Assembly: GCA_022508445.1 (NCBI GenBank)
Contig: JAFLVG010000001.1
Coordinates: 186,001 to 250,000 of the forward strand
Direction: 5' to 3'
Length of the DNA stretch: 64,000 nt
From: Clostridiales bacterium
GTDB lineage: Bacteria; Bacillota; Clostridia; Christensenellales; Pumilibacteraceae
The position numbers and the translations under genes are program-made. Below the pieces are notes generated by a model. It did not search any database and had not been told where the DNA came from. It saw nothing but the letters and a program-made list of their open reading frames with translations. Shown here piece by piece: positions 1 to 64,000 of the stretch; positions within the stretch are counted from its first letter, which is position 1, and every line of letters starts with the position of its first letter.

Positions 1-780
1 TGTGGAAGAAAGCTCATAGTCTATGCCCCTCACAAGCAGCTTGTTATTGAGCTTTATGACAGGATCTACGACGTTATCGGCTTTGCCCGTGTACATAACG
101 GTCATGTTAGTAGTAGACGAAACGGTTATACCGACATTTGCGCCGCTACCGTCCGAGATATTGTAATTTTCGACTCTGAATCTGAACGAGTAAACGAACT
201 CGTCATATTCGGAATCACAGTCGTCGCCAGCCGAGCTGTCCCACCAGTGCGTGTGACTGCTGTCTGCCTCTGTGCGCGGAACGGTTAATGCGATTAAGTA
301 GTTTCCCGCAATGAGATTGTCGTTGAAATTGTACAAGTAGTTTTCGTCGTTATACGGATCGCTATCGTCGACGGTAAGTTTGCCGTCGGCAATCTTCACT
401 CCGTAGAAGCTCTTGACAGCTTCCTTTGTATCGTCTTGATAAACGAGCGCGAACTGACCGATAGGTTCGGTGTTTGTTTCGTCGTCATTGTAGTACGAAT
501 AGAAAACCGTGTTGCCGTGTTCGGCGCGAAACGCATAGCTCTTGACTTCGAAGCCGTAAGTCCAACCCTCGTCGCTTTCCGAAATTTCCTCGCCATCGTC
601 GGTGCGCAAGTTGTTGCCGCCGACGTCGGTTGTCTCATCTTCTTCGAGAGCGATTACGTCGTCGCCTTCCGCTGCCGCCGGGGCAGGACGCAAAAGCAGT
701 GAGGCAATACCCACTGCGCAAGCCAAAACCACAATCAATAAGAACGTCAGCAACGATCTTTTCCGTATTCTCTTTTCCAT
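1..780 (-). CDS. Secreted/anchored protein of unknown function (partial, C-terminus beyond window)
   Basis: An open frame of exactly 260 codons runs from ATG at 778-780 to the window edge without a stop. The product begins MEKRIRKRSLLTFLLIVV, a basic N-terminus followed by a hydrophobic segment (about residues 8-30, ending in an Ala/Pro-rich stretch), so it is exported or membrane-anchored. The following part is acidic and rich in Asp, Tyr, Asn and Thr, typical of extracellular beta-rich domains. No catalytic motif is recognisable. The start is supported by a GGGAGG ribosome-binding site 6 nt upstream. A promoter with TTGACA and TAGAAT (18-bp spacer) lies in the 120 nt upstream. The true length and function cannot be judged from this fragment. 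Confidence 0.8.
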   Translation of the reverse strand, partial: MEKRIRKRSLLTFLLIVVLACAVGIASLLLRPAPAAAEGDDVIALEEDETTDVGGNNLRTDDGEEISESDEGWTYGFEVKSYAFRAEHGNTVFYSYYNDDETNTEPIGQFALVYQDDTKEAVKSFYGVKIADGKLTVDDSDPYNDENYLYNFNDNLIAGNYLIALTVPRTEADSSHTHWWDSSAGDDCDSEYDEFVYSFRFRVENYNISDGSGANVGITVSSTTNMTVMYTGKADNVVDPVIKLNNKLLVRGIDYELSST

Positions 781-1040
781 ACAAGCCTCCCTACCGTCAA
801 TCGCTTGAAAATAGTGCATAAATTCACGCCGATAGCCGTTCATGGCTAAACTTATCCATGTATAATTCTAACACTTTATATCGTAGTTTGTCAATATATT
901 TGCAAATAAAAAATAAACATACGAAAGCAGCGTTACTTTTAAATAACGTTTTTATATCGTTCGATATGTACTGAATAATATGCTACACGCCGCATATTAT
1001 TGCAATCCCGAACGAAGTGAAGAATCCGAATTTTTATTTT
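781..1040. other. Intergenic region with promoter and one hairpin
   Basis: These 260 nt hold the promoter of the leftmost gene, read leftward: TTGACA about 895 and TAGAAT about 871, spacer 18. A hairpin of 10 bp (974-983 with 992-1001) lies just past the end of the exporter gene. It has no clear U-tract, so it is at best a weak terminator. I see no small ORF with a ribosome-binding site. Confidence 0.5.
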
Positions 1041-2090
1041 TTACACCGTACTCACGCCGAATATCCATTTCGGAATAGCATTGACCGCCATACCGAGAAC
1101 AACGGAAACAACGTACATAAGCAATATTATCAGCACGGTGTTTTTAAGCGGCTTGTTCTGCTTTACGAGCACGGCATAACCGAGCCCTGCACCCACGCAC
1201 AGCCCTGCGACAGCACCACCGATCGACAGTCCGCCCACGACGTACAGCTCTGTAATAACGACAGACGACGCGCAATTGGGGATAAGCCCCACCGCGGCGG
1301 CAAGCACGGGCTGCAAATATCCGGTCGAGCCTATGAACTTTGCAATGCGCTCCGTACCTACATAGTAGACTGTTATACCGAAAAATAAATTGACTACGAA
1401 AATAAAGAAAATGACCGTCGCCGTGTGCAAAAGCGGATGCTTTAAGTACAGCGACCATACGCGCATCGCCTTTTGCTTTTTTGTCGCATTGTCGTCAAGC
1501 GGCGGTAAATCGGCGTTGAGCGCGTGGCTGTGACAGCCGTGGACGTGCATTTCGACTTCCCCGACGTCATGCTCATGTTCATGATGCTCGTGACCATGCT
1601 CATGCGGCTCGTGAGTTTCGAAGTTGACCGCCTGTTCTTTATCCTCCGCCGACGTCGCCGCACATTCGCTTCCGACTTTCGCGGCATTTCTTCGTGCATA
1701 CAGCTTGCCCGCGCCGAACACAGCATACCCGACTATCAGCGCGAAGCAAATCTTGATGACCAGAATCGGCCACAGCCTTACTATGCCGGCATAGCTCGAA
1801 AGCATTATGGGCAGAGCCTCGTCGGACGTTGCGATATACACGGCAAGCAATGTTCCGAGCGCTATTTTACGCTTACCGTACAGCTCGGTCGCAACCACCG
1901 AAAATCCGCATTGCGGAACAACGCCCACCGCCGTACCGATGAGCGGCGCAACACCGCCTTTGAGTATGCCGCCCGCTTTAAGGCCTTTGGAACGGTATTC
2001 CAAAATCTCGATAAGAAAATTCATTATCAAGAGAAACGGAAGAACTTTTAGCGTGTCCAAAAAAGCGTCGAGAAAAACTTCGCCCATCAA
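1041..2090 (-). CDS. Putative 10-TM heavy-metal exporter (ArsP_2 / DUF2899 family)
   Basis: A 349-residue polytopic membrane protein made of two similar halves. Each half carries a conserved helix with a Pro-x-Cys motif: VVPQCGFS near residue 60 and LIPNCASS near 270. Such repeats mark the DUF2899/ArsP_2 permeases, predicted heavy-metal or manganese exporters. Between the halves (about residues 158-185) lies a histidine-rich loop (HEPHEHGHEHHEHEHD) that probably binds divalent metal. The start ATG overlaps the stop of the upstream DUF815 ATPase gene by 4 nt (ATGA), so the two are translationally coupled. The family assignment comes from the motifs and topology. The substrate is unknown. Confidence 0.75.
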   Translation of the reverse strand: MMGEVFLDAFLDTLKVLPFLLIMNFLIEILEYRSKGLKAGGILKGGVAPLIGTAVGVVPQCGFSVVATELYGKRKIALGTLLAVYIATSDEALPIMLSSYAGIVRLWPILVIKICFALIVGYAVFGAGKLYARRNAAKVGSECAATSAEDKEQAVNFETHEPHEHGHEHHEHEHDVGEVEMHVHGCHSHALNADLPPLDDNATKKQKAMRVWSLYLKHPLLHTATVIFFIFVVNLFFGITVYYVGTERIAKFIGSTGYLQPVLAAAVGLIPNCASSVVITELYVVGGLSIGGAVAGLCVGAGLGYAVLVKQNKPLKNTVLIILLMYVVSVVLGMAVNAIPKWIFGVSTV

Positions 2091-3247
2091 TCCCCTCGCT
2101 TTTCGGCATAAGTCGATTCGATGATGTCGGCAATCTGCTTTGCGGCGCGCGGCGAACGACCGCCCTTTTTGAGCGCGGAAATCTCCGCTATGGCGGCGTA
2201 TTCGTTACGCCATTTTATGCCGCGAGAGCGCAAAATTTGTTTGAGTATTTCGACAAATTTCTCTTTGTCGGGATTGACGTATGTGACGACAAGCCCGAAG
2301 CGGTCAAACAGCGCAAGCTCCGCTTGAATCTCGTCGTTGCGGTGACGGTAGTCCGTCTTGTCGGTCTCCTTGAACAAGTGCCGACGATTGGACGTGCAAT
2401 AAATGAGCGTATTGCCGGTAACGCTGTCCAGCGAGCCTTCGAGCGCGGTCTTGAACTCGTCCGCTTTCGTTTCGTTTTCTTCAAACACAAGATCGTCTAT
2501 GAATAGAATGAATTTTTGTTTAAGCCCCGACAGCTCGGCTTTGAGAGACGGAAGCCTTCCTATATCGCCGTGCGCGACTTCGATTATTTTGAGCGCGTCC
2601 TTATATTCCTGCGCGAGCGCGCGTACGGTTGTCGATTTGCCTGTGCCGCGGTCGCCGTAAAGCAAAGTGTGGAATGCAGGCAAGCCGTTTATAAAGTTTT
2701 CGGTATTGCGCACAATCTCGGCTTTTTCTTCCTCGTAGTCTTTGAGGTCGAAAAGTCGCACGCCGTCCGTTTCGGTCCTCGTTATCTCGCCGTCGCGGTA
2801 TATAAACGTGTTTCCGCATGCAAGCCTGCCGTAACCGCTCGCGGCGTAAAACGCGAGAAGCCTATCGTAGCTCACCGAAAATCCGCCGAATCCGAAGCGC
2901 GGAAAAAACTGCGCTGTGCTGTCTGTAACGTAATCGTCCGGCTTAATCAGCGAAAGCTGCTTAAACGTCAAAAGCTCGGTTTTGACTTGCGCTTTCAGCC
3001 TTTCGGGAATGCGCTCTGCGCGCGCCGCAGTCCTGCTGAACACATTGTCGTCGATGTAAATAAGCGAACGAATCCACTCGCCTGTCGTGTCGCAGCCACG
3101 CTCCGAAACCTCGCGGAGAACGCGGGCCGAAAGCTCGATTTTACGCACAGGATCGGTGCAAACGCAAAGCTCCGCGAGCGGTGCTATCGCCGCGGCGGTC
3201 TTATCAAACAGCGCTATCGATTTATAACGCAAGTACAATTCGTTCAT
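2087..3247 (-). CDS. DUF815-family P-loop ATPase
   Basis: A 386-residue AAA+-like ATPase. The Walker A motif GDRGTGKST lies near residue 215 and the Walker B motif FILFIDDL near 270, followed by a sensor-1-like segment (LIYCTSNRRHL). The order and the SNRRHL motif match DUF815 proteins, predicted ATPases of unknown biological role. Start chosen at ATG 3247: it lies exactly 6 nt after a perfect -10 box and has no Shine-Dalgarno sequence, so the mRNA appears leaderless. A longer reading would extend through the promoter. It is the first gene of a two-gene unit with the metal exporter, suggesting an accessory role there, but this is inference from position only. Confidence 0.8.
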   Translation of the reverse strand: MNELYLRYKSIALFDKTAAAIAPLAELCVCTDPVRKIELSARVLREVSERGCDTTGEWIRSLIYIDDNVFSRTAARAERIPERLKAQVKTELLTFKQLSLIKPDDYVTDSTAQFFPRFGFGGFSVSYDRLLAFYAASGYGRLACGNTFIYRDGEITRTETDGVRLFDLKDYEEEKAEIVRNTENFINGLPAFHTLLYGDRGTGKSTTVRALAQEYKDALKIIEVAHGDIGRLPSLKAELSGLKQKFILFIDDLVFEENETKADEFKTALEGSLDSVTGNTLIYCTSNRRHLFKETDKTDYRHRNDEIQAELALFDRFGLVVTYVNPDKEKFVEILKQILRSRGIKWRNEYAAIAEISALKKGGRSPRAAKQIADIIESTYAEKRGD

Positions 3248-3276
3248 ACTTAAATTATAACACCGAATGTAAACCC
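3224..3276 (-). promoter_or_regulatory. Promoter, leaderless geometry (DUF815 gene)
   Basis: Reading leftward: TTGACA (RC of tgtcaa at about 3277-3282), 17-bp spacer, perfect TATAAT, then 6 nt (TTAAGT), then ATG at 3247. With the usual 6-nt gap between -10 box and +1, the A of ATG is the predicted first nucleotide of the mRNA. No purine-rich ribosome-binding site is present. Confidence 0.7.
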
Positions 3277-3328
3277 TGTCAACGGTAAACTCGCGGCGCG
3301 ATTGTGTTTCGACACGCTTCGTCCGCAA

Positions 3329-3366
3329 TTGACAAACTTCGCGGAATACGCTACAATGTTAACGGT
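3329..3366 (+). promoter_or_regulatory. Promoter, near-leaderless geometry (AlkZ-related gene)
   Basis: TTGACA at 3329-3334, 17-bp spacer, TACAAT at 3352-3357, then 9 nt to ATG 3367. Predicted +1 is at about 3364, leaving 0-3 nt of leader and no room for a Shine-Dalgarno sequence. It is divergent to the DUF815 promoter, in a 119-bp shared intergenic region. Confidence 0.7.
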
Positions 3367-3972
3367 ATGAACAAAATATATACGCAAGACGATCTCATAG
3401 CGCGCATAAATGAATTCGGCATTCTTCCGTTTTGGACGGAGGACGGATTTTCCGCCGCCGCCATGAGCGGAATAAACTTCAACGCGCTCTGGAACGTGCG
3501 CGAGCAAGCGGTCAACTCGAACAAGATAGTGTACGGCAGATTCGTAAATAAGAAAGCAACGTTCGTGTCGCTCGAAGTGTTTCCGTATCTCGCCGCATTG
3601 AGGCGCGACGGGTATGATTTCGATTCGCTATCCGACGAGGGCAGAGCGCCGAGAAGAGAAATCGATATCATGCAGGCTGTCGGCGACAAGCCCACTCCGT
3701 CGTACAACCTCGGAAAAAGCTTGGGCATGAAGGGCTTCGACGGCGCAGTGGCGTCGCTTCAAAACAAGACGTATCTGTGCCTCAACTTCAAAAAGAGCTA
3801 CATGGGTACAGCCCTATTGTGCCGTCCCGAGGACATCTTCGGGTACGACTACGTGAGAAGCAAGTACAACCTCTCGGTGCAAGAAAATGCCGAGGCAATC
3901 GCGCGCCTCGCAAAAGGTCTGAACGAGTTCGATGAGAAAACGCGCAATAAAATTCTCTCCACCGCAGTGTAA
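3367..3972 (+). CDS. AlkZ-related (YcaQ-like) winged-helix protein
   Basis: A 201-residue soluble protein. The segments YGRFVNKKATFVSLEVFPYL and RDGYDFDSLSDEGRAPRRE (about residues 57-100) resemble the conserved core of 'AlkZ-related' proteins, short homologues of the AlkZ/YcaQ interstrand-crosslink glycosylases built from winged helices. The middle (KSLGMKGFDGAVASLQNKTYL) has the look of a winged-helix recognition region. The catalytic QxQ/QxD motif of true AlkZ is not evident, so glycosylase activity is not claimed. Start ATG 3367 is fixed by a promoter ending 9 nt upstream. It is transcribed alone and followed by a hairpin (4072-4104). A role in DNA damage response is inference from family. 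Confidence 0.6.
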   Translation: MNKIYTQDDLIARINEFGILPFWTEDGFSAAAMSGINFNALWNVREQAVNSNKIVYGRFVNKKATFVSLEVFPYLAALRRDGYDFDSLSDEGRAPRREIDIMQAVGDKPTPSYNLGKSLGMKGFDGAVASLQNKTYLCLNFKKSYMGTALLCRPEDIFGYDYVRSKYNLSVQENAEAIARLAKGLNEFDEKTRNKILSTAV

Positions 3973-4071
3973 AGACAATAAAGGCAAGCCGCACAACTCT
4001 TTTGAAATACGAAACAAGGCTAACGATTATTCCAAGCATTTCGCCCACCGGGCAATCTCAACCTTAAAACA

Positions 4072-4104
4072 TCGAGCGGACGTCCAAATTGAACGTCCGC
4101 TCGA
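4072..4104 (-). terminator. Terminator of the maltodextrin operon, possibly bidirectional
   Basis: Inverted repeat of 12 bp (TCGAGCGGACGT at 4072-4083 with 4093-4104) between convergent genes. Leftward reading gives GATGTTTTAAG after the stem, a short U-tract. Rightward reading lacks one. Confidence 0.6.
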
Positions 4105-4141
4105 TTATCGTAGGATTGGAGGAAAAATCCGAAGCCTATCT

Positions 4142-5038
4142 TTATTCTTTTACCGCGCCTGCCGTCAGACCGTTTACCATGTACTTGACAAGTCCGAAAT
4201 ACAGCACGATAATGGGCACAGCGATAAACACAGATCCTGCCGCAAACCTTGCAAATTCGGTGTCGCCGAGGCTCATCAGCCCCACCGCCACGGTGTACAA
4301 GTCCTTGTTTTTTAGAAGAAGTTTGGGCAGAATGAAATCCGACCACGGCCATGTAAACGATGTGATAAGGGTGTACACTATCATCGGCATGGCGATCGGC
4401 AGTGTGATTTTTATAAACACCTTGAAATTGCTGGCGCCGTCTATCCTCGCAGCCTCGTACATCGAGTTGGAAATCGTATCGAAAAAACCTTTCTGCGTGA
4501 GATAACCCATAGGCGCGCCCGACGAGTATATCAGTATCAGCCCGAACAAATTGTTTATCATGCCGAACTGCGTCATCAACAAATACACCGCAGTCATAGC
4601 CATGAACGACGGGAACATACCGAGAATCATTGTCGTTTTCATAATTCCCTTGCGCGCGCCGAACCTGAATCGCGACATCACATACGCGGTCAATATCACC
4701 AAAAGACTGCCCAAAAGTGACGATCCTACCGCGATGATAAGCGTATTGCCGAACCAGCGCGGATAATTGTACATTTCGGTGTCGGTGAAAAGCTTTCTGA
4801 ATGTTTCCACACTGTACGAGCTCGGGAAAAAACCCTTGAACGTATACATGGATCCGCTTTCCGAGAACGACGCGAGCACAAGCCACAGCACCGGAAATGC
4901 GAATATGAATGCTATCGCAAGAAGCGCAAAATATGTGAAAAAATATTCGAAGAAGAGCTTTGCGGTAAACCTCTTTCCTATGCGCGACTTTTTGATATTT
5001 TTGTTGATGATTCTGTCTTGCTTGCTGATGCGGCTCAT
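4142..5038 (-). CDS. malG: Maltodextrin-type ABC transporter permease (MalG-like)
   Basis: A 298-residue inner-membrane subunit with six predicted helices. The EAA loop EAARIDGASNFKVFIKITLP (about residues 195-214) contacts the ATPase. Of the two carbohydrate permease types, its short N-terminus and C-terminal ending (MVNGLTAGAVKE) place it as MalG-like (CUT1 family). Start ATG 5038 overlaps the stop of the MalF-like gene (ATGA), so the two are coupled. It is the last gene of the unit GH13-MalE-MalF-MalG. No ATPase is encoded in the operon, as is common in Bacillota where a shared MsmX-type ATPase powers several CUT1 importers. Substrate (maltodextrin) is inferred from the GH13 gene in the operon. 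Confidence 0.85.
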   Translation of the reverse strand: MSRISKQDRIINKNIKKSRIGKRFTAKLFFEYFFTYFALLAIAFIFAFPVLWLVLASFSESGSMYTFKGFFPSSYSVETFRKLFTDTEMYNYPRWFGNTLIIAVGSSLLGSLLVILTAYVMSRFRFGARKGIMKTTMILGMFPSFMAMTAVYLLMTQFGMINNLFGLILIYSSGAPMGYLTQKGFFDTISNSMYEAARIDGASNFKVFIKITLPIAMPMIVYTLITSFTWPWSDFILPKLLLKNKDLYTVAVGLMSLGDTEFARFAAGSVFIAVPIIVLYFGLVKYMVNGLTAGAVKE

Positions 5039-6480
5039 CTGTACATATCCTCCTTGCTGTATGACGGCGAGTGCACATACACCGTGAGCGAAATCACCGA
5101 TGCGATGATGAATATGATTATGCTGATCGCCGCGCCGAACGAATAGTATTGTTGATCGATTGACAGACTGTACAACCAATTTATCAATAAATCGGTGTCG
5201 CTTGCCAAAAAGTATCCGTCGCAGATTATTCCGCCGCGCAAAAAGTAGAACACGCCGAAGTTGTTGAAGTTGCCCATGAACTGACCTATCAATACGGGCG
5301 TTGTGGCAAAAATGACAAATGGCAACGTTATCTTCTTAAACTGCACCCACGCGCTTGCGCCGTCAATTCGCGCCGCTTCGTACAGATCCGGATTGAGGTT
5401 TGCGAGTATGCCGGTCGCAAGCAGCATGCTAGTCGGCACGGACAGCCACGCGTTGACAAGCCAACCGATTATTCTTGCACTCCACTTCGAATCTATGCCG
5501 AAAAACAGCTTACCCGTGCCGCCGAACTGCTCTATATAGTAGTTGATAGGACCTTGATTGGAAAACATGAATTTAAACGCCAAAAGCGTTATGAATCCTG
5601 GCACTGCAAATGCAAGCACGGGGAACGCTCTCCAAATCTTTTTGCCCTTTACTATTTTTTTGTTGAGCAACAGCGCAATTGCAAGCCCTCCGAAGTAGTT
5701 GAGCGCGGTCGACATGACCGCCCAAAGTACGTTCCACCCGAGTATCTTGAAAAACGTACTGCCCATGAGTCCCGTGGAGAACAGTTGTGCGAAATTTCCG
5801 AATCCTATCCAGCTCACGAGAGAGCCTGAAAGTACCACGTTGCCGCTGTAATCGGTAAACGCCAAAAACACCATGAAGATGATTGGCAGAATATTGAACA
5901 CAAACACGCCGATAATAGGTAGCACAAGCGCCGTCACATAGAAGTATTTGTCGAACATGCTCGCGAGCGATTTGCGAAAATCGGGCGTTGGATTGCCGCG
6001 CGACACATACTCATATGTGCGGCGCGCGTCGCGTATGTTGGCAAGGTGTACGGCTATGAAAAATCCCGTTATTATAAACGCCAGCGTACCGAGTAGCATC
6101 ATTATTACCGAGTTGTCGCCCTTGATGCCAAGCCACGGATTGGGCGGCACTACGCCGAGCGAGAAAAAGCCGTACATAGCCTCTCCGCCGGTAACCGCCA
6201 TGTATGTAACGTACCCGCCGAACATCAGCAAAAACAGTATACCCTTGACAATTTGTTTTTGCATAAGCTGTCCAAGCCCCATAATACACATCGAAGCCTT
6301 GACAGGTTTGGGCGAACTCTTGATTTCACGCAATTTGGCCGCTATTGCCGAAGGGCGTTTGGCAAACCATAATCCGACGCGTTTGAAGAACGCGCCTATA
6401 CGTATAGGCAGATTTATAAACCACCCTGCAATTCTCTTTATCAACGGCGTTTTGCCTCTGTAAACTTCGGTGTTTTCCAT
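5035..6480 (-). CDS. malF: Maltodextrin-type ABC transporter permease (MalF-like)
   Basis: A 481-residue permease. The canonical binding-protein-dependent permease domain fills about residues 190-480 with the EAA loop EAARIDGASAWVQFKKITLP near residue 375. An N-terminal extension of about 180 residues holds an amphipathic basic segment and extra helices, as in long MalF proteins with eight membrane spans. It forms a heterodimer with the MalG-like protein encoded next (4-nt overlap) and takes substrate from the lipoprotein encoded upstream (10-nt gap). Start ATG 6480 gives MENTEVYRGKTPLIKR. Confidence 0.85.
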   Translation of the reverse strand: MENTEVYRGKTPLIKRIAGWFINLPIRIGAFFKRVGLWFAKRPSAIAAKLREIKSSPKPVKASMCIMGLGQLMQKQIVKGILFLLMFGGYVTYMAVTGGEAMYGFFSLGVVPPNPWLGIKGDNSVIMMLLGTLAFIITGFFIAVHLANIRDARRTYEYVSRGNPTPDFRKSLASMFDKYFYVTALVLPIIGVFVFNILPIIFMVFLAFTDYSGNVVLSGSLVSWIGFGNFAQLFSTGLMGSTFFKILGWNVLWAVMSTALNYFGGLAIALLLNKKIVKGKKIWRAFPVLAFAVPGFITLLAFKFMFSNQGPINYYIEQFGGTGKLFFGIDSKWSARIIGWLVNAWLSVPTSMLLATGILANLNPDLYEAARIDGASAWVQFKKITLPFVIFATTPVLIGQFMGNFNNFGVFYFLRGGIICDGYFLASDTDLLINWLYSLSIDQQYYSFGAAISIIIFIIASVISLTVYVHSPSYSKEDMYR

Positions 6481-6490
6481 GCTCGCCTCA

Positions 6491-7996
6491 CTACTTTATA
6501 GTGTATATGGAATCGTAAATGTTGCGGTTGACGCTTTTGAGAAGCGCGTCTAGCGCGGCGTAATTGCATTTGCCGTCGGACCGAGTATATTTCTTATTCG
6601 AATTTCTGTACGGATCCGTTGCTATATCCGTAAAAGCCGTGGTCAGCGGAGTCCAAATTCGTTCTACTCCGTACACAGACGGCATGATAGATATACGCCC
6701 CGCCTCAACCATGCTGTACAAGCTGTGTGCGACATCCGCTTGAACAGTGCAATCTTTATTGCAGTCCCTGCGCGCCGGCGCAATTCCCAAATACTCATTG
6801 CGCTTTAACACCATTTCGTAGCTTGTCGCATAGTTTAAAAACGCCAAACTCGCTCTCGGGTATTTAGTATACGAGCTTATTGCATATCCGTTTATGCCGC
6901 CCATAGATATTGATTTGAAAGTTTGACCTTCCGTTTCCGTAAGGTCTCCCGAAACAGGCAGATCGGGCATGGGCACAGCTACAATATTTTCTTCCGCCGC
7001 CGCACGCGCTTCCGAAGAGCTCATGCCTTTCTTGCGATAAACCGCAACAAGCTCGCTGTTCAATGTTCCGTACATATCTTGTGTATCGGGCACGGCGAAG
7101 TAGGCACCCGATGCAAACTCACTTTCACGCGCAACAGTGATTGAATTGTCTACGCAACCGCTGTTCATAACGTTAGCAAGCTGTAAAATAATCCCGGCGC
7201 CCAGCCTCGCGTTATCGTTATCGAACCCGATATCTTTCGTATTTGTATTGTCGTTGCCGAAAACATACGCACCGTATGTGAACAGATATCCGCAAGAGAA
7301 ATACGGATCGTCGAACGACTGCATAAATCCGTATTCGGAGGAATTATTGCTGTTGCGAATCTTACTCCATCGATACAGCTTACGCATATCTTCTACCATG
7401 TCGGGAACACCGTTATTGTTGTCATCCCATTCGTCTTGCCAATTTTCGGGCAATAAATCCTTGCGATAATACAGCATTCCGGCCTGTATGTTTAAGCCCA
7501 CGCCCATAAAGTATTCGGCGTTTTTATACTTATAAGTGTAAGTGCTTTTTGCCAATTCGGGAAGCTGTGCGTACGCGTCCAGCTTTCCGATCGGCAACGG
7601 CGTTATGTGCTTTCCGTCGCAGTACTTCATGAGCATGTCATTTGCCTGATACAAGACATCGGGACCGTAGCCGTACGGACCGTCGTCCGCAAGATTGGAA
7701 TACTGATCTTGATTTGCGTCAATCGCGACTATATTATAGTCCTTGTACTTCGCATTAAACCCGTCGAGCAAAACTTTTAGATAGCCTGACGATTTTGCGG
7801 TGTCGTTTTCGAGTACATGAAGAGTAATCGGTCGCTCGGATGTGCCGCGCTCCAAATCTCCCTCGAACTTATCGTACAGCGCTTCGAGCGACTGCTCGGC
7901 ATACTTTCCGCGCATACCGCCGCCGTTGCACGCCGCAAGCGGAGCCGTAAGAACTCCGCACACCGTCAATGCGATTATTTTACGTAAGCCTTTCAA
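6491..7996 (-). CDS. malE: Extracellular sugar-binding lipoprotein (MalE-like)
   Basis: A 501-residue solute-binding protein. The N-terminus MKGLRKIIALTVCGVLTAPL is a lipoprotein signal peptide, with the lipobox LAAC and the lipidated Cys near residue 23. The mature part has the family-1 (CUT1) binding-protein pattern, including the AMPMPD-like segment (VAVPMPDLPVSG) and GYAISSYTKYPRASLAFLNYA in the C-terminal lobe. It should sit on the outer face of the membrane and deliver maltodextrins to the MalF/MalG-like permeases encoded directly downstream. Start ATG 7996 has GGAGGTG upstream, only 10 nt after the GH13 stop, so it belongs to the same operon. Confidence 0.85.
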   Translation of the reverse strand: MKGLRKIIALTVCGVLTAPLAACNGGGMRGKYAEQSLEALYDKFEGDLERGTSERPITLHVLENDTAKSSGYLKVLLDGFNAKYKDYNIVAIDANQDQYSNLADDGPYGYGPDVLYQANDMLMKYCDGKHITPLPIGKLDAYAQLPELAKSTYTYKYKNAEYFMGVGLNIQAGMLYYRKDLLPENWQDEWDDNNNGVPDMVEDMRKLYRWSKIRNSNNSSEYGFMQSFDDPYFSCGYLFTYGAYVFGNDNTNTKDIGFDNDNARLGAGIILQLANVMNSGCVDNSITVARESEFASGAYFAVPDTQDMYGTLNSELVAVYRKKGMSSSEARAAAEENIVAVPMPDLPVSGDLTETEGQTFKSISMGGINGYAISSYTKYPRASLAFLNYATSYEMVLKRNEYLGIAPARRDCNKDCTVQADVAHSLYSMVEAGRISIMPSVYGVERIWTPLTTAFTDIATDPYRNSNKKYTRSDGKCNYAALDALLKSVNRNIYDSIYTIK

Positions 7997-8006
7997 ACAA
8001 CACCTC

Positions 8007-9686
8007 CTACTCTACAATCACTTTATAACAAAACGGCTTAACGGAAGTATCGGAAATACAGACCGAACTATCCGAATTATTGACAATCAACGTCACTTTT
8101 TGACCGTCGGTAATGCGCTCTATAACGATAGCGCCGTTTTGCTCGCGAAAAACAGCGTCGCCGTCTGTCAAAGCGCGCAATCTTTTATATTTCAGCAGTT
8201 CCTTTACTCGCTTTGAAAACGAATGTTCGCCCCAAATAAAACATCTGCGACTGTCCGGATCGTATCCGCCTTCGAGCGGTATCTCCGTGCCGTAATACAC
8301 CATAGTAGCGCCCGGCATAAACGTTTCTACGGCAAGCGCCAAAAGCAGTTTGTTTTCGTCTTTTCCGCATTCCGTATAGAACCTGTGCGTATCGTGACTA
8401 TCCAAAAGATTGAGCATCATTAAATTGGCTTGTGTAACATTGCGCATCATGAGCTCGTTTAGTTTATCACATAGCGCCGCAGTATCGAGCTTTTTATAAA
8501 CAAAATAATCGAGCATGGCTTTTGTGAACGCGTAATTCATAATGGAATCAAACTGGTCGCCGCACAAATAGCTCGAACTGTCGTGCCAATTTTCGCCGAT
8601 AAGCACCTTGTCGGCGCCGATAGCTTTTATGCGTTTTCGGAATTTTCGCCAAAACTCGTGACTTACCTCGTCGGACACGTCAAGCCGCCAACCGTCAATG
8701 CCGTATTCCTTTATCCAATACTCGCCTACACTGCACAGATACTCTTGCACCTCGGGATTTGCGGTGTTCCATTTGGGCATGTAATCGCACGAAGCGAAAA
8801 CCTCGTAATTAAGCGGGCGCTTTGTAGGCTTTTCGCCGTATATCACGAACCAATCGAAATACGGCGAGCGTTTGCCTTTTTCGCACACATCGCGAAACTG
8901 TTTAATGTCCTCACTGCAATGGTTGAACACCGCGTCGAGTATTACTCGTATTCCGCGTGCCTTGCAAGCCGTCATCAGTCTGTCGAATGCCGCATTGCCT
9001 CCGAAGTGCGGATCCACGCTGAAATAATCGCTTATGTCGTATTTGTGGTTTGAGCGCGACGTGAATATAGGCGTAAGATAAAGCGTGTTTACGCCGAGAT
9101 CGCAAATGTAATCGAGCTTTTGCGCAATGCCGTCGAGGTTGCCGCCCGCAAAGCTTTTTGAAGTGGGCTTGTCTCCCCATTTAAGGTTAATAAAGTCATC
9201 GCACGCCGCAGTTTCCGAGCTTTTGACTGAATTTTCGGGAATAACCCCTCGATGAAATCTGTCTACGAAAATTTGATAAACCACCGCGCGCGACAGCCAT
9301 TCGCAACGCGGAAATATATCGTTTCCGTTTAAATACGCAAGCTGAAAGAAATTGTAAAACGCGACCGAAAAATCATACGTTTCGGTCAAGCCGTCCTCAG
9401 AGTAGTAATATTTATTACCTTCGTTATCGGTAAGTAAAAATATATATGCCAAGCGTTTATCGTCAAGATTGAGTCTAATCGTAAAATAATCAAACAGTCC
9501 GTCGGATGCCGAAATATTCATCCGTGCGATTTTTCTGTGCAAGCTGAACTCGTGTTTTTGCCCGTAAATCACATCGGCAATCGAAATATCGCCCTTTGCC
9601 GCACGAAGCCTGATTTCCGCCGTGTCGGGCGTCAGCGCAAAGCTGTACAGTGAATCCGACTTATGTAAAATAGCATGCCTGTTCAT
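8007..9686 (-). CDS. GH13 alpha-glucan hydrolase (neopullulanase/cyclomaltodextrinase-like)
   Basis: A 559-residue enzyme without signal peptide, so cytoplasmic. An N-terminal beta domain (about residues 1-125) precedes the GH13 barrel. Conserved regions: VYQIFVDRFHRG near 135, DAVFNHC near 250, GWRLDVSDEV with the nucleophile Asp near 335, IGENW with the acid/base Glu near 365, and LLDSHDTHR with the third Asp near 425. All three catalytic carboxylates are present. The domain order and first motif fit the neopullulanase/cyclomaltodextrinase group (GH13_20), which degrades imported maltodextrins. It is the first gene of the importer operon and is divergent from the LacI regulator (43-bp gap). 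Start ATG 9686 has AAGGT 5-6 nt upstream. Confidence 0.85.
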   Translation of the reverse strand: MNRHAILHKSDSLYSFALTPDTAEIRLRAAKGDISIADVIYGQKHEFSLHRKIARMNISASDGLFDYFTIRLNLDDKRLAYIFLLTDNEGNKYYYSEDGLTETYDFSVAFYNFFQLAYLNGNDIFPRCEWLSRAVVYQIFVDRFHRGVIPENSVKSSETAACDDFINLKWGDKPTSKSFAGGNLDGIAQKLDYICDLGVNTLYLTPIFTSRSNHKYDISDYFSVDPHFGGNAAFDRLMTACKARGIRVILDAVFNHCSEDIKQFRDVCEKGKRSPYFDWFVIYGEKPTKRPLNYEVFASCDYMPKWNTANPEVQEYLCSVGEYWIKEYGIDGWRLDVSDEVSHEFWRKFRKRIKAIGADKVLIGENWHDSSSYLCGDQFDSIMNYAFTKAMLDYFVYKKLDTAALCDKLNELMMRNVTQANLMMLNLLDSHDTHRFYTECGKDENKLLLALAVETFMPGATMVYYGTEIPLEGGYDPDSRRCFIWGEHSFSKRVKELLKYKRLRALTDGDAVFREQNGAIVIERITDGQKVTLIVNNSDSSVCISDTSVKPFCYKVIVE

Positions 9687-9729
9687 GAATTACCTTGACT
9701 TAAAGTTTGATGTTTGTTAAAATATCGAT
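9687..9729. promoter_or_regulatory. Divergent control region lacI / GH13 operon; leaderless lacI promoter
   Basis: For the rightward gene: TTGACT at 9695-9700, 17-bp spacer, TAAAAT at 9718-9723, then 6 nt (ATCGAT) and ATG 9730, with no ribosome-binding site, so a leaderless mRNA is predicted. The segment ACTTAAAGTTTGA at 9698-9710 resembles the palindromic operator at 12514-12525 (ACTTAAACGTTTAAC) but lacks one central base, so autoregulation is possible though weakly supported. The leftward promoter of the GH13 operon must start inside or overlap this region. Its boxes are poor (TTGTCG ... TAACAA). Confidence 0.6.
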
Positions 9730-10554
9730 ATGAGTTCGACAAGAGATAGAAAGAAGAACAGAGTCACCATAAAGGACGTTGCCACCGCCGCCGATGTTTC
9801 CATAGCCACGGTGTCGTATGTGCTTAACAACACCCCCGGACAATCTATAAGCGAAGACACGCGCAAAAAAGTTTTGCAGTTTGCCAATCTTTTAGGCTAC
9901 GAATGCAACGTTATGGCAAAGTATTTGGCGTCAGGAAAATCGAACACGATTTCCGTGATTCTAAAAGACGCTAAACCGTTCGCGGCACATTACTATTTGA
10001 AACTGTTGACAGAGCTTTCGCGCCTACTGTGGCGACAAAATTTCGGACTCAAAATAGTCGATTACAGCGACGGCTTCAAGCGCAACACCGATTGTGACGC
10101 TTACATAACGATTGCACTGTCGGAAAAAGAGTTTCGCGAGTTTGCCGACACCAAATACATTCCGGTAATAGCGATTGACAGTGCGTTCGACGATTTCCTT
10201 TTCTACCGTATCAACGACGACTACGAATCGCTGTACAAAACTGCGAAATCGGAATCGGGCTTGGACAAGATAGGACTTCTGACTTTCGATCTACCCGAAG
10301 AAGTTATACAATCCGCCTCCGCCGTTTTCGACGAAGTAAAAATCGTAAATTCATTAAGCGATTTAAACGCGCTCGACAGCAAAACGTGCTACGTCACTCT
10401 ATCGGGCGCAATACACGACATCGCCCCGAAATCGCTCAATATTCGATTGCAAAGTTCGTCGTTCGCTCTTAAAGCGTCTGCGGCGGCAGATGCCGTGATA
10501 AAGGCTCTTAACCGCTTACAAGCTCCGTCCGGAGAACACCACATAAAGGTTTAA
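9730..10554 (+). CDS. LacI-family transcriptional regulator (short sensor domain)
   Basis: A 274-residue regulator. Residues 12-70 form the LacI helix-turn-helix and hinge (VTIKDVATAADVSIATVSYV, then RKKVLQFANLLGYECNVMAK). The sensor domain of about 200 residues is clearly shorter than the usual 270-280 and diverged, so it may be a compacted ligand-binding domain. It is divergent from the maltodextrin operon and probably controls it. A perfect LacI-type palindrome also lies in the promoter of the starch-binding lipoprotein gene downstream. The mRNA looks leaderless (ATG 6 nt after the -10 box). Ligand is unknown; maltose or maltodextrin is inferred. Confidence 0.85.
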   Translation: MSSTRDRKKNRVTIKDVATAADVSIATVSYVLNNTPGQSISEDTRKKVLQFANLLGYECNVMAKYLASGKSNTISVILKDAKPFAAHYYLKLLTELSRLLWRQNFGLKIVDYSDGFKRNTDCDAYITIALSEKEFREFADTKYIPVIAIDSAFDDFLFYRINDDYESLYKTAKSESGLDKIGLLTFDLPEEVIQSASAVFDEVKIVNSLSDLNALDSKTCYVTLSGAIHDIAPKSLNIRLQSSSFALKASAAADAVIKALNRLQAPSGEHHIKV

Positions 10555-10571
10555 ATACATATTACATGAGT

Positions 10572-10608
10572 ATGCGGTGCGCGCTATCATAACGCGCACC
10601 GCATTTTT
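10572..10608. terminator. Bidirectional terminator between convergent genes
   Basis: A 12-bp perfect stem (ATGCGGTGCGCG at 10572-10583 with 10593-10604), 9-nt loop, then five T on the plus strand and AAAA on its left shoulder. It separates the LacI gene from the convergent starch-binding lipoprotein gene. Confidence 0.8.
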
Positions 10609-10639
10609 ATGTTCCCAAAAATTAGGCTCTTAAAAAACG

Positions 10640-12457
10640 TTACACACTTACGGAATAGATATCCACCTTGCCGGTTGCGATTGTGTAAACGACTTTGTAT
10701 GTACCCGTCGTCGTGCAAGTGAAGTTGGTTCCGGACTCTGGACGGAAGCTGTCGTTTGCGTCGCCGTCCGTACCGAGCTTAGTGACGTCGATAAATGTTC
10801 CGTTGCCGCTTGACGCGCCTTTATCATACAGGGCAAGGCCGAAACTGTTCCCTTCGCCTGCGGTAATCGTTACCGTAATCTCATACGCCGTTTCTTCGGA
10901 ATTGAGAACCATTCTCCACTCTTCGGCGAAACCGTGATTCCAATCGCTCGGGCTCGGCGTGCCTGCCGAATTAGTTATGCCTACGCCCTTAATATAGATA
11001 TCGTAAATATCGGGCGAGTCGCTGTGAATTGTGATTTTAATAATTTTCGAATAGCTGTCGAACGCAATGTCATAAGTACCGGCTGTGACGACTTTGATAT
11101 TATAGTTGTCTCCTGCGGGATTTGCCGCGACAAAAGCATCGCTCGTATTGTTAAAATACTTATAGCTGTATGTGTTTGCCATATTATCCCAACCCAATTC
11201 TTCCGTGCCTGCCGCGTAAGCTCTTATAACAATCTCATCATCCGCGGCAAGAGAAAGTCCGGTATAAGTGTAAACGCCATTATTCGCCGTCAACTTGAAC
11301 GAATCGGCATCTTGTTGGTAGGCGCCCCAATTGACCTCACCGTATTTTCCGTCAAGATAATAGTCGTATTGCGCAGGCGTTTTTTGATCGTTGAACGTTA
11401 CTGACAAGGTTTCAGCTTTCGCATCGTAAACAAACGTATACATTCCGCTCGCCTTTGCGGTTATGTTTCCTGTTGTGCCGTCTACATACGCTTTACTGGC
11501 TTCGGTGAGTTTATCCGCCTTGATATTAGGACCGCTTGCAATCTGTCCGTCAACCGATTGTTTGGATATGAACATAAACTGCTCGTTCTGTTTGAGATAA
11601 ATCTCCAACGTATAAATATCGCCGTTTTGTCGCATTTGCGTAGCGTCATTGTACATATCCGCCCATGCGGTGATATTTTCGCCCTTAATGAAGTAATGTG
11701 TGTAGTCGGAAGACACCTCGGCGGCGTCACCGTTGCGCTTGTATGAAAGCTCCGTTAGCTTGCCGTCTACATCCACGTCGAGCGTCAATGTATAATTGCC
11801 CGACTGCCCGACCATGATGTCCGCAGTCTTGTTTATGCCGCTTAGTCCGCCGCCGAAATAGAACGGAGCATCGCTCTCGGTGGAGTACTGCTCCGGCGTC
11901 ATGTAGCCGTAACCGATTTGATAATTGCCCCATCCGTCTACCGTATTGAGGATTTGGAATTTATCCTTTGCGTAAAAATCGGCAGTGAATGTAAATCTGT
12001 TTCCTTTATTAGCGTCATGGTCAAACGTTACACTTGCAGGCAAATCGGCAGCCGAATCCCCCTTAAACTCTTTCCAGTCGCCCGATTCGGCAAACAGCGC
12101 GGATGTCGAAGATGTACCCGCAAGATACCAAGTGTGATCGTCTGCGGCAGTAGAGCGAAATCCCGCATATACACTTGTGTTTGCCACAATACCGACAGAA
12201 AAGTCAAACGGCTGACTGTAAGTGGGCGTCGCGCACCAGCGCACAAATTCATACCCTTCTTTCGGAGGATCCTCCGCAGGTCTGGTCACCGTCCCGTTTT
12301 TGGATACTTCTTGCGTATACAACACGGTTGTTCCATCGTAAAATGTTACCGTGTATTTCCCACTACCTGTACCTGCATCATCTCCGCAGGCCATAAGCGC
12401 GCCTGCACCCATTGCCACGCATAATGCCGAGATGAGCAATTTTTGCACTTTTTTCAT
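10640..12457 (-). CDS. Starch-binding-type surface lipoprotein with InlB-like and repeated beta domains
   Basis: A 605-residue lipoprotein. The signal peptide MKKVQKLLISALCVAMGAGA ends in lipobox LMAC. Residues 33-100 (KYTVTFYDG ... GYEFVRW ... VYAGF) match the InlB/Listeria-Bacteroides beta-grasp repeat found in surface proteins. The remainder contains about four similar beta-sandwich units. Each ends with a variant of 'GTYxxxYDxxxxxLxVT' and the later units carry WG/WD aromatic positions, a pattern seen in starch-binding modules (SusE/F and CBM types). No catalytic motif is seen. Start ATG 12457 has GGAGG 6-7 nt upstream. The promoter contains a LacI-type operator, so expression is likely tied to the neighbouring maltodextrin genes. 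Alpha-glucan binding is inference. Confidence 0.7.
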   Translation of the reverse strand: MKKVQKLLISALCVAMGAGALMACGDDAGTGSGKYTVTFYDGTTVLYTQEVSKNGTVTRPAEDPPKEGYEFVRWCATPTYSQPFDFSVGIVANTSVYAGFRSTAADDHTWYLAGTSSTSALFAESGDWKEFKGDSAADLPASVTFDHDANKGNRFTFTADFYAKDKFQILNTVDGWGNYQIGYGYMTPEQYSTESDAPFYFGGGLSGINKTADIMVGQSGNYTLTLDVDVDGKLTELSYKRNGDAAEVSSDYTHYFIKGENITAWADMYNDATQMRQNGDIYTLEIYLKQNEQFMFISKQSVDGQIASGPNIKADKLTEASKAYVDGTTGNITAKASGMYTFVYDAKAETLSVTFNDQKTPAQYDYYLDGKYGEVNWGAYQQDADSFKLTANNGVYTYTGLSLAADDEIVIRAYAAGTEELGWDNMANTYSYKYFNNTSDAFVAANPAGDNYNIKVVTAGTYDIAFDSYSKIIKITIHSDSPDIYDIYIKGVGITNSAGTPSPSDWNHGFAEEWRMVLNSEETAYEITVTITAGEGNSFGLALYDKGASSGNGTFIDVTKLGTDGDANDSFRPESGTNFTCTTTGTYKVVYTIATGKVDIYSVSV

Positions 12458-12513
12458 CTTCAACCTCCGATACAGTTTATGTCTAAGTCCGCTACCGCAT
12501 TTGCAGGTATTAC

Positions 12514-12525
12514 TTAAACGTTTAA
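12514..12525. promoter_or_regulatory. LacI-type operator, perfect palindrome
   Basis: TTAAACGTTTAA is a perfect 12-bp palindrome with the central CG typical of LacI/GalR operators. It lies at about +5 to +16 of the transcript that starts at the adjacent promoter, a repressing position. The likely ligand is the LacI-family protein encoded 2 kb to the left. Confidence 0.75.
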
Positions 12526-12529
12526 CTAT

Positions 12530-12557
12530 ATTATACAACAAATTTTTTCCTTGTCAA
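12530..12557 (-). promoter_or_regulatory. Promoter of starch-binding lipoprotein gene
   Basis: Reading leftward: TTGACA (12552-12557), 16-bp A/T-rich spacer, TATAAT (12530-12535). The predicted leader is about 65 nt and contains the LacI-type operator and a GGAGG ribosome-binding site. Confidence 0.75.
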
Positions 12558-12692
12558 TATATTTTGTAAATTTTTTTAAAAAAGTTTCGGGTAGCGCAAG
12601 AGTATGTTCCCTTGCGGTTATGTTTTTTGTAATACTCAACTACTTTTTCATACCCGCCGAGCAATCACGACTTTATTCCGACAAAACAAAAA

Positions 12693-12719
12693 CGGCGGTC
12701 ACGAAAAGCGTAACCGCCG
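12693..12719 (-). terminator. Terminator after membrane-protein gene
   Basis: Stem CGGCGGT (12693-12699) with ACCGCCG (12713-12719). Read leftward it is followed by GTTTTTGTTTTG, a good U-tract, and sits 20 nt past the stop of the gene ending at 12740. Confidence 0.75.
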
Positions 12720-12739
12720 ATTGTTGTACATAAGTTTAT

Positions 12740-13585
12740 TTACCGAAAAAAGCTGCCCCAAAAAGTCCTTTCATTGCGCATTTTTCTTTTAACGCTTCGC
12801 AACGCCGCCTCGTGTTCGAGGTAGTTCCGCTTTTTGTCTTCATCCAGCGTTTCAAACCATTTTTCGTTCTTTTTCTTTTCAACCAACAGAATGGCGAGCA
12901 GACCGCCCACAACGATTATCAAGGCGAAGTACCCGAGTGACAAAAACAGCTTCCCCGCCCCCGTCTTGATCATCACCAATCCGACAATCCATATAAGAGT
13001 AGAGATAATCACAATAATCGCAAGCCTTCGTATGCGATCGCCGACAATACTGCCCTTTGCGAACTCTTCCTTGGAACAGATCGCCAAATAGAAAGAACTG
13101 CGCACAAAACTGTAAAGATAAAGCCCTACGCATAACGGCACTAAAAACAAGGCGAAAAGCATGATGTAAGCAAGAACAATGACCAAGGCAGGCAATACCG
13201 ATAAACCCAAAGACAAAGTGAAGGCGGTCGGATTAAAGACTACTTTGAACACATCGCCCAAGCCGGTGAACGAATCGGACATTTTTATAAGCTCGTTGAA
13301 CAGAAAGCCTATCGCCACCATAACGCCGATAAGAAAAACTATCGCAAGCGCGGCGACAACCCGAAATGCAACGCGCGGCTTCTCGGGCTTGTGCAGCTCA
13401 TAGCAGAGCTTAGGCACTATAATGCCGCGCCGCGCACCTTTTTTGCGCAATTTTTGTACGCGCTTATAGCCTATTTTGCCGTAGCTCTTTTGCTCGTAGT
13501 CGATTTTGGGATCGCTTACGGCATTTTGTTCGACATTGCTCGCGGCGCTGTTTACTTCACTGTCATCGTAAAAGATATCATCCAT
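12740..13585 (-). CDS. Membrane protein of unknown function
   Basis: A 281-residue protein. Residues 1-65 are charged and probably cytoplasmic. Four or five hydrophobic helices follow (about 72-95, 115-150, 185-205, 213-235), and the tail is highly charged with many Lys and Arg (RSVKRKMRNERTF). No family is recognised. It follows the lipoprotein gene at 13589 with a 3-nt gap and shares its promoter, so the pair may work together at the membrane. It ends before a clear terminator. Confidence 0.65.
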   Translation of the reverse strand: MDDIFYDDSEVNSAASNVEQNAVSDPKIDYEQKSYGKIGYKRVQKLRKKGARRGIIVPKLCYELHKPEKPRVAFRVVAALAIVFLIGVMVAIGFLFNELIKMSDSFTGLGDVFKVVFNPTAFTLSLGLSVLPALVIVLAYIMLFALFLVPLCVGLYLYSFVRSSFYLAICSKEEFAKGSIVGDRIRRLAIIVIISTLIWIVGLVMIKTGAGKLFLSLGYFALIIVVGGLLAILLVEKKKNEKWFETLDEDKKRNYLEHEAALRSVKRKMRNERTFWGSFFR

Positions 13586-13588
13586 ATA

Positions 13589-14722
13589 TTAACCAATGTC
13601 AACCTGAATAAAGGTGTAGGTAAATTCGACGTCGGTTGTCCCGTCCATCGCCTTTATCGTTTGTTTAAGAATTATGGTTACGGCGCCGAAGCTCTTGTCC
13701 GCGACGCAAACGCCGGTCAGCGTTACATCACCGTCGGTCACGGTAATTTGACCGTAGTTTTCAGTCAATGTGTAATCACCGATTTGTTTTCCGTCGAGCG
13801 TTATATCGCCTTCAAGCGTACCGTCGGCTTTGCACAAAACATATTTCCCTATATTATTCTCACATACTTGACCTGCCCAATTCTTATAGTTTTCCAACTC
13901 ATCTGCCGAAACATTCGCCTCGACATCTATGCTGTTAAGCCGGAAAGTATTGCCGAATACTTCGGGGATAATAGGATTTGCCGTTTCAATATATTTTTGT
14001 GCGCCGGAGCTCCCATAGTAATTGAATTTCATTTCGACGTCATCGTATTCGTTGGTTATTCCGTCAATCTCGATTTCGCGCAAATAGCCGCCTTCCGTGA
14101 TCGACACCTTGACGGACTCTATACTGTACTCTATGTCGCCAGGCACATACTCGTCTTTGTTTTCTTCGCTCGGCACCATGCCCTGAATCGTAAGGGAGCT
14201 GTTTTTCCAATAGTAATCATAAAACTTTACTATAACATCGTCTTGGTCTTCGGTTCCGTATCCGCCGGGTGTGTCGAACTTGGCGTAGTTGTCACGGTAC
14301 AGCTTTAACAGCCTCTCTACAAGTGCGTCATAGTATTCGTTGTAGTATGCAACCCGTCGTTCGAAGTATTCTTCCGTGACAAGCTCGACGCTTACATAGT
14401 CACCCTTATAGTACCGCGAATCCTTTTTAAATAGAACGTCTGTGCTGCCATACACATGGTTGGTATAAACATAGGCTCTGTTATTTGCGTCATACAATAA
14501 TTCTTCACTCTGTCGATATGAGTCTATTTCCTCATCAAAATACTGCTGTACCAACCGATAGTCGCGCACATTAATCGCGGCATTGAATGCCGACTTCCAC
14601 TGAGTCTCTGAATGCGCCTTTTGAGGAGCGGTGTCTCCACCGTCGCCGCAAGCGACAACCCCGAACGCGCATGTCGCGGCACAAGTCGCCGCCGCAACGA
14701 GTGAGATAATCTTTTTCTTCAT
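13589..14722 (-). CDS. Lipoprotein of unknown function
   Basis: A 377-residue lipoprotein with signal peptide MKKKIISLVAAATCAATCAF and lipobox VVAC. The mature part has a Tyr/Glu-rich helical N-terminal third and a beta-rich C-terminal half (repeated short strands such as GDITLDGKQIGDYTLTENYG). No known domain is recognised. Start ATG 14722 has AAGGAGGG 8 nt upstream. It is the first gene of a two-gene unit with a membrane protein and has an unusually long leader of about 210 nt. Confidence 0.65.
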   Translation of the reverse strand: MKKKIISLVAAATCAATCAFGVVACGDGGDTAPQKAHSETQWKSAFNAAINVRDYRLVQQYFDEEIDSYRQSEELLYDANNRAYVYTNHVYGSTDVLFKKDSRYYKGDYVSVELVTEEYFERRVAYYNEYYDALVERLLKLYRDNYAKFDTPGGYGTEDQDDVIVKFYDYYWKNSSLTIQGMVPSEENKDEYVPGDIEYSIESVKVSITEGGYLREIEIDGITNEYDDVEMKFNYYGSSGAQKYIETANPIIPEVFGNTFRLNSIDVEANVSADELENYKNWAGQVCENNIGKYVLCKADGTLEGDITLDGKQIGDYTLTENYGQITVTDGDVTLTGVCVADKSFGAVTIILKQTIKAMDGTTDVEFTYTFIQVDIG

Positions 14723-15128
14723 GGTCTATCCCTCCTTAAACCGAAATTAATAATGCATAAGACAAAGCAAGCGCACTCATACGCAAACTACGTCGCCGAG
14801 CAAACCCTACGATGCAATGAATTTAAAAAACGCACATAAACGGAATTTGTCGTTTAGCAGAATTCTGTGTATGCCTGTTGAAATACATATTAAGTTAAAA
14901 TCTTTTTCTCCAATCGGTCGAAAGATCTGTCGGCACAGTTAGTATATCACAGTTTAAATTAAAAATCAATACTTTATCGATTTAATCTTGTCATTCATAC
15001 ATGACTGCATTATAAATCGGGTATTATACTCCCCCAAGAGTATTACATATGATTTGTCGTCACCGCCGATTTGCCACCGCAAAAATTCAAATTTACTTTT
15101 CTACTGAAACGAGTCGAACCGTTACGGG
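14723..15128. other. Intergenic: promoter and long 5' leader of the lipoprotein gene
   Basis: The left 210 nt are the predicted leader of the gene starting at 14722. Its promoter is TTGATT (14964-14969), 17-bp spacer, TATACT (14941-14946), read leftward. The leader is A/T-rich with no recognised riboswitch. The right 180 nt (14950-15128) are A/T-rich and hold no gene that I can support. No clear terminator for the ABC-F gene is seen. Confidence 0.5.
14941..14969 (-). promoter_or_regulatory. Promoter of lipoprotein/membrane-protein unit
   Basis: TTGATT (14964-14969), 17-bp spacer, TATACT (14941-14946), leftward. Predicted start near 14934, giving a leader of about 212 nt. Confidence 0.65.
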
Positions 15129-16595
15129 TTATGGGAATAGCTTAATAATGCTTGTCGCAATCTTATCACGAAAGGCTTTATCGTGTTCGACGAATATCAT
15201 GGTAGGCAAAAATTTGTTCAGTAAATTTTCGATTTGAATGCGAGAATAAACGTCAATATAATTCAATGGCTCGTCCCAAACATATAGATGCGCATGCTCG
15301 CAAAGGCTCTTGGCAATCAATGTCTTTTTCTTTTGACCGTCCGAAAAATCGGATATATCCTTTTCGAACTGTCGCCTATCAAACCCCATTTTGCGAAGAA
15401 TGGTTTTAAATAAACTTTCGTCTATACCGTTGGAAACCGCAAAATCGTCGAGCATGCCATGCAAGTGCGAAGTATCTTGCGGCACATAGGAAATAATAAG
15501 ATCCGAGCCGATGTCCAACATACCGGCATGTGCAATCGGCTGACCGCAAAGCAATTTCAACAGACTGCTTTTGCCGCTCCCGTTTTTTCCTTCGAGAGCA
15601 ATGCGCTGTCCACGTTTAATCTCAAATGTTACGGGCGCGCAAACTTCCTTACCGTCGTAGACCGGTATAACCGCGGAAAAAGTCGCAAGTCGTTCGGAGC
15701 GATACGGAAGAGGCAATATTTTCAGACTGCTTTCAACTTCGATGTTTTTAAGCAAGCTCGATTTTTGTTCGATTTCTCTTTGCCGTCTTGCCTCTACGAC
15801 CTTCGCGCGTTTCATCATTTTTGCCGACTTATGCCCGACATAACCTTTGTCTCCCGCCCCGATTTTCGAGCCTTCGACGATATCTGCCCAGCCCGCAGTG
15901 CGTCTTGCCGTTTCCTGCAAGCGTTTTATGTCCGCTTCAAGTCGGTCGTTTTGCCGACGTTCAAAGTTTTGCTGCCTCTCGAAGTTCGTCATAAACGATG
16001 AGAAATTACCGCTTTGCACTTCTATATCCGACCTATTCAAAGAAAGAATATGATCTACGCAACCGTCTAAAAAACACCTGTCGTGAGAGACCAAAATAAA
16101 ACTTTTTTTCTTACGCAAATACGCGGACAGCAATTCTCTCGCATGTGAGTCCAAATGATTGGTGGGCTCGTCTATAAGCAAAAAATGTCCCTCGTTCAAA
16201 AACATGGCGGCGAGCAAAACTTTCGTTTGTTCACCGTTGGATAAAGTGTCGAACTGCCTGTATAGCACTTCGCAATCCACGTCGAGATACGACAGCTCCC
16301 TAATAAACTGCCACTGCTCGGCAGTCGGACAAACTTCTCGTAAAACATCTTCCGTCAAGCACTTTTTATCTCGTACAAAATACGGAAAATAATCGAACAG
16401 CACAGAAGAAACAATCTTACCGCTGTATTCGTATTTGCCCAGTAGAAGATTGAGAAACGTTGTTTTTCCTCGTCCGTTTCTGCCTACAAAGCCAAGTTTC
16501 CAATCAGTGTCTATTTGAAAAGACACATTCTCGAAAATATTATCGTAGCTCGACGGATAGGAAAACGTAAGATTTTCCACTTTGATAACCGACAT
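15129..16595 (-). CDS. Antibiotic-resistance ABC-F protein (Lsa/CplR type)
   Basis: A 488-residue soluble protein with two ATPase domains and no membrane segment. First domain: Walker A GRNGRGKTT near residue 38, signature LSNGEQTK near 133, Walker B HFLLIDEPTNHLD near 155. A charged linker follows (about 190-290). Second domain: Walker A GKNGSGKSS near 335, degenerate signature FSDGQKKK near 410, Walker B LYVWDEPLNYID near 430. The opening residues (VENLTFSYPSSYDNIFENV ... DTDWKLGFVGRNGRGKTT) closely resemble LsaA/CplR. Such proteins bind the ribosomal E site and displace lincosamides, streptogramin A and pleuromutilins. Expression is controlled by an attenuator directly upstream. The exact resistance profile is inference. 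Confidence 0.85.
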   Translation of the reverse strand: MSVIKVENLTFSYPSSYDNIFENVSFQIDTDWKLGFVGRNGRGKTTFLNLLLGKYEYSGKIVSSVLFDYFPYFVRDKKCLTEDVLREVCPTAEQWQFIRELSYLDVDCEVLYRQFDTLSNGEQTKVLLAAMFLNEGHFLLIDEPTNHLDSHARELLSAYLRKKKSFILVSHDRCFLDGCVDHILSLNRSDIEVQSGNFSSFMTNFERQQNFERRQNDRLEADIKRLQETARRTAGWADIVEGSKIGAGDKGYVGHKSAKMMKRAKVVEARRQREIEQKSSLLKNIEVESSLKILPLPYRSERLATFSAVIPVYDGKEVCAPVTFEIKRGQRIALEGKNGSGKSSLLKLLCGQPIAHAGMLDIGSDLIISYVPQDTSHLHGMLDDFAVSNGIDESLFKTILRKMGFDRRQFEKDISDFSDGQKKKTLIAKSLCEHAHLYVWDEPLNYIDVYSRIQIENLLNKFLPTMIFVEHDKAFRDKIATSIIKLFP

Positions 16596-16615
16596 ACCAA
16601 AATCCTCCTTAACGC

Positions 16616-16650
16616 AAAAAAAGAGCTATGAGAAAGTTATCTCATAACTC
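16616..16650 (-). terminator. Attenuator terminator before the ABC-F gene
   Basis: An 11-bp stem with one G-U pair (16640-16650 with 16623-16633), 6-nt loop, then seven U (16616-16622), immediately upstream of the ribosome-binding site of the ABC-F gene. Confidence 0.85.
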
Positions 16651-16762
16651 AATTAACGCTCAAAAATATCAGACCTATTATTTGAGAAATCGACAGATTA
16701 AACTTTCTTGCAATGCCATAAACCAAAAGAGCAAAAAAACCTATCGGCTTATGATATAAGAA

Positions 16763-16783
16763 TTAGCAAGAAACTATAATCAC
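16763..16783 (-). CDS. Leader peptide MIIVSC of the ABC-F attenuator
   Basis: GTG ATT ATA GTT TCT TGC TAA, six codons, with AGAGGTGA 5 nt upstream of the GTG. Its last codons are inside the first leader hairpin, the position expected for antibiotic-induced stalling. It is too short for homology. The case rests on position, ribosome-binding site and RNA architecture. Confidence 0.6.
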   Translation of the reverse strand: MIIVSC

Positions 16784-16980
16784 TCCATTCACCTCTGATT
16801 TCGGTCTGAAAATATTATACCATATTTTAAAATTCAAAACAAGCAAAATGATGTATTTAAACGATAAAAAATTTTCACGTTGGATATACGACTTTGTTTG
16901 TAATAAGAAAAGCGTGGCGTCGATTTCCCATCAATGCACTATGCTGTAAGTTGAGCAATTATGCTCCCTATTTAAATTAT

Positions 16981-17018
16981 AAAATAAGAGCGCAGACATC
17001 AGTCTGCGCTCTTATTTT
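16981..17018 (+). terminator. Strong hairpin with A-rich and T-rich shoulders, orphan
   Basis: A 17-bp perfect inverted repeat (AAAATAAGAGCGCAGAC with its complement) around a 4-nt loop. It would terminate transcription in either direction. No recognisable gene ends next to it on the plus strand. It could end an unannotated small RNA (16.86-17.02 kb) or be a relic of a lost gene. Confidence 0.65.
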
Positions 17019-17116
17019 ATGGTTGAGCTATGGCGTTAGAGTTTGAACGCATTTTTTGTCGTTCTATGAGTTCGTTTGTTTCAGCAAAGAGCTTTCTTCA
17101 TATTTTCTGAAACTAC

Positions 17117-17145
17117 TTGCCAATAACGAAAGCTTGTGCTAAACT
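17117..17145 (+). promoter_or_regulatory. Promoter of HNH gene
   Basis: TTGCCA (17117-17122), 17-bp spacer, TAAACT (17140-17145), 33 nt upstream of the start. A ribosome-binding site AAAGGAG follows. Confidence 0.55.
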
Positions 17146-17178
17146 TTTACTAACGGGGTATCTGCAAAGGAGAAAGGG

Positions 17179-18012
17179 GTGACTGAAACGGGAATTATAT
17201 TACTTGTATTTGTAGCATGTCTGATTGCGGCGGTAATAGCACTTGTTTGTTGTGCAATAATTTATAAAAAGCACTTAAAGATAGTTAAAGAAAACAGCGA
17301 ATATTATGCTGAGGTTCTAAAATTAAATGGCTCTTATGAGTTTTATTCTAATTTTTCAAGCGTGTATAAATATCACGAAACTTGCGCCTCAAAAAGAAAA
17401 TTAGAAAACCTATCGCTTGTAGATGTTCTACTATCAAGAATTGATTGTAACTTTACTTTTTATGAATATTTAATATCGCAAGTTAAAAAAAATAGAAAAA
17501 ACTATGAATCATACTACGAAAAGTATAAATGTCTATGCTCCACTATAACCGAAGATAAAATTAAAGGGTTGAAGATAAAATTAAGTGCCTTTCTCAAAAT
17601 TGAGAGAGGCTTATGCGAAAAGTCAAAACTAACACCACAATTGTCCACCTCAGTCTACATAAGAGCAAGCTACACAAGTCCCAAAGGCAGGAATTCATAT
17701 AGTAAAGAAAGAACATTTACATATGATGAGCTTGTTATCGCTTTTAATCAATACTTAGCATTGAAGAAACAGCAAAAAGATTATTCGTATCAAGTGAAAG
17801 TCGAAAGAGCAAAAATGACTGATTCATTAAGATATGATATCTTAAAAAGAGATAATTTTATGTGCCAGTTGTGCGGGGCAACAGCCCAAGAAGGGGCAAA
17901 ATTGCATGTTGACCATATTGTACCCGTTGCCAAAGGTGGAAAAACGATTGCCTCTAATCTGAGAACATTGTGCGATAGATGCAATATGGGTAAAAGTGAT
18001 AAAATTGAATAA
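17179..18012 (+). CDS. Membrane-anchored HNH endonuclease-domain protein
   Basis: A 277-residue protein starting at GTG 17179 (AAAGGAGAAAGG upstream). Residues 5-30 form one transmembrane helix. Residues 35-215 are Lys/Tyr/Glu-rich and likely helical. The C-terminus (about 220-277) is a complete HNH nuclease module: CQLC near 232, DHIVPVAKGG near 247, NLRTLCDRCNMGKSDK at the end, i.e. two Cys pairs for zinc and the catalytic His. HNH domains cut DNA in many defence, restriction and mobile contexts. An N-terminal membrane anchor is unusual. Codon use is strongly A+T-rich compared with neighbours, suggesting recent acquisition. The biological role is unknown. Confidence 0.75.
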   Translation: MTETGIILLVFVACLIAAVIALVCCAIIYKKHLKIVKENSEYYAEVLKLNGSYEFYSNFSSVYKYHETCASKRKLENLSLVDVLLSRIDCNFTFYEYLISQVKKNRKNYESYYEKYKCLCSTITEDKIKGLKIKLSAFLKIERGLCEKSKLTPQLSTSVYIRASYTSPKGRNSYSKERTFTYDELVIAFNQYLALKKQQKDYSYQVKVERAKMTDSLRYDILKRDNFMCQLCGATAQEGAKLHVDHIVPVAKGGKTIASNLRTLCDRCNMGKSDKIE

Positions 18013-18201
18013 GCCTTGCGGGGTAAATTGATAGTATTACTTTTATACGCCACTATATAACACTGTCACGCTTTTTCGTAAAAGTACGGCAACACACGGG
18101 CGGCGAAGCCGCCCGTGTGTTGATGGCGTATAGTATTACCACGCCACCCCGTAACGTGTAACACTTTTGGCGTAAATAATGAGGAGTAGAGCGAAATAAT
18201 A
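18013..18201. repeat. Structured GC-rich inverted-repeat element (cruciform)
   Basis: Centre: a perfect 15-bp stem (18090-18104 with 18108-18122) with the 3-nt loop GAA, very G+C-rich inside an A+T-rich surrounding. Further out, TATACGCCA near 18047-18055 is mirrored by TGGCGTATA at 18123-18132, and weaker repeats (GTGTAACAC, TTTTGGCGTA) extend to about 18175. The layout resembles a small non-coding mobile repeat (REP/MITE-like) or a structured RNA. No transposase is present. Short leftward ORFs here look like chance reading through the repeat. Confidence 0.6.
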
Positions 18202-19014
18202 ATGTTTGACATATCAAAATATTTAAACAATGAAACATTTTTGATAAATGACAAAAATACTTGGCATCAAGATTTGTTGGATTTAATAGAAAGCAATAAG
18301 CCGTTTATTCGCAAGTATAAGTATGTTGAAACTTATAATTTCAATTTGCATGAAGCTGCCAAAGATTGTACACCAGTTAATTATAAAAATTTACATAGAA
18401 CAAATCTGTATTATTATGATTTAGAATATATTAAAGAATGTGTAAAATCAGAATTGCAAAAATTAACGCTAATCGGTTATCACGCAACAAGACTAACAAA
18501 TGAAGAAGTTGCTAATATTAAAAAAGACGGTTTGATAACTTCCAGCAAAGAAAATTGTTATAAACGAGCCGATAATTTGCTCTTTGACGGATATATCACA
18601 AAGAATGAATGTAATTACATAAAACGTCATTGCATTTTAAATTTTCCATTTGAGTCTGATAGACTTGGTCAAATTTGGTTTCTATCAGGAAATTGTGATA
18701 TTTCAACAAAATATACGGGGCTAAATAATCTGTATAAAGACTACGGCGGTGAGACTATTAGAAATGGAATTGAGAATACGCAACTTTTAAAGAAACTAAA
18801 CGAAATAAGTAAACCGTGTAGTGTTATTTCGTATGTTAAATTAAATACTATACCTCAATATCAAATTGATACATTGGCAGAAAAATTATTGTTACAGAGT
18901 AATAAAAGAAATATAAGTAAAATTTCTTTTGAAATGTATTCCGAAAGCAAAAGAATTTCAGTTATAGATATAATTTATGTGAATGAACATACCAGATTAA
19001 AATTTATAAAATAA
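18202..19014 (+). CDS. Unknown A+T-rich protein, possible ADP-ribosyltransferase-like fold
   Basis: A 270-residue soluble protein rich in Asn, Lys, Tyr and Ile. I do not recognise a family with confidence. A segment near residues 93-112 (IGYHATRLTNEEVANIKKDG) resembles the first strand and following helix of small ADP-ribosyltransferase or RES-like toxin folds (Tyr-His-x-Thr-Arg), and YKDYGGETIR near 180 could supply later active-site residues. This is a guess. Ribosome-binding site GAGGAG is 16 nt from the ATG, farther than usual. Base composition matches the HNH gene and differs from the core genes, so both probably arrived together. A hairpin terminator follows (19050-19089). Confidence 0.5.
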   Translation: MFDISKYLNNETFLINDKNTWHQDLLDLIESNKPFIRKYKYVETYNFNLHEAAKDCTPVNYKNLHRTNLYYYDLEYIKECVKSELQKLTLIGYHATRLTNEEVANIKKDGLITSSKENCYKRADNLLFDGYITKNECNYIKRHCILNFPFESDRLGQIWFLSGNCDISTKYTGLNNLYKDYGGETIRNGIENTQLLKKLNEISKPCSVISYVKLNTIPQYQIDTLAEKLLLQSNKRNISKISFEMYSESKRISVIDIIYVNEHTRLKFIK

Positions 19015-19049
19015 AGAGTAGATAAAATATTCTTTTCTCTATGATTACA

Positions 19050-19089
19050 AAAGAAAAATCACAAGGCTGTTGCCATGTGCTTTTTCTTT
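19050..19089 (+). terminator. Terminator after the unknown A+T-rich gene
   Basis: Imperfect inverted repeat AAAGAAAAATCACA (19050-19063) with TGTGCTTTTTCTTT (19076-19089), 36 nt after the stop codon. The 3' arm itself supplies a T-rich tract. Confidence 0.6.
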
Positions 19090-19165
19090 ACTGGTATGCG
19101 ATAAAGCCCGCTACACCTTTGACGAAAATGTATTCCGTTTTTAGGTGTTCAAACTTTAACGACAT

Positions 19166-19556
19166 TGGTGGAGATGAGGGGAGTTGAACCCCTTTCCGAC
19201 GCGGGTTTGCGGGGACATCTACAAGTTTAGTTTATCGCTTATTGTCCGAGAAGGAACAGCAATAAACAAATGTTCCGTCTCGCGAGGTCTGAGTACTCGA
19301 AGCGGTGCGACCGATCCCGATTCGAGTTGCCTACCGTTCAATTACGCTCGCCGTCCCGCCGATAGGTAGCGGGGGCGAACGCCGTAGCTAAATTAAGCTG
19401 CGAATGCCATTGCGGGAGCCGCAACCGGAGCTGCGAACTTTACCGTTTTGGCGGTTTCGTTTTTGTTGGCAATTATAGCCTTTTGCGTTTTTAGGTAGAC
19501 GGCCCTACCACTTGCTTTCCGTCGCTACGCCGCGCCGTCGAAGCCTTTACATCCCC
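19166..19556 (-). ncRNA. ssrA: Transfer-messenger RNA (tmRNA)
   Basis: A 391-nt tmRNA that rescues stalled ribosomes with SmpB. The 5' end is GGGGATGTAAAGGCTTCGAC (from 19556 leftward). The 3' end is GGAGTTCGAACCCC-type T arm followed by CATCTCCACCA, with CCA encoded (19166-19168). The tag reading frame lies at 19393-19470: resume codon GCC, then 24 codons and TAA, encoding ANKNETAKTVKFAAP followed by VAAPAMAFAA. The hydrophobic Ala-Ala end is the degradation signal. A promoter (TTGCAA, 17 bp, TATAAT) lies just upstream, 11 nt from the mature 5' end. The 3' end faces the A+T-rich island, a common integration site. Confidence 0.95.
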
Positions 19557-19566
19557 AAGTCTATAT

Positions 19567-19595
19567 ATTATACATGAATGCAAGCGAGTTTGCAA
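19567..19595 (-). promoter_or_regulatory. Promoter of ssrA
   Basis: TTGCAA (19590-19595), 17-bp spacer, TATAAT (19567-19572), leftward. Predicted start at about 19560, a few bases before the mature tmRNA end. Confidence 0.8.
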
Positions 19596-19662
19596 CAAAT
19601 TTTTCGCGTATCGAACGTTTCGGCGCAATCAGACATTTTACGCAGTTTTCGCTCTTATTAGA

Positions 19663-20226
19663 TTACATCAAAACCCCGCTTAATAGTCTTGTCGTTACGG
19701 ACGCCATGATCGCCGCAGGGATTTGACAGTCGTTCTTCATCCACTCGCGCATAATCGACGCAATGCCTGCCGCGGCGAAATTCAGATAATAATTGGAGAG
19801 CATAGGATCGAACGACGCCGAATTGTGTAGCGTTTCGGACAGCTCGATCTCGACAAATTCGCGAATCTTGTCCGTAATGAAAACGTACAGATCGGGATCG
19901 AAGAAAATCAATGTAAACTCTCTTGTGCACAAAATATACTCGTACCAATACAGATATATCTTTCGCGCGCCGCTCGTTTTAAAGTCGTACTTTTGCATGA
20001 ATTCGAAAAACACCTGGTCGAACAGCCGCTCGACAACCGATATTTTGGACTCGAAATTCCTGTAAAACGTTTTACGCGCAACGCCGGCTTTTACGCAGAT
20101 ATCCGTCACCGATATCTGTGCGAACGGCGTTTCCTCCAAAAGCTCGAAAAGCGCGGTCGTGATGAGGTCCATCGATCTCGCCCTTCCTGCGTTTATGCGC
20201 TGAGCATTCACATTCAAATCGAGCAT
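19663..20226 (-). CDS. TetR/AcrR-family transcriptional regulator
   Basis: A 187-residue regulator. Residues 18-65 form the TetR helix-turn-helix (ALFELLEETPFAQISVTDIC, then VARKTFYRNFESK). The rest is a helical ligand-binding and dimerisation domain of unknown specificity, similar in length to the group of TetR proteins that act in drug or stress responses. Start ATG 20226 has GGGGGAG 7 nt upstream. It is followed by the ssrA region and preceded by the HAD genes, transcribed in the same direction. The target is unknown. No operator palindrome stands out nearby. Confidence 0.85.
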   Translation of the reverse strand: MLDLNVNAQRINAGRARSMDLITTALFELLEETPFAQISVTDICVKAGVARKTFYRNFESKISVVERLFDQVFFEFMQKYDFKTSGARKIYLYWYEYILCTREFTLIFFDPDLYVFITDKIREFVEIELSETLHNSASFDPMLSNYYLNFAAAGIASIMREWMKNDCQIPAAIMASVTTRLLSGVLM

Positions 20227-20274
20227 TTTAAACTCCCCCTTTACCGTAGAACATATGGGTGATTTGTTTTTGCT

Positions 20275-20976
20275 TTAATCGAGCAAGCCATGCGATTTCA
20301 ACGCATCAAACAGCTCGCTCGGCTTGTCGATAACGAAATTCGGATTGTACTCGTCAAGCACGGCGCGGTCGCGGAATCCCCAAGTCACCGCAACCGACAC
20401 AATGCCGCAATTATTCGCAGTTTTCATATCGGTTTCGCCGTCGCCCACGTACACCGCCTGCGACTTATCGACGCCGATAAGCTCCAAAGCTTTTTTCACC
20501 CCGTCGGGCGCAGGCTTTGGCCTTATGCCGTCTTGCGCACCCACAACGACGTCAACGCTCGAAAAAAACTTGTCTTTGAGCGCCCTCGCCGCGCCGTCGT
20601 ATTTATTGGTGACAATCGCTGTTTTGAGTCCCAGACATTTCGCCGCGGCGAGCATTTCGGACACGCCTTCATACGGCTTTGTAAAGTCGGCATTGTGCTT
20701 ATCGTAATACTCGGTAAAAACCGACAGGCATGCGTCAAAGAGTTCACGGTCGCCAATCGTTTCGCTATCCGACTTGGGATCGACGCCGTTTATCAAAAAA
20801 TACAGCGCGCGCTCGATGAGCCTCGGCACGCCGTTGCCCACATACCGTCTGACACGCGCTTTATCGAGCGCGGCGTAAGAAAGAGCGCCGAGCGCGTGAC
20901 CTAACGCCGCCGTCAAATCGTCGAGCGTGTCGAGTAATGTTCCGTCCAGATCGAATACTATTGCTTTGATTTTCAT
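20275..20976 (-). CDS. HAD phosphatase, phosphoglycolate phosphatase-like
   Basis: A 233-residue HAD hydrolase of subfamily IA. Motif I FDLDGTLLDT (residues 8-17) holds the nucleophile Asp and the acid/base Asp. Motif II is VTNKYDGA near 120, motif III the Lys in RPKPAPDG near 150, motif IV VYVGDGETDM near 173. The cap is of the alpha-helical Gph/PpaX type, so phosphoglycolate or pyrophosphate are plausible substrates. The start overlaps the stop of the preceding HAD gene by 4 nt (ATGA). Confidence 0.8.
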   Translation of the reverse strand: MKIKAIVFDLDGTLLDTLDDLTAALGHALGALSYAALDKARVRRYVGNGVPRLIERALYFLINGVDPKSDSETIGDRELFDACLSVFTEYYDKHNADFTKPYEGVSEMLAAAKCLGLKTAIVTNKYDGAARALKDKFFSSVDVVVGAQDGIRPKPAPDGVKKALELIGVDKSQAVYVGDGETDMKTANNCGIVSVAVTWGFRDRAVLDEYNPNFVIDKPSELFDALKSHGLLD

Positions 20977-21653
20977 TTTCTATCCGCAAGTGCTATAAGC
21001 TCTGCCGCGTGCGCCGCCGCGCCGCCGTCAGCCTTCACATACATAATTCCGAAATCCGCCGCGCCCATGCCGTCGCTGACCGTGTCGTCGCCCACCATAA
21101 CCGCGTCGCGCTTATCGAGTCCGTACTTGTCGAACAGCATGCCGAAATACTTCGGATCGGGCTTGCGGCAGCCGCACTCCGAGCTCAACAAAAAGCCGTC
21201 GAACGCACCCGACAGTCCGCACTCTTCGATTTCCTTATACGTAAACGACGCTTGCGCATTGCTCAACAGATATAGTTTTGCCCCGCGCGTTTTCAGCTTT
21301 TCGAACAGCTCCTTAATTCCGTCGAACAGCCGCAAATGCACAATGGACGCGAACCGCGCTTTCACGGCGCACTCCGTGGCAGTCTCGTCGTCAAGTTCGC
21401 CGCCGAGCGATTTTGCTATGCCCTTGTACACACACAAGATATCGCCTTCGGGGTATGCGTATTCGGAACTTTCATAAAGCTCGTCGAGGTGCTTTTTCCA
21501 GCACTCGTCGTACAATGCGCACAGCGTTTGCCAATCGGTTTTAATTCCGCGCTCCGCGAAAAAATCGACTATCGGCGCCCACGACTGCTCTCTATGCTCG
21601 TCGGTGCGAATGTCGATCAGCGTGTTATACAAATCGAACACAAAAGTCTTCAT
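20973..21653 (-). CDS. HAD-superfamily hydrolase (subfamily IA)
   Basis: A 226-residue HAD hydrolase. Motif I VFDLYNTLIDI (residues 4-14) has Asp then Tyr-Asn-Thr, so the second Asp of the DxD motif is replaced by Asn. Such DxN variants occur in haloacid dehalogenase-like members. Motif II LLSNAQ near 125, motif III KPDPKYFG near 155, motif IV VMVGDDTVSDGMGA near 178. Substrate unknown. It is first in a two-gene unit with the Gph-like phosphatase. Its promoter ends 6 nt before the ATG with no ribosome-binding site, indicating a leaderless mRNA. Confidence 0.8.
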   Translation of the reverse strand: MKTFVFDLYNTLIDIRTDEHREQSWAPIVDFFAERGIKTDWQTLCALYDECWKKHLDELYESSEYAYPEGDILCVYKGIAKSLGGELDDETATECAVKARFASIVHLRLFDGIKELFEKLKTRGAKLYLLSNAQASFTYKEIEECGLSGAFDGFLLSSECGCRKPDPKYFGMLFDKYGLDKRDAVMVGDDTVSDGMGAADFGIMYVKADGGAAAHAAELIALADRK

Positions 21654-21659
21654 GTCACT

Positions 21660-21688
21660 ATTATAAGCTTTTTGTAACTTTTTTTCAA
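21660..21688 (-). promoter_or_regulatory. Promoter, leaderless geometry (HAD gene)
   Basis: Leftward: TTGAAA (21683-21688), 17-bp spacer, perfect TATAAT (21660-21665), then AGTGAC and ATG at 21653. The predicted +1 is the A of the start codon. Confidence 0.75.
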
Positions 21689-21716
21689 GCGGTTTCTATG
21701 CTTTACAAGCGACAAT

Positions 21717-22421
21717 CTAATTATTCTTTTTCGCTTTGACCTTCAAAGTGTTTAAATAATTTTTGGTTTCAAGAGGTATGCGGTAGCTTTCTCTCGCCTT
21801 TTGTATCGCCTTGTTGTGCACAAAGCTCGGGAAAATTACGTTCGTAAAAAGCGGCAATGTTTTATCGTAAAACTTGACCAGGCACTCTGCAAGAAGCCAT
21901 GCCGCCGCCATATCTACGTAGTACTCGCCGTATTCGATTTTTTGAAGCGTGTCTAAAACAAAATCTATTCGGTCGGCGGTCAGGCAGTCGAAAAGGAATA
22001 TGATATACGACCGCACCTCGTACTGACCGTCCTGCGACAACAGATACTCAAAGTCGCGCAGGAACGAATCTTTATCCACCCAATCCAAGCAAGAGATAAC
22101 GCAATCGACATGCGCCCACGATCCGAAAAGAGGAATAAGCCTTTTTAGGTATTCGCGCGTTTTTTCGTAGTCGCCCTTTCGCGTGGCAAGAATGCCGGCG
22201 AACAGCACCGTTTCATACGACGGATCGCTGTCATTAAAGAAGCCGTTAAGCACATTATCGCGAGCCGAGATAGGGACTGACTTTGCCAGCTTTTTTATAA
22301 CGGGAGTACGAACGCCGTAGGTCTTGTACGTTGTGTTAACTATGGGATTATTAAACTCGTTGTATTTTTCGTCTATGCCAGCAAACAGTGCGGCTCTGCA
22401 TTCTTCATAAGTTTCGTACAT
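21717..22421 (-). CDS. DNA alkylation repair protein (AlkD-like HEAT-repeat family)
   Basis: A 234-residue protein whose helical repeats match the DNA alkylation repair family: VRTPVIKKLAKSV near residue 35, then YETVLFAGIL, SWAHVDCVISCLDW near 100 and YVDMAAAWLLAECLVKFY near 165. AlkD-like glycosylases remove bulky alkylated bases without base flipping. Start ATG 22421 is preferred over upstream TTG because an AGAGG ribosome-binding site lies 6-7 nt before it. That site overlaps the mfd stop codon, indicating translational coupling to the repair-coupling factor. Confidence 0.75.
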   Translation of the reverse strand: MYETYEECRAALFAGIDEKYNEFNNPIVNTTYKTYGVRTPVIKKLAKSVPISARDNVLNGFFNDSDPSYETVLFAGILATRKGDYEKTREYLKRLIPLFGSWAHVDCVISCLDWVDKDSFLRDFEYLLSQDGQYEVRSYIIFLFDCLTADRIDFVLDTLQKIEYGEYYVDMAAAWLLAECLVKFYDKTLPLFTNVIFPSFVHNKAIQKARESYRIPLETKNYLNTLKVKAKKNN

Positions 22422-22430
22422 AATCAACCT

Positions 22431-25400
22431 CTATTGTTTGCCCTGCGCGTTTTCCACGACATAGCGCATCAAGCTCTTTACGCTGTCGAAAATCACTATC
22501 GGGGTTTTTACGGCGTTGAACACGCCGCCGAATTTTTCGAATCCGCCTTGCACGTCCTTTACGTCCGAAAACTCTATTTTTGCGCCCGAACGAAGCAGAG
22601 TAACCGTCGTCGCATTCATGGCGGCGGCAAGGTTTTTAATAAGCCCGACGTTGGCTAGGTTTTTAAGCTCGGTCGGCACGGTTTCGTAAGCGTCTTTGAG
22701 CCGACTCAAAAGCTCGTCGCGCTCGCCTTCCGTTTTGAGCTGCGAAATCCTGCGGTACAGTTCCACACGCATTGCGCCGTCGCAATAATCCTTGGGAATG
22801 ACCGCCGTGAAGTCTACCTTCATCACGGGATCCTTGTGCGTGCGCACCGCTTGCCCTTTAATCTCGGCAACAGCTTCTTGCAATAGCTTGCAATACATCT
22901 CGTATCCGACGCTTACCATGTGTCCGTGCTGTTCCGCGCCGAACACGTTGCCCACGCCGCGAATGCGCATATCCTGCTCGGCGATCTTTACGCCGCTGCC
23001 GAGCTCGGTATATCTCGACACCGCCGTCAACCGTTCGAGCGCCGCACCCGATAACGTCGTTTCGTTGCCGTACGTAAAATACACCTGCGCAACGCGGTCG
23101 GAGCGCCCCACGCGGCCTTTAAGCTGATACATCTGACTGAGTCCCATATTTTCCGCGCCGTACACAATCATGGTGTTGGCGTTGGGGATATCTATTCCGT
23201 TTTCTATGATCGTCGTCGCGACAAGCACGTCCGCTTTTTTGGCGGCAAAGTCCTCGACGGCAGACGTGAGCCGTTGCTTTTCCATCTGCCCGTGTGCGTA
23301 GACAAACTTAATCTCCGGCATTAACGATTGCAGCCTTCCTGTATACTCTGCAATGCCGCCGCCTCGCGTGCCGCCGGTGACGTAGTTGTAAACAATAAAC
23401 ACCTGACCGCCTCGCGCCACCTCGCGCGTAACCGCGTCAACGCATAGCGCGTCCGAATATTCGGTAACGTACACCTGCGCGGGAAGCCTGCCCGTCGGCG
23501 GAGTTTCGAGCATGGACACGTCGCGAATGCCCGAAAGCGCCATATGAAGTGTGCGCGGAATAGGCGTTGCGGAAAGGGTGAGAACGTTCACGTCGGTTTT
23601 GAGATTTTTAATCTTTTCCTTATCGGAAACGCCGAACTTCTGCTCCTCGTCGAGTATCAAAAGCTCCAAGTTTTTGAACTTGACGCTTCCGCCCAAAAGC
23701 TTATGCGTGCCGCACACAATATCTATCGAACCGTTCTCCAAGCCTTTCAGCGTTTTTGCTGTGTTAGGCTCGGCGCGCGACAGCGCCGCCACGGAAACGC
23801 CGAACCTTTCCATGCGCGATCTCGTGGTATTGTAGTGTTGATGACAAAGCACCGTGGTCGGCGACATGAACGCAACCTGTCCGCCTTGCGCCACGACCTT
23901 GAACGCGACGCGAAGCGCCACCTCGGTCTTGCCGAAGCCCACGTCGCCGCAAATAAGCCTGTCCATTATTTTTCCGCTCGTAAGGTCGGAAAAGCACGCG
24001 TCGATTGCCGCGAGCTGATCGGGCGTTTCGGTATACGGAAAATCGGCGGCAAACGCGTCCTCGATCTCGCCGTCCGTTCCGTATGCTTTGCCGGTGACTG
24101 TTTCACGCTTTGCGTAAAGTTCAAGCAAATCAAACGCCATTGCTTTGAGCCGCGACTTGACTCTCGCCTTTACGCGCTCGAACTCACCGCCTCCGAGCTT
24201 ACTGAGCTTTGGCGGATTGTCGTTGAAGTCGTATTTACTCAGCCGTCCCATGTTTTCGACGGGAACGTACAGCGTATCGCCGCCTGCGTATTTGACGGTG
24301 ATGTAATCGCGTTCGTAGCCACCGAAGTCAACGGCGCCCACCGCCTCGCAAAGCCCGATGCCGTGCGTTTCGTGTACGACGTAATCGCCGGGCTTTGGTA
24401 GCTCCGCCATGCCCGTTCTACGCACCGACTCAAACGGATCGCGCTTCATGCCGACGTTGCGCATGCCGATGACTACCGTATCCTCGGCAAAGAACACGCC
24501 GCCGTCCGCAACGGGCGATATGTATTCCACGTCGAAGCAATCTATCTGTTCGAGTCCCGCGCGGATGTTTGCGCCGATAAGCACACGCATACCGCGCGAC
24601 CGCCACGAGGCAATATCGTTTCTAAGCTCGATCAGATTGCGCCCGTAAAGCGGCAAATCGAGGCTCTTGAACTTATACACCGCGTCCGGCGAGAAAAATC
24701 TGTTATTGCTGTCGATTGCATGAAAACACAGCACACAGCCGCATGTGGGCGGCGTGCTTACGAGATTGTCCTCCGCGCAGAATGGCGATTCTCCTGCCTC
24801 GATCAAACGCTTTGCACGCGAAGCGTGTTCGCGGTGTGCAAAAACGCACCCGTCGTAAACGCTCTTCGCGTCCGCTACGATTATGGGAAGATTGCAAAAT
24901 TTATCGAGCGTGGTATGCTCAAACAGCGGAAGAACGGTCTGCTCGCCGTCACGGTCGCCTACGCGCAGTCGTTCCGCCATGCGGTGTTCTACCGGCACGC
25001 CTGCGGTTTTTCTGCGCTCGCCTGCTTCTATGAGTTTTGCTATTGCGCTCGACCTATCGGCAAACACCGTTTCGGTCGCGGCGTATGCAATAAATTCATC
25101 CAACTTTTCGCCTGCGCTCTGCGACGAAATGTCAAGCGCGCGAATACTGTCGCACTCGTACCCGAAAAATTCGATACGCGCCGCTTCACCGCTCGGCGCG
25201 CAAACGTCCAAAATATCGCCGCGCACCGAAAATTGCGCCGGCTCGTCCACGTGTCCGCAGCGCGTGTAACCTGCGGCAGTAAGCCTTTCCAGCACCTCGT
25301 CGGTGCGCATTTTTATGCCGACCTCGAACTTGACGGCGGCATCGCATACGTATTCGGGCGGAGGCACTATCTGCATCAGCGCTTCCGACGTAGTTACAAC

Positions 25401-25727
25401 GACATCGCACTTTCCGCTCGCGATATTGTACAAAGCTCTCGCGCGTGCGCCGTTGCGCTCCGTACCCGAAATTAGAAGTACGTTGTTTTTGGGCAAAAGA
25501 AGCTCGACCGATCGGTAATGCAGCGACAGCTCGGTAAACGCCATCCTCGCCGCCACAACGTCGGGGCAAACGAGCATGAACTTATCGAACGCACAACAAA
25601 ACAGCAAAACGTCCGATTTGGTTAAACCGAAAACGGACGTCTTTTTACCGCTTTTTACCGCTTGTACGGCGGAGCCTACATCTCCTGCCATAGCGTTTAT
25701 AACTTCGCCGATATTACGCATGTTCAT
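22431..25727 (-). CDS. mfd: Transcription-repair coupling factor Mfd
   Basis: A 1098-residue protein of typical Mfd length. The N-terminal third is the UvrB-homology module (degenerate helicase). A CarD-like RNA-polymerase-interacting domain follows near residues 440-510 (PGDYVVHETHGIGLCEAVGA). The superfamily-2 motor comes next: Walker A CGDVGFGKTE, DEEQ box LLILDEEQKFG, SATPIPRTL, and the RecG-like motifs VATTIIENGIDIPN and QLKGRVGRSD. The C-terminal TRCF domain masks UvrA binding. Mfd removes RNA polymerase stalled at lesions and recruits UvrAB. The 5' end overlaps pth by 14 nt and the 3' end is coupled to an AlkD-like gene, a repair-oriented unit. Confidence 0.97.
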   Translation of the reverse strand: MNMRNIGEVINAMAGDVGSAVQAVKSGKKTSVFGLTKSDVLLFCCAFDKFMLVCPDVVAARMAFTELSLHYRSVELLLPKNNVLLISGTERNGARARALYNIASGKCDVVVTTSEALMQIVPPPEYVCDAAVKFEVGIKMRTDEVLERLTAAGYTRCGHVDEPAQFSVRGDILDVCAPSGEAARIEFFGYECDSIRALDISSQSAGEKLDEFIAYAATETVFADRSSAIAKLIEAGERRKTAGVPVEHRMAERLRVGDRDGEQTVLPLFEHTTLDKFCNLPIIVADAKSVYDGCVFAHREHASRAKRLIEAGESPFCAEDNLVSTPPTCGCVLCFHAIDSNNRFFSPDAVYKFKSLDLPLYGRNLIELRNDIASWRSRGMRVLIGANIRAGLEQIDCFDVEYISPVADGGVFFAEDTVVIGMRNVGMKRDPFESVRRTGMAELPKPGDYVVHETHGIGLCEAVGAVDFGGYERDYITVKYAGGDTLYVPVENMGRLSKYDFNDNPPKLSKLGGGEFERVKARVKSRLKAMAFDLLELYAKRETVTGKAYGTDGEIEDAFAADFPYTETPDQLAAIDACFSDLTSGKIMDRLICGDVGFGKTEVALRVAFKVVAQGGQVAFMSPTTVLCHQHYNTTRSRMERFGVSVAALSRAEPNTAKTLKGLENGSIDIVCGTHKLLGGSVKFKNLELLILDEEQKFGVSDKEKIKNLKTDVNVLTLSATPIPRTLHMALSGIRDVSMLETPPTGRLPAQVYVTEYSDALCVDAVTREVARGGQVFIVYNYVTGGTRGGGIAEYTGRLQSLMPEIKFVYAHGQMEKQRLTSAVEDFAAKKADVLVATTIIENGIDIPNANTMIVYGAENMGLSQMYQLKGRVGRSDRVAQVYFTYGNETTLSGAALERLTAVSRYTELGSGVKIAEQDMRIRGVGNVFGAEQHGHMVSVGYEMYCKLLQEAVAEIKGQAVRTHKDPVMKVDFTAVIPKDYCDGAMRVELYRRISQLKTEGERDELLSRLKDAYETVPTELKNLANVGLIKNLAAAMNATTVTLLRSGAKIEFSDVKDVQGGFEKFGGVFNAVKTPIVIFDSVKSLMRYVVENAQGKQ

Positions 25728-26301
25728 CAGCTAACCGTCTGCAATCGACGGTCAGTTCTTGCCACTCATCGCCTTTTAACCATTTCTCCGCAAAATCGCA
25801 TGCAACGGAAAATGCGTCTTGGAAAATACTTTTATCGAAACTCCGCAAATGCGAAAGGACATAATCTTTAAGCTCCATAAAATCGGGCTTTTTGCCTATG
25901 CCTATTCGCACCCGTGCAAACTCCGTCGAGCCGAGCTTATTCACAATGTCGCGCATTCCGTTATGCGTTCCGGCAGAGCCGCTCTTTCTCGCGCGAACGA
26001 CGCCCTTGTTCATTTCGATATCGTCGTAGATGACGAGGATATCTCGGGACTCTATCTTATAATACCGCGCAAGGTACGACACCGCGTCGCCCGAAAGATT
26101 CATGTAAGTCTGCGGCTTGACGAGTAGCGTCTTTTGCCCGAAGAGGATTTGATCGGATAAAAGCGCATTACTTTTTTTATCCAACACAAAATCAGGCGAC
26201 AGAAAGCGTGACGCTAATTTGTCCACCGCCATGAACCCGACATTGTGATAAGTGTCACTATAATCGCTACCCGGATTGCCCAAGCCGACGACGAGCTTCA
26301 T
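25714..26301 (-). CDS. pth: Peptidyl-tRNA hydrolase
   Basis: A 195-residue cytoplasmic enzyme that releases peptides from prematurely dropped peptidyl-tRNA. Family motifs are intact: GLGNPGSDYSDTYHNVGF (residues 6-23) with the substrate-binding Asn and catalytic His, LVKPQTYMNLSG near 60, VIYDDIEMNKG near 90, and GSAGTHNGMRDI near 108. Start ATG 26301 follows the DUF1858 stop by 4 nt without a good ribosome-binding site, so translation is probably coupled. Position before mfd is the classical pth-mfd order of Bacillota. Confidence 0.95.
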   Translation of the reverse strand: MKLVVGLGNPGSDYSDTYHNVGFMAVDKLASRFLSPDFVLDKKSNALLSDQILFGQKTLLVKPQTYMNLSGDAVSYLARYYKIESRDILVIYDDIEMNKGVVRARKSGSAGTHNGMRDIVNKLGSTEFARVRIGIGKKPDFMELKDYVLSHLRSFDKSIFQDAFSVACDFAEKWLKGDEWQELTVDCRRLADEHA

Positions 26302-26305
26302 AAAA

Positions 26306-26515
26306 TCAGTCTATGACCGCGTTGAGCTTTTTGACGAGATCGTTCACGTCGTTGCCGTGCGCCGCCGCCGCTTCGGCGACAGTTTCGCCGCGCGAAATGG
26401 GGCAACCCAAGCAATGCATGCCCATGTCGAAAAACACTTGCGCCACCTTTTCGTTGTCGGGCGACAAGCACAAAACGTCGTAGATTGTCATATCGGCAGT
26501 AACCTTGTTTGCCAT
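26306..26515 (-). CDS. DUF1858 small protein
   Basis: A 69-residue protein of the DUF1858 family. It has the characteristic segment QVFFDMGMHCLGCPISRGET (about 25-44) with a CxxC-type Cys pair, followed by a helical end. Members are suspected to bind metal or take part in iron-sulfur/redox chemistry, but the function is not established. Start ATG 26515 has AAGGAG upstream. It opens the unit DUF1858-pth-mfd-alkD. Confidence 0.85.
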   Translation of the reverse strand: MANKVTADMTIYDVLCLSPDNEKVAQVFFDMGMHCLGCPISRGETVAEAAAAHGNDVNDLVKKLNAVID

Positions 26516-26556
26516 GATAAACTCCTTGTATGTTTTACCGTTTGTATTCGGGTATC

Positions 26557-26586
26557 AGTATACACCCGATGATTATTTTTTGTCAA
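26557..26586 (-). promoter_or_regulatory. Promoter of the DUF1858-pth-mfd unit
   Basis: Leftward: TTGACA (26581-26586), 18-bp spacer, TATACT (26557-26562). It lies immediately after the RadC-like gene stop (26591), so the new unit starts in a gap of 75 nt. Confidence 0.7.
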
Positions 26587-26590
26587 ACGT

Positions 26591-27724
26591 TTATGTTTTA
26601 TTTACATCGTCAGCGCGCGAAGAGTCCGCGAACTCGGAAAGCTCCGAAAGTATATCGGGTCTATTCTCGGCGCGCTCACGCCCCGCATAGTCGAATTGCG
26701 AAAAGGTTTTGGCAAGCGCCGACGCGCGCGAATACCGAAGCGACGGAACGAATATGTACTGCGCGTACCACTCTTCGCCCTTTTGCGGCTCGCCGAGCGT
26801 GTAATATCCGTAATCTGTGAAAAGCATGAAATCGAGCAAGCGCTTGCTTAACGTCATAAGCCCGTCCGACAGCGTTTTGACCTTGTTCGACAAATCGAAC
26901 GCGTCCGGAAACATGTTCGGCTCACGGCGAACTGGCAAAACGTACTTCGCCTTATGCTCGCATGCCGAGCCTATGACTGTGCGCGTGGGTAGAATGTCCG
27001 CAGCGAAAATACGCTCTATCGATATCAATCTGAACTTGCTGTCGAGATACGCGACGTAAGTACCCTCGCGCACACCGTGAAGACACATCGAGCCGAAATA
27101 ATCGGCAGCGTCGAACGGCCCTTTTATCGCTACGCCCGTCGGCACGTCGCAAACAAGCACGGCTTTCATGAGCGGAATAATACTCGCCGCATACGCAGTC
27201 ACGGACGGTACGGCGGCTATCTGATCGGCGGTCGCGCGCAGGGTGCCGAGTACCGAGCCGAACTTGTCGATGAGCGCGTGCGCCGTAACGTTTGTGTCTT
27301 TATGCGGAATGAAAAACGCGAGCAAAAATTCGAGCAGCTCGACGTCGCTGAATCCGCCGAGAATTTTATCGCCCTTGGCGGAAGCTCGCATGCGCGCTCT
27401 GTGTCCGCCGTGAACACCGCCCTCGCTTTTGCGCATTCTTTGTGCATTGCGTGCAAGCTCGGCGTTCTCCGCCTCGATTAGCTCGTAAACGGATTTTACT
27501 CTACGCATATCGAGCCGTATTTCCGAAAGCTCGGGAGAAAATGTCGAAGCATTCGAAAGCACGTCGACATTTAAAGCCGCCTCGTCCGTTACGGCGGCGG
27601 TTTCGTCGTCGCATTGCTTACCTTTGGCTTCCGTCAATGATTTTTTAAAATCGTCAAGCCGTTTTTCGAGCGTGTCGTTTACCAGAGCTCTGTATTTATT
27701 TGGTTTATTGCCGTCACCTGCCAT
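26591..27724 (-). CDS. RadC-like protein lacking the JAMM metal site
   Basis: A 377-residue protein. Residues 1-100 are charged and unique. Residues 104-195 match the RadC helix-hairpin-helix region (GGHRARMRASAKGDKILGGF, then ELLEFLLAFFIPHKDTN). Residues 200-330 align with the RadC JAB/MPN domain (EGTYVAYLDSKFRLISIERI), but the metal-binding His-x-His-Pro-Ser-Gly is replaced by VRREPNMF, although a later Asp survives. The protein is therefore probably not a metalloprotease or nuclease. It is 2 nt downstream of the NusG paralogue, in one unit. An atypical role, such as a protein scaffold, is inferred. Confidence 0.75.
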   Translation of the reverse strand: MAGDGNKPNKYRALVNDTLEKRLDDFKKSLTEAKGKQCDDETAAVTDEAALNVDVLSNASTFSPELSEIRLDMRRVKSVYELIEAENAELARNAQRMRKSEGGVHGGHRARMRASAKGDKILGGFSDVELLEFLLAFFIPHKDTNVTAHALIDKFGSVLGTLRATADQIAAVPSVTAYAASIIPLMKAVLVCDVPTGVAIKGPFDAADYFGSMCLHGVREGTYVAYLDSKFRLISIERIFAADILPTRTVIGSACEHKAKYVLPVRREPNMFPDAFDLSNKVKTLSDGLMTLSKRLLDFMLFTDYGYYTLGEPQKGEEWYAQYIFVPSLRYSRASALAKTFSQFDYAGRERAENRPDILSELSEFADSSRADDVNKT

Positions 27725-27726
27725 GA

Positions 27727-28296
27727 TTATCTTTCAACTGTTTTATTCACAATTTCAAGCGCGACGCGCGCTTTGACCTTTCCGCCGAACATGTCCATCT
27801 CGATATCCGCAAAACGGTTATGCCTGTTGATATATGTAATAAGCCCCTCATATCCTTTTAGCGGACCTTGCTCGACGGTCACGGCGTCGCCGACGATGTA
27901 ACCGACGGAGTGTTCCACGCACCGCTTGTCTTTGAGCAAAAATTCGAGTCTTATCCTTTCTTCTTTCGATAGCGCAATCCCTTCCGAGTCGCCCGTGCCG
28001 AGAATGCGGATTATATCATGCGCGCCGTATGCGTATGTGCCGAACTGCCGCAAAAACTCTTTGGGCGGCATTTCGGTTTCGATAAACACATAACCCGGGA
28101 AAAGCGGTCGTTTGCGGTACGGCTTGCCAAGCGGCCCAGTCTTGTCGCCGCGGTAGTAATATTCGGATTCGGGACAGAACACGTCGAAGTCAAACTCGAA
28201 CCGTTTTGTTTCGATAAACCGCAATATATCGCTTATCACGCGCTTTTCGGTATTTGCACGAACATACAACACATACCATTGATACGGTTCTCGCAT
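27727..28296 (-). CDS. NusG-family transcription factor (LoaP-like paralogue)
   Basis: A 189-residue NusG homologue distinct from the housekeeping nusG at 31011. The N-terminal NGN domain (residues 4-115) has YQWYVLYVRANTEKRV and FPGYVFIETEMPP. The C-terminal KOW domain starts near 140 (VGDAVTVEQGPLKGYEGLIT). Extra residues in the NGN domain (EYYYRGDKTGPLGKPYRKR) resemble LoaP, a Clostridia/Bacillus family that prevents termination in long polysaccharide or polyketide operons by reading an RNA hairpin. Here it is followed by the RadC-like gene and is not next to such an operon. Start ATG 28296 has AGGAGGG upstream. Its target operon is unknown. Confidence 0.75.
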   Translation of the reverse strand: MREPYQWYVLYVRANTEKRVISDILRFIETKRFEFDFDVFCPESEYYYRGDKTGPLGKPYRKRPLFPGYVFIETEMPPKEFLRQFGTYAYGAHDIIRILGTGDSEGIALSKEERIRLEFLLKDKRCVEHSVGYIVGDAVTVEQGPLKGYEGLITYINRHNRFADIEMDMFGGKVKARVALEIVNKTVER

Positions 28297-28400
28297 GGCG
28301 CCCTCCTTGCCGATTTACTATGTAATGATATCACAACAATGCAATCAAACACAAGTGTTTAATGCGTTTACGCACATTTCGAAAAAAATAACATACAAAA

Positions 28401-28433
28401 AACCCTTGCGCGGATTTCGGCTACGCAAGGGTT
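28401..28433 (-). terminator. Terminator of the ribosomal-protein operon after rplL
   Basis: A 10-bp perfect stem (AACCCTTGCG 28401-28410 with 28424-28433), 13-nt loop, six U on the leftward side, 20 nt past the rplL stop. Confidence 0.85.
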
Positions 28434-28453
28434 TTTGTAAAGAACGAATTCGA

Positions 28454-28825
28454 TTATTTAAGCTCGACGGTAGCGCCGACTTCTTTGAACTTGTTCGCAA
28501 TTTCCTCTGCCTCGGCTTTGGAAACGTTCTCTTTGACAGTCGAAGGTGCGCCGTCGACGAGCGCTTTCGCCTCGGAAAGACCGAGCGAGGTAAGCTCGCG
28601 CACAACCTTGATAACGGGAATCTTGTTCGGTCCGACTTCTTTAAGCACAACGGTGAACTCCGTCTGCTCTTCCGCCGCGGGAGCGGCAGCGCCTGCCGCA
28701 GGAGCGGCAACAGCCATAGCCGCAGCCGAAACACCGAACTTCTCCTCGATCTTCTTAACGAGGTCGTTAAGTTCGAGAACTGTCATTTTTTCGATCTCTT
28801 CGATCATCTTGTCCAAATCTGCCAT
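28454..28825 (-). CDS. rplL: 50S ribosomal protein L7/L12
   Basis: A 123-residue stalk protein with the N-terminal dimerisation helix ([20 protein letters not shown]), an Ala/Pro hinge (residues 37-53), and the factor-binding C-terminal domain ([20 protein letters not shown] ... [13 protein letters not shown]). It binds L10 in multiple copies and recruits translation GTPases. Start ATG has AAAGGAG. Unlike in most Bacillota, rpoB does not follow: a terminator and a NusG paralogue do. The 243-nt gap to rplJ is unusually long. Confidence 0.97.
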
Positions 28826-29068
28826 GATTTTATCTCCTTTTAATTTGTGGGCGTCTTGCCCGAATTTAATTTTTGGCGTTTACGTCGCCACACGCGGCAA
28901 ATGCCGTAATTTTTTTGTCGGTTAGGTCACTCCTAACTTAATTGAATGTGCAACCGCAGATGCGCGGCGCGGACGGGCAATCGGCGACGAGGCGCGACAG
29001 GAGTGTAGAACCCCTATATTACCAAGCGCCGAGAAGCACGCAATTCGTATTGTGATGCATATACGCGC
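28826..29068 (-). other. Long rplJ-rplL spacer with small hairpins
   Basis: The gap contains short inverted repeats (GTTAGG/CCTAAC near 28919-28937, TGGCG/CGCCA near 28874-28890). No promoter with both boxes is convincing and no ORF with a ribosome-binding site is seen. It may adjust the higher rplL expression by RNA processing or stability. Confidence 0.4.
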
Positions 29069-29560
29069 TTATGCGGATTTTTTTGCGATTTCGCTGAGTG
29101 CAACAGCGAGCGACCGCATAGGGCTGGTAAGAAGGCCCAAGAGCTGTGCCAAAAGCACCGGCTTTTCGGGAATGTTTGCGAGCGACTTGATTCCGTTCTC
29201 ATCGAACTTCTTGCCTTCCACAACGCCGCACTTAATGGTCATGGGCGTTTTGCCTGCGAACTCGTTGAGTATGCGGCAGGGCGCGACCGGATCCGATTCG
29301 GGGCCGAACGCCGCGGCAGTAGGGCCGTGGAAATATTCGTCGTAGCCGGTGTTTCCGGTTTGCTCGAACGCACGTGCGAGCGCGCTGTTTTTGATTACTC
29401 GGTACTCGACGCCTGCCTCGCGCATTGCTTTACGCATTGCCGTGTCTTGCTCGACGTTGATTCCGCGGTAATCGACAAGAACTACCGATGCCGAATTGTT
29501 GATTTTCTCGACAACTTCCGCGACATACGCTTTACGCTGATCGATATTGTGTTCCGACAT
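29069..29560 (-). CDS. rplJ: 50S ribosomal protein L10
   Basis: A 163-residue protein. The N-terminal RNA-binding domain begins QRKAYVAEVVEKINNSASVV, followed by VDYRGINVEQDTAMRKAMRE, typical of L10. The C-terminal helix anchors L7/L12 dimers. L10 with L12 normally represses its own operon by binding the leader upstream of rplJ. Such a leader with an attenuator hairpin is visible here. Start ATG has AAGGAGG 6 nt upstream. Confidence 0.95.
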   Translation of the reverse strand: MSEHNIDQRKAYVAEVVEKINNSASVVLVDYRGINVEQDTAMRKAMREAGVEYRVIKNSALARAFEQTGNTGYDEYFHGPTAAAFGPESDPVAPCRILNEFAGKTPMTIKCGVVEGKKFDENGIKSLANIPEKPVLLAQLLGLLTSPMRSLAVALSEIAKKSA

Positions 29561-29793
29561 GTTTAACCTCCTTATAGATTAAAAAACGACGCTTGTTCGA
29601 AGCGTCGTAAAAACTCAACGTGAAAACACGTTTGGTGTTTTTTCGCCTCGACAAGTTGACAGTTTACTGTCATTTAAGTTTCCGCTTGTGTCTTGGGCAA
29701 GCCTTTCGGCTTGGTGCGGTAAACAATAACCGCTATTGAATTTTCTGAATAGTGGCGTTCGGCTTATTTTTCCGAACACTGTTTTTGCGCGAA
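29561..29793 (-). promoter_or_regulatory. L10 leader with attenuator hairpin
   Basis: The 233-nt rplA-rplJ gap is highly structured, as expected of the L10-L12 autoregulatory leader of Bacillota. Nearest rplJ is a terminator-like hairpin: ACGACGCTT (29586-29594) with AAGCGTCGT (29600-29608) and a run of U (29581-29585). Upstream are further stem-loops (TGACAGTAAACTGTCA at 29656-29671, CCAAGCCGAAAGGCTTG near 29697-29713). Binding of L10-L12 would favour termination. The exact mechanism is inferred from the known leader family. Confidence 0.7.
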
Positions 29794-30480
29794 CTACGCG
29801 CGGACGTTGACCTTAATGCCGGGGCCCATAGCAGGTGCGACATAAACGCTTTTAAGATAAGTTCCCTTTGCCGCGGCAGGTTTTGCCTTGATGATGGCGT
29901 CAATGAGCGTATCGAAGTTCTCTTTGAGCTTTTCCGCTCCGAAGCTCTTTTTGCCGATTATGCAGTGCACAATCGAGGTTTTATCGACGCGGTACTCGAC
30001 TTTACCGGCTTTGGTGTCGGCAATCGCTTTTGCGATATCCTGCGTGATCGTGCCGGACTTCGGGCTGGGCATGAGTCCGCGCGGTCCGAGGATACGCGCA
30101 ACTCTACCGAGCTGTCCCATCATATCGGGCGAAGTGATTACAACGTCGAAATCAAGGTAGTTCTCGTTCTGAATCTTTGCGATAATTTCTTCCGCGCCGA
30201 CAATGTCCGCGCCGGCTTTCTGCGCAATGTCCGCTTTTTCGCCCTTGGCGATGACGAGAACGCGCACGCTTTTACCTGTGCCGTTGGGAAGAACGACGGT
30301 GCCGCGCACCTGCTGATCGGCTTGACGGGGATCGACGCCGAGCTTTGCATGCACTTCTATGGTTTCGTCGAACTTGGCTGTGGCTATCTCTTCTACCTTG
30401 GCAAACGCCTCGGCGGGATCGTAAACCTTGCCGCTCTCGATTGCGGCGGCGGCGGCTGTATATCTCTTTCCGTGTTTCAT
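29794..30480 (-). CDS. rplA: 50S ribosomal protein L1
   Basis: A 228-residue protein with complete L1 signatures: [20 protein letters not shown] near 60 and [15 protein letters not shown] near 125. It forms the L1 stalk that guides deacylated tRNA out of the E site. It begins 1 nt after rplK and is followed by the L10 leader. Confidence 0.97.
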
Positions 30481-30481
30481 A

Positions 30482-30907
30482 TCAGTCCTCCACCGTTACG
30501 CCCATCGAGCGAGCCGTACCCATGACCATGGACATAGCCGTTTCGAGCGAGCCTGCGTTGAGGTCGACCATTTTCAGTTTGGCGATTTCCTCGACCTGAG
30601 CTTTTGTGATTTTCGCAACCTTGTCGCGGTTAGGCTTTGCGGAGCCCGAATCGATGCCCACCGCCTTCTTGATAAGAACGGCTGCCGGGGGGCTTTTGAG
30701 TACGAACGTGAACGAACGGTCGGAGTAAATGCTCAAAACCGCGGGGATAACAAGCCCCTCTTTATCGCGCGTGCGCTCGTTGAACTCTTTGACGAAGCCT
30801 GCGATGTTGATGCCGTGCGGGCCCAAGCTCGAACCGACAGGCGGTCCGGGTGTGGCTTTACCGGCGGGAAGTTGCAGTTTTACGACTGCTTGTAACTTTT
30901 TTGCCAT
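30482..30907 (-). CDS. rplK: 50S ribosomal protein L11
   Basis: A 141-residue protein, standard length. Motifs: [18 protein letters not shown] and [12 protein letters not shown] in the N-terminal domain, and the C-terminal rRNA-binding domain ending [18 protein letters not shown]. It forms the GTPase-associated centre with L10/L12. Start ATG has AAGGAGAAAG upstream. Confidence 0.97.
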
Positions 30908-31010
30908 TTGCTTTCTCCTTGTAAAATTTATTTACAATCGCGGTACTTGCGAGGTTTCCCTCTCCCGTTTAGTAACTGTGTTGTCGTCGCATAACGAAGT
31001 ATATACGCGC

Positions 31011-31547
31011 TCAAAGATCTATCTTTTCGATTTGGTAGGTATCAAGCTCGGCCGGCGTCATTCTTCCGAAGATGTTGATGTCTACGGAGCATTTGCCGGT
31101 TGCCGTATTGATGCTCTTGATCTCGCCCGTCATGTCGGTGAGCGGTCCGTTTACGACGCGGATAGTGTCGCCCACTGCAAAGTCCGTTTTGACTGTGACT
31201 TTTTCGAGCTGCATTCTTCTGATCTCGTCGTCGGTGAGCGGAGTCGGCTTGCCTTGCGGTCCGACAAAGCCCGTGACGCCGCGCGTGCCCGTGATAAGGT
31301 GCCACATGTCGCGCGTATAGATCATTTTGACCAAAACATACGAGGGGAACATACGCCTATGCACAATCTTGCGCTTGCCGTTCTTTTCCTCGACGATGTC
31401 TTCCATGGGGATGCGAATGTCAATCAGTCTGTCTTCGATGTTGTTCTTTTGGAAAGCGGTTTCGAGATTGACCTTGACAAGGTTTTCATATCCGGAATAG
31501 GTATGGAGTATAAACCACTGCGCTTCGGGAAGCTCTTGCTCTGTCAT
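31011..31547 (-). CDS. nusG: Transcription termination/antitermination protein NusG
   Basis: A 178-residue housekeeping NusG. NGN domain: AQWFILHTYSGYENLVKVNL (residues 8-27) and MFPSYVLVKMIYTRDMWHLI. KOW domain near 125: VGDTIRVVNGPLTDMTGEI. It binds RNA polymerase and modulates pausing and termination. Start overlaps the secE stop by 4 nt. Confidence 0.97.
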   Translation of the reverse strand: MTEQELPEAQWFILHTYSGYENLVKVNLETAFQKNNIEDRLIDIRIPMEDIVEEKNGKRKIVHRRMFPSYVLVKMIYTRDMWHLITGTRGVTGFVGPQGKPTPLTDDEIRRMQLEKVTVKTDFAVGDTIRVVNGPLTDMTGEIKSINTATGKCSVDINIFGRMTPAELDTYQIEKIDL

Positions 31548-31840
31548 AGCAACCCTCCTCCGCTACGAATAAGCGCAGAAAACGCAACGACGGTATCCGA
31601 CCCGAGGCCTTTGATAAGGAAGTCGTTGTAGAACGTGCCGAGAAGTGCGTCGAACGCCATCATGACAAGCAAGAAGATAACCGTGACAAGAAGAACTATG
31701 CCCGTCTGCTTAACCACTTTGGAAAAGGACGGCCAAGTTACTTTTTTAAGTTCGGAGAAAAAGTCCTTGAACCAACGGCGAACTCTGCCCGGTTCTTTTT
31801 TCTTTTTATCCTTTCTATCCTTGACTTTCTCGTCGGCCAT
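31544..31840 (-). CDS. secE: Preprotein translocase subunit SecE
   Basis: A 98-residue protein with a basic N-terminus, the conserved amphipathic segment RRWFKDFFSELKKVTWPSF (about 21-39), and one transmembrane helix (about 48-72). It stabilises SecYEG. An unusually hydrophobic C-terminal tail follows the helix. The ATG overlaps the rpmG stop by one base (TAATG). Confidence 0.95.
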   Translation of the reverse strand: MADEKVKDRKDKKKKEPGRVRRWFKDFFSELKKVTWPSFSKVVKQTGIVLLVTVIFLLVMMAFDALLGTFYNDFLIKGLGSDTVVAFSALIRSGGGLL

Positions 31841-31998
31841 TATTTTGTTTCCTTATGAACGGTGCGTTTCTTGCAGAAACGGCAATATTTTTTGAGCTCG
31901 ATTCTGTCGGGATCGTTCTTTTTGTTTTTGGTCGTATCGTAATTGCGCTGCTTGCACTCGGTGCATTCGAGCGTAATTCTTACATTCTTAGGTTCCAT
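31840..31998 (-). CDS. rpmG: 50S ribosomal protein L33 (zinc-binding form)
   Basis: A 52-residue L33 beginning [20 protein letters not shown]. Two CxxC pairs (CTEC, CRFC) form the zinc ribbon of the C+ type, which is used under zinc-replete conditions. Start ATG 31998 follows a CGGAGGA ribosome-binding site. Longer readings run into the promoter. First gene of the rpmG-secE-nusG-rplKA-rplJL block. Confidence 0.95.
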
Positions 31999-32053
31999 AC
32001 CCGTCCTCCGAAAAGTCGCTAAATAAAACACCGCCGAAACGGTGCGTATTAGA

Positions 32054-32082
32054 AGTTTATCATACACTTGTCCGCTTGTCAA
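32054..32082 (-). promoter_or_regulatory. Promoter of rpmG-secE-nusG operon
   Basis: Leftward: TTGACA (32077-32082), 17-bp spacer, TAAACT (32054-32059), followed by a leader of about 50 nt with CGGAGGA. Confidence 0.75.
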
Positions 32083-32150
32083 GCGTTTTTACCAAAGTAT
32101 TGCAATATTATTGCGGCGCATTCAACGTTAAAGCGCTCGTAAAACAAAAA

Positions 32151-32175
32151 GCCGCCCGTGTTTTCACGGCGCGGC
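32151..32175 (-). terminator. Terminator after the DUF5050-like lipoprotein gene
   Basis: GC-rich stem GCCGCCCGTG (32151-32160) with CACGGCGCGGC (32165-32175), one bulge, four-base TTTT loop, and a U-tract (CTTTTTGTTTT) on the leftward side. Confidence 0.8.
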
Positions 32176-32190
32176 TTGATTATTGCTTTA

Positions 32191-33807
32191 TCAGTTGGAC
32201 GAGCTACCTTTGATTTTTTCTTCGATCTGCTCTTTCGTGGGGATGTCGCTCTTTGCAAGTTTGCCGACAAACTGCGGCTCCATGCGCGCACCGTCCACTT
32301 TATAGAAGTACGTGTAGTTGTTTGCCCACTCGTCAACCTCGTCGAAATATACGAAGTATCCGGCCGCGTAGTCGCATTTTATACCGCTTGTAGCCGAAGA
32401 AGTGTCGGACGCTACAATCTCGACGTCCGCGGAACTGTCGGGGTTATACCCTTCCATATTGGAATAAAGCGGAACACGATAGTAGTTGTTGCTCGAATCG
32501 GAGAAATACAGGTAATCGTTCTGAATGAACTGTATCGTTCCCGTCATGGGGCTGATTCTGCCGACAAGAGCGTCGTTGCGATAGAGGTACATAGCCGAGC
32601 TTGCCACTCCTACGCAATATACCGTATTGGACAGCAAATCGCCTCGGAACGCATACGTTGCGGATATCGATATCGAGCCTGCCAACATGCTCTTGGTGAA
32701 CGTGCCGTCTATTTGGCGCGTGCGCTCATCCTCGTTAAGCGCCTCCTGCTCTTTTTTGTACGACGGCGAATATTCCATGAGCATATTGTGAAGGTTGGTA
32801 TACGCCATTACCGTATCGCTGACGACAGTCGTACGGTAGAACACCATGCCGTCGCGCACCGCCTCGATTGACTCGGTCTGACCGTTCATGGACACTACGA
32901 AGTTTTCGCTTCCGTTGGGGCGCATCGCTTCGATGACCGTTCCAGAGCGTTGCAATTCCCCGTCTTTTACGTTTCTGACAATGTAAATGAAGTCCTCGGG
33001 CGTGTTGTTGCTTATACCCTTATAGTAGGTGTCGCGCACGGGGAAATACACGCTCGTAACATTGGATATGAGCGTGACGGGATCGCTTACGTCCTGCTTG
33101 GACGGATTTACCTTGACCGAAATTACCTTGGCGCCCTCATTGACTACGAGGTACACCGCGCCTTTATATTTATAGAATGCGTAAGCCGAAGCCGTTGTAT
33201 CCACCTTTTCGGACGTGGTGTAAATTTTTGTCGGCTCGCCGCCGCTGAGCGGCATCATGAAAAAGTCCGTGCGCGAGGTTTGTACCGTTCCGTTCTTATC
33301 CTTTTCGTTGTTGGGCGACGCGAAATAAACGGCGTTATCGTAAATGAAAATGCCGCCGCGCGTATAGCTCGCCGTTCCAATCGTCTTGGGCGCGATTTTG
33401 GTCGTTTTGACTACATTGAGCGGATTGTCAAAGTAGTCTGTACTTGCGTCATACTTGAACTCCAAACCGTTTTCGTCGGGAGATGTTTTGAACCGAGTAA
33501 GACCGTCATACTCATCCACTACTTTTTCGCCGCTGAGCTCCGCACGATAAAGCGCGCCCTTTACGACTTCGTCCCATACGTTAGCGTTGCCGTTGGTATC
33601 GTCGAAGCCGCGCGTGCCGTTGATGAAATAGACGTAGTTGCCGTAAGAAACGGCAGATCCGCCCTGGCTAGTCACGACGTAAGACGTGTCTTGCTTCGCG
33701 AATTTGATTTCGGTGTAGTGGTCGCCCGAACAGCCCGAAAGCACCGCCGGAGATACGGCGAGTACCGATGCGAGTGCTATTGATATGGCGACTGTGCGTT
33801 TTTTCAT
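32191..33807 (-). CDS. Large lipoprotein, beta-propeller-like, unknown function
   Basis: A 538-residue lipoprotein. Signal peptide MKKRTVAISIALASVLAVSP is followed by lipobox LSGC. The mature protein repeats a pattern of a strand, 'YFxxxx', and short loops (NYVYFINGT, GIFIYDNAVYFASPN, KYKGAVYLVVNEG, NDYLYFSDSSNNYYRVPLY), as in beta-propellers such as DUF5050 proteins. No active-site motif is visible, so a surface sensing or scaffolding role is possible. ATG has GGAG 5-6 nt upstream and TATAAT lies about 20 nt before it. It is a single-gene unit. Confidence 0.7.
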   Translation of the reverse strand: MKKRTVAISIALASVLAVSPAVLSGCSGDHYTEIKFAKQDTSYVVTSQGGSAVSYGNYVYFINGTRGFDDTNGNANVWDEVVKGALYRAELSGEKVVDEYDGLTRFKTSPDENGLEFKYDASTDYFDNPLNVVKTTKIAPKTIGTASYTRGGIFIYDNAVYFASPNNEKDKNGTVQTSRTDFFMMPLSGGEPTKIYTTSEKVDTTASAYAFYKYKGAVYLVVNEGAKVISVKVNPSKQDVSDPVTLISNVTSVYFPVRDTYYKGISNNTPEDFIYIVRNVKDGELQRSGTVIEAMRPNGSENFVVSMNGQTESIEAVRDGMVFYRTTVVSDTVMAYTNLHNMLMEYSPSYKKEQEALNEDERTRQIDGTFTKSMLAGSISISATYAFRGDLLSNTVYCVGVASSAMYLYRNDALVGRISPMTGTIQFIQNDYLYFSDSSNNYYRVPLYSNMEGYNPDSSADVEIVASDTSSATSGIKCDYAAGYFVYFDEVDEWANNYTYFYKVDGARMEPQFVGKLAKSDIPTKEQIEEKIKGSSSN

Positions 33808-33910
33808 ATTTGCTCCATAAAAAGATTATAACCTATTTGGCGGCTAAATAACCGACTTTTTCGTTTCGACGCAATATAACTTTGATTGTGCCTTGCGAAA
33901 GATTTTGATT

Positions 33911-36163
33911 TCAGTTTTTTATCTTGAACGAGATTTTGGACGAAAGCAGTCCGTCGCCCGTGATCTTGACAACAACCTTGTTTTCGGCGGGATCGGGGCG
34001 AATTACCGCGAGCGCGCGTCCGCCGTATGCGGGGCAACTGTCAAACTCGCTTTTTCTGAGCATGGGATCGGCGTTTATGAACGAAACAAGCTCACCGCCC
34101 GTAACAGTCACGCCGAGCGTACGCATAGCATAAGGAACGAGCTCGCCGTCGCGGTCGCAAACCTCTGCGGTGACAAACCCGAGATCGCCGCGCGACACCG
34201 AGAGATTCTTTTCGTAAGCGGAAAGCCTGAGCACCTTGGGCGAGCCTGCCGATTTGAGCCTGCCCCTCGCGCACTCGACGCCCTTGAAATACGCAACCGC
34301 TTCGAGCGTACCGGGGTAATAATCGACGTCGAATGTCGCTATGTGTTTATTCACCTTGCCCGCGAGCTTGCGGCCTACAAGGCGACCGTCGAGATACAGC
34401 GCCACAACGTCGCCCGAGGTGTAAACCTGAACCTTTATTTTTTGACCGAGATAACGCGGCCAGTTCCACATATTGACGTTGTCGCCCGAATCGGGATCGA
34501 CCGAGGTTATATATGCTATATTTCGCGCGCCGAGAAGTATTCGCTTATACATCGCTTGCGGCTTCTCGCAGCAAATAGCGTCAATGTCGCCGAGCGTCGT
34601 GTAGATTTCGTTGAGCTTGCCGCCTCCGGGGTAGTCTATGCCGCAGTCGTTGAAATCTCCGATAACTCTGCCGTTCTTTTCGGTAGCGTCAAGGCTCTCG
34701 AACGCACGCTCGGAGCTTGTCCTTGCGCCCACAATAAGTCTGTCTCGTTTGAGCTTTTCCGTTTCGTACATCGGGTACAAATAGTTAAATCCGCAAATGT
34801 CCACGCGGTCAAACGCACCGGCTGTAAGCTGGTCGAACAAATTCTTTTCGCGCGCGGCATTTATAGCCGCAGTGTCGTTTTCGTAATGAACTTTACGAAA
34901 TCCCGCCGCTTCCATTTCCTTGGCGGTCGGAACGAACTCGTGTGCGGAAACGGTTATGGGACGCGTGTCGTCGAATTCGCGAATATAGCTCGCCATAACG
35001 TCGATTATTTCATGACCGTCGTTTCGTCCGTAGCACTCGGGAACGTCGTCGGCAATCCCGTAAAGCGTGACCGACGGGTGATTACGAAGCGCCCAAACCT
35101 TCTCTGTCGGCGCTATGTTTTCGGTAAGCACGGAAATGGGAGCCTTGGGCGCAACAAGCTGCGCCGCAAGATCGACAAAAGCGAACATGCCGACGTCATC
35201 ACACGCATCGAGCGCGGCGTCGGTCGGGCAACCCACAAAGTGCACTGCGTTATACCCTATCTCTTTAAGCGCTTCGAGCCGACGCTTTTCGTTTGAGTAT
35301 ACCGACGCGCAACCGAGCGCGGCGTCCGCATGCGAAATATACGCGCCTCTTAAAAGAGTGTTCCTGTTGTTAATATAGAGTCCACGCGTTTGGTTTAGAG
35401 CGCGCGACACAATGCCGAACCGCACACTATCTTCGCGCTCGACGCCGTCCTGAGACGACAGCTTGACCGCCATCGTGTACATGTACGGATCGTCGGGCGA
35501 CCACTCGTAAGGATTGTTGATACGAACTTTGACCGAAAACGGCTTTGTCTGACCTGCTCTCAAATAGAGCTTACGCTGTTTCTTGCCGGCACGCTTGCCA
35601 CGCGCATTGAGTGCGGTACAATCCAAAACGAGTTTAAGCGGCTGTTTGCCGTTGTTGAAAACCGAAACGTTCACATCCGCGTATGTTCTGTCGCCGACCG
35701 TGACGGTCTTGACAAAAATCGGGTCGTTGTAATCGAAATCCCATTCCTCGTCCAAAACAACGAGCTTGACGCCGCCGGCAATACCGAGCCCCATGTACTT
35801 GTCTGTCATGCCCGGTGTGTTGAAAAGCTGTATGCGCAAAGAGTTGTTTGCGCCGGTAAGCATATCGTCTATATAGAAGGTGGTCGGCGCATATCCCACA
35901 AGCGTGCCGACCTTTTCATCGTTGACAAAAACGTCGCCGTAACCGCAAGCGCCCGAAACGACAAGGCGCGCCGCACCGTGCTTGACCTGCGGCAAGGATT
36001 TGGCAAACACCGCTCTTGCTGCGGGGATGTACCCGTTAAGCTGACCGTAGGCACACGAATAGTCCCTCGCCGCCCCCGACGTTACGTCGTGCGGCAAGTC
36101 GCAAACATATTGTTCGTCTCCCGCGGTGATATCCCAATTAGTGTTTAAAGCGACACTTTTCAT
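33911..36163 (-). CDS. GH2-family protein with substituted catalytic residues
   Basis: A 750-residue cytoplasmic protein with the GH2 layout: sugar-binding jelly roll (1-150), immunoglobulin-like domain (160-265, ending near FGIVSR), TIM barrel (270-540), and C-terminal Ig-like domains (GDVVALYLDGRLVGRKLAG; a C-terminal part typical of beta-galactosidase-like GH2). In active relatives the barrel has 'RNHPS..WS.GNE' with the acid/base Glu and 'GSETAS' with the nucleophile Glu. Here these read RNHPSVTLYGIADD and VGARTSS, so both Glu are absent. It may bind sugars without hydrolysing them, or have moved its catalytic residues. The mRNA is predicted leaderless. Confidence 0.8.
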   Translation of the reverse strand: MKSVALNTNWDITAGDEQYVCDLPHDVTSGAARDYSCAYGQLNGYIPAARAVFAKSLPQVKHGAARLVVSGACGYGDVFVNDEKVGTLVGYAPTTFYIDDMLTGANNSLRIQLFNTPGMTDKYMGLGIAGGVKLVVLDEEWDFDYNDPIFVKTVTVGDRTYADVNVSVFNNGKQPLKLVLDCTALNARGKRAGKKQRKLYLRAGQTKPFSVKVRINNPYEWSPDDPYMYTMAVKLSSQDGVEREDSVRFGIVSRALNQTRGLYINNRNTLLRGAYISHADAALGCASVYSNEKRRLEALKEIGYNAVHFVGCPTDAALDACDDVGMFAFVDLAAQLVAPKAPISVLTENIAPTEKVWALRNHPSVTLYGIADDVPECYGRNDGHEIIDVMASYIREFDDTRPITVSAHEFVPTAKEMEAAGFRKVHYENDTAAINAAREKNLFDQLTAGAFDRVDICGFNYLYPMYETEKLKRDRLIVGARTSSERAFESLDATEKNGRVIGDFNDCGIDYPGGGKLNEIYTTLGDIDAICCEKPQAMYKRILLGARNIAYITSVDPDSGDNVNMWNWPRYLGQKIKVQVYTSGDVVALYLDGRLVGRKLAGKVNKHIATFDVDYYPGTLEAVAYFKGVECARGRLKSAGSPKVLRLSAYEKNLSVSRGDLGFVTAEVCDRDGELVPYAMRTLGVTVTGGELVSFINADPMLRKSEFDSCPAYGGRALAVIRPDPAENKVVVKITGDGLLSSKISFKIKN

Positions 36164-36340
36164 ACTGTCATTATAACAATATGAAAATCAAATTGCAACT
36201 AAATTGACGCGTTTTTTGTATTTGCATCGCGAAAAGATTGAAATTCCGCAGTAAAACCCCGAAAACCGTAAATATTGGGGTGTAACGGTTTTGACATTAT
36301 CCGCAACGGAAAACCGCACGGCTAAAAGCGCACTTACCCG
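36164..36340. promoter_or_regulatory. Promoter, leaderless geometry (GH2 gene), and spacer
   Basis: Leftward: TTGCAA (36193-36198), 17-bp spacer, perfect TATAAT (36170-36175), then GACAGT and ATG at 36163. There is no ribosome-binding site. The rest of the gap (36199-36340) holds nothing I can support. Confidence 0.75.
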
Positions 36341-37132
36341 TCAATTGCCCGCGCTCTCGTACCTCTTTATTCCCGAATGCCACATAAAAAGCGACAGCGT
36401 CATCAACACGAGTGCGGCTATCGAGCTGTAAAGCACCGCCCACCAGATACTCTCACCCGTGATCAAGCATTCCACGGGATAGTACAAGAACAACCCGAAC
36501 GGAATCACAAAGAACATTATCGACGCAAACGCTTTGCCCATGTACCGCACGGGGTATTTGGCATAGTTGGCAAAGTTATAGACGGTATTGAGAAAAATTC
36601 CGGCGTTCTTTACCCAAAACGCGAGCGACGCAAAAAGAAGCTTTATTCCCGTAAAGCAGAATATGCCGAGGAAAGCGCACAAAATAAGGCCGATAATTCC
36701 GCTTGCCGTCCATACGATACCCGTCATGGGCGCAAACACACTCATGACCACTATGCCGACGATAAACTCGCCTATTCCGTCCCACTTAAACGTGCCTGCC
36801 ACAAATTGGTAAAGCGGATTCAGCGGCCTTGTCATATAAATATCGAGCTCGCCGTGTCTTACAGCCCAATACGCGAGAATCCATAGATTATCTGTAAAAA
36901 TATGGTCGAGCGCCTTGGGGATAAGAACAAAACCGAACAAGAACGCGAGCGTTTGGAACGTCCAAACGCCGAGCGTGGGCACTGAGCCGACTATGAGATA
37001 AATGGTCGCAAGCGAGACTGCCTCTGTCACCGCAAAGCTTAACATCATGATAATGGAATCGGCTTTATACGACAGTCCGCTTCTCAGGCTCATCGAAACA
37101 TATTTGGGATATAACTTCAATTCTTTTAACAT
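36341..37132 (-). CDS. ABC-2 transporter permease (first exporter, subunit 2)
   Basis: A 263-residue membrane protein with six predicted helices. The segment WAVRHGELDIYMTRPLNPLYQ (about 88-108) is the signature of the ABC2_membrane_6 permeases. It presumably forms a heterodimer with the next upstream permease and works with the ATPase encoded at 37964-39040. Ribosome-binding site GGTGAGAG. Substrate unknown. Confidence 0.8.
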   Translation of the reverse strand: MLKELKLYPKYVSMSLRSGLSYKADSIIMMLSFAVTEAVSLATIYLIVGSVPTLGVWTFQTLAFLFGFVLIPKALDHIFTDNLWILAYWAVRHGELDIYMTRPLNPLYQFVAGTFKWDGIGEFIVGIVVMSVFAPMTGIVWTASGIIGLILCAFLGIFCFTGIKLLFASLAFWVKNAGIFLNTVYNFANYAKYPVRYMGKAFASIMFFVIPFGLFLYYPVECLITGESIWWAVLYSSIAALVLMTLSLFMWHSGIKRYESAGN

Positions 37133-37145
37133 AATATACTCTCAC

Positions 37146-37967
37146 CTAACCACCGAAGACGACGACCTTGCGCACCGACGTTTTGTACATCAAAAGCCCT
37201 ATGACATTGAGCGCAATCAGCCATAATGCGGAAATGCCGAACTGTATCAGTATATCCGCGTAGCCGAGCTGGCCCAAAAACAGCCGCACCGGAAAGCTGG
37301 TCATCGTCGGAAACGGCGTATACAGCAGAGCGGTTTGCACCCATGTCGGAAAAAGCGTAAGCGGCACCATTGCGCCCGATAAAAATCCTATAATGACGCT
37401 CGACATGGAATGAACGCCGAACATGGCATGCGTCCTGAATGCAAGCTGTCCGAACAAAAACTGTATTGCGTCGACCGTGAGCAGTGAAAAAATGCACGCC
37501 GGAACAAACAACAAAACGTTGTACCATAAAATGCCGTCGAGTCCGAACCCGAACACCATGACCAGCGTTCCGACAAGCGTCATAGGCACTCCGATTATGA
37601 AAAGCCGAGCGACGAACGAGCCGAACGAAGTAAACGCGAGCTGGGCGCGGTAATTTACCGGCTTCATCAGTCGCATACCTATCAGTCCGTACCGAACGTC
37701 GTCGCTTATCGTGCCCATTGTTTCCGCATACGTGACCTCGCCGACTATCGACGAGAGAAAAACGTACATCAGCATTTGCTGAAAAGAGAATCCGCCGATT
37801 ACGGGCTCGGGAGAAAACTTATATATCGCCCACCATAGCAGTCCCATAAGCACGGCGTTTATTATTCCGCCCAAAAACCACAGCGCAATCTGACCGCGGT
37901 ACGCGATAGTTGTTTGAATACCCGATTTGGAAAAAATCAAGTATTTTTTCAATCTCGCCGCTCTCAT
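37146..37967 (-). CDS. ABC-2 transporter permease (first exporter, subunit 1)
   Basis: A 273-residue, six-helix permease of the same family as its neighbour: SDDVRYGLIGMRLMKPVNYR (about 87-106) mirrors the HGELD..MTRPLNP motif. Its start overlaps the ATPase stop by 4 nt. Two unlike permeases plus one ATPase fit an asymmetric ABC-2 exporter. Confidence 0.8.
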   Translation of the reverse strand: MRAARLKKYLIFSKSGIQTTIAYRGQIALWFLGGIINAVLMGLLWWAIYKFSPEPVIGGFSFQQMLMYVFLSSIVGEVTYAETMGTISDDVRYGLIGMRLMKPVNYRAQLAFTSFGSFVARLFIIGVPMTLVGTLVMVFGFGLDGILWYNVLLFVPACIFSLLTVDAIQFLFGQLAFRTHAMFGVHSMSSVIIGFLSGAMVPLTLFPTWVQTALLYTPFPTMTSFPVRLFLGQLGYADILIQFGISALWLIALNVIGLLMYKTSVRKVVVFGG

Positions 37968-39040
37968 TTTGCCGTTTCCTCGCTTTTCTCTTCCGTATCG
38001 TCGTCACGATTTTCGTCAGTGCCGATTCCGTCAATGTCGGCCTTATTATTTTGATAAAGCTTTTCCACCACCTGCTCGATTCCCGTTTCGGCGACCTTGA
38101 CGTCCTCTACCGGATAAACTGCGAACAAATAATTCAAAAGCTCGCTCGTGTGCAATTTTTGCGCGTCTATGGTAAACGTCGTTTTGAGTCCGTCGTCCTC
38201 CGCCGCTATGCGCGTGACGGCCTCGCCGAATTTTTCTTTGACTCCGCTGTAATCGGAGGCTACTTTTGTACTTATCGTTATGTCGCGCTTATCGCCGAAC
38301 ATGTGCTTGACCTCGTCAAGCGCACCGTCGAAAAGTATCTTACCGGCATCGAGAACAATGACGCGGTTGCATAATAGCTCGATATCGCTCATTGCATGTG
38401 TGGTCAGAATGAGCGTAGTGCCGTATTCGGTTTTAAGAGTGTTTATAGCTTCGACGAGCTTGCGTTTAACCAAAACGTCCAAGCCGATAGTCGGCTCGTC
38501 TAAGAAAAGCGTTTTGGGGTTGTGAAGCATGGCGGCCGCAAGATCGGCGCGCATGCGTTGACCGAGCGACAGCGTGCGAACGGGCGCGTCCATAAACGGC
38601 TTCATGTCGAGAAGCTCGATAAGCTCTGCGATTCGCTTTTTGTACTCGGCTTCCGGAACGTCGTAGACGTAGCGCAAAAGCTCGTATGTTTCGGTAAGCG
38701 GAAGATCGTACCAAAGCTGCGTCTTTTGTCCGAACACAACGCCTATCGTTTTTAAAACGGCGTTGCGTTCTTTTGACTTATACGGATGCTTGCCGTCTAT
38801 CAAAATCTCGCCCGATGTGGGCGTCAGAATACCGCTCATCATTTTGATAGTGGTGGATTTACCGGCGCCGTTCGCGCCTATGTAGCCCACCGCCTCGCCG
38901 TCTCCCACGGTAAACGACACTCCGTCAACTGCCTTGACGAGCGTGTACTTGCGTGAGAACAGCGTTTTTACCATGCCCCAAACGCCTTTGCCGCGTATCG
39001 GTTTTTTAAAGTGTTTTTCTACGTTTTTAAGCTCAATCAT
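37964..39040 (-). CDS. ABC exporter ATPase (first exporter)
   Basis: A 358-residue ATPase with Walker A GANGAGKST near 55, signature LSLGQRMR near 155, Walker B TLFLDEPTIGLD near 175 and switch His (TTHAM) near 210. A C-terminal extension of about 110 residues ends in an acidic tail (DDDTEEKSEETAK). The first gene of a three-gene exporter unit, whose promoter contains a 15-nt G tract between the two boxes, so expression may be phase-variable. ATG 39040 has a weak ribosome-binding site (AAGAGAG). Confidence 0.88.
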   Translation of the reverse strand: MIELKNVEKHFKKPIRGKGVWGMVKTLFSRKYTLVKAVDGVSFTVGDGEAVGYIGANGAGKSTTIKMMSGILTPTSGEILIDGKHPYKSKERNAVLKTIGVVFGQKTQLWYDLPLTETYELLRYVYDVPEAEYKKRIAELIELLDMKPFMDAPVRTLSLGQRMRADLAAAMLHNPKTLFLDEPTIGLDVLVKRKLVEAINTLKTEYGTTLILTTHAMSDIELLCNRVIVLDAGKILFDGALDEVKHMFGDKRDITISTKVASDYSGVKEKFGEAVTRIAAEDDGLKTTFTIDAQKLHTSELLNYLFAVYPVEDVKVAETGIEQVVEKLYQNNKADIDGIGTDENRDDDTEEKSEETAK

Positions 39041-39122
39041 GTTAGTCTCTCTTGTACTGCAAAGATGAAGTGTAATTTATACACATCGGTCAATGAACAA
39101 TGCGATAAATTTTTCAAAGATT

Positions 39123-39156
39123 AGTATACTACCCCCCCCCCCCCCCGTCTTGTCAA
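39123..39156 (-). promoter_or_regulatory. Promoter with G15 tract in the spacer (candidate phase-variable switch)
   Basis: Leftward: TTGACA (39151-39156), a 22-bp spacer made of AGAC, 15 G and TAG, then TATACT (39123-39128). Both boxes are near consensus. The tract is seen as 15 C on the plus strand (39132-39146). The optimal 17-bp spacing would need 10 G. It lies about 75 nt upstream of the ABC ATPase ATG at 39040. Confidence 0.65.
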
Positions 39157-39186
39157 GCGTTGAGCGAAGGGCATTTCATAATTTTG

Positions 39187-40134
39187 TTATTTTGCTTTAT
39201 CGGTTATGCACATTTTGCTTTTCCGACTTCGCTTTGCGCTTATGATATTTATGACGACAAATGCCGCTATCAGCAAAAGCACAGTGCAGGCAACGACGAG
39301 ATACATCGTCCATGTTTTTACGTCACTGCCGAAAAAGCTCAAACGCACGTCGAAGCCGCTAAACAGTCCGTCTATCACATCTTGCGGCGCGCCGCCCGAA
39401 GTCATAAGACTCGCGTAGCCACTCATAAAGTGCGAGCGTAGTAGCCCCGTGCAGTACGTCCCGGGAAGGCACATAATCACATTTGCCATACCCTTGGAAA
39501 ACTTCGAGATAGGATAATAAGCGCCGCAGATAAATCCGTATACCGACGATACGATGGTAGACACTGCGTTTATCGAACCGCTCGACCGCAAAAAGAAGCA
39601 CACAACCGACGACAGCGCGGTACCGAAAAGCGTAGCCAAAAATACGTCGAAAACGACGGACAGCGCTTCGCCTGCGGTCATCGCCCAGCCCATTCCGGCT
39701 ATGTAGCAAAATCCTGCGAGCATTGTTATGTAGCAAATCGCGAGCGTGACGACAGCGGTTGCGAAGTAGTAGCCCAAAACAAGCACATGCCCCTTTGCGG
39801 GCGTTACGGTAATGTCGGCGCGCGCACCGCTTACTCTGTCCGCAACCATGTTCATATTGGCGACAAACGCGACGGTAACGCAACAGACCGACAGCACCGA
39901 CGAAACCTCGTAGGACGCGACCAAGCCGTTAACCGTCTTTGCCGGCAATATTATGCCTTCGAGCGTGCTGTCGAACGTCTGCAAAAACACGCGGTGCAAA
40001 AACAGCGCATACAGCATCATTATGATGAGCGGTGCAATCAGAGCGCCTATCAGCGTACCCTTGTCCTTAAAGAATAACTTGATATTGCGCACTGTAAACG
40101 CCGCTATTTGCTTTACGTCCTTTTTTAAGTTCAT
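39187..40134 (-). CDS. ABC-2 transporter permease (second exporter)
   Basis: A 315-residue permease of the DrrB/NodJ type: short cytoplasmic N-terminus (MNLKKDVKQIAAFTVRNIKL), one helix, a long extracellular loop (about 50-95), then five helices ending with a basic tail. Start ATG 40134 is chosen because GGAG lies 10 nt upstream. An alternative GTG at 40164 overlaps the ATPase stop. It pairs with the DrrA-like ATPase encoded upstream. Export of a drug, lipid or peptide is possible, substrate unknown. Confidence 0.8.
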   Translation of the reverse strand: MNLKKDVKQIAAFTVRNIKLFFKDKGTLIGALIAPLIIMMLYALFLHRVFLQTFDSTLEGIILPAKTVNGLVASYEVSSVLSVCCVTVAFVANMNMVADRVSGARADITVTPAKGHVLVLGYYFATAVVTLAICYITMLAGFCYIAGMGWAMTAGEALSVVFDVFLATLFGTALSSVVCFFLRSSGSINAVSTIVSSVYGFICGAYYPISKFSKGMANVIMCLPGTYCTGLLRSHFMSGYASLMTSGGAPQDVIDGLFSGFDVRLSFFGSDVKTWTMYLVVACTVLLLIAAFVVINIISAKRSRKSKMCITDKAK

Positions 40135-40156
40135 CTTAAAGCTACTCCGTAACAAG

Positions 40157-41062
40157 TTAATCACCGGCCGTCAGTCCTGTCGCCGCCAAAAACACGTCGT
40201 CCATTTTGCCTTTGCTCACCTCGTAGTCGGTAAAAAGCTCTGGGTACGATCTTATAAGCTCGGTTGCTTCCGCCGTGTCCTTAACCTCTATTCTAAATCC
40301 GCCTGCGATTTTTTGCAAAGGCTTACCGAGAACGGCAAGCTCGCTTTCGGCCTTATCGTAAATGGAAATAAAGTCGCCGGTATATTCGTTTTTAAGCTCG
40401 ACGGGCGTGCCCTTTGCCGCTATCTTGCCGGCGTTGAGAATGACTACGTAATCGGCGTCGGCGGCTTCTTCCATGTAGTGCGTGGTCAAAAACACCGTCA
40501 TATCTCCGTCCTTACGCAAACGGTCGATCACCGCCCAAACCGTCTTGCGCGTCTGCGGATCGAGTCCGGTAGTCGGCTCGTCGAGTATGAGGATTTTGGG
40601 CTTATGTAGTAGCGCACGCGCAATGTCGCACCTACGCCGCTGACCGCCCGACAGCTTGCCCACAGCTCGTTTTTCAAGCTCTTTAAGCGACAACATTTCA
40701 TCAAGCTCGGCGTAACGCTTTTCAAACTCCGCGCCGAAAATTCCGTAGAGCGCGGCTCGGCTTTTTAGATTGGACTTAATTCCGAGCGCTTTATCGAGCG
40801 CGGAGGATTGGAACACAACGCCTATCTCTGATTTTATTTTGTCAAGATCGCGGTCGATGTCCAGCCCGTCCACAGTGACAGAGCCGCCGTTACGGTCGAG
40901 CTGACCGCAGATTATCGAAATTGTCGTGGACTTACCTGCGCCGTTCACGCCCAAAAACGCGAACAGCTCACCGCGCCGCACCTCGAACGAAATGCCGTCC
41001 ACGGCGGTGACGTCACCAAACCTTTTTACAAGCCCTTCAATCTCTATTATTTTATCAGACAT
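40157..41062 (-). CDS. ABC exporter ATPase (DrrA-like, second exporter)
   Basis: A 301-residue ATPase: Walker A GVNGAGKST near 38, signature LSGGQRRR near 138, Walker B ILILDEPTTGLDP near 158, His loop TTHYMEEA near 193. The C-terminal part (about 220-301) resembles the DrrA assembly domain. -10 box TATACT is seen near 41090 but the -35 is weak. Ribosome-binding site GAAGGTG. Confidence 0.88.
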   Translation of the reverse strand: MSDKIIEIEGLVKRFGDVTAVDGISFEVRRGELFAFLGVNGAGKSTTISIICGQLDRNGGSVTVDGLDIDRDLDKIKSEIGVVFQSSALDKALGIKSNLKSRAALYGIFGAEFEKRYAELDEMLSLKELEKRAVGKLSGGQRRRCDIARALLHKPKILILDEPTTGLDPQTRKTVWAVIDRLRKDGDMTVFLTTHYMEEAADADYVVILNAGKIAAKGTPVELKNEYTGDFISIYDKAESELAVLGKPLQKIAGGFRIEVKDTAEATELIRSYPELFTDYEVSKGKMDDVFLAATGLTAGD

Positions 41063-41151
41063 AATCGCACCTTCAATGCAGTAAGGCTAAACACTCCCAA
41101 ATAAAGTATAGCACATATGGACACTCTAAAACATTAAAATAATATTAAATT

Positions 41152-42087
41152 TCAGCTCTGACCGTCATGCACTTTGTCTGCGCCGTCATTTGCTTCGGGC
41201 ATTGCTTTGAGCCTTTTGTACCCGCCTATAAGCATATACAACCCGATAGCTAAAATCGCCGCAACGATGACGCCGCCGAGAAGCGGATTCATGACCTTGA
41301 CGAACATATTTTTCTTGGCGTTAAGCTCCTTGAACATCATCGCTTGAAGCGCGAACAAAGAAATAAGCGCGTCCGAAAAACTTATGTTCTTTACGGCGAT
41401 GAGCGACATGTCGTCTTGCTTTCTCACCTTTTTCATGTTGTAGACGGCAATACCCATTTTAATAAACGTGTACGCGGCAATGCCTGTGACGTACGCAACC
41501 GCACCGATAAAATAATTATAACTGTTGTCGTCGTTTATAGTGAGCCTGATTACGGGTATTATCGCCAATGCGAGCATGACAAGCACAATGCCGCAGTTAC
41601 TGTAAGCGCGTAGCTGTCTTTCCTCCGCATTCCTATCGTCCTTTCTGCCGTGAAGTCTTGCCGTTACCAACACCTCGACGCGCGGAAGCACAAGAAAAAT
41701 ATGATACCCGACAAGCGCACCCAGCCACTCCGAGTGTTCGAGAACGGCGATTAAAATTCCGAACGCGACGTACAGCAGATTGAAAATTACGGAACACGTC
41801 GCATAAACGAACGCGCGAGTATTGTAGCTTCTAAAAAATTCGCGCACCTTGGGCTTGTCCTTCACACGTTCGGGAACGCCTACGACAGTCAGCACGGCAT
41901 AAACCGAAAGCACGCCGAAAACAACCGCAACCAAATACACCGGCAATGCCCACATCTTCAAGCCCATGCCGAGATAGTAGAGAGTGATACTGCCAACAAG
42001 CGAAGCCACTCCCGCCGCCCATACCGTTATGCACATCCACATCGGCGGCTTTATCAAGAATTTGAGTATTTTGTTGCGCTTACTCAT
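41152..42087 (-). CDS. Membrane protein of unknown function
   Basis: A 311-residue protein with about eight hydrophobic helices and a positively charged N-terminus (MSKRNKILKFLIKPPMWM). No family recognised. An intracellular loop (about 150-165) carries RLHGRKDDRNAEERQ. A segment near 240 (MSLIAVKNISFSDALISLFALQAM) recurs in uncharacterised Clostridia membrane proteins. Start ATG 42087 is chosen because the promoter ends 9 nt upstream. An upstream TTG would fall before the predicted transcript start. It is a single-gene unit, transcribed toward the exporter genes. Confidence 0.65.
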   Translation of the reverse strand: MSKRNKILKFLIKPPMWMCITVWAAGVASLVGSITLYYLGMGLKMWALPVYLVAVVFGVLSVYAVLTVVGVPERVKDKPKVREFFRSYNTRAFVYATCSVIFNLLYVAFGILIAVLEHSEWLGALVGYHIFLVLPRVEVLVTARLHGRKDDRNAEERQLRAYSNCGIVLVMLALAIIPVIRLTINDDNSYNYFIGAVAYVTGIAAYTFIKMGIAVYNMKKVRKQDDMSLIAVKNISFSDALISLFALQAMMFKELNAKKNMFVKVMNPLLGGVIVAAILAIGLYMLIGGYKRLKAMPEANDGADKVHDGQS

Positions 42088-42096
42088 AGTCAAAAA

Positions 42097-42125
42097 AGTT
42101 TACAATATTTTATCTTCGAAGTCAA
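42097..42125 (-). promoter_or_regulatory. Promoter, near-leaderless geometry (membrane protein)
   Basis: Leftward: TTGACT (42120-42125), 17-bp spacer, TAAACT (42097-42102), then 9 nt and ATG at 42087. No ribosome-binding site. Confidence 0.65.
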
Positions 42126-42195
42126 GCGTAAATATTAAAGCTCAAAGCGTTCGATACAAAAATTCAAAATCGGCGCGCAAATTTACAAAAACGTA

Positions 42196-42224
42196 TTGAA
42201 TCGACAAATGCACTGTGTTATACT
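42196..42224 (+). promoter_or_regulatory. Promoter of the flavoprotein gene
   Basis: TTGAAT (42196-42201), 17-bp spacer, TATACT (42219-42224), then a short leader with AGAGGAAG before ATG 42242. This is an ordinary leadered promoter, a useful contrast with the neighbouring leaderless one. Confidence 0.7.
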
Positions 42225-42241
42225 ATCGCAAGAGGAAGAAT

Positions 42242-42736
42242 ATGGACGGGAAAAGTTTAACGGTCAAAGACAGAACTGCGATTTTGAGCAATCTTGACAG
42301 CTCGGGGATATTTGTAACTTGCGGACGGCAAAACCCCAACATAATGGTCACGCATTGGGGGACGCTCGGAAAGCTGTGGGGACGCGATGTTTTTACTCTT
42401 CCCATTCGCAGCAATAAATACTCATATCAAATCGTGACAAAGACAAAAAGCTTTGCGCTCAACGTTCCGGCACGCGACATGCGCAGAGAAATATCGCTTT
42501 GCGACACAATATCGGGATTCAACCGCAACAAGTTCGAGGCGCTCAACCTCCACCCCAAACGCGCACGCACGATAGAAGCGTACATATTGGGCGAATGCGG
42601 ACTGATTGTGGAATGCAACGTAATCGCCATGATTTCTCCCGAGTCGGTGGCCGAGCTTGCGGCAGGATTACCGCTCGGCGAAACCGCGCACACACTGTTT
42701 GTCGGAGAAGTCGCGGACGTTTACCGCTTGCGCTGA
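42242..42736 (+). CDS. Flavin-reductase-like (FMN-binding split-barrel) domain protein
   Basis: A 164-residue protein of the flavin reductase-like family. The pattern GIFVTCGRQNPNIMVTHWGT, then FTLPIRSNKYSYQIV and FALNVPAR near 90, fits the split barrel that binds FMN. Such proteins act as flavin reductases or unknown oxidoreductases. Start ATG 42242 has AGAGGAAG 4-6 nt upstream. Single-gene unit, followed by a bidirectional terminator. Confidence 0.8.
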   Translation: MDGKSLTVKDRTAILSNLDSSGIFVTCGRQNPNIMVTHWGTLGKLWGRDVFTLPIRSNKYSYQIVTKTKSFALNVPARDMRREISLCDTISGFNRNKFEALNLHPKRARTIEAYILGECGLIVECNVIAMISPESVAELAAGLPLGETAHTLFVGEVADVYRLR

Positions 42737-42760
42737 CCACATACATAATCGAACAAACTA

Positions 42761-42796
42761 AAACGGCGTTAACTCAAAAAGCAAACGCCGTTTTTT
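42761..42796. terminator. Bidirectional terminator between convergent genes
   Basis: Stem AAACGGCGTT (42761-42770) with AACGCCGTTT (42784-42793), 13-nt loop, six T to the right and A-rich left shoulder. Ends the flavoprotein gene and the convergent cyclophilin gene. Confidence 0.85.
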
Positions 42797-42817
42797 GTAT
42801 CAATAGTTTTGCGATAT

Positions 42818-43342
42818 TCAATCCTCGACGGTAATCGTCTTGATGACAATCGGATTGAACGGAATGTCGGAGAACTGCTGCCACCTTCCCGTTTTGACCT
42901 TGCCGTACCCCACCGCGACCTTGACGCTCTCTTCGTCCGCACATTTGCCGAACGCCGCATATTCGCCGTCGAGGTGCGGAGTGTCGGCTACGCAAATAAA
43001 GAACTGCGAGGACGCGCTGTCTTTTACCATTGTACGCGCCATAGATATCGTACCCTTTACGTGCTTGATCGGGTTGTTAACGCCGTTGCTCTTGAACTCG
43101 CCCTTGATTTGGCTGGATTCCTTTTGAAGCAGTCCGCGACGGTCATCCCACACAAATCCGCCGCCTTGGATCATAAAACCGTCAATCACGCGGTGAAAGC
43201 ACAATCCGTCGTAAAAATGCGCCTTGCAAAGCCCCACAAAGTTTGAAACGGAAATCGGCGCATACTCGGGATACAATTCGAGATTGATAACGTTCCCGTC
43301 GGTAAATTCGATTTTTGCCTTTATGATTTTATTGATTTCCAT
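42818..43342 (-). CDS. Cyclophilin-type peptidyl-prolyl isomerase
   Basis: A 174-residue cyclophilin without signal peptide. Motifs: PISVSNFVGLCKAHFYDGLC, FHRVIDGFMIQGGG (residues 49-62) with the catalytic Arg, ISMARTMVKDSASSQFFICV near 100-118, and YAAFGKC. It assists folding in the cytoplasm. Its own promoter lies inside the 3' end of dusB: TTGACA (43383-43388), 18-bp spacer, TATAAT (43359-43364). Ribosome-binding site AAGGAGG. Confidence 0.93.
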   Translation of the reverse strand: MEINKIIKAKIEFTDGNVINLELYPEYAPISVSNFVGLCKAHFYDGLCFHRVIDGFMIQGGGFVWDDRRGLLQKESSQIKGEFKSNGVNNPIKHVKGTISMARTMVKDSASSQFFICVADTPHLDGEYAAFGKCADEESVKVAVGYGKVKTGRWQQFSDIPFNPIVIKTITVED

Positions 43343-43358
43343 GATGTCCTCCTTTTAA

Positions 43359-43388
43359 ATTATATCACGGTTCTTTCGGCTCTGTCAA
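43359..43388 (-). promoter_or_regulatory. Promoter of the cyclophilin gene, inside dusB
   Basis: TTGACA (43383-43388), 18-bp spacer, TATAAT (43359-43364), leftward, overlapping the last codons and stop of dusB. Confidence 0.65.
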
Positions 43389-44268
43389 GAGCGGTTAAAA
43401 CTTCTTTGACGCACACCGCGCGGTTCACTTCGTCGCGAAGCGCCTTGCCGCCGCGCATGCCCTTGAAATAGTGTACGAAAAACTTGCGCGCTTGTATGAC
43501 GGTGTAACGCTCGTCGAAGTATTTTGTAAGAAGCTCCAAATGCCGCCTGGCAATCTCGAACGGGTTTGATTCTTTACCCGAAAATACAGCAGGATTGTTT
43601 AGCGCCGCACGCCCTATCATGACCGCCGCAAACGGCGGTTTCGCCTCGCAGTCCGTAAGGTCGCCGTTGACTATTATCGGAATGCTTGACGTGCGCGCTA
43701 TTTTTTCTATCTCCGAATAATCGGCGTTACCGGCATACCGCTGTTCGGCGTACCTGCCGTGAACAGCCACCGCCGCCGCGCCTGCTTGCTCTACGCTTTC
43801 TATAAGCTCGGCAGCTTGATTGTTGCCTGTATTATAGCCCAGTCGCGTTTTTACCGTTATCGGCTTATCTGTCGCGTTTACGAGCGCGCGAACGATATCG
43901 CCTGCACGCTTCGGATCGTTAAGGAGCGCCGCGCCGTCGCCGTTTTTTACAATCTTCGGCATGGGACAGCCCATGTTAACGTCGATGATATCGCTTTCGA
44001 TGACCTCCGCCGCGCGCGAAAAATCATCGGGATTGCTCCCAAAAACTTGAACGCACGACGGCGTTTCGAACGGCGACAGTCGCATCAGCTCGCGCGTAGC
44101 TTTGTTGCCGTGGTCGAGTCCGCGCACCGATACCATTTCGGTCACGGTAAGCCCTGCGCCGCATTCCTTACAAAGCTCGCGGAACGCGATGTCGGTATAC
44201 CCTGCCATGGGCGCGAGAATTCCGCCGCGTATTTCGTATTTGCCTATATAAAAAGACCGGCACGTCAT
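43360..44268 (-). CDS. dusB: tRNA-dihydrouridine synthase
   Basis: A 302-residue flavoenzyme that reduces uridine to dihydrouridine in tRNA D-loops. Motifs: LAPMAGYTDIAFRELCKECG (residues 17-36), DVNMGCPMPKIVKNGDGAAL with the catalytic Cys near 98, VKTRLGYN near 140, VHGRYAEQRYAG near 170, VNGDLTD near 200 and MIGRAALNNP near 220. Start overlaps the mazG stop by 4 nt. Confidence 0.93.
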   Translation of the reverse strand: MTCRSFYIGKYEIRGGILAPMAGYTDIAFRELCKECGAGLTVTEMVSVRGLDHGNKATRELMRLSPFETPSCVQVFGSNPDDFSRAAEVIESDIIDVNMGCPMPKIVKNGDGAALLNDPKRAGDIVRALVNATDKPITVKTRLGYNTGNNQAAELIESVEQAGAAAVAVHGRYAEQRYAGNADYSEIEKIARTSSIPIIVNGDLTDCEAKPPFAAVMIGRAALNNPAVFSGKESNPFEIARRHLELLTKYFDERYTVIQARKFFVHYFKGMRGGKALRDEVNRAVCVKEVLTALDRAERTVI

Positions 44269-45131
44269 AGCGACTCGATTTTTTGCTTGACGAGCTTATT
44301 GAGCTCGACCTCCGCGTCCTTGCCGCTGTCCGAAAGAAGTGCCGCGCAAGCGGCGATAGCCTTTGCGTAATCCCCACTGTTGAGCGCGCTTTCGAGGTCG
44401 GCTTGGGGATTTACATATTCGCCTGCCTTTTTTAGCTTTTTGTGCGTTTTTTGGCACAAAAGCAGTGACGGGAAATTTTCGGGCAGTTTTTGAAGTTGCG
44501 ACTTGACAGTGTCGTAATGCTTTTCTATTCCCTTGTTCTTTTCCCAAAGCGACAACGCGTCATCGGCGCTTCCTGCGCTATCCGAGCCGAATATGAACGT
44601 ATGTCTGCCTATCAGCTTTTTACACAGTCCGTCGCAGACGTCGTCGAAGTCGAACTCGCCCGTTCTTCGCGATATATCGGAATGAAGCAATGATTGCAAA
44701 AGCACGTCGCCGAACTCCTCGCACATATTGGGCAGGTCGCGCTTGTCTATCGCGTCTACCGCCTCGTAAGCCTCTTCTATCATGTTGATACGAATGCTGT
44801 CGTGCGTCTGCGCACGGTCCCACGGACAGCCGTCGCCCTCGCGCGTCAGCCGCGCAGTTACGCGCATCGCGTCGGCGGCGTTGTACCGTTTTTTCGAAAA
44901 TTCGGGCTGAGCGCAAATTTCGATAACGTCACCGCATTTAAGCGTGCAAAGGTTTGCCGCAACGCCGTCCGCCGTGACCTCGATATCGCCGTAAAGCTTT
45001 ATCAGCTTTGCCTTGACCTTTTCGAACTGGCCGCCGATATCGAACACGCAAAGGTCGATCGAAGTGTCGATTATCGGTGCGGAGAGAAACGTCTTTCCGT
45101 CAAGCGTCAATATATTCTTTCTTTCTTTCAT
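44265..45131 (-). CDS. mazG: MazG-family nucleotide pyrophosphohydrolase with N-terminal extension
   Basis: A 288-residue protein. Residues 1-95 form an extra domain without recognised family. Residues 105-180 are the MazG domain (LTREGDGCPWDRAQTHDSIR, then EEAYEAVDAIDKRDLPNMCEEFGDVLLQ) with the EExxE...ExxD metal ligands. It should hydrolyse non-canonical NTPs. In many Bacillota MazG is fused to a methylase domain. Here the partner is different. It follows pepF by 36 nt and is coupled to dusB. Confidence 0.85.
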   Translation of the reverse strand: MKERKNILTLDGKTFLSAPIIDTSIDLCVFDIGGQFEKVKAKLIKLYGDIEVTADGVAANLCTLKCGDVIEICAQPEFSKKRYNAADAMRVTARLTREGDGCPWDRAQTHDSIRINMIEEAYEAVDAIDKRDLPNMCEEFGDVLLQSLLHSDISRRTGEFDFDDVCDGLCKKLIGRHTFIFGSDSAGSADDALSLWEKNKGIEKHYDTVKSQLQKLPENFPSLLLCQKTHKKLKKAGEYVNPQADLESALNSGDYAKAIAACAALLSDSGKDAEVELNKLVKQKIESL

Positions 45132-45167
45132 AAGTGTACCGTCCGAAGTGTTAAATCGATGAGCGTC

Positions 45168-46862
45168 CTATCTGCCCAAATCCTCGATATGGTTTTTAAC
45201 TTGCTTGCACAGATTTTTGAGCGCGTCCGAAGCGAACGGGCTTTTCAGCCCTGCGTCACTTGCAAGCTCGTCAATGTTCTTTGTGCCGCCTGCCTCGACG
45301 AGATCGAGATATCTTTTGAGCGCGTCATCGAAATTATCTTTTGCCAGCTCGCCGAACTGCAACGCCAAGCAGGTGGATAAGCAATAGTCGATATAATAGA
45401 ACGGCGATTCGTAGATGTGCCGCTGATACTGCCATCTTCCGCCCTCGCTAATAAACGGAACGTCAGACATGTCAACATACGGGCGGAACTCGCGTTCGAG
45501 TTTGAGCCACAGCTCGCGCCGCGCTTTGGGCGTCATATCTGGATGCTCGTAAACGAGCTGTTGAAAATAATCGACGGTAACGCCGTAAGGCAAAAAGTTG
45601 AGCGCGTCGAAAATCTGCTGGTACGTCGCTTGCTTTTCGCGCTCGCCGTAAAAATACGCGTTATACTTATTGCACAGCGCTTCCATGCTCATGGAATGGG
45701 TTTCTGCCGTTTCCATGCCGCCCACCAAAATATCGGAATCTATCTTGTTTTCATAAGCACGCTTAAATGCATACGCGTGCCCGAACTCGTGCGTCAAAAC
45801 GCCGACGTCGTCCATCGTTCCGTTGAAGTTGGCGAATATGAACGGCTGACCGTAAGAGTAAAGAATCTCGGCGTATCCGCCGCCGGCCTTGCCGTCACGC
45901 GAGGCGTAGTCGATAGCCTCCGCCTCGCACATCTCCTTGAAGAACGCACCGAGCGTGGGATTCATTTCGTCATACATCTCTTGCGCCGCAGTGAATAGGT
46001 CTTTCGCCGTGCCCTTGGGATCGATGTTGCCTCCCTCGATATATATGTCGTTGTCGTAAATATGAATACTGTTTAATCCGAGCCGCGACGCAAGCTCCGC
46101 TTTGAGCTTGATAAGAGTCGGCACCACGTCGCTTTTGACCGAATTGCGAAAAACCTCAATCTGCTTTCTGCCGTAGCCAATATGCCCGACGCGCAGATCG
46201 CCCATTTCGACAAAGCTGTCAAACCCCATCTTTTTCGCCATAGCGGTGCGCACCTTGACTAAACGGTCGTAAATGGAGTCGAGCTTATCTTGAACTGTGA
46301 GTAGCGTTTCGCCTATAACAGTGAACGCTTTTTTGCGCGTTTCGCGATTTTTATCCTTGCAAAAACCGTGCATTTCGCCGAGCGTAACTTTTTTGCCGTT
46401 CCACGGATAAGTAAGCTCGGCAAGCAGCTTGCTGTACTCTGTCGTCAGCTTGTTTTCCTCTACGCAATCCTCGACGATCTTATCGTCCATTATACGAAGG
46501 TCGGCTTTTATCTTTTCCACGATGAGCGGATTGATGACTTTACCGAGCTTTTTCGCATGAGGCGACGCCATGAGCGCACGGTGGAACTCGGCGGACTTCG
46601 CCCAAAGCTTGGGCAAGTTCTCGTCGTAGTAATCTTGCTCGCCCGAGTAAAATTTGTCGCGCACGTCTAACGTATGCCGTATCATCGCAAGGCTTACCGC
46701 GGTGCTGAAATCGGTAATGTACGCGTTAAGCTCCTCGCGAACTGCGGCAAGCGCGCGTTCATCCGATGCCAATCCAAGCTTTTTAATCAGCCCGTCTACA
46801 AACTCGACCGCGGCGTCCACGTCCACGCGATTGTACTCGTATTCGGAAATTTTTTTAATCAT
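45168..46862 (-). CDS. pepF: M3-family oligoendopeptidase (PepF-like)
   Basis: A 564-residue cytoplasmic metallopeptidase. The zinc motif HEFGHAYAF lies near 365 and the third ligand in ETAETHSMSMEA near 395. Downstream helices are of M3 type (QHIYESPFYYIDYCLS). It degrades short peptides. Start ATG has AAGGAGTGAG upstream. Its promoter lies inside the terminator of the upstream amylase gene. Confidence 0.9.
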   Translation of the reverse strand: MIKKISEYEYNRVDVDAAVEFVDGLIKKLGLASDERALAAVREELNAYITDFSTAVSLAMIRHTLDVRDKFYSGEQDYYDENLPKLWAKSAEFHRALMASPHAKKLGKVINPLIVEKIKADLRIMDDKIVEDCVEENKLTTEYSKLLAELTYPWNGKKVTLGEMHGFCKDKNRETRKKAFTVIGETLLTVQDKLDSIYDRLVKVRTAMAKKMGFDSFVEMGDLRVGHIGYGRKQIEVFRNSVKSDVVPTLIKLKAELASRLGLNSIHIYDNDIYIEGGNIDPKGTAKDLFTAAQEMYDEMNPTLGAFFKEMCEAEAIDYASRDGKAGGGYAEILYSYGQPFIFANFNGTMDDVGVLTHEFGHAYAFKRAYENKIDSDILVGGMETAETHSMSMEALCNKYNAYFYGEREKQATYQQIFDALNFLPYGVTVDYFQQLVYEHPDMTPKARRELWLKLEREFRPYVDMSDVPFISEGGRWQYQRHIYESPFYYIDYCLSTCLALQFGELAKDNFDDALKRYLDLVEAGGTKNIDELASDAGLKSPFASDALKNLCKQVKNHIEDLGR

Positions 46863-46893
46863 TGCTCACTCCTTAATTCATATCGCATAAAAG

Positions 46894-46922
46894 ATTATAC
46901 GAAAAAGCCGCGCAAAAGTCAA
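46894..46922 (-). promoter_or_regulatory. Promoter of pepF, embedded in a terminator
   Basis: TTGACT (46917-46922), 17-bp spacer, TATAAT (46894-46899), leftward. The -35 box is in the loop and the spacer includes the 3' arm and U-tract of the preceding terminator. Confidence 0.7.
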
Positions 46923-46937
46923 TTGTCTTGCGCGGCT
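46906..46937 (-). terminator. Terminator of the Wzz/GH13 unit, overlapping the pepF promoter
   Basis: A 10-bp perfect stem (AGCCGCGCAA 46906-46915 with 46928-46937), 12-nt loop, then TTTTTCG on the leftward side, 15 nt past the GH13 stop. Confidence 0.8.
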
Positions 46938-46951
46938 CACATAGTATGCGT

Positions 46952-48493
46952 TTAACCGAAAACAGTTAGCGAAATGGGCGGAACGGTCACTCCGCCTTTT
47001 GCCGCTTTTGCTTCCTTGCCTACGGCGAAAATGACGTTTGAGTTGGGCGAAATATCGACTGCCACAGTCTGTTTGACTTTGAGCGGATTGACGACTACTG
47101 TCAGTGCTCCGCGCTTATACACTAGCGGCTCCGCGCCTTTTGCGTGAACAAACTCGAAATCGGTCGAGGTAAACTCCTTGCGGCTCTTACGGAATTCCAA
47201 AAACGATTTCATAAAATTAAGAAACGACTTCTTATCTTTGGTCTGCGCCGCAACGTTTATCTGTTTGTCGATTGTGGCCGGCAAGAACGTCTTGTCAGCA
47301 GTCGAAAATCCGGCGTTCTTTTCGTCGCTCCACTGCATGGGCGTTCTCGATCCGGTGCGTTGAAAGCCGCATTCGACCGACGGCATGCCTTTCATGTATG
47401 TCATGCCTATCTCGTCGCCGTAATAGATAAACGGAACGCCGGGCAATGTGAACAGCGTCGCGTATATCACTTTCAACTGTTCTTGCGAATACTTGGGTGC
47501 AAGACGAGGCGTGTCGTGGTTACAGCTTATAAGCGCGATATAACCGTCGTTCTTTATAGCATTGTACCAATTGCCGAAATCGTTTGCGAATTTTGAGCAA
47601 TCGCCCGAGCCGTCCGCGTCGAAATAACTGATATTCTTGCCGCTTTCATCCTCCATGCGCATGAGCAAGCTGTACGGATTGCCGCGATGGTCGAGCATGA
47701 AGTCTGCGTGGAATCCGGCACGAATGGCTTGCGGATTGGACCATTCGGAAACAAGTACCGCGTCCGGATATTCGTTATCGAGCATCGTCCTTATCTCGCG
47801 CCAAATCTCGCTCGTTGCCGGCTTTTCACTCTGACTGCCGTCGTTCTTCACGAGGGAGTCAGCCATATCCACGCGGAAACCGTCCGCGCCGCGGTCGAGC
47901 CAATACCTAATGACCGACTTCAACCACTCGCGCGTTTTAAGCGCCGCCTCGGACTTATAAGACATCTGCCATGCCGGCTCGTCTATACGGTTAAACCCGT
48001 AATTGAGCGCAGGCTGTGTGGAGAAAAAGTTGACGATACTGCTGCCGTTCCTGTCAAACCTGCCCGAGTTATTTTTAAAGCCCTGCGGACAAGCCCACGG
48101 ATCGTTCGTCCAGATATACCTGTCGTACATCTCGTTGGGAATGTTGGACGCGCTCTTGATAAAGTCGGGGTGTTCCTCGGACGTGTGACCTGGCACGAGA
48201 TCGAGTATTACCTTTAATCCCTTTGAGTGCGCCGTGCCTATAAACTCGTCAAAGTCCTCTTCCGATCCGAAGCGCGGCGAAACCTTGAAGTAATCGCGCA
48301 CGTCGTAGCCTCCGTCCTTGAACGGCGAATCGTAGTGCGGATTGAGCCAAATCGCATTGCAACCGAGCGACTTGATATAGTCGAGCTTGCTCGTAATGCC
48401 TTTAAAGTCGCCGTATCCGTCGCCGTTACTGTCCATGAATGAGTTGGGGTAGATTTCGTAAAATACCGCCGATTTCAACCATGCGCTAATCAT
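46952..48493 (-). CDS. GH13 alpha-glucosidase/amylase-type enzyme
   Basis: A 513-residue cytoplasmic GH13 enzyme (no signal peptide). Motifs: VFYEIYPNSFMDSNGDGYGD near the start, DLVPGHTS near 97, GFRVDMADS with nucleophile Asp near 205, VSEW with acid/base Glu near 250, SCNHDTPR with third Asp near 320, then PGVPFIYYGDEIGM. The DSNGDGYGD calcium-site-like start and the overall length are typical of oligo-1,6-glucosidase/trehalose-synthase-like members. Substrate likely a short alpha-glucan. It is transcribed with the Wzz-like gene (50-nt gap). ATG has AGGAGAG. Confidence 0.88.
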   Translation of the reverse strand: MISAWLKSAVFYEIYPNSFMDSNGDGYGDFKGITSKLDYIKSLGCNAIWLNPHYDSPFKDGGYDVRDYFKVSPRFGSEEDFDEFIGTAHSKGLKVILDLVPGHTSEEHPDFIKSASNIPNEMYDRYIWTNDPWACPQGFKNNSGRFDRNGSSIVNFFSTQPALNYGFNRIDEPAWQMSYKSEAALKTREWLKSVIRYWLDRGADGFRVDMADSLVKNDGSQSEKPATSEIWREIRTMLDNEYPDAVLVSEWSNPQAIRAGFHADFMLDHRGNPYSLLMRMEDESGKNISYFDADGSGDCSKFANDFGNWYNAIKNDGYIALISCNHDTPRLAPKYSQEQLKVIYATLFTLPGVPFIYYGDEIGMTYMKGMPSVECGFQRTGSRTPMQWSDEKNAGFSTADKTFLPATIDKQINVAAQTKDKKSFLNFMKSFLEFRKSRKEFTSTDFEFVHAKGAEPLVYKRGALTVVVNPLKVKQTVAVDISPNSNVIFAVGKEAKAAKGGVTVPPISLTVFG

Positions 48494-48543
48494 AGCTCAC
48501 TCTCCTAAAATCAATTCGATTTATATCTTTCTTGTGCTGTCGC

Positions 48544-49959
48544 TTATTTTGCCGATTCTGCTTGTTTCTCGTCCGTCTTTTGTGCAGTCTCCGCGGCTGC
48601 ATTCGCCTTTGTTATCTTGACGATTGTGACTATGCCTGCGGCGACAACGCCGGCGATTATTGCGACGATATAGACCACCCAAAGACTGAAATCAATAGAT
48701 CTTCTTGTCACAATCGGCGATTGAATTTGTCTTACGGACGAGGACAAGAACGTCGATTTATAGTGTTCTTGAACCTTGCGCACAAACTCAGTCGTTTGTG
48801 TTTCAAGCTCCGAAAGCGTTTCGATTGCCGAATCTATAAGCGCCTTATCCGTAGCGCTTGATTCTTCGTTCAATTTTTCGAGCCGCGTGTCGATATTTTT
48901 AATCTTGATTTCATAATCGAGTACTTGATTGTTCGCCTCGTTTAATTTGTCGATATAGATTAACAATTCGGGCGGATATTTAACATTCTCGATATGAATA
49001 CCGCCGTTATCCGTTGTTTCGGTATTGGGTTTGATTTTATCAATCAATTCTTTTAACGAAACGATATAACTCTTCAAAGGTTCGAGCTTATTGTTTATCT
49101 CGGTCTTGCTTGCGTTAAGCGCGTTTCGCGCCGTTTCCTTGTCGCGCCAGATATTGTTGGATGTAATATATGCGTTAAACAATACGTATTTGCCCGAAAT
49201 GATATTATATTCGCTCAGCAATTGATTAAACGTCACAGTGCTTGCCGCCGAAGACGACTCCGATATTCTCGTGAGATACGTCTTGACCGAATCAAGCGAC
49301 ATAGTATACATATCATAGATATCGAAAAATTCGTACTGTTCGTTTTCGGCTAGCGTAAACACGCTTGTTAAGAACATATCGCTCTTTGCAAAACGGCTTT
49401 GAAAATCCGCATAAAAGCTCGCAACTATCTTGTTGAGCAATGTTTTCGCTTGATCATCCGAAAGTCCGAGTTCTTCCGGATCGGAAATGATTATGTTGAA
49501 CCGCGTGGGAATCATCGTGTAATTGCGGAGCCTGTTAGCGGCGTCTTTATCTCCGTTTGCCGCCGCCTCTTTAAGGCGGACGTACTCGTCCGTTTCCACG
49601 CCCTCGACGCGCATCTTGCTGCGCAGCTTCGAAATATCTTTTATAACGCCGCCGAGATTGCCGGACTGTACGGCGTTATTGAGAACAGTCGTGGAAATTA
49701 TGCTGTCGGTGTCAAGCATGCCGCCGTTCGGATCGAGCCCATTTTCTATGCCGTCGTAAATAAATTCAATCGACGTCTGCGCAACCGGTTCCGATTTATA
49801 AAATACTTTAATCGGCACTGCAACGGCCGTCGCAATCAAAACCAGCGTTACGGCGTATATAATCATTCGCAACCAGCTTTTTTTGAAAAAGTGTCCGACC
49901 TTTTTAAACGTAATGCCTTCTTCGTTTTCGTCTTCCGCGTAAGCGTAGTCCTGGTTCAT
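48544..49959 (-). CDS. Wzz-like chain-length-determinant/polysaccharide membrane protein
   Basis: A 471-residue membrane protein with Wzz architecture: short cytoplasmic N-terminus, helix 1 (about 33-55), a long extracytoplasmic helical region (55-425) with predicted coiled coil near 285-400, helix 2 (about 430-455), and a cytoplasmic Ala/Lys-rich tail. Wzz proteins regulate length of exported polysaccharide and often partner with a tyrosine kinase, but no kinase or glycosyltransferase is next to it. It has a good promoter and AAAGGAG. Coupled to a GH13 gene. Confidence 0.7.
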   Translation of the reverse strand: MNQDYAYAEDENEEGITFKKVGHFFKKSWLRMIIYAVTLVLIATAVAVPIKVFYKSEPVAQTSIEFIYDGIENGLDPNGGMLDTDSIISTTVLNNAVQSGNLGGVIKDISKLRSKMRVEGVETDEYVRLKEAAANGDKDAANRLRNYTMIPTRFNIIISDPEELGLSDDQAKTLLNKIVASFYADFQSRFAKSDMFLTSVFTLAENEQYEFFDIYDMYTMSLDSVKTYLTRISESSSAASTVTFNQLLSEYNIISGKYVLFNAYITSNNIWRDKETARNALNASKTEINNKLEPLKSYIVSLKELIDKIKPNTETTDNGGIHIENVKYPPELLIYIDKLNEANNQVLDYEIKIKNIDTRLEKLNEESSATDKALIDSAIETLSELETQTTEFVRKVQEHYKSTFLSSSVRQIQSPIVTRRSIDFSLWVVYIVAIIAGVVAAGIVTIVKITKANAAAETAQKTDEKQAESAK

Positions 49960-49991
49960 AACAACTCCTTTGATATCATTTGTGTAGTGTT

Positions 49992-50020
49992 AGTATATCA
50001 CCGATTCCAATGAAAATCAA
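49992..50020 (-). promoter_or_regulatory. Promoter of the Wzz/GH13 unit
   Basis: Leftward: TTGATT (50015-50020), 17-bp spacer, TATACT (49992-49997). The leader is about 25 nt and carries AAAGGAG. Confidence 0.75.
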
Positions 50021-50073
50021 CAAATTCACATCGCATAATAGTATTTTTGGTTAAAGCACATACTATGCTTATC

Positions 50074-50835
50074 ATGAGAAATATCGTTATAGTAGGCGGC
50101 TCGTCCGGCATAGGACTTGCTTTAATCCAAAATCTCGAAGGCGACAACATCGTCAACATCTCGCGCACACCGTGTACGGTCGCAGGCGTGAACAATCTGA
50201 CTGCGGACGTAACCGACACACAATCGCTGAAACGAGCTTTTTCGCGCATTTCGCGTATAGACGCGCTCATATACTGCGCAGGAACTTCGATGGCGGCGCC
50301 CGTCGAATACGTCCGCACCGACGATTACAAGCATCTGTTCGAGGTCAATATTTTCGGAGCGATTGAGTGTTGTAAGCTCGCCGCGCCTCTTCTCAAAAAG
50401 AGCGAGGACGGCAGAATTATTATGTTGAGTTCGACAGGCGGAATTACACCCATCGCATACGACGGATTTTATTCTGCGACAAAAGCAGGACTGATTGCAC
50501 TTTGCACCGAACTGCGACTCGAACTGCCGCAAATAAAAAGCACCGCGGTTATAATCGGCGGCACAAGAACGCAATTCTCGTTCAAACGCGATGTGTATAT
50601 CAACTGCGACGATTACGACGAAGATTTAAAACGCGCGACTGCGGCGCTTACCAAAATCGAGCAGACGGGATATGACGCGGATTTTGTCGCCAAAAAAATA
50701 GTTGCGATACTCGATAAAAACAATCCGCCGCCGCAAGTGACGATCGGATTGAAAAACAAATTATTGACCGGTCTTTACAAGCTGATGCCTTGGCAGCTCA
50801 AACTCTCGTCGCTTCGCAGCACCTACGACATATAA
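50074..50835 (+). CDS. Short-chain dehydrogenase/reductase (SDR)
   Basis: A 253-residue classical SDR. Cofactor motif IVIVGGSSGIG (residues 4-14), NADV-type LTADVTD near 50, NNAG equivalent IYCAGTS near 77, catalytic Ser in MLSSTGG near 125 and YSATKAG with catalytic Tyr and Lys near 138-142. All essential residues are present. Start chosen at ATG 50074 because the Rossmann strand begins at once. ATG 50065 is possible. No clear ribosome-binding site. Substrate unknown. Confidence 0.88.
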   Translation: MRNIVIVGGSSGIGLALIQNLEGDNIVNISRTPCTVAGVNNLTADVTDTQSLKRAFSRISRIDALIYCAGTSMAAPVEYVRTDDYKHLFEVNIFGAIECCKLAAPLLKKSEDGRIIMLSSTGGITPIAYDGFYSATKAGLIALCTELRLELPQIKSTAVIIGGTRTQFSFKRDVYINCDDYDEDLKRATAALTKIEQTGYDADFVAKKIVAILDKNNPPPQVTIGLKNKLLTGLYKLMPWQLKLSSLRSTYDI

Positions 50836-50880
50836 TATCTGTCAGGCGAACTTTTCAACATTATGAAAAACAGCAATACA

Positions 50881-50913
50881 AAAACATCCTCGCTTTTTGG
50901 CAAGGATGTTTTT
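50881..50913. terminator. Bidirectional terminator between convergent genes
   Basis: Stem AACATCCT (50883-50890) with AGGATGTT (50903-50910), T-rich loop, TTTTT on the right and AAAA on the left. It ends the SDR gene and the convergent J-domain gene. Confidence 0.8.
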
Positions 50914-50926
50914 AACATTAAGTTTA

Positions 50927-52669
50927 CTATTTCTTTGACGCCTCGTATTGAATTGCGAGTTTCGAGCCGAGCTTGGCTGCTTGGCGAATAAAGCCTTGAC
51001 CTGTTGCAATATTGAGCTCTATGCCCTCTCCGTTCATGAAACATATGCCGAGGTTGAACATGGCGTCGGGATGTTTTTGTTTTGCCGCTTCTTTAAACCA
51101 ATAAACGGCTTGTTCGAAATCGTTTTCGATTTCATCGCCGTAATAATACATTTCACCGAGCGAGTTTTGCGCGGCGGGATCGCCGGCAAGCGCGGCGGCG
51201 GTAAGCTCGTCATAGTGAGCCCAGAACTCCTTACCGGCAATGCGGTTGCGGTATTCTTCGATAAGGCTTTCGTTCTCGGCAATAAGCCTACGCTCTTCTT
51301 CTATCTGTTCTTCGGTAACGGCGATGGACGCATTATATGCCGAGCGCTTAACGGGATCGGAAAGCACGCCATAAGCCTCTTTTATCTTTGCGAGTTTGAC
51401 AACAATGGACTCGTCCGCTTTACCCGCATACCGCTTACACAGTTTATTGTAAGCGTCGTCGATTTCCTCGCTTGTCGCCCAGATCAGCACACCCAAATCA
51501 CCGTACAGCGTGGACTTGGCTTTTCTGCGGTCGGCCTTTGCCTTTTTGTTCCAATCCTCTATGCGCCGCTCCGCATCGGAGAGGAATTCCTCGCTCTTTG
51601 CGTACTGCTGCCACTGATCGTTTTCGGAACGAAGAGTTTCCACCTCTGCGGTCAGCGTTGCGACCTGACGGTGAAGCTCCTCGATTTCCTCTTGCATTTG
51701 CCGCCGCTTGTCTTGCTGCAAGTGTATTTGCGCTTGGTTTTTAAGCTCGAATTGGGACTTGTCCATTTCGAGTTTCTTTTTGTCTTGTTCGAGTTTTTTG
51801 TTTTCCTGTTCGAGTTTTTTAATGCACAGTCGTGCTTTTTCGAGCATCACATGAAGATTGTCCGCTTCTTCCCTGACCTTTTGAATGGCCTCGCTGTCGG
51901 CACTTCCAAGTTCGCGAAGCTCGTTCAGTTGGGCTTCCAGCTCGTCCGCTCTGTCGCGTTCTTTGGTAAGCTCCATGTCGCGGTTGAAAAGCTCGCCTTC
52001 GAGCTCGCGCCTATCTTGCTCCGCGTCGGCAAGCTGGCGTTTAAGATCCGAGTCGTCCTCGACATTCCTTTTAAGCCTTTTGTTTTCGGCAAGCAAGCTC
52101 CTCACGCTCTCGTTGAGCCTGTTGATTTCGGCCTCCGCCGCAGCTTGCGCTTCCGCTTTGCCCTGCTCGCGCCCGTTCTGATAGGCTTGATTGCGAAGGG
52201 CTTGCACTTGGGCTTGCATTTGCGCGTTTTGGAATTGCGCTTGCGCTTGGGCCTGCGCCTGACGCGCCGCCGCCTGAGCCTGAGCCGCTTGACGTGCGCG
52301 CGCTATCGTTGCGTCACGCATGGCGCTCACGTTCATATTGTTCATATTCATTCCGCTGTTGCGGAACGCCGCTTGACGTGCGGCCTGGCGCGCCGCCGCT
52401 TGGGCTTGTGCGCGCTGTTTTGCGATTACGCTCTCGGGATTGAGTCTGCCCGACATCGATTCTTTGAGCTTGGCGTCGTATTCCGCGCGCGATTTGGGAT
52501 CGGAAAGCACGGCGTTCGCCTCGTTGATGTCGGCGAATTTATCAGCCGCGGCGCTGTTGCCGGGATTGACGTCGGGGTGATACTTCTTTGCAAGCACACG
52601 GTAACTGCTCTTGATCTCATTCTCGGTTGCAGTCGGTTTGATATTGAGAATTTGATAGTAATTCTTCAT
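50927..52669 (-). CDS. J-domain/coiled-coil/Sel1-repeat chimeric protein
   Basis: A 580-residue protein. Residues 1-65 are a J domain ([23 protein letters not shown] motif present). An Ala/Gln/Arg-rich region follows (about 85-190). A long coiled coil spans about 190-395 (Glu/Leu/Lys-rich). A second, degenerate J-like domain lies at about 410-465 ([17 protein letters not shown], without HPD; ends in [16 protein letters not shown]). Two or three Sel1 repeats close it (about 500-575, [20 protein letters not shown]). The J domain should stimulate DnaK; the Sel1 part suggests a protein-interaction scaffold. Start ATG 52669 has GAGGA and a strong promoter upstream, so the N-terminus begins at the J domain. 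Confidence 0.85.
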
Positions 52670-52699
52670 CGAGTCCTCGTTGAACAACAATACTTTATA

Positions 52700-52728
52700 A
52701 TTGTACAACCAAGCGCGAAAAATGTCAA
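52700..52728 (-). promoter_or_regulatory. Promoter of the J-domain gene
   Basis: Leftward: TTGACA (52723-52728), 17-bp spacer, TACAAT (52700-52705). The leader is about 24 nt and carries GAGGA. Confidence 0.8.
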
Positions 52729-52765
52729 GTACAATGGGCAATAAACAGACTTTTCGCATCAAAAA

Positions 52766-52799
52766 AACCGCCCTGACTTCAAATGGGAACAAGGCGGTT
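52766..52799 (-). terminator. Terminator after the unknown gene 52812-53753
   Basis: Stem AACCGCC (52766-52772) with GGCGGTT (52793-52799), long loop, and six to seven U on the leftward side. Confidence 0.75.
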
Positions 52800-52811
52800 A
52801 TCGGTAAACGG

Positions 52812-53753
52812 CTACACTCCGCCGTCGATATTCTTTTTCATGAGCTCTGCGAGCTGCAAATATTTTTTGACCGTAGCCGAGCCGCATTTTTCGTACTCTT
52901 TCAAATCGCGTATAAGCTCGGTGAGCGCGGCGGCGTCGCGGCTACGCACGACTATCTCCGTCCGTGCCGCGGCATTCCAATTCATAAGCCCCACGCTTTC
53001 GGGATAGCATGAAAGAAGAGCATTTGAGTACTCGGCAACAAACTGCGCGTCGCCGCCTTGCATGTGTTTTTCGAAAACCTCGAAAATATACTCCCTTCGC
53101 AAATCGATGAACGGCTTATACCAATTGAGCAGCTTGTCTGCGCCCAATAGCTCGACCTCGTCGCCTATAAGCATCGATCCGCGCACCTCTGCCGCTTGCT
53201 TGTATATTTCTTTATCGTGCAACAGAGTAAACAGCTTTTCGTCGAATTCTTCGTCGACAGGCTCGTTGGTCGCGTCGAGATAGAAGTAATAAGTATACCA
53301 CAGCGGTCGCAATTTCTTGATGAGATTGCAGACACAATAAACGGCGGCATAAAGCGAAATTTGGCTTATAGGCTCGCGGTCCTGCGGAGGAATAACGCCG
53401 CTTACGACAAGCCTATCGAACAGCGGAGAGCCGTAATCGTACTTGATAAAATCCTTGCCACGCCGCTTGTACCAACGCCCACCGCTCGGTAAAACGTCGG
53501 CGGACGCGGCGGTATGTACAAACTCCGGATTGTCTTTTTTGTAGTCGGGGTGACGCTCCGGTTCGATCAAAAAGCAACATCCGTACTCGAACAGCGTGTT
53601 ATCGGGCATTGCGACGTATTCCGGATGAACGGCGCAAGCAAAGCAGTAAAGATTGTAGAGCAGCGAGCGCTTTTGCGCATACGACAAATCACTATCGCCG
53701 ATTGCCTCGAACGTAGGATCGAAAAGCTCCCCGACCGTGTCTTTAACTTCCAT
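52812..53753 (-). CDS. Unknown soluble protein
   Basis: A 313-residue, mostly helical protein rich in Tyr, Leu, Glu and Asp, no signal peptide, no known motif. It is the second gene after a nucleoside phosphorylase (gap 24 nt). Start ATG 53753 has GAGGTG 6 nt upstream. A GTG at 53762 is possible but would overlap that site. Function cannot be given. Confidence 0.6.
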
Positions 53754-53777
53754 ACAAAACACCTCGCATATAACCGA

Positions 53778-54512
53778 TTATTTGACTGTTTCGCGCGCAA
53801 GCTTTATCGCGGCGCACGCGGCGACCGTCGTCGAATCCGTCACTTTGAGATCGAGAATATCGTTTGGTTGCCACTCTTCTCCGGCAAGGCTGTCCGCGGT
53901 AATAAAGAAAGTGTAAAACCGATTGCCGCGAAAATTCGCCGCCGCCTGCAAAGCCGAACACTCCATATCGACGGCAATGCACCCGTTTGCTTTCATCTCG
54001 TCGGCACGAGTTCGCGTTTCCCGGTAGAATCCGTCCGTCGTCCAGGTGCCGCCGCTCAACGTACTGATTCCGCACGCCGAAAGAACGGATGCTACCGTCT
54101 TGCTTTCGGCAACTTCGATAAAGTCATCGGCAGGCAGGTAATGATAGCTCGTACCCTCGTCGCGGTACGCCTTTGTAGGCACGATAAACGTGTGGGGCGG
54201 CGTTTCGATGAGCGTTCCGCAAATGCCGAACGCAATTACTTGCTTGACTCCGCACGCCATAATCTCCTCCATGGCGCTGACAGCCGCCGGCGCACCGATG
54301 GGACTTTTGTAAACGGCTATCCGTTTACCGTCCGCCTCGAACGTGAAGATATCTATGTCCACACTGCCTTTGATAACGCCGGTGCGCTTTGCGCCCGACT
54401 GTCTTATCAGCTCGTCAAATATATGCGTGCTGAACGCCGTGATAGCCGCGTCCGCTCCGACATGCTCGCCGCGCGGCGAAATCAACCCTTGCTCGTCGAT
54501 AAATCGAATCAT
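53778..54512 (-). CDS. Nucleoside phosphorylase (uridine/purine phosphorylase family)
   Basis: A 244-residue enzyme of the PNP/UDP family. Motifs: AVYKSPIGAPAAVSAMEEIM (about 64-83), FGICGTL near 90, and AVDMECSALQAAANFRG near 180 with the Glu that binds ribose. The family splits nucleosides with phosphate. The DMECSAL segment resembles uridine phosphorylases. It salvages nucleosides. Start ATG 54512 has GAGGTG. Confidence 0.85.
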   Translation of the reverse strand: MIRFIDEQGLISPRGEHVGADAAITAFSTHIFDELIRQSGAKRTGVIKGSVDIDIFTFEADGKRIAVYKSPIGAPAAVSAMEEIMACGVKQVIAFGICGTLIETPPHTFIVPTKAYRDEGTSYHYLPADDFIEVAESKTVASVLSACGISTLSGGTWTTDGFYRETRTRADEMKANGCIAVDMECSALQAAANFRGNRFYTFFITADSLAGEEWQPNDILDLKVTDSTTVAACAAIKLARETVK

Positions 54513-54529
54513 GAATTCACCTCGCTTTA

Positions 54530-54558
54530 AGTATACATCAAATCTCACGCCGTGTCAA
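54530..54558 (-). promoter_or_regulatory. Promoter of the nucleoside phosphorylase unit
   Basis: Leftward: TTGACA (54553-54558), 17-bp spacer, TATACT (54530-54535). Leader only about 11 nt, just long enough for GAGGTG. Confidence 0.75.
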
Positions 54559-54596
54559 TTCAACACAGATAATGCCGTTGCAAACAGAACAAAAAA

Positions 54597-54620
54597 ACCG
54601 ACTCGTTAATTTGAGTCGGT
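54597..54620. terminator. Terminator between ftsH-downstream gene and phosphorylase
   Basis: Stem ACCGACTC (54597-54604) with GAGTCGGT (54613-54620). A-run of seven to its left (U-tract leftward) and TTTT to its right. Confidence 0.8.
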
Positions 54621-54643
54621 TTTTGAATTTATTACAGATTGAC

Positions 54644-55351
54644 TTATTTACTCAATGTCTTTGCGAGCGATGCAAGCGCGGCGTACGCGTTTGTGGTGTT
54701 CGCACGCACCTTGACCGCCGTGATCTTGTAATTGCTGTACGTTTCGCCGCCTTCCGCCGCTTTGTTGTGAACGCGGTCGTAGATGTACGGGTAAAGCCTG
54801 ATCTCGCCCACACTGCCGTCGGTATTGCCTATCAAAATTTTTACTCTGTCGAAATAAATCTTTTCGCCGTCGACTTCGAGCGATTGCGCGGTCTTATAAT
54901 CGATTTTTCCGCCCTCTATCTTGACGGGCTTATATATAAGCTCTACCATATACTCAGTGGAGGTCGCCGAAACAGCGCTTATCGCATCGGCAGACATGGT
55001 CGTCTTATTGCCGTTTACGTCGCGCACAAAATTGTAGGAGTAATCCCAATTCCATTGCAGAACGGCGTTCATCACGCTGAAATCCATATCGTCCATTGCG
55101 TTACGTATCTTGCTTTGAGCGCTCTCGTTGGTATACGTAGGAGTAGAGTTTCCGAGATCGTAAAGCTCGTAACGCTCGGGGCGCTTCAATCCGTCGAGCG
55201 GATCTACGCGCACCGCACACATAACTGCGATTGCGATAAGAATGAGCGCAGTTATGCTGACAACTATAATGACCGCTATATTCGCTTTTTTGTGCGACGC
55301 TGCTACGGTCTCGTTTTCCTGTTTTTGAACTTTTTTGTTGTTCTTCGACAT
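54644..55351 (-). CDS. Single-pass membrane protein of unknown function
   Basis: A 235-residue protein. Residues 1-24 are charged and cytoplasmic, one transmembrane helix spans about 25-48, and the rest is probably extracytoplasmic with alternating strands and a conserved-looking segment YLDGLKRP-type near 52 (DPLDGLKRPERYELYDLG). No family recognised. It follows ftsH by 45 nt in the same direction, so it may be co-transcribed. It ends before a strong terminator. Confidence 0.65.
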   Translation of the reverse strand: MSKNNKKVQKQENETVAASHKKANIAVIIVVSITALILIAIAVMCAVRVDPLDGLKRPERYELYDLGNSTPTYTNESAQSKIRNAMDDMDFSVMNAVLQWNWDYSYNFVRDVNGNKTTMSADAISAVSATSTEYMVELIYKPVKIEGGKIDYKTAQSLEVDGEKIYFDRVKILIGNTDGSVGEIRLYPYIYDRVHNKAAEGGETYSNYKITAVKVRANTTNAYAALASLAKTLSK

Positions 55352-55396
55352 ATTGTATTCCGTCCGAAAGGATTTATTCTTTACTGTAAGTGTGGC

Positions 55397-57547
55397 CTAT
55401 TCGCGCGGCGTGTCGCCACCGTCGCCCTCTTTATTTTCGGGTTTTTCGACCTTTTGCTTGGGCGTGCGCTTGACTGTCTTTTTGGGAGCCGCATGTTCGG
55501 CACTGTCATTTTTGACTTCCGGCTCCGTCACGTCGTTTGCGCCGTCCGTTTTTTCGGAATCCGAAACGGGCTCTTCTGCTTTATCGGTTTTTTCCGGTTC
55601 ATACGGCTTGATCTCTACCTTCTTTTCGGATTGCGAAAACGGTTGGAAATCGGAGAGCTTTTTAATGGGGGCTTTCTCCATATCGCTCTTGTGCGCCGCC
55701 TTGTAGCTCAACCGCTCGTTAAGCGCCTTTTTGACCTCTTCGGGCGAAGCGCCGTCCATGAGCATGTCGACTTCTTCCGAATAAATGGTCTCGCACTCCA
55801 AAAGCACGCGCGCCATATTTTCCATGATCTTGCGGTTTTCTGACAGTATCTTAACTGCCTTGTCATGCGCTTCGTCCAAAAGCCGCCTGACTTCCGCGTC
55901 TATCTGCGCTGCGATAGCTTCCGAATACGAATGCTGGGTTTGGTAATCTCTGCCGAGGAAAACCTCTTGACTGCCGCCGTAATAGACAGGCCCGACCTTG
56001 CTCGACATACCCCATTCGGTAACCATCTTTCGCGCGACGTTTGTCGCTTGTTGCAAATCGCCCACAGCGCCTGCGGTGTAGTCCTCGATAACAAGCTCTT
56101 CCGCCGCTCTTCCGCCCATGGCCTGCGCAAGCATGCCCAAGACCTTGCTCTTCGGAATGTGGTTGTTGTCGTTGTCGGGACGGTACATCGTATAGCCTGC
56201 CGCCTGACCTCGCGGAATGATCGAAACCTCTTGTACGGGATCGCAACCCTTTGTCTTCTTTGCAACGATTGCGTGGCCAGCCTCGTGATACGCGGTAATG
56301 CGCTGATCGACGGGCGTGACGAGCCGCGATTTCTTTTGCGGGCCCATGACGACTTTGTCGATTCCTTCGAACATATCCTCCATCGATATGCGAGTGCGGT
56401 TTTCACGTGCGGCAAGAATGGCGGCCTCGTTCAAAAGGTTCTCTATATCCGCGCCAGAAAATCCGCTCGTAATACGCGCGATCGCTTGGAAATCAACATC
56501 CGACGCAAGCGGCTTATTGCGCGCGTGAACCTTCAATATGGCCTCTCTTCCGCGAACGTCGGGAAGGTTGACGTAAATCTGACGGTCAAACCGACCGGGA
56601 CGCATGAGCGCCGGATCGAGGACGTCACTGCGGTTCGTCGCCGCCATGACGATTATATGCTCGTTGGATTCAAAGCCGTCCATTGCGACAAGCAGCTGGT
56701 TGAGCGTTTGCTCGCGCTCGTCGTTGCCGCCGCCCATGCCTGCGCCGCGCTGACGGCCGACCGCGTCTATCTCGTCGATAAACACAATGCACGGCATATT
56801 CTTTTTCGCTTGGTCAAACAGATCGCGTACACGCGACGCGCCTACGCCTACGAACATCTCGACGAAATCGGAGCCGGACTTGCTGAAAAAGGGAACGTTC
56901 GCCTCGCCAGCGACCGCTTTTGCAAACAACGTCTTACCTGTTCCGGGAGGGCCTACAAGCAACACGCCGTGCGGCACTCTTGCGCCGACCGCCGTGAACT
57001 TTTGCGGATTTTTGAGGAACTCTACAATCTCTTTAAGCTCTTCCTTTTCCTCTTCCGCGCCTGCGACGTCGGAGAAACGCACTTTGAGCTGATTTTGCGC
57101 GTTCGCCTTGGTCTTACCGAAATCCATGGTGGATCTCGTGGAATTGCTCATGGCGCGGAACATGAATACCATCAGTATCACGAGCAGCAACAGCCCGAGT
57201 ACGGGTATGATATAATCTGTTATTGATGTGGCATAGCGGTCGTTAAAAGAAAGCGCAATGTCCTTGCTTTCCCCGTTGTTTTCGTTATATTTATTGACTA
57301 ATTCTATAATAAGCTCGTCGCGCGCATAAACCTTGTACGCGACCTTGCCCTTACTGCTGTCGGTTTTAACATACGCCGTGTCGTTTTCGAGATAAATTTC
57401 AACGACAAAGCCCTTGTCGACGTCGTTTACAAGGTCGGTATACTTCTTCTCCTTATAGCCGGTAGAGGCATACACAATCACCCAAACTATGACGGCGACA
57501 AGTATGACGCTGATAACGCCGATTAAAACTTTCGTGCTTGTTTTCAA
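55397..57547 (-). CDS. ftsH: ATP-dependent zinc metalloprotease FtsH
   Basis: A 716-residue membrane AAA protease. Two helices flank an extracytoplasmic domain (about residues 3-25 and 108-128). AAA module: Walker A GPPGTGKT near 204, Walker [12 protein letters not shown] near 260, arginine-finger region [13 protein letters not shown]. Zinc site HEAGH near 425 with the distal Asp in the C-terminal helical region. A tail of about 100 residues rich in Lys, Glu and Pro follows. Start is TTG 57547, with GGAGGAG 6 nt upstream. No ATG is suitably placed. It degrades misfolded membrane and regulatory proteins. Confidence 0.96.
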
Positions 57548-57572
57548 ATAGGACTCCTCCGCATTATAGAAT

Positions 57573-57601
57573 AGTATAACACGTTTGACGGAATTGTACA
57601 A
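57573..57601 (-). promoter_or_regulatory. Promoter of ftsH
   Basis: Leftward: TTGTAC (57596-57601), 17-bp spacer, TATACT (57573-57578). Leader about 20 nt with GGAGGAG before a TTG start. Confidence 0.7.
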
Positions 57602-57679
57602 GCGTTTTTTGCCGCATAGAGCATTTTAATTGACTTTTAATAATATGTTCAGGCGAGAAATCGGGAAAAATATTACTGT

Positions 57680-59389
57680 TCACGCCGATATTACGACCGT
57701 AAGAACGATATTGTTGCCGATGTCGCTCGACCCGATTAAAAAGATGTCGCGACCGTCACGCTCAAATTTAAAAATTTCCGAGCCGTTCAATGAAACTGTT
57801 ATGTTATCCGCGTCTATGGTAAACGAAAGAAGCTCGGTATCACCGCCGTTTAAGGTCACCTTGCCGCTTGCATGGTCGAACTCTACCGTAATTTGCTTGC
57901 TGTCGTGCTTGATGACGTAAGTATTCTCGCCGAAGCATACAAGAAGCACGTATCCGCTCGTGATCGAGTCGAACGTGCTCCCATCGTCTGTAAACCTAAT
58001 GCAATTTTCGCCAATCTCGACTGCCCTGCCGTTTATCGTCCAATGTCCGTCCGTATAGTCCAACTCGGCAGTAGCACCGTTAATTGTCGCGCTTTCGTTT
58101 TCTATTACTATGACCGTATCGGAATTGCAATAAACGCCGTCTATTTTCGGCGCGATGACAAGCACTGCGCAAGCAAGCCGCGGCAAATATCCGTCGGATA
58201 GATAAACGATATCCACAGCGTATTCGCCTACCTCAGTAAAGCTCGGCGCCTCTTCTTTGTACTCACCGTCTGTTTTATACAATACGGTGCCGTCGAAATC
58301 GATGCCAAATCCGTGCGTTTTGCCGTCAAAGACGACGCGCCGCATAACGTCTCCGACTTCGAGCGTAGGGCGCATGGACAGCACGATCTCTACTTTGCTG
58401 ACCGATCCGTCCGCAACAAATTCAAGCTCAACGTCGGAAGTGGAATAATCGCGGACATCCGCACTCTCGCAATAGTTGACACCGTCTATCGTCATTACGG
58501 TTTTTCCGCAAGCGGCAACGGTCGCCGTTTCGTCGGCGAACGAAATATAAACCGTAAGCGTGTCGCCGCCGGCAACATAAACGGCATCCTCTCCGACCGC
58601 AATCATGTAAACACAGTCGTCGTCAGACAGCTTAATATATTCCTTTTCGTCGAAAATCAGCGTGCCGTCATTGCACGTAAACTGTTCGTCGCCGATAAGA
58701 CCGCTACCGTCTGCTTTGACAGTAAGCGGCTTTTCATCATCGCCTATAACCGCACTGTTGTTTGTCAAAACGATTAAGCCGCGCTCGTCGTTGAGATATC
58801 TGCCGCGCAGGTCAGGCAAAATGGTGAGCGTACACGAGTCTGCATAATCCCCGTAAGCTCGCGATACCCTGTAAAATACGGTGTATTCTCCCACTTCCGT
58901 CCGAGTGCTTTCGTCACCGAAAACTATCCCGTCAAAAGAAAACTCGACAACGTCTTCGGGCAAAAGTCCGTCGATTGTTATGCCGTGCGGAAAGCCGTCA
59001 TAAATAACCGTGACGTTATTTGCTGAAATATTGTCGAGTATTATCCTATTTATAATAATGTCCGCGCTTCCGTAGTAATCCGCATAGCCGGCGCGCACCA
59101 CCCTGAAATAAACAGTATATTCTCCGGGCATGACATATTCAATCGTATCGAGGGCATAGCCGCCATTCTCCGATTCGGAATAATAAACCTTATCGGTAGT
59201 CAAAACATTTTCGACATTTATAGAATGAGCCCTTCCATCGTAATCTACAATCACATCCGCGGCAAAAATACCTGTAATCATGCCCTTGCCGTCGTTCTCT
59301 GCTTTGTTTTCGCCGCATGCGAGAAAAATGAATACGCACAAAAGCACGCATAAAGCGTGAATTACAAAAACTCCAAGCCGTTTTATCAT
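57680..59389 (-). CDS. Large lipoprotein with MBG-like beta domains
   Basis: A 569-residue lipoprotein. Signal peptide MIKRLGVFVIHALCVLLCVF ends in lipobox FLAC. The mature part repeats a unit with a Tyr-Asp-Gly strand and a closing 'GEYTVxFRV' strand (VDYDGRAHSI ... PGEYTVYFRV, VIYDGFPHGI ... VGEYTVFYRV, VFDGKTHGF ... VGEYAVDIVY), as in MBG-type bacterial Ig-like surface domains. No enzymatic motif. Start ATG 59389 precedes the signal peptide directly. An upstream TTG is possible. It has a strong promoter with a 49-nt leader. Role at the cell surface is inferred. Confidence 0.7.
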   Translation of the reverse strand: MIKRLGVFVIHALCVLLCVFIFLACGENKAENDGKGMITGIFAADVIVDYDGRAHSINVENVLTTDKVYYSESENGGYALDTIEYVMPGEYTVYFRVVRAGYADYYGSADIIINRIILDNISANNVTVIYDGFPHGITIDGLLPEDVVEFSFDGIVFGDESTRTEVGEYTVFYRVSRAYGDYADSCTLTILPDLRGRYLNDERGLIVLTNNSAVIGDDEKPLTVKADGSGLIGDEQFTCNDGTLIFDEKEYIKLSDDDCVYMIAVGEDAVYVAGGDTLTVYISFADETATVAACGKTVMTIDGVNYCESADVRDYSTSDVELEFVADGSVSKVEIVLSMRPTLEVGDVMRRVVFDGKTHGFGIDFDGTVLYKTDGEYKEEAPSFTEVGEYAVDIVYLSDGYLPRLACAVLVIAPKIDGVYCNSDTVIVIENESATINGATAELDYTDGHWTINGRAVEIGENCIRFTDDGSTFDSITSGYVLLVCFGENTYVIKHDSKQITVEFDHASGKVTLNGGDTELLSFTIDADNITVSLNGSEIFKFERDGRDIFLIGSSDIGNNIVLTVVISA

Positions 59390-59437
59390 TAGCAATAATC
59401 TCTTTCGTTGGATTTTCAAATACGATTAAGCTCTTTT

Positions 59438-59466
59438 AGTATAATTTACTGAAATATCTTTGTCAA
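59438..59466 (-). promoter_or_regulatory. Promoter of the MBG-like lipoprotein gene
   Basis: Leftward: TTGACA (59461-59466), 17-bp spacer, TATACT (59438-59443), just after the stop of the esterase gene. Confidence 0.75.
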
Positions 59467-59483
59467 GCAAGTTATTTACCGCC

Positions 59484-61106
59484 TTACGGCGCGAGCTTAC
59501 CCAAAAACTCGGTAAACGCTATTCTCCAATAGCTTTCGTTGTGCGTTCCGCCTTCGACATAGTTTTCGATTATACTCGATGCGGCGAAGCCGGCTGCGGT
59601 AAGTCCGCTCTTAATTTTTCTTGTTTCGGTAACGAGCATGTCTTCAAGATCGTTGTCCTTGTATCCGCAGTAAACGTATACATTGGGCTTGCCTGCCGAA
59701 AAGCCGCTCTTGCTCGCGTAAAATCTAGTCCAGTCGCTCGATTGGAAAATTCCGTTGGCCGGCGAGAATGCGCCGATGTATCCGTACAAATCGTTGTCAC
59801 GAAGTCCCAAATAGTATGCGGCAAGTCCGCCCGACGACGAGCCGGCAATGCCTGTTTTTTCGCGGCTCGTGTCGACCGAATAGTGGTCTTTTACCCACGG
59901 CATGAGCGTCTGTTTAATGAAGTTTCCGAGATCGTCAAGCTTGCCGTTAGTAAAGTATCCGTACTGCGAGCCGCCGAGGGACGTAAGCGTACCGAAGGAC
60001 GGACTCATAGTCAGCTCTTGGTCTCTCTGCCTGCTTGACTCTGTATTGTCGATTGCGACAATAATAATACCCGCACCGCCGTTTTTCATTAGGTTTGTGA
60101 CCGCAACGTCCACCGCCCACGGATTGGATGCGGGCTGAGTACTCGATCCGTCGGTATAGAGGTTTTGCCCGTCGAACATGTACAGCACACCGTACTTCTT
60201 TGCGGTAGAATAGCCGGGCGGTGTATACACCGATATCTTCTTGCTCTTGCTCGAAGTGTAACTCAAATTCGTCGCGTCTGTAAGTGTTGTGTACGTAACC
60301 TTGCCGTAGTCGGTAGCGTCCATAGTGAAAATCCCGTCCTCTCCGTAATATCCGCTTGTCGCACTGCTGACGACAAGATCTTTGGTCTGACTGTTGCCCC
60401 CGTTATTGAAAATAACCCTGTCGTATACAGTGCAATCGATTAGCACCGAGTATTGCTTTTCGCCGAAGCCCGACGTACCGCAAACGCTCAATTCTTCGCC
60501 AGGCCACGCTTTTTTGCTCGCTCCCGTAGAGTTGTTCCAGATATAAGCGTATACTTTGTTCCAACCATTGTTGTTTGTATAGTAGACATTGATCTTGGTG
60601 TTTCTCGGAGTCGACGGAGTTTCCGGATCCACCGGTGTTTCGGGCGTGGGCTTCGTTGACGGTGGCGTGACGTAAATAACGCCGCTCGTGCCGGTAATGC
60701 GCAGTTCAAACGCATACACACCGGCGAGCTTGGCTGTGCCGTTGAAATCCGACGTGGCATAGCTCTGATATACGTTATTCGAATCGTCGTAGAAAAACAC
60801 CATATCGCCCACAGCCAATGTGGTCGATACATAATATATATCGGTAGTGTCGGTAGTGCCGCTGTTTGCACGCTTGGTCATGACAACCGCCGTATTGTTG
60901 TTTACTTTAAAATAAACCGTCCTTTCCGTTTCGTCCGGCACGTCCGGAATTTCATCCCCACCGTCGTCGCCTTCTCCGCCTTCTCCACCGGTATGTTCAC
61001 CGTCCGGCTCGGTCGGCTTAACATCTTTCGAGCAACCCAAAACACCGAACACAAACGGCATTATCATCATCATTACTATTATCAATAAGAGTGCGCGTCG
61101 TTTCAT
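59484..61106 (-). CDS. Secreted lipoprotein: starch-binding module plus esterase domain
   Basis: A 540-residue lipoprotein. Signal peptide MKRRALLLIIVMMMIMPFVF then lipobox VLGC. A Gly/Glu/Asp-rich linker (20-45) leads to a beta domain. Residues about 165-250 (INVYYTNNNGWNKVYAYIWN ... KAWPGEEL) match family 26 starch-binding modules. The C-terminal domain (about 275-540) is a putative esterase of the EstD/IroE type: YTPPGYSTAKKYGVLYMFDG, nucleophile Ser in GIAGSSSGGLAA near 415, then His in GGTHNESYW near 523. It may deacylate a starch-bound or cell-wall-linked polymer. Start ATG 61106 has GAGGTT. Confidence 0.8.
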   Translation of the reverse strand: MKRRALLLIIVMMMIMPFVFGVLGCSKDVKPTEPDGEHTGGEGGEGDDGGDEIPDVPDETERTVYFKVNNNTAVVMTKRANSGTTDTTDIYYVSTTLAVGDMVFFYDDSNNVYQSYATSDFNGTAKLAGVYAFELRITGTSGVIYVTPPSTKPTPETPVDPETPSTPRNTKINVYYTNNNGWNKVYAYIWNNSTGASKKAWPGEELSVCGTSGFGEKQYSVLIDCTVYDRVIFNNGGNSQTKDLVVSSATSGYYGEDGIFTMDATDYGKVTYTTLTDATNLSYTSSKSKKISVYTPPGYSTAKKYGVLYMFDGQNLYTDGSSTQPASNPWAVDVAVTNLMKNGGAGIIIVAIDNTESSRQRDQELTMSPSFGTLTSLGGSQYGYFTNGKLDDLGNFIKQTLMPWVKDHYSVDTSREKTGIAGSSSGGLAAYYLGLRDNDLYGYIGAFSPANGIFQSSDWTRFYASKSGFSAGKPNVYVYCGYKDNDLEDMLVTETRKIKSGLTAAGFAASSIIENYVEGGTHNESYWRIAFTEFLGKLAP

Positions 61107-61131
61107 AATAACCTCGCAAAACAGCATAATA

Positions 61132-61160
61132 ATTATAGCATAATTGTGCTTGCAAGTCAA
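61132..61160 (-). promoter_or_regulatory. Promoter of the starch-binding esterase gene
   Basis: Leftward: TTGACT (61155-61160), 17-bp spacer, TATAAT (61132-61137). Leader about 25 nt. Confidence 0.75.
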
Positions 61161-61335
61161 CCCACTCGCAAAAAATAGCGGCTAATGTCAAAGGTTATTT
61201 TTTCGCGAGTTATTTCGATGTAGCGAGGACGAATACATCGTATTAGTTTTTCTCAATGTTGCTCTTCATTTTACAACAGATTTAACCCGCTCTCTCCGCC
61301 ACATAAAAAGGCGCACCCAAAAGGTGCGCCTTGCG
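61161..61335. other. Intergenic region containing an inverted copy of a tRNA 3' end
   Basis: The left half has no supportable feature. At 61284-61302 the plus strand reads AACCCGCTCTCTCCGCCAC, the 3' end of the neighbouring tRNA-Ser (including GCCA) in opposite orientation, one G shorter. The tRNA terminator lies between the two copies. Confidence 0.7.
61310..61330 (-). terminator. Terminator of tRNA-Ser
   Basis: Perfect 8-bp stem GGCGCACC (61310-61317) with 61323-61330, 5-nt loop, five U on the leftward side, 5 nt after the tRNA 3' end. Confidence 0.85.
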
Positions 61336-61425
61336 TGGCGGAGAGAGCGGGGTTCGAACCCGCGGTACCTGTTACAGTACGCTCGCTTTCCAAGCGAGTA
61401 CCTTCAGCCGCTCAGCCATCTCTCC
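61336..61425 (-). tRNA. tRNA-Ser (anticodon GGA)
   Basis: A 90-nt class II tRNA. Acceptor arm GGAGAGA pairs with TCTCTCC, CCA is encoded (61336-61338), anticodon loop TTGGAAA between CTCGC/GCGAG gives GGA for UCC/UCU codons. It has a long variable arm (CGTACTGTAACAGGTACCG) and T arm GGGTTCGAACCC. The discriminator base is G, as expected for serine. Confidence 0.95.
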
Positions 61426-61479
61426 GTGTCGTCCGCTTATTGTGCGGACGAGATATTTTATTTGGTTATTGATTGTCCG

Positions 61480-62502
61480 TTACCACTGATTTTTCACATG
61501 CTCGGCAAATCCGATTTTGTCCGTCAATGTGATAATCGTACCGTCGTCGAGCGTCGCTTTGCCGTAGAACTTTCCGAACACTTGATGCTGATCGGTTGCC
61601 AAGAACAGCACGCGCATGTGGTCTTTTCTGTCTATCATCGGGTAAAACTGCAATTCCAGCCGTTCTTTGTCGTCGGTGATTTTCCAAGGTTTAAGGTAGT
61701 CGAGCTTGCCCTGCGTATACGGTATTTCGAATTTGACCTCGCCGAGCTTGTTCGCCTTGCCGTTATACACAATCACGTTCTCACTTGCGACCGGCTTTCC
61801 GAAGCCGTAACCGAGATTTAGCCCGAGCGACACACCTTCCACTTCGCAAGACAGCGACGCCCAATACCATCTGTTTTTGTACGGCCAAACGCCTCTACCC
61901 CAATCGAGTCCGCCGTAAGCGTTCTCGAATTCGTGGCGCATATCGCCCAATGAAAACCAACCGCTTCCCTTCAAGCAATTGATCTTCGTATTGTAATAGA
62001 ACTGCTTGCGCTTTTCGAACGGCACTGCCACCGTTATATTGTCGGTTTCGATCGGCTCGAAAGTCATCTCGCACGCGAAGTCGCGCTTGCCGTTGTATTT
62101 TTTATACTCGCACCGAAGCCGCCGCGTTCCGTCAGAATCTATATCGAATGAAATATCGACATTACCTTTTTTGAACCGAACATTCCCTTCCGAGCAGTTA
62201 CTCGGCATTTTGAGCTTGCCGCGCGGAAGCAGTCCGACCTTGCTCTCGGTGATGTATTTAAGGTGCGTGAAGTCTATAACGGACGCCGACGCAAGCGACA
62301 TATACGAGTTGTCCGCCACCGTCAGCGCTACGGCGTACTCATCGTCGCCGAAATAGTAATAGTCCCACTCTTTTATGCGCAGTTTTTTGCCCTTAATTGC
62401 GCCTCGGTCATAGCTTTTGACCTGCGAAAACGCATAACCGCCTTCGCAAAGCTCTCCGCGAGCGTCGAGCAAATTTCCTTCGCCGAGCAGTCCCGACCGC
62501 AT
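61480..62502 (-). CDS. DUF2804-family protein
   Basis: A 340-residue soluble protein. It matches DUF2804: opening GLLGEGNLLDARGELCEGGY (about 4-23), IKEWDYYYFGDDEYAVALTV near 43, and GGLDWGRGVWPYKNRWYWAS near 195. The function of the family is unknown. The beta-rich fold resembles lipocalin-like or sugar-binding proteins. Start ATG 62502 lies 3 nt after the rpsI stop, so it is co-transcribed with ribosomal genes, probably by chance of arrangement. A short hairpin (GTCCGC/GCGGAC near 61427-61451) separates it from tRNA-Ser. Confidence 0.8.
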   Translation of the reverse strand: MRSGLLGEGNLLDARGELCEGGYAFSQVKSYDRGAIKGKKLRIKEWDYYYFGDDEYAVALTVADNSYMSLASASVIDFTHLKYITESKVGLLPRGKLKMPSNCSEGNVRFKKGNVDISFDIDSDGTRRLRCEYKKYNGKRDFACEMTFEPIETDNITVAVPFEKRKQFYYNTKINCLKGSGWFSLGDMRHEFENAYGGLDWGRGVWPYKNRWYWASLSCEVEGVSLGLNLGYGFGKPVASENVIVYNGKANKLGEVKFEIPYTQGKLDYLKPWKITDDKERLELQFYPMIDRKDHMRVLFLATDQHQVFGKFYGKATLDDGTIITLTDKIGFAEHVKNQW

Positions 62503-62505
62503 GGA

Positions 62506-62922
62506 TTAACGCTTGGAGAACTGCGGAGCTTTGCGCGCCTTTTTGAGACCGTATTTTTTACGCTCTTTCATGCGCGGATCGCGAGTGAGGAATCCCGCCT
62601 TTTTGAGCGCCGGACGGTAAGTCGTGTCCACATTGCAAAGAGCGCGCGAAATGCCGTGACGAATCGCACCGGCTTGACCGGTATAACCGCCGCCGCGGAC
62701 GTTGACGATTACGTCGAACTTACCTGCCGTATCGGTTTCGGCAAAGGGCTGATTGACAATAAGTTTAAGCGTATCGAGCGGAAAATAATCGTCGAGCGAA
62801 CGCTTATTGACGGTTATCGTGCCGCTGCCGCCTGCCAAGATACGTACACGCGCGACCGCTTTTTTGCGGCGGCCCGTGCCCCAATATTGAACTTTCTTTT
62901 TTGCGGAAGATTTAGCTGCCAT
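62506..62922 (-). CDS. rpsI: 30S ribosomal protein S9
   Basis: A 138-residue protein with the standard S9 motifs: [19 protein letters not shown] (about 13-31), [19 protein letters not shown] near 75, and the C-terminal [17 protein letters not shown] that reaches the P-site tRNA. It follows rplM by 16 nt in the classical rplM-rpsI operon. Confidence 0.97.
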
Positions 62923-62938
62923 AGCTTATTACCTCTTT

Positions 62939-63427
62939 TTAATTTGCCTTGTCGTTATAGAGCTTGATTGCAAGCGGCTGGGGTTTTTGAGCTTCGTGAT
63001 TATGCTCCGCGCCCTTGAACACTTTGAGCTTTTTGATCATCTGACGGCCGAGCGAGTTTTTGGGAAGCATTCCTTTGACGGCCTTTTGTATCGCCTTGTC
63101 CGAATTCTCTTCGAGGAAGTGCGAATACTTCTGCTGCTTCAAACCGCCCATATAACCGGTATGGTAGGTGCGAAGCTTTGCATTAGCCTTGTTTCCCGTA
63201 AGCACGACCTTGTCCGAATTGACGACAATAACGAAATCGCCGACATCGACGTTGGGGGTGTACTCGGGCTTGGTCTTGCCTTTGAGTACGGACGCGACGG
63301 TGCTTGCAAGCCGACCGAGCGGCACGCCTGCCGCGTCGATGACAAACCAATTGCGCTTATATTCCTTATCGCCGATCTTGTAGTCGGCGGTACGGGAATC
63401 GATTTTTTTTGCCATTAATGTTTTCAT
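62939..63427 (-). CDS. rplM: 50S ribosomal protein L13
   Basis: A 162-residue protein starting MKTLMAKKID, the usual N-terminus of L13 in Bacillota. Motifs: RNWFVIDAAGVPLGRLASTV, GDFVIVVNSDKVVLTGNK near 65, and AVKGMLPKNSLGRQMIKKLK near 115. Start ATG 63427 has GAGG 9 nt upstream. An internal ATG at 63415 is less likely. Confidence 0.95.
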   Translation of the reverse strand: MKTLMAKKIDSRTADYKIGDKEYKRNWFVIDAAGVPLGRLASTVASVLKGKTKPEYTPNVDVGDFVIVVNSDKVVLTGNKANAKLRTYHTGYMGGLKQQKYSHFLEENSDKAIQKAVKGMLPKNSLGRQMIKKLKVFKGAEHNHEAQKPQPLAIKLYNDKAN

Positions 63428-63649
63428 TGAAAACAACCTCGTAAAAATTTTTTAACCGGATTTCGTCTAAATCGTACGGCGCAGTCGCTTGGGAATAGCA
63501 ACTCTCCGCGCGTATTATCGGAACTCCTAAGCGCAAACGTTTCACGCCGCCGCGCTCTTGCGGTACGAACAGACGGTTGCCGGGGCAGGTCAAACCCATC
63601 CGCGCCGCAGTGCAAAGAGTATTATACAATAAATCTTTTCCTCTGTCAA
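63428..63649 (-). promoter_or_regulatory. Promoter and long leader of rplM-rpsI
   Basis: Leftward: TTGACA (63644-63649), 17-bp spacer, perfect TATAAT (63621-63626). The predicted leader is about 187 nt, G+C-rich and structured, consistent with the L13 autoregulatory leader known upstream of rplM in Bacillota. I did not match its consensus base by base. Confidence 0.65.
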
Positions 63650-63839
63650 CTGTTTAAACAGCATTACCCTATCCTAATATTTAAGACAAAACCGCACGCC
63701 GTATGGATAATGAGAATTTCGGCACAAATTTTTTATGCCTTTTTTCGGGCACAAAAAGACACAAAATGACATAAAAAGCCTCCGCTCAAAAAGCGCACTT
63801 TTTGTTGATTATCGTCGTAAAAGCAGGTAAAATGTATGC
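63650..63839. promoter_or_regulatory. Upstream region and leaderless promoter of the last gene
   Basis: A promoter TTGATT (63805-63810), 17-bp spacer, TAAAAT (63828-63833) ends 6 nt before ATG 63840. No Shine-Dalgarno sequence is at a usable distance (AGCAGG is 12 nt away, overlapping the -10). Further upstream are two short direct repeats, GACACAAAA and GACATAAAA (63757-63774), of unknown meaning. Confidence 0.55.
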
Positions 63840-64000
63840 ATGGACAAAATCTTATTGAACGAATACATATCGCTGATTTCAGACTCCTCATTCAAGCTGA
63901 CAGCAGAAAGACTGACATTTAAGAGCGGTGTGCGCGCCGATCTCAAAGGCTGTGACCTGCTTGCGGAGGCCGTCATACTTTACGGCACGGAGACATGCAC
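63840..64000 (+). CDS. Start of an unknown protein (partial), weak resemblance to a Spo0A C-terminal domain
   Basis: The first 53 codons, reading MDKILLNEYISLISDSSFKL and continuing open to the window edge. The segment LKGCDLLAEAVILYGTETC faintly recalls the start of the Spo0A DNA-binding domain (G-x-x-x-L-x-x-A-I). This is a guess from a short fragment. The start fits a leaderless promoter exactly (6 nt). Confidence 0.45.
   Translation, partial: MDKILLNEYISLISDSSFKLTAERLTFKSGVRADLKGCDLLAEAVILYGTETC

Follow-up and report, generated by a model that had tools for sequence, protein, structure and literature searches.

For some genes of this uncultured bacterium, does transcription begin at the start codon itself? 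In the window (the whole 64,000-nt stretch of DNA analyzed here), the sequence-only reading had described seven promoters whose –10 boxes end just 6 or 9 nt before an ATG, and it proposed that the corresponding mRNAs are leaderless. We re-read the sequence, asked how often this layout recurs in the genome and in relatives, and weighed other explanations.

Seven promoters abut start codons in the window

All seven promoters were present letter for letter, each with a 17-bp spacer, and no Shine-Dalgarno (SD) sequence was seen by eye at any of these sites. The distance d, defined as the number of nucleotides between the end of the –10 box and the ATG, was 6 at five sites and 9 at two, as originally claimed. 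On the minus strand, a TTGACA-17-TATAAT promoter (3248..3282) has d = 6 to the ATG at 3247 of a predicted leaderless DUF815/AAA ATPase gene (2087..3247; PF05673), whose start was also found by a motif-blind gene caller. Two further minus-strand sites have the same distance: TTGAAA-17-TATAAT (21654..21688) before the ATG at 21653 of a HAD hydrolase gene (20973..21653; PF00702), and TTGCAA-17-TATAAT (36164..36198) before the ATG at 36163 of a glycoside hydrolase family 2 (GH2) gene (33911..36163; PF18565 and PF00703), both genes being predicted leaderless. On the plus strand, TTGACT-17-TAAAAT (9695..9729) stands at d = 6 from a putatively leaderless LacI-family regulator gene (9730..10554; PF00356), and TTGATT-17-TAAAAT (63805..63839) stands at d = 6 from the ATG at 63840 of the last gene, also a leaderless candidate, for which no Pfam or NCBIfam family was found. 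The window holds only the 5′ part of this ORF (63840..64000), which runs beyond the window end and is 127 aa long in locus L145. The two 9-nt sites are TTGACA-17-TACAAT (3329..3366, plus strand), which precedes the ATG at 3367 of an AlkZ-related gene (3367..3972; PF24741), and TTGACT-17-TAAACT (42088..42125, minus strand), which precedes the ATG at 42087 of a gene with no Pfam family (41152..42087), labeled a putative membrane-protein gene in the sequence-only reading. For the six genes lying whole within the window, the motif-blind caller chose the same ATG.

Other promoters in the window had been described as feeding ordinary leaders with ribosome-binding sites. Among the six named promoters that we inspected, this description held for the genes at 12457, 46862, and 49959, which have GGAGG or AGGAG upstream; only GAGG was found for those at 52669, 54512, and 61106, and the motif-blind caller placed the gene starts at 52669 and 61106 elsewhere. 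The 16S rRNA tail (...CACCTCCTTT) carries a canonical anti-SD sequence.

The 6-nt distance is enriched genome-wide

A genome-wide test of 6-nt enrichment, called for in the same reading, was run, and a peak at d = 6 was found both in pattern scans and in comparison with shuffled sequence. First, a whole-genome scan for TTG-N20-TANAAT-N(3-10)-ATG, which demands a TTG –35 element and a TANAAT box and therefore misses leaderless genes with other promoters, placed 42 of the 100 sites listed at d = 6, with 5 to 11 at every other distance (10 at d = 5 and 11 at d = 7). The exact d = 6 pattern had 43 matches in the whole genome and its reversed control had 0. Second, in a 460-kb sample (the window plus 396 kb; 348 genes), a TATAAT-like box (at least 5/6 matches, with T1, A2, and T6) stood at d = 6 in 17 genes and at d = 4, 5, 7, and 8 in 0, 3, 3, and 2 genes, respectively; an earlier count on unjoined stretches gave 17/336 at d = 6. 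In 100 rounds of dinucleotide shuffling, by comparison with the 17/348 observed, the mean number of d = 6 genes was 1.76 and the maximum was 7. Third, 13 of 92 promoter-like sites in the same 460 kb had an ATG exactly 6 nt downstream, and in 11 of these 13 the reading frame stayed open for 60 codons or more; within the range 0 to 30, each of the other distances had 5 ATGs at most. Finally, across 860 kb, ORFs beginning with ATG numbered 28 at d = 6, 7 each at d = 7 and d = 9, and 2 to 4 at d = 4, 5, 8, and 10.

These profiles did not bear out a separate 9-nt class. Among the whole-genome sites listed, 7 had d = 9 versus a mean of 8.3 over the seven distances other than 6, and the 860-kb count at d = 9 was 7 versus 28 at d = 6, with 2 to 7 at d = 4, 5, 7, 8, and 10. 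Nor did GTG or TTG show a clear d = 6 peak as leaderless starts in the 860 kb, where 6 and 5 such ORFs, respectively, were found at d = 6 versus 28 for ATG; other distances had up to 4 GTG and up to 6 TTG ORFs.

Conservation and spread of the layout

Relatives in an RplA comparison were Christensenella, Pumilibacter, and Borkfalkia; a comparison with DUF815 identified no named relative. Five genes were compared with relatives; the choice of dtd and the thiamine diphosphokinase gene (TPK) among them was based on their d = 6 layout in the genome studied here. Three of the five keep this distance across the genus: dtd (19/19 genus genomes), TPK (16/18), and the AlkZ-related gene (11/11 genus relatives with a match, 12 having been looked at), even though the last has a 9-nt gap in its own genome. 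In orthologs of all three, the bases of the gap vary while the 6-nt distance stays, and the AlkZ gap has nine different sequences among the 11 relatives; in GH2 and dtd, part of the gap sequence is conserved as well. GH2 keeps d = 6 in genome G016. The DUF815 gene has d = 6 in only 4/13 genus loci, its own included (3/12 others, by eye), and outside the genus the d = 6 layout of dtd was missing in all ten scorable loci.

Two relatives of the same genus were surveyed more broadly. The layout was found in 10/190 genes of G016 (shuffle mean 1.09) and in 6/105 genes of G009 (shuffle mean 0.48). Of 56 reciprocal best hits with G016, 54 were scored: 2 pairs had d = 6 in both genomes, 1 in our genome only, 2 in the relative only, and 49 in neither (p=0.012). 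The 14 pairs with G009 were divided 0, 1, 1, and 12 among the same categories. Thus, where either genome had the layout, both had it in only 2/5 pairs (G016) and 0/2 pairs (G009), numbers so few that this survey is too small to measure the strength of conservation.

As judged from the genomes scanned, the d = 6 signal is family-wide and mosaic across the order. Outside the family, 140-kb samples had d = 6 in 3/99 genes (G041) and 1/92 genes (G052), 120 kb of G188 had it in 0/98 genes, and a further 118 genomes from the phylum showed only a weak signal. Cultured Pumilibacter intestinalis has 35 d = 6 sites. In this branch of gut Clostridia, the layout seems to be more common and better conserved than usual.

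Where transcription and translation probably begin

What the DNA itself shows is the layout, its overrepresentation, its retention at some genes, and the lack of SD sequences. From this we infer the position of +1 and the mode of translation: very probably, transcripts of the d = 6 promoters are leaderless mRNAs that begin at the A of the ATG, a conclusion that supports the interpretation in the sequence-only reading. The housekeeping sigma factor would bind the –35 and –10 elements, usually separated by 17 bp, and RNA polymerase would take the A of the ATG as its first nucleotide, with a pyrimidine at –1 and A at +1. The resulting 5′-AUG transcript would be translated without an SD sequence, presumably via 70S or IF2-assisted initiation, and d = 6 genes would coexist with SD-led genes served by the canonical 16S tail. 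Promoters with d = 7–10 would give leaders of 1–4 nt, which may act alike.

Several features bear on this model. The –1 base was C or T in 38/43 d = 6 sites versus 64% for the full set of 348 starts (p=3e-4), and a pyrimidine-purine step at –1/+1 is reported at the start sites of all species analyzed in PMC4782308. SD sequences were found in 0/17 d = 6 genes versus 171/348 overall in the 460 kb, an absence that is partly forced because the –10 box fills the SD zone. When 27 leaderless candidates were compared with 173 other first genes, there was no clear difference in base composition after the ATG or in folding of the first 40 nt (MFE –4.33 versus –4.86; p=0.51).

Starts might instead scatter from –4 to +1, giving leaders of 0–4 nt that lack an SD sequence. 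This possibility, which overlaps the strictly leaderless model, seems to us unlikely: orthologs with d = 8, 9, or 10 (DUF815 in L032, AlkZ in its own genome, and TPK in G007 and G011, by eye) and the slightly raised 860-kb counts at d = 7 and d = 9 are in keeping with it, but the d = 6 peak is sharp, with d = 5 and d = 7 near the other distances in the whole-genome scan. We consider it very improbable that the promoters are real but the d = 6 ATG is unused, with translation starting from a later in-frame codon that has its own ribosome-binding site. GltX could be such a case, as within the d = 6 ORF its family profile begins only at residue 20 and the ATG, lying 18 residues ahead of the profile, may not be the used start; in addition, 3/30 fetched d = 6 sites open just 3, 26, and 27 codons. 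Against a later start, however, residue 1 aligns with profile position 1 in dtd, fumarate hydratase, and the HAD hydrolase of the window, and it is the ATG itself that stays 6 nt from the –10 box in AlkZ, dtd, and TPK orthologs. For the AlkZ-related protein, LepA, TPK, and an ECF ATPase, the ATG falls within about 4 residues of the profile start. Chance, by which AT-rich intergenic DNA yields TANNNT boxes near ATGs, would account for the promoter-like sites seen at distances other than 6 (about 8 at each), and single d = 6 sites may still have this origin, but for d = 6 as a class it is refuted and hardly credible, as the d = 6 counts far exceed those from shuffled sequence, reversed patterns, and the remaining distances, and three genes conserve the distance across the genus.

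If the leaderless model is right, gene finders that expect SD sequences could misplace such starts, and annotation may suffer. The prediction is directly testable in cultured P. intestinalis because of its many d = 6 sites. The dtd layout, genus-wide and missing in the scorable outsiders, offers a ready comparison for studying how a gene changes its initiation mode and what benefit the mode brings. A broader proposal, which we regard as speculative and doubtful, is that leaderless initiation constitutes a stably inherited layer of gene control in much of this Christensenellales-like order, gained and lost by family, with orthologs (apparently including dtd) switching at genus boundaries and the leaderless set continuing to be translated when ordinary initiation is blocked.

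Relation to known leaderless systems

Leaderless starts are a known mode of initiation, and leaderless mRNAs are known in Mycobacterium and Deinococcus, which belong to other phyla; here, a gut lineage mixes genes of leaderless layout with SD-led genes. The earlier statement that such genes are seldom described in Bacillota needs correction, as they were already predicted in 56/209 Firmicutes genomes (Zheng et al., 2011; PMC3160421). The TA-led genes of that study, whose TANNNT –10 box lies some 12 bp upstream of the start codon, resemble ours in having a –10 box near the start and in coexisting with SD-led genes. The excess in our genome, roughly 4% of genes (17/348 versus about 2 expected), is close to the Firmicutes mean of 4.2% (2.4–16.6) reported there. 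In contrast to our lineage, the Firmicutes cases described by Zheng et al. are concentrated in Lactobacillales and Mycoplasma, and the term 'clostridi' was not found in the main text of that paper; our sites also differ in having a –35 element with a 17-bp spacer, partly because our scan demanded TTG.

Mapped transcription start sites (TSSs) in Clostridia give a similar picture, in which leadered genes are many and leaderless ones few, with 15 leaderless cases reported in C. difficile (PMC7438776), 7 in Sporomusa (PMC12456013), and 4% of intergenic TSSs in C. phytofermentans, where the genes generally have another upstream TSS and a ribosome-binding site (PMC5171806). Unlike in those reports, dtd, TPK, and AlkZ here retain the d = 6 layout throughout a genus. 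In Akkermansia and Bifidobacterium, which represent other phyla, 10 and 15% of TSSs, respectively, lie at the start codon (PMC4782308), but these were measured whereas ours are predicted. Literature searches on leaderless genes in Christensenella-type bacteria returned nothing on the subject, judged by title, and none was found on Christensenella minuta transcription start sites or joining leaderless transcription, gene prediction, Shine-Dalgarno, and Firmicutes. Translation genes are less often leaderless in the account of Zheng et al., 2011 (PMC3160421); the predicted leaderless set here includes dtd, gluQRS, tilS, lepA, and a weak Hsp15-like match.

Promoters ending 6 nt before the start codon

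All seven promoters proposed by the sequence-only reading were found in the window exactly as described. In five, the -10 box ends 6 nt before the ATG (DUF815 at 3247-, LacI at 9730+, HAD at 21653-, GH2 at 36163- and a gene at 63840+), a distance (d = 6) at which the A of the ATG is expected at +1; in two, the distance is 9 nt (AlkZ-related at 3367+ and a gene at 42087-). A gene caller that relied on codon content and start-codon type only confirmed the ATG starts of the six genes wholly inside the window. Pfam assigned DUF815 ATPase, AlkZ-related, LacI, HAD and GH2 families, and returned no family for the 41152-42087 protein or the 53-residue fragment at 63840.

Across 460 kb of the same genome (GCA_022508445.1), a TATAAT-like box stood exactly 6 nt before the start of 17 of 348 genes, 15 of which had a -35 match of at least 3/6, whereas 0, 3, 3 and 2 genes had a box at d = 4, 5, 7 and 8. 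When upstream regions were dinucleotide-shuffled (100 rounds), d = 6 held 1.76 genes on average and never more than 7. Searching the whole 1.78-Mb genome with TTG-N20-TANAAT-N(3-10)-ATG gave 101 matches; among the 100 listed, 42 had d = 6, and any one of the seven other distances had between 5 and 11 (binomial p about 2e-13). Restricted to d = 6, the pattern matched 43 times and its reversed control never. The genome-wide excess at exactly 6 nt that had been set as a check is therefore present; the 9-nt promoters as a group showed no genome-wide enrichment of their distance. The d = 6 excess (17 versus roughly 2 expected among 348) amounts to about 4% of genes, implying some tens of genes per genome.

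Thirty of the 43 d = 6 sites were fetched with flanks, after removal of duplicate rows of one divergent pair; 27 opened an ORF that reached 60 codons or more or continued past the end of the fetched locus, and the ORFs of the remaining three had only 3, 26 and 27 codons. A d = 6 match on the minus strand of the window, at 15000-15037, has an ATG that opens just 3 codons and is perhaps the ordinary promoter of a long-leader transcript. An extended -10, with TG one base upstream of the box, is present at 21 of the 43 sites.

The ATG as probable transcription start and start codon

Multiple sequence features indicate that the d = 6 genes are very probably leaderless. First, the base preceding the ATG was C or T at 38 of 43 d = 6 sites and G at none, compared to a pyrimidine at 64% of all 348 starts (p = 3e-4). 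A start-site study reports YR at -1/+1 in every species analysed (PMC4782308). G052, which belongs to another family, had T before the ATG at 27 of 27 d = 6 sites counted by eye, versus 58 of its 92 sampled starts (p = 4e-6); the preference was less strict in some genomes of the order, such as G195 and G218, where G or A occurred at some sites. Second, in an NCBIfam scan covering 20 of 30 fetched d = 6 proteins, the family-profile alignment began at residue 1 for dtd and fumarate hydratase, as it did for the HAD hydrolase in the Pfam scan; GltX was an exception, with a profile beginning at residue 20 of the d = 6 ORF. Third, a Shine-Dalgarno (SD) sequence preceded 0 of 17 d = 6 genes versus 171 of 348 genes overall, a contrast to be read with caution since the -10 box itself fills the SD zone. 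At the 16S tail the usual anti-SD is present, indicating that the ordinary initiation route is intact.

Conservation among orthologs

Comparison of orthologs of five genes (AlkZ-related, dtd, thiamine diphosphokinase [TPK], GH2 and DUF815) indicates that the d = 6 layout is constrained at some genes and drifting at others. AlkZ-related orthologs were recognised by their place, divergent from DUF815, and an ORF of 200-205 codons. Twelve same-genus loci were inspected and 11 had a match; all 11 had TTGACA separated by 17 or 18 bp from TANNNT, and an ATG at d = 6, with nine different sequences in the six-base gap and a pyrimidine at -1 in every one. Only our own genome has d = 9 at this gene.

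For dtd, we compared loci from 30 of 45 genomes with a match, 11 of them from other genera. All 19 genus loci, our own included, had d = 6, compared to none of the 10 scorable loci outside the genus (the eleventh was too short to score), several of which, for example in genomes G030 and G055, have an SD by eye. Of 18 TPK loci from the genus, 16 had d = 6: a script found 15, and one more, whose -35 is weak, was judged by eye. This count excludes a split copy (L256) and nine other-genus loci (L259-L267). Read by eye, the remaining two genus loci have a -10 box that ends 9 or 10 nt ahead of an in-frame ATG further upstream. Outside the genus, d = 6 was absent from both TPK loci read. GH2 kept d = 6 in G016, the sole relative where this gene was seen. 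Of 13 DUF815 loci in the genus, 4 had d = 6; the rest had distances of 8, 12-15 or 28 and lacked a clear SD, all judged by eye. Two of these orthologs, L029 and L030, with 28 nt from -10 box to ATG and no visible SD, are neither leaderless nor clearly SD-led.

Distribution and published precedents

By RplA, the neighbours of our genome are MAGs labelled Christensenella sp. (93%), Pumilibacter intestinalis (76%) and Borkfalkia (70-71%), whose order we take to be Christensenellales. The d = 6 pattern reached at least 8 per Mb in 48 of 111 genomes of the order, our own included, and in none of 118 from the rest of the phylum (median 1.48, maximum 6.67). For genomes of the order, the d = 6 count was also divided by the average for d = 8-11. 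This ratio was 4.2-7.3 in the 20 genus genomes and 2.4-7.0 in 17 further family genomes; of 24 genomes in other families, 13 reached 2 or more and several lay at or below 1. Thin gene-level samples outside the family gave d = 6 in 3 of 99 (G041), 1 of 92 (G052) and 0 of 98 (G188) genes. Among named genomes, P. intestinalis has 35 sites, Borkfalkia stercoripullorum 23, B. excrementavium 13 and Cellulosilyticum ruminicola 9 in 4.1 Mb.

Leaderless genes are a known kind. They were predicted in 56 of 209 Firmicutes genomes, with a mean of 4.2% of genes and concentration in Lactobacillales and Mycoplasma (Zheng et al., PMC3160421). Mapping of start sites gave 15 genes classed as potentially leaderless in C. 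difficile (PMC7438776) and 7 in Sporomusa (PMC12456013); for C. phytofermentans the figure is 4% of intergenic start sites, at genes generally having another start upstream (PMC5171806). StartLink cites a prediction that 21.6% of bacterial species use leaderless transcription. Literature searches pairing this order with leaderless genes or start sites turned up no paper on the subject, judged by title, and we did not find the lineage or the conserved layout in dtd, TPK and AlkZ orthologs in the print searched.

The tmRNA neighbourhood

The tmRNA gene (window 19166-19556) encodes a 25-residue tag peptide, ANKNETAKTVKFAAPVAAPAMAFAA, which seems long. It adjoins about 2.6 kb (16596-19165) in which the codon-based caller placed no gene, and which holds two plus-strand ORFs, one of 277 aa with an HNH endonuclease domain match (17179-18012) and one of 270 aa with no Pfam family (18202-19014). 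This stretch could be an element inserted at the tmRNA site.
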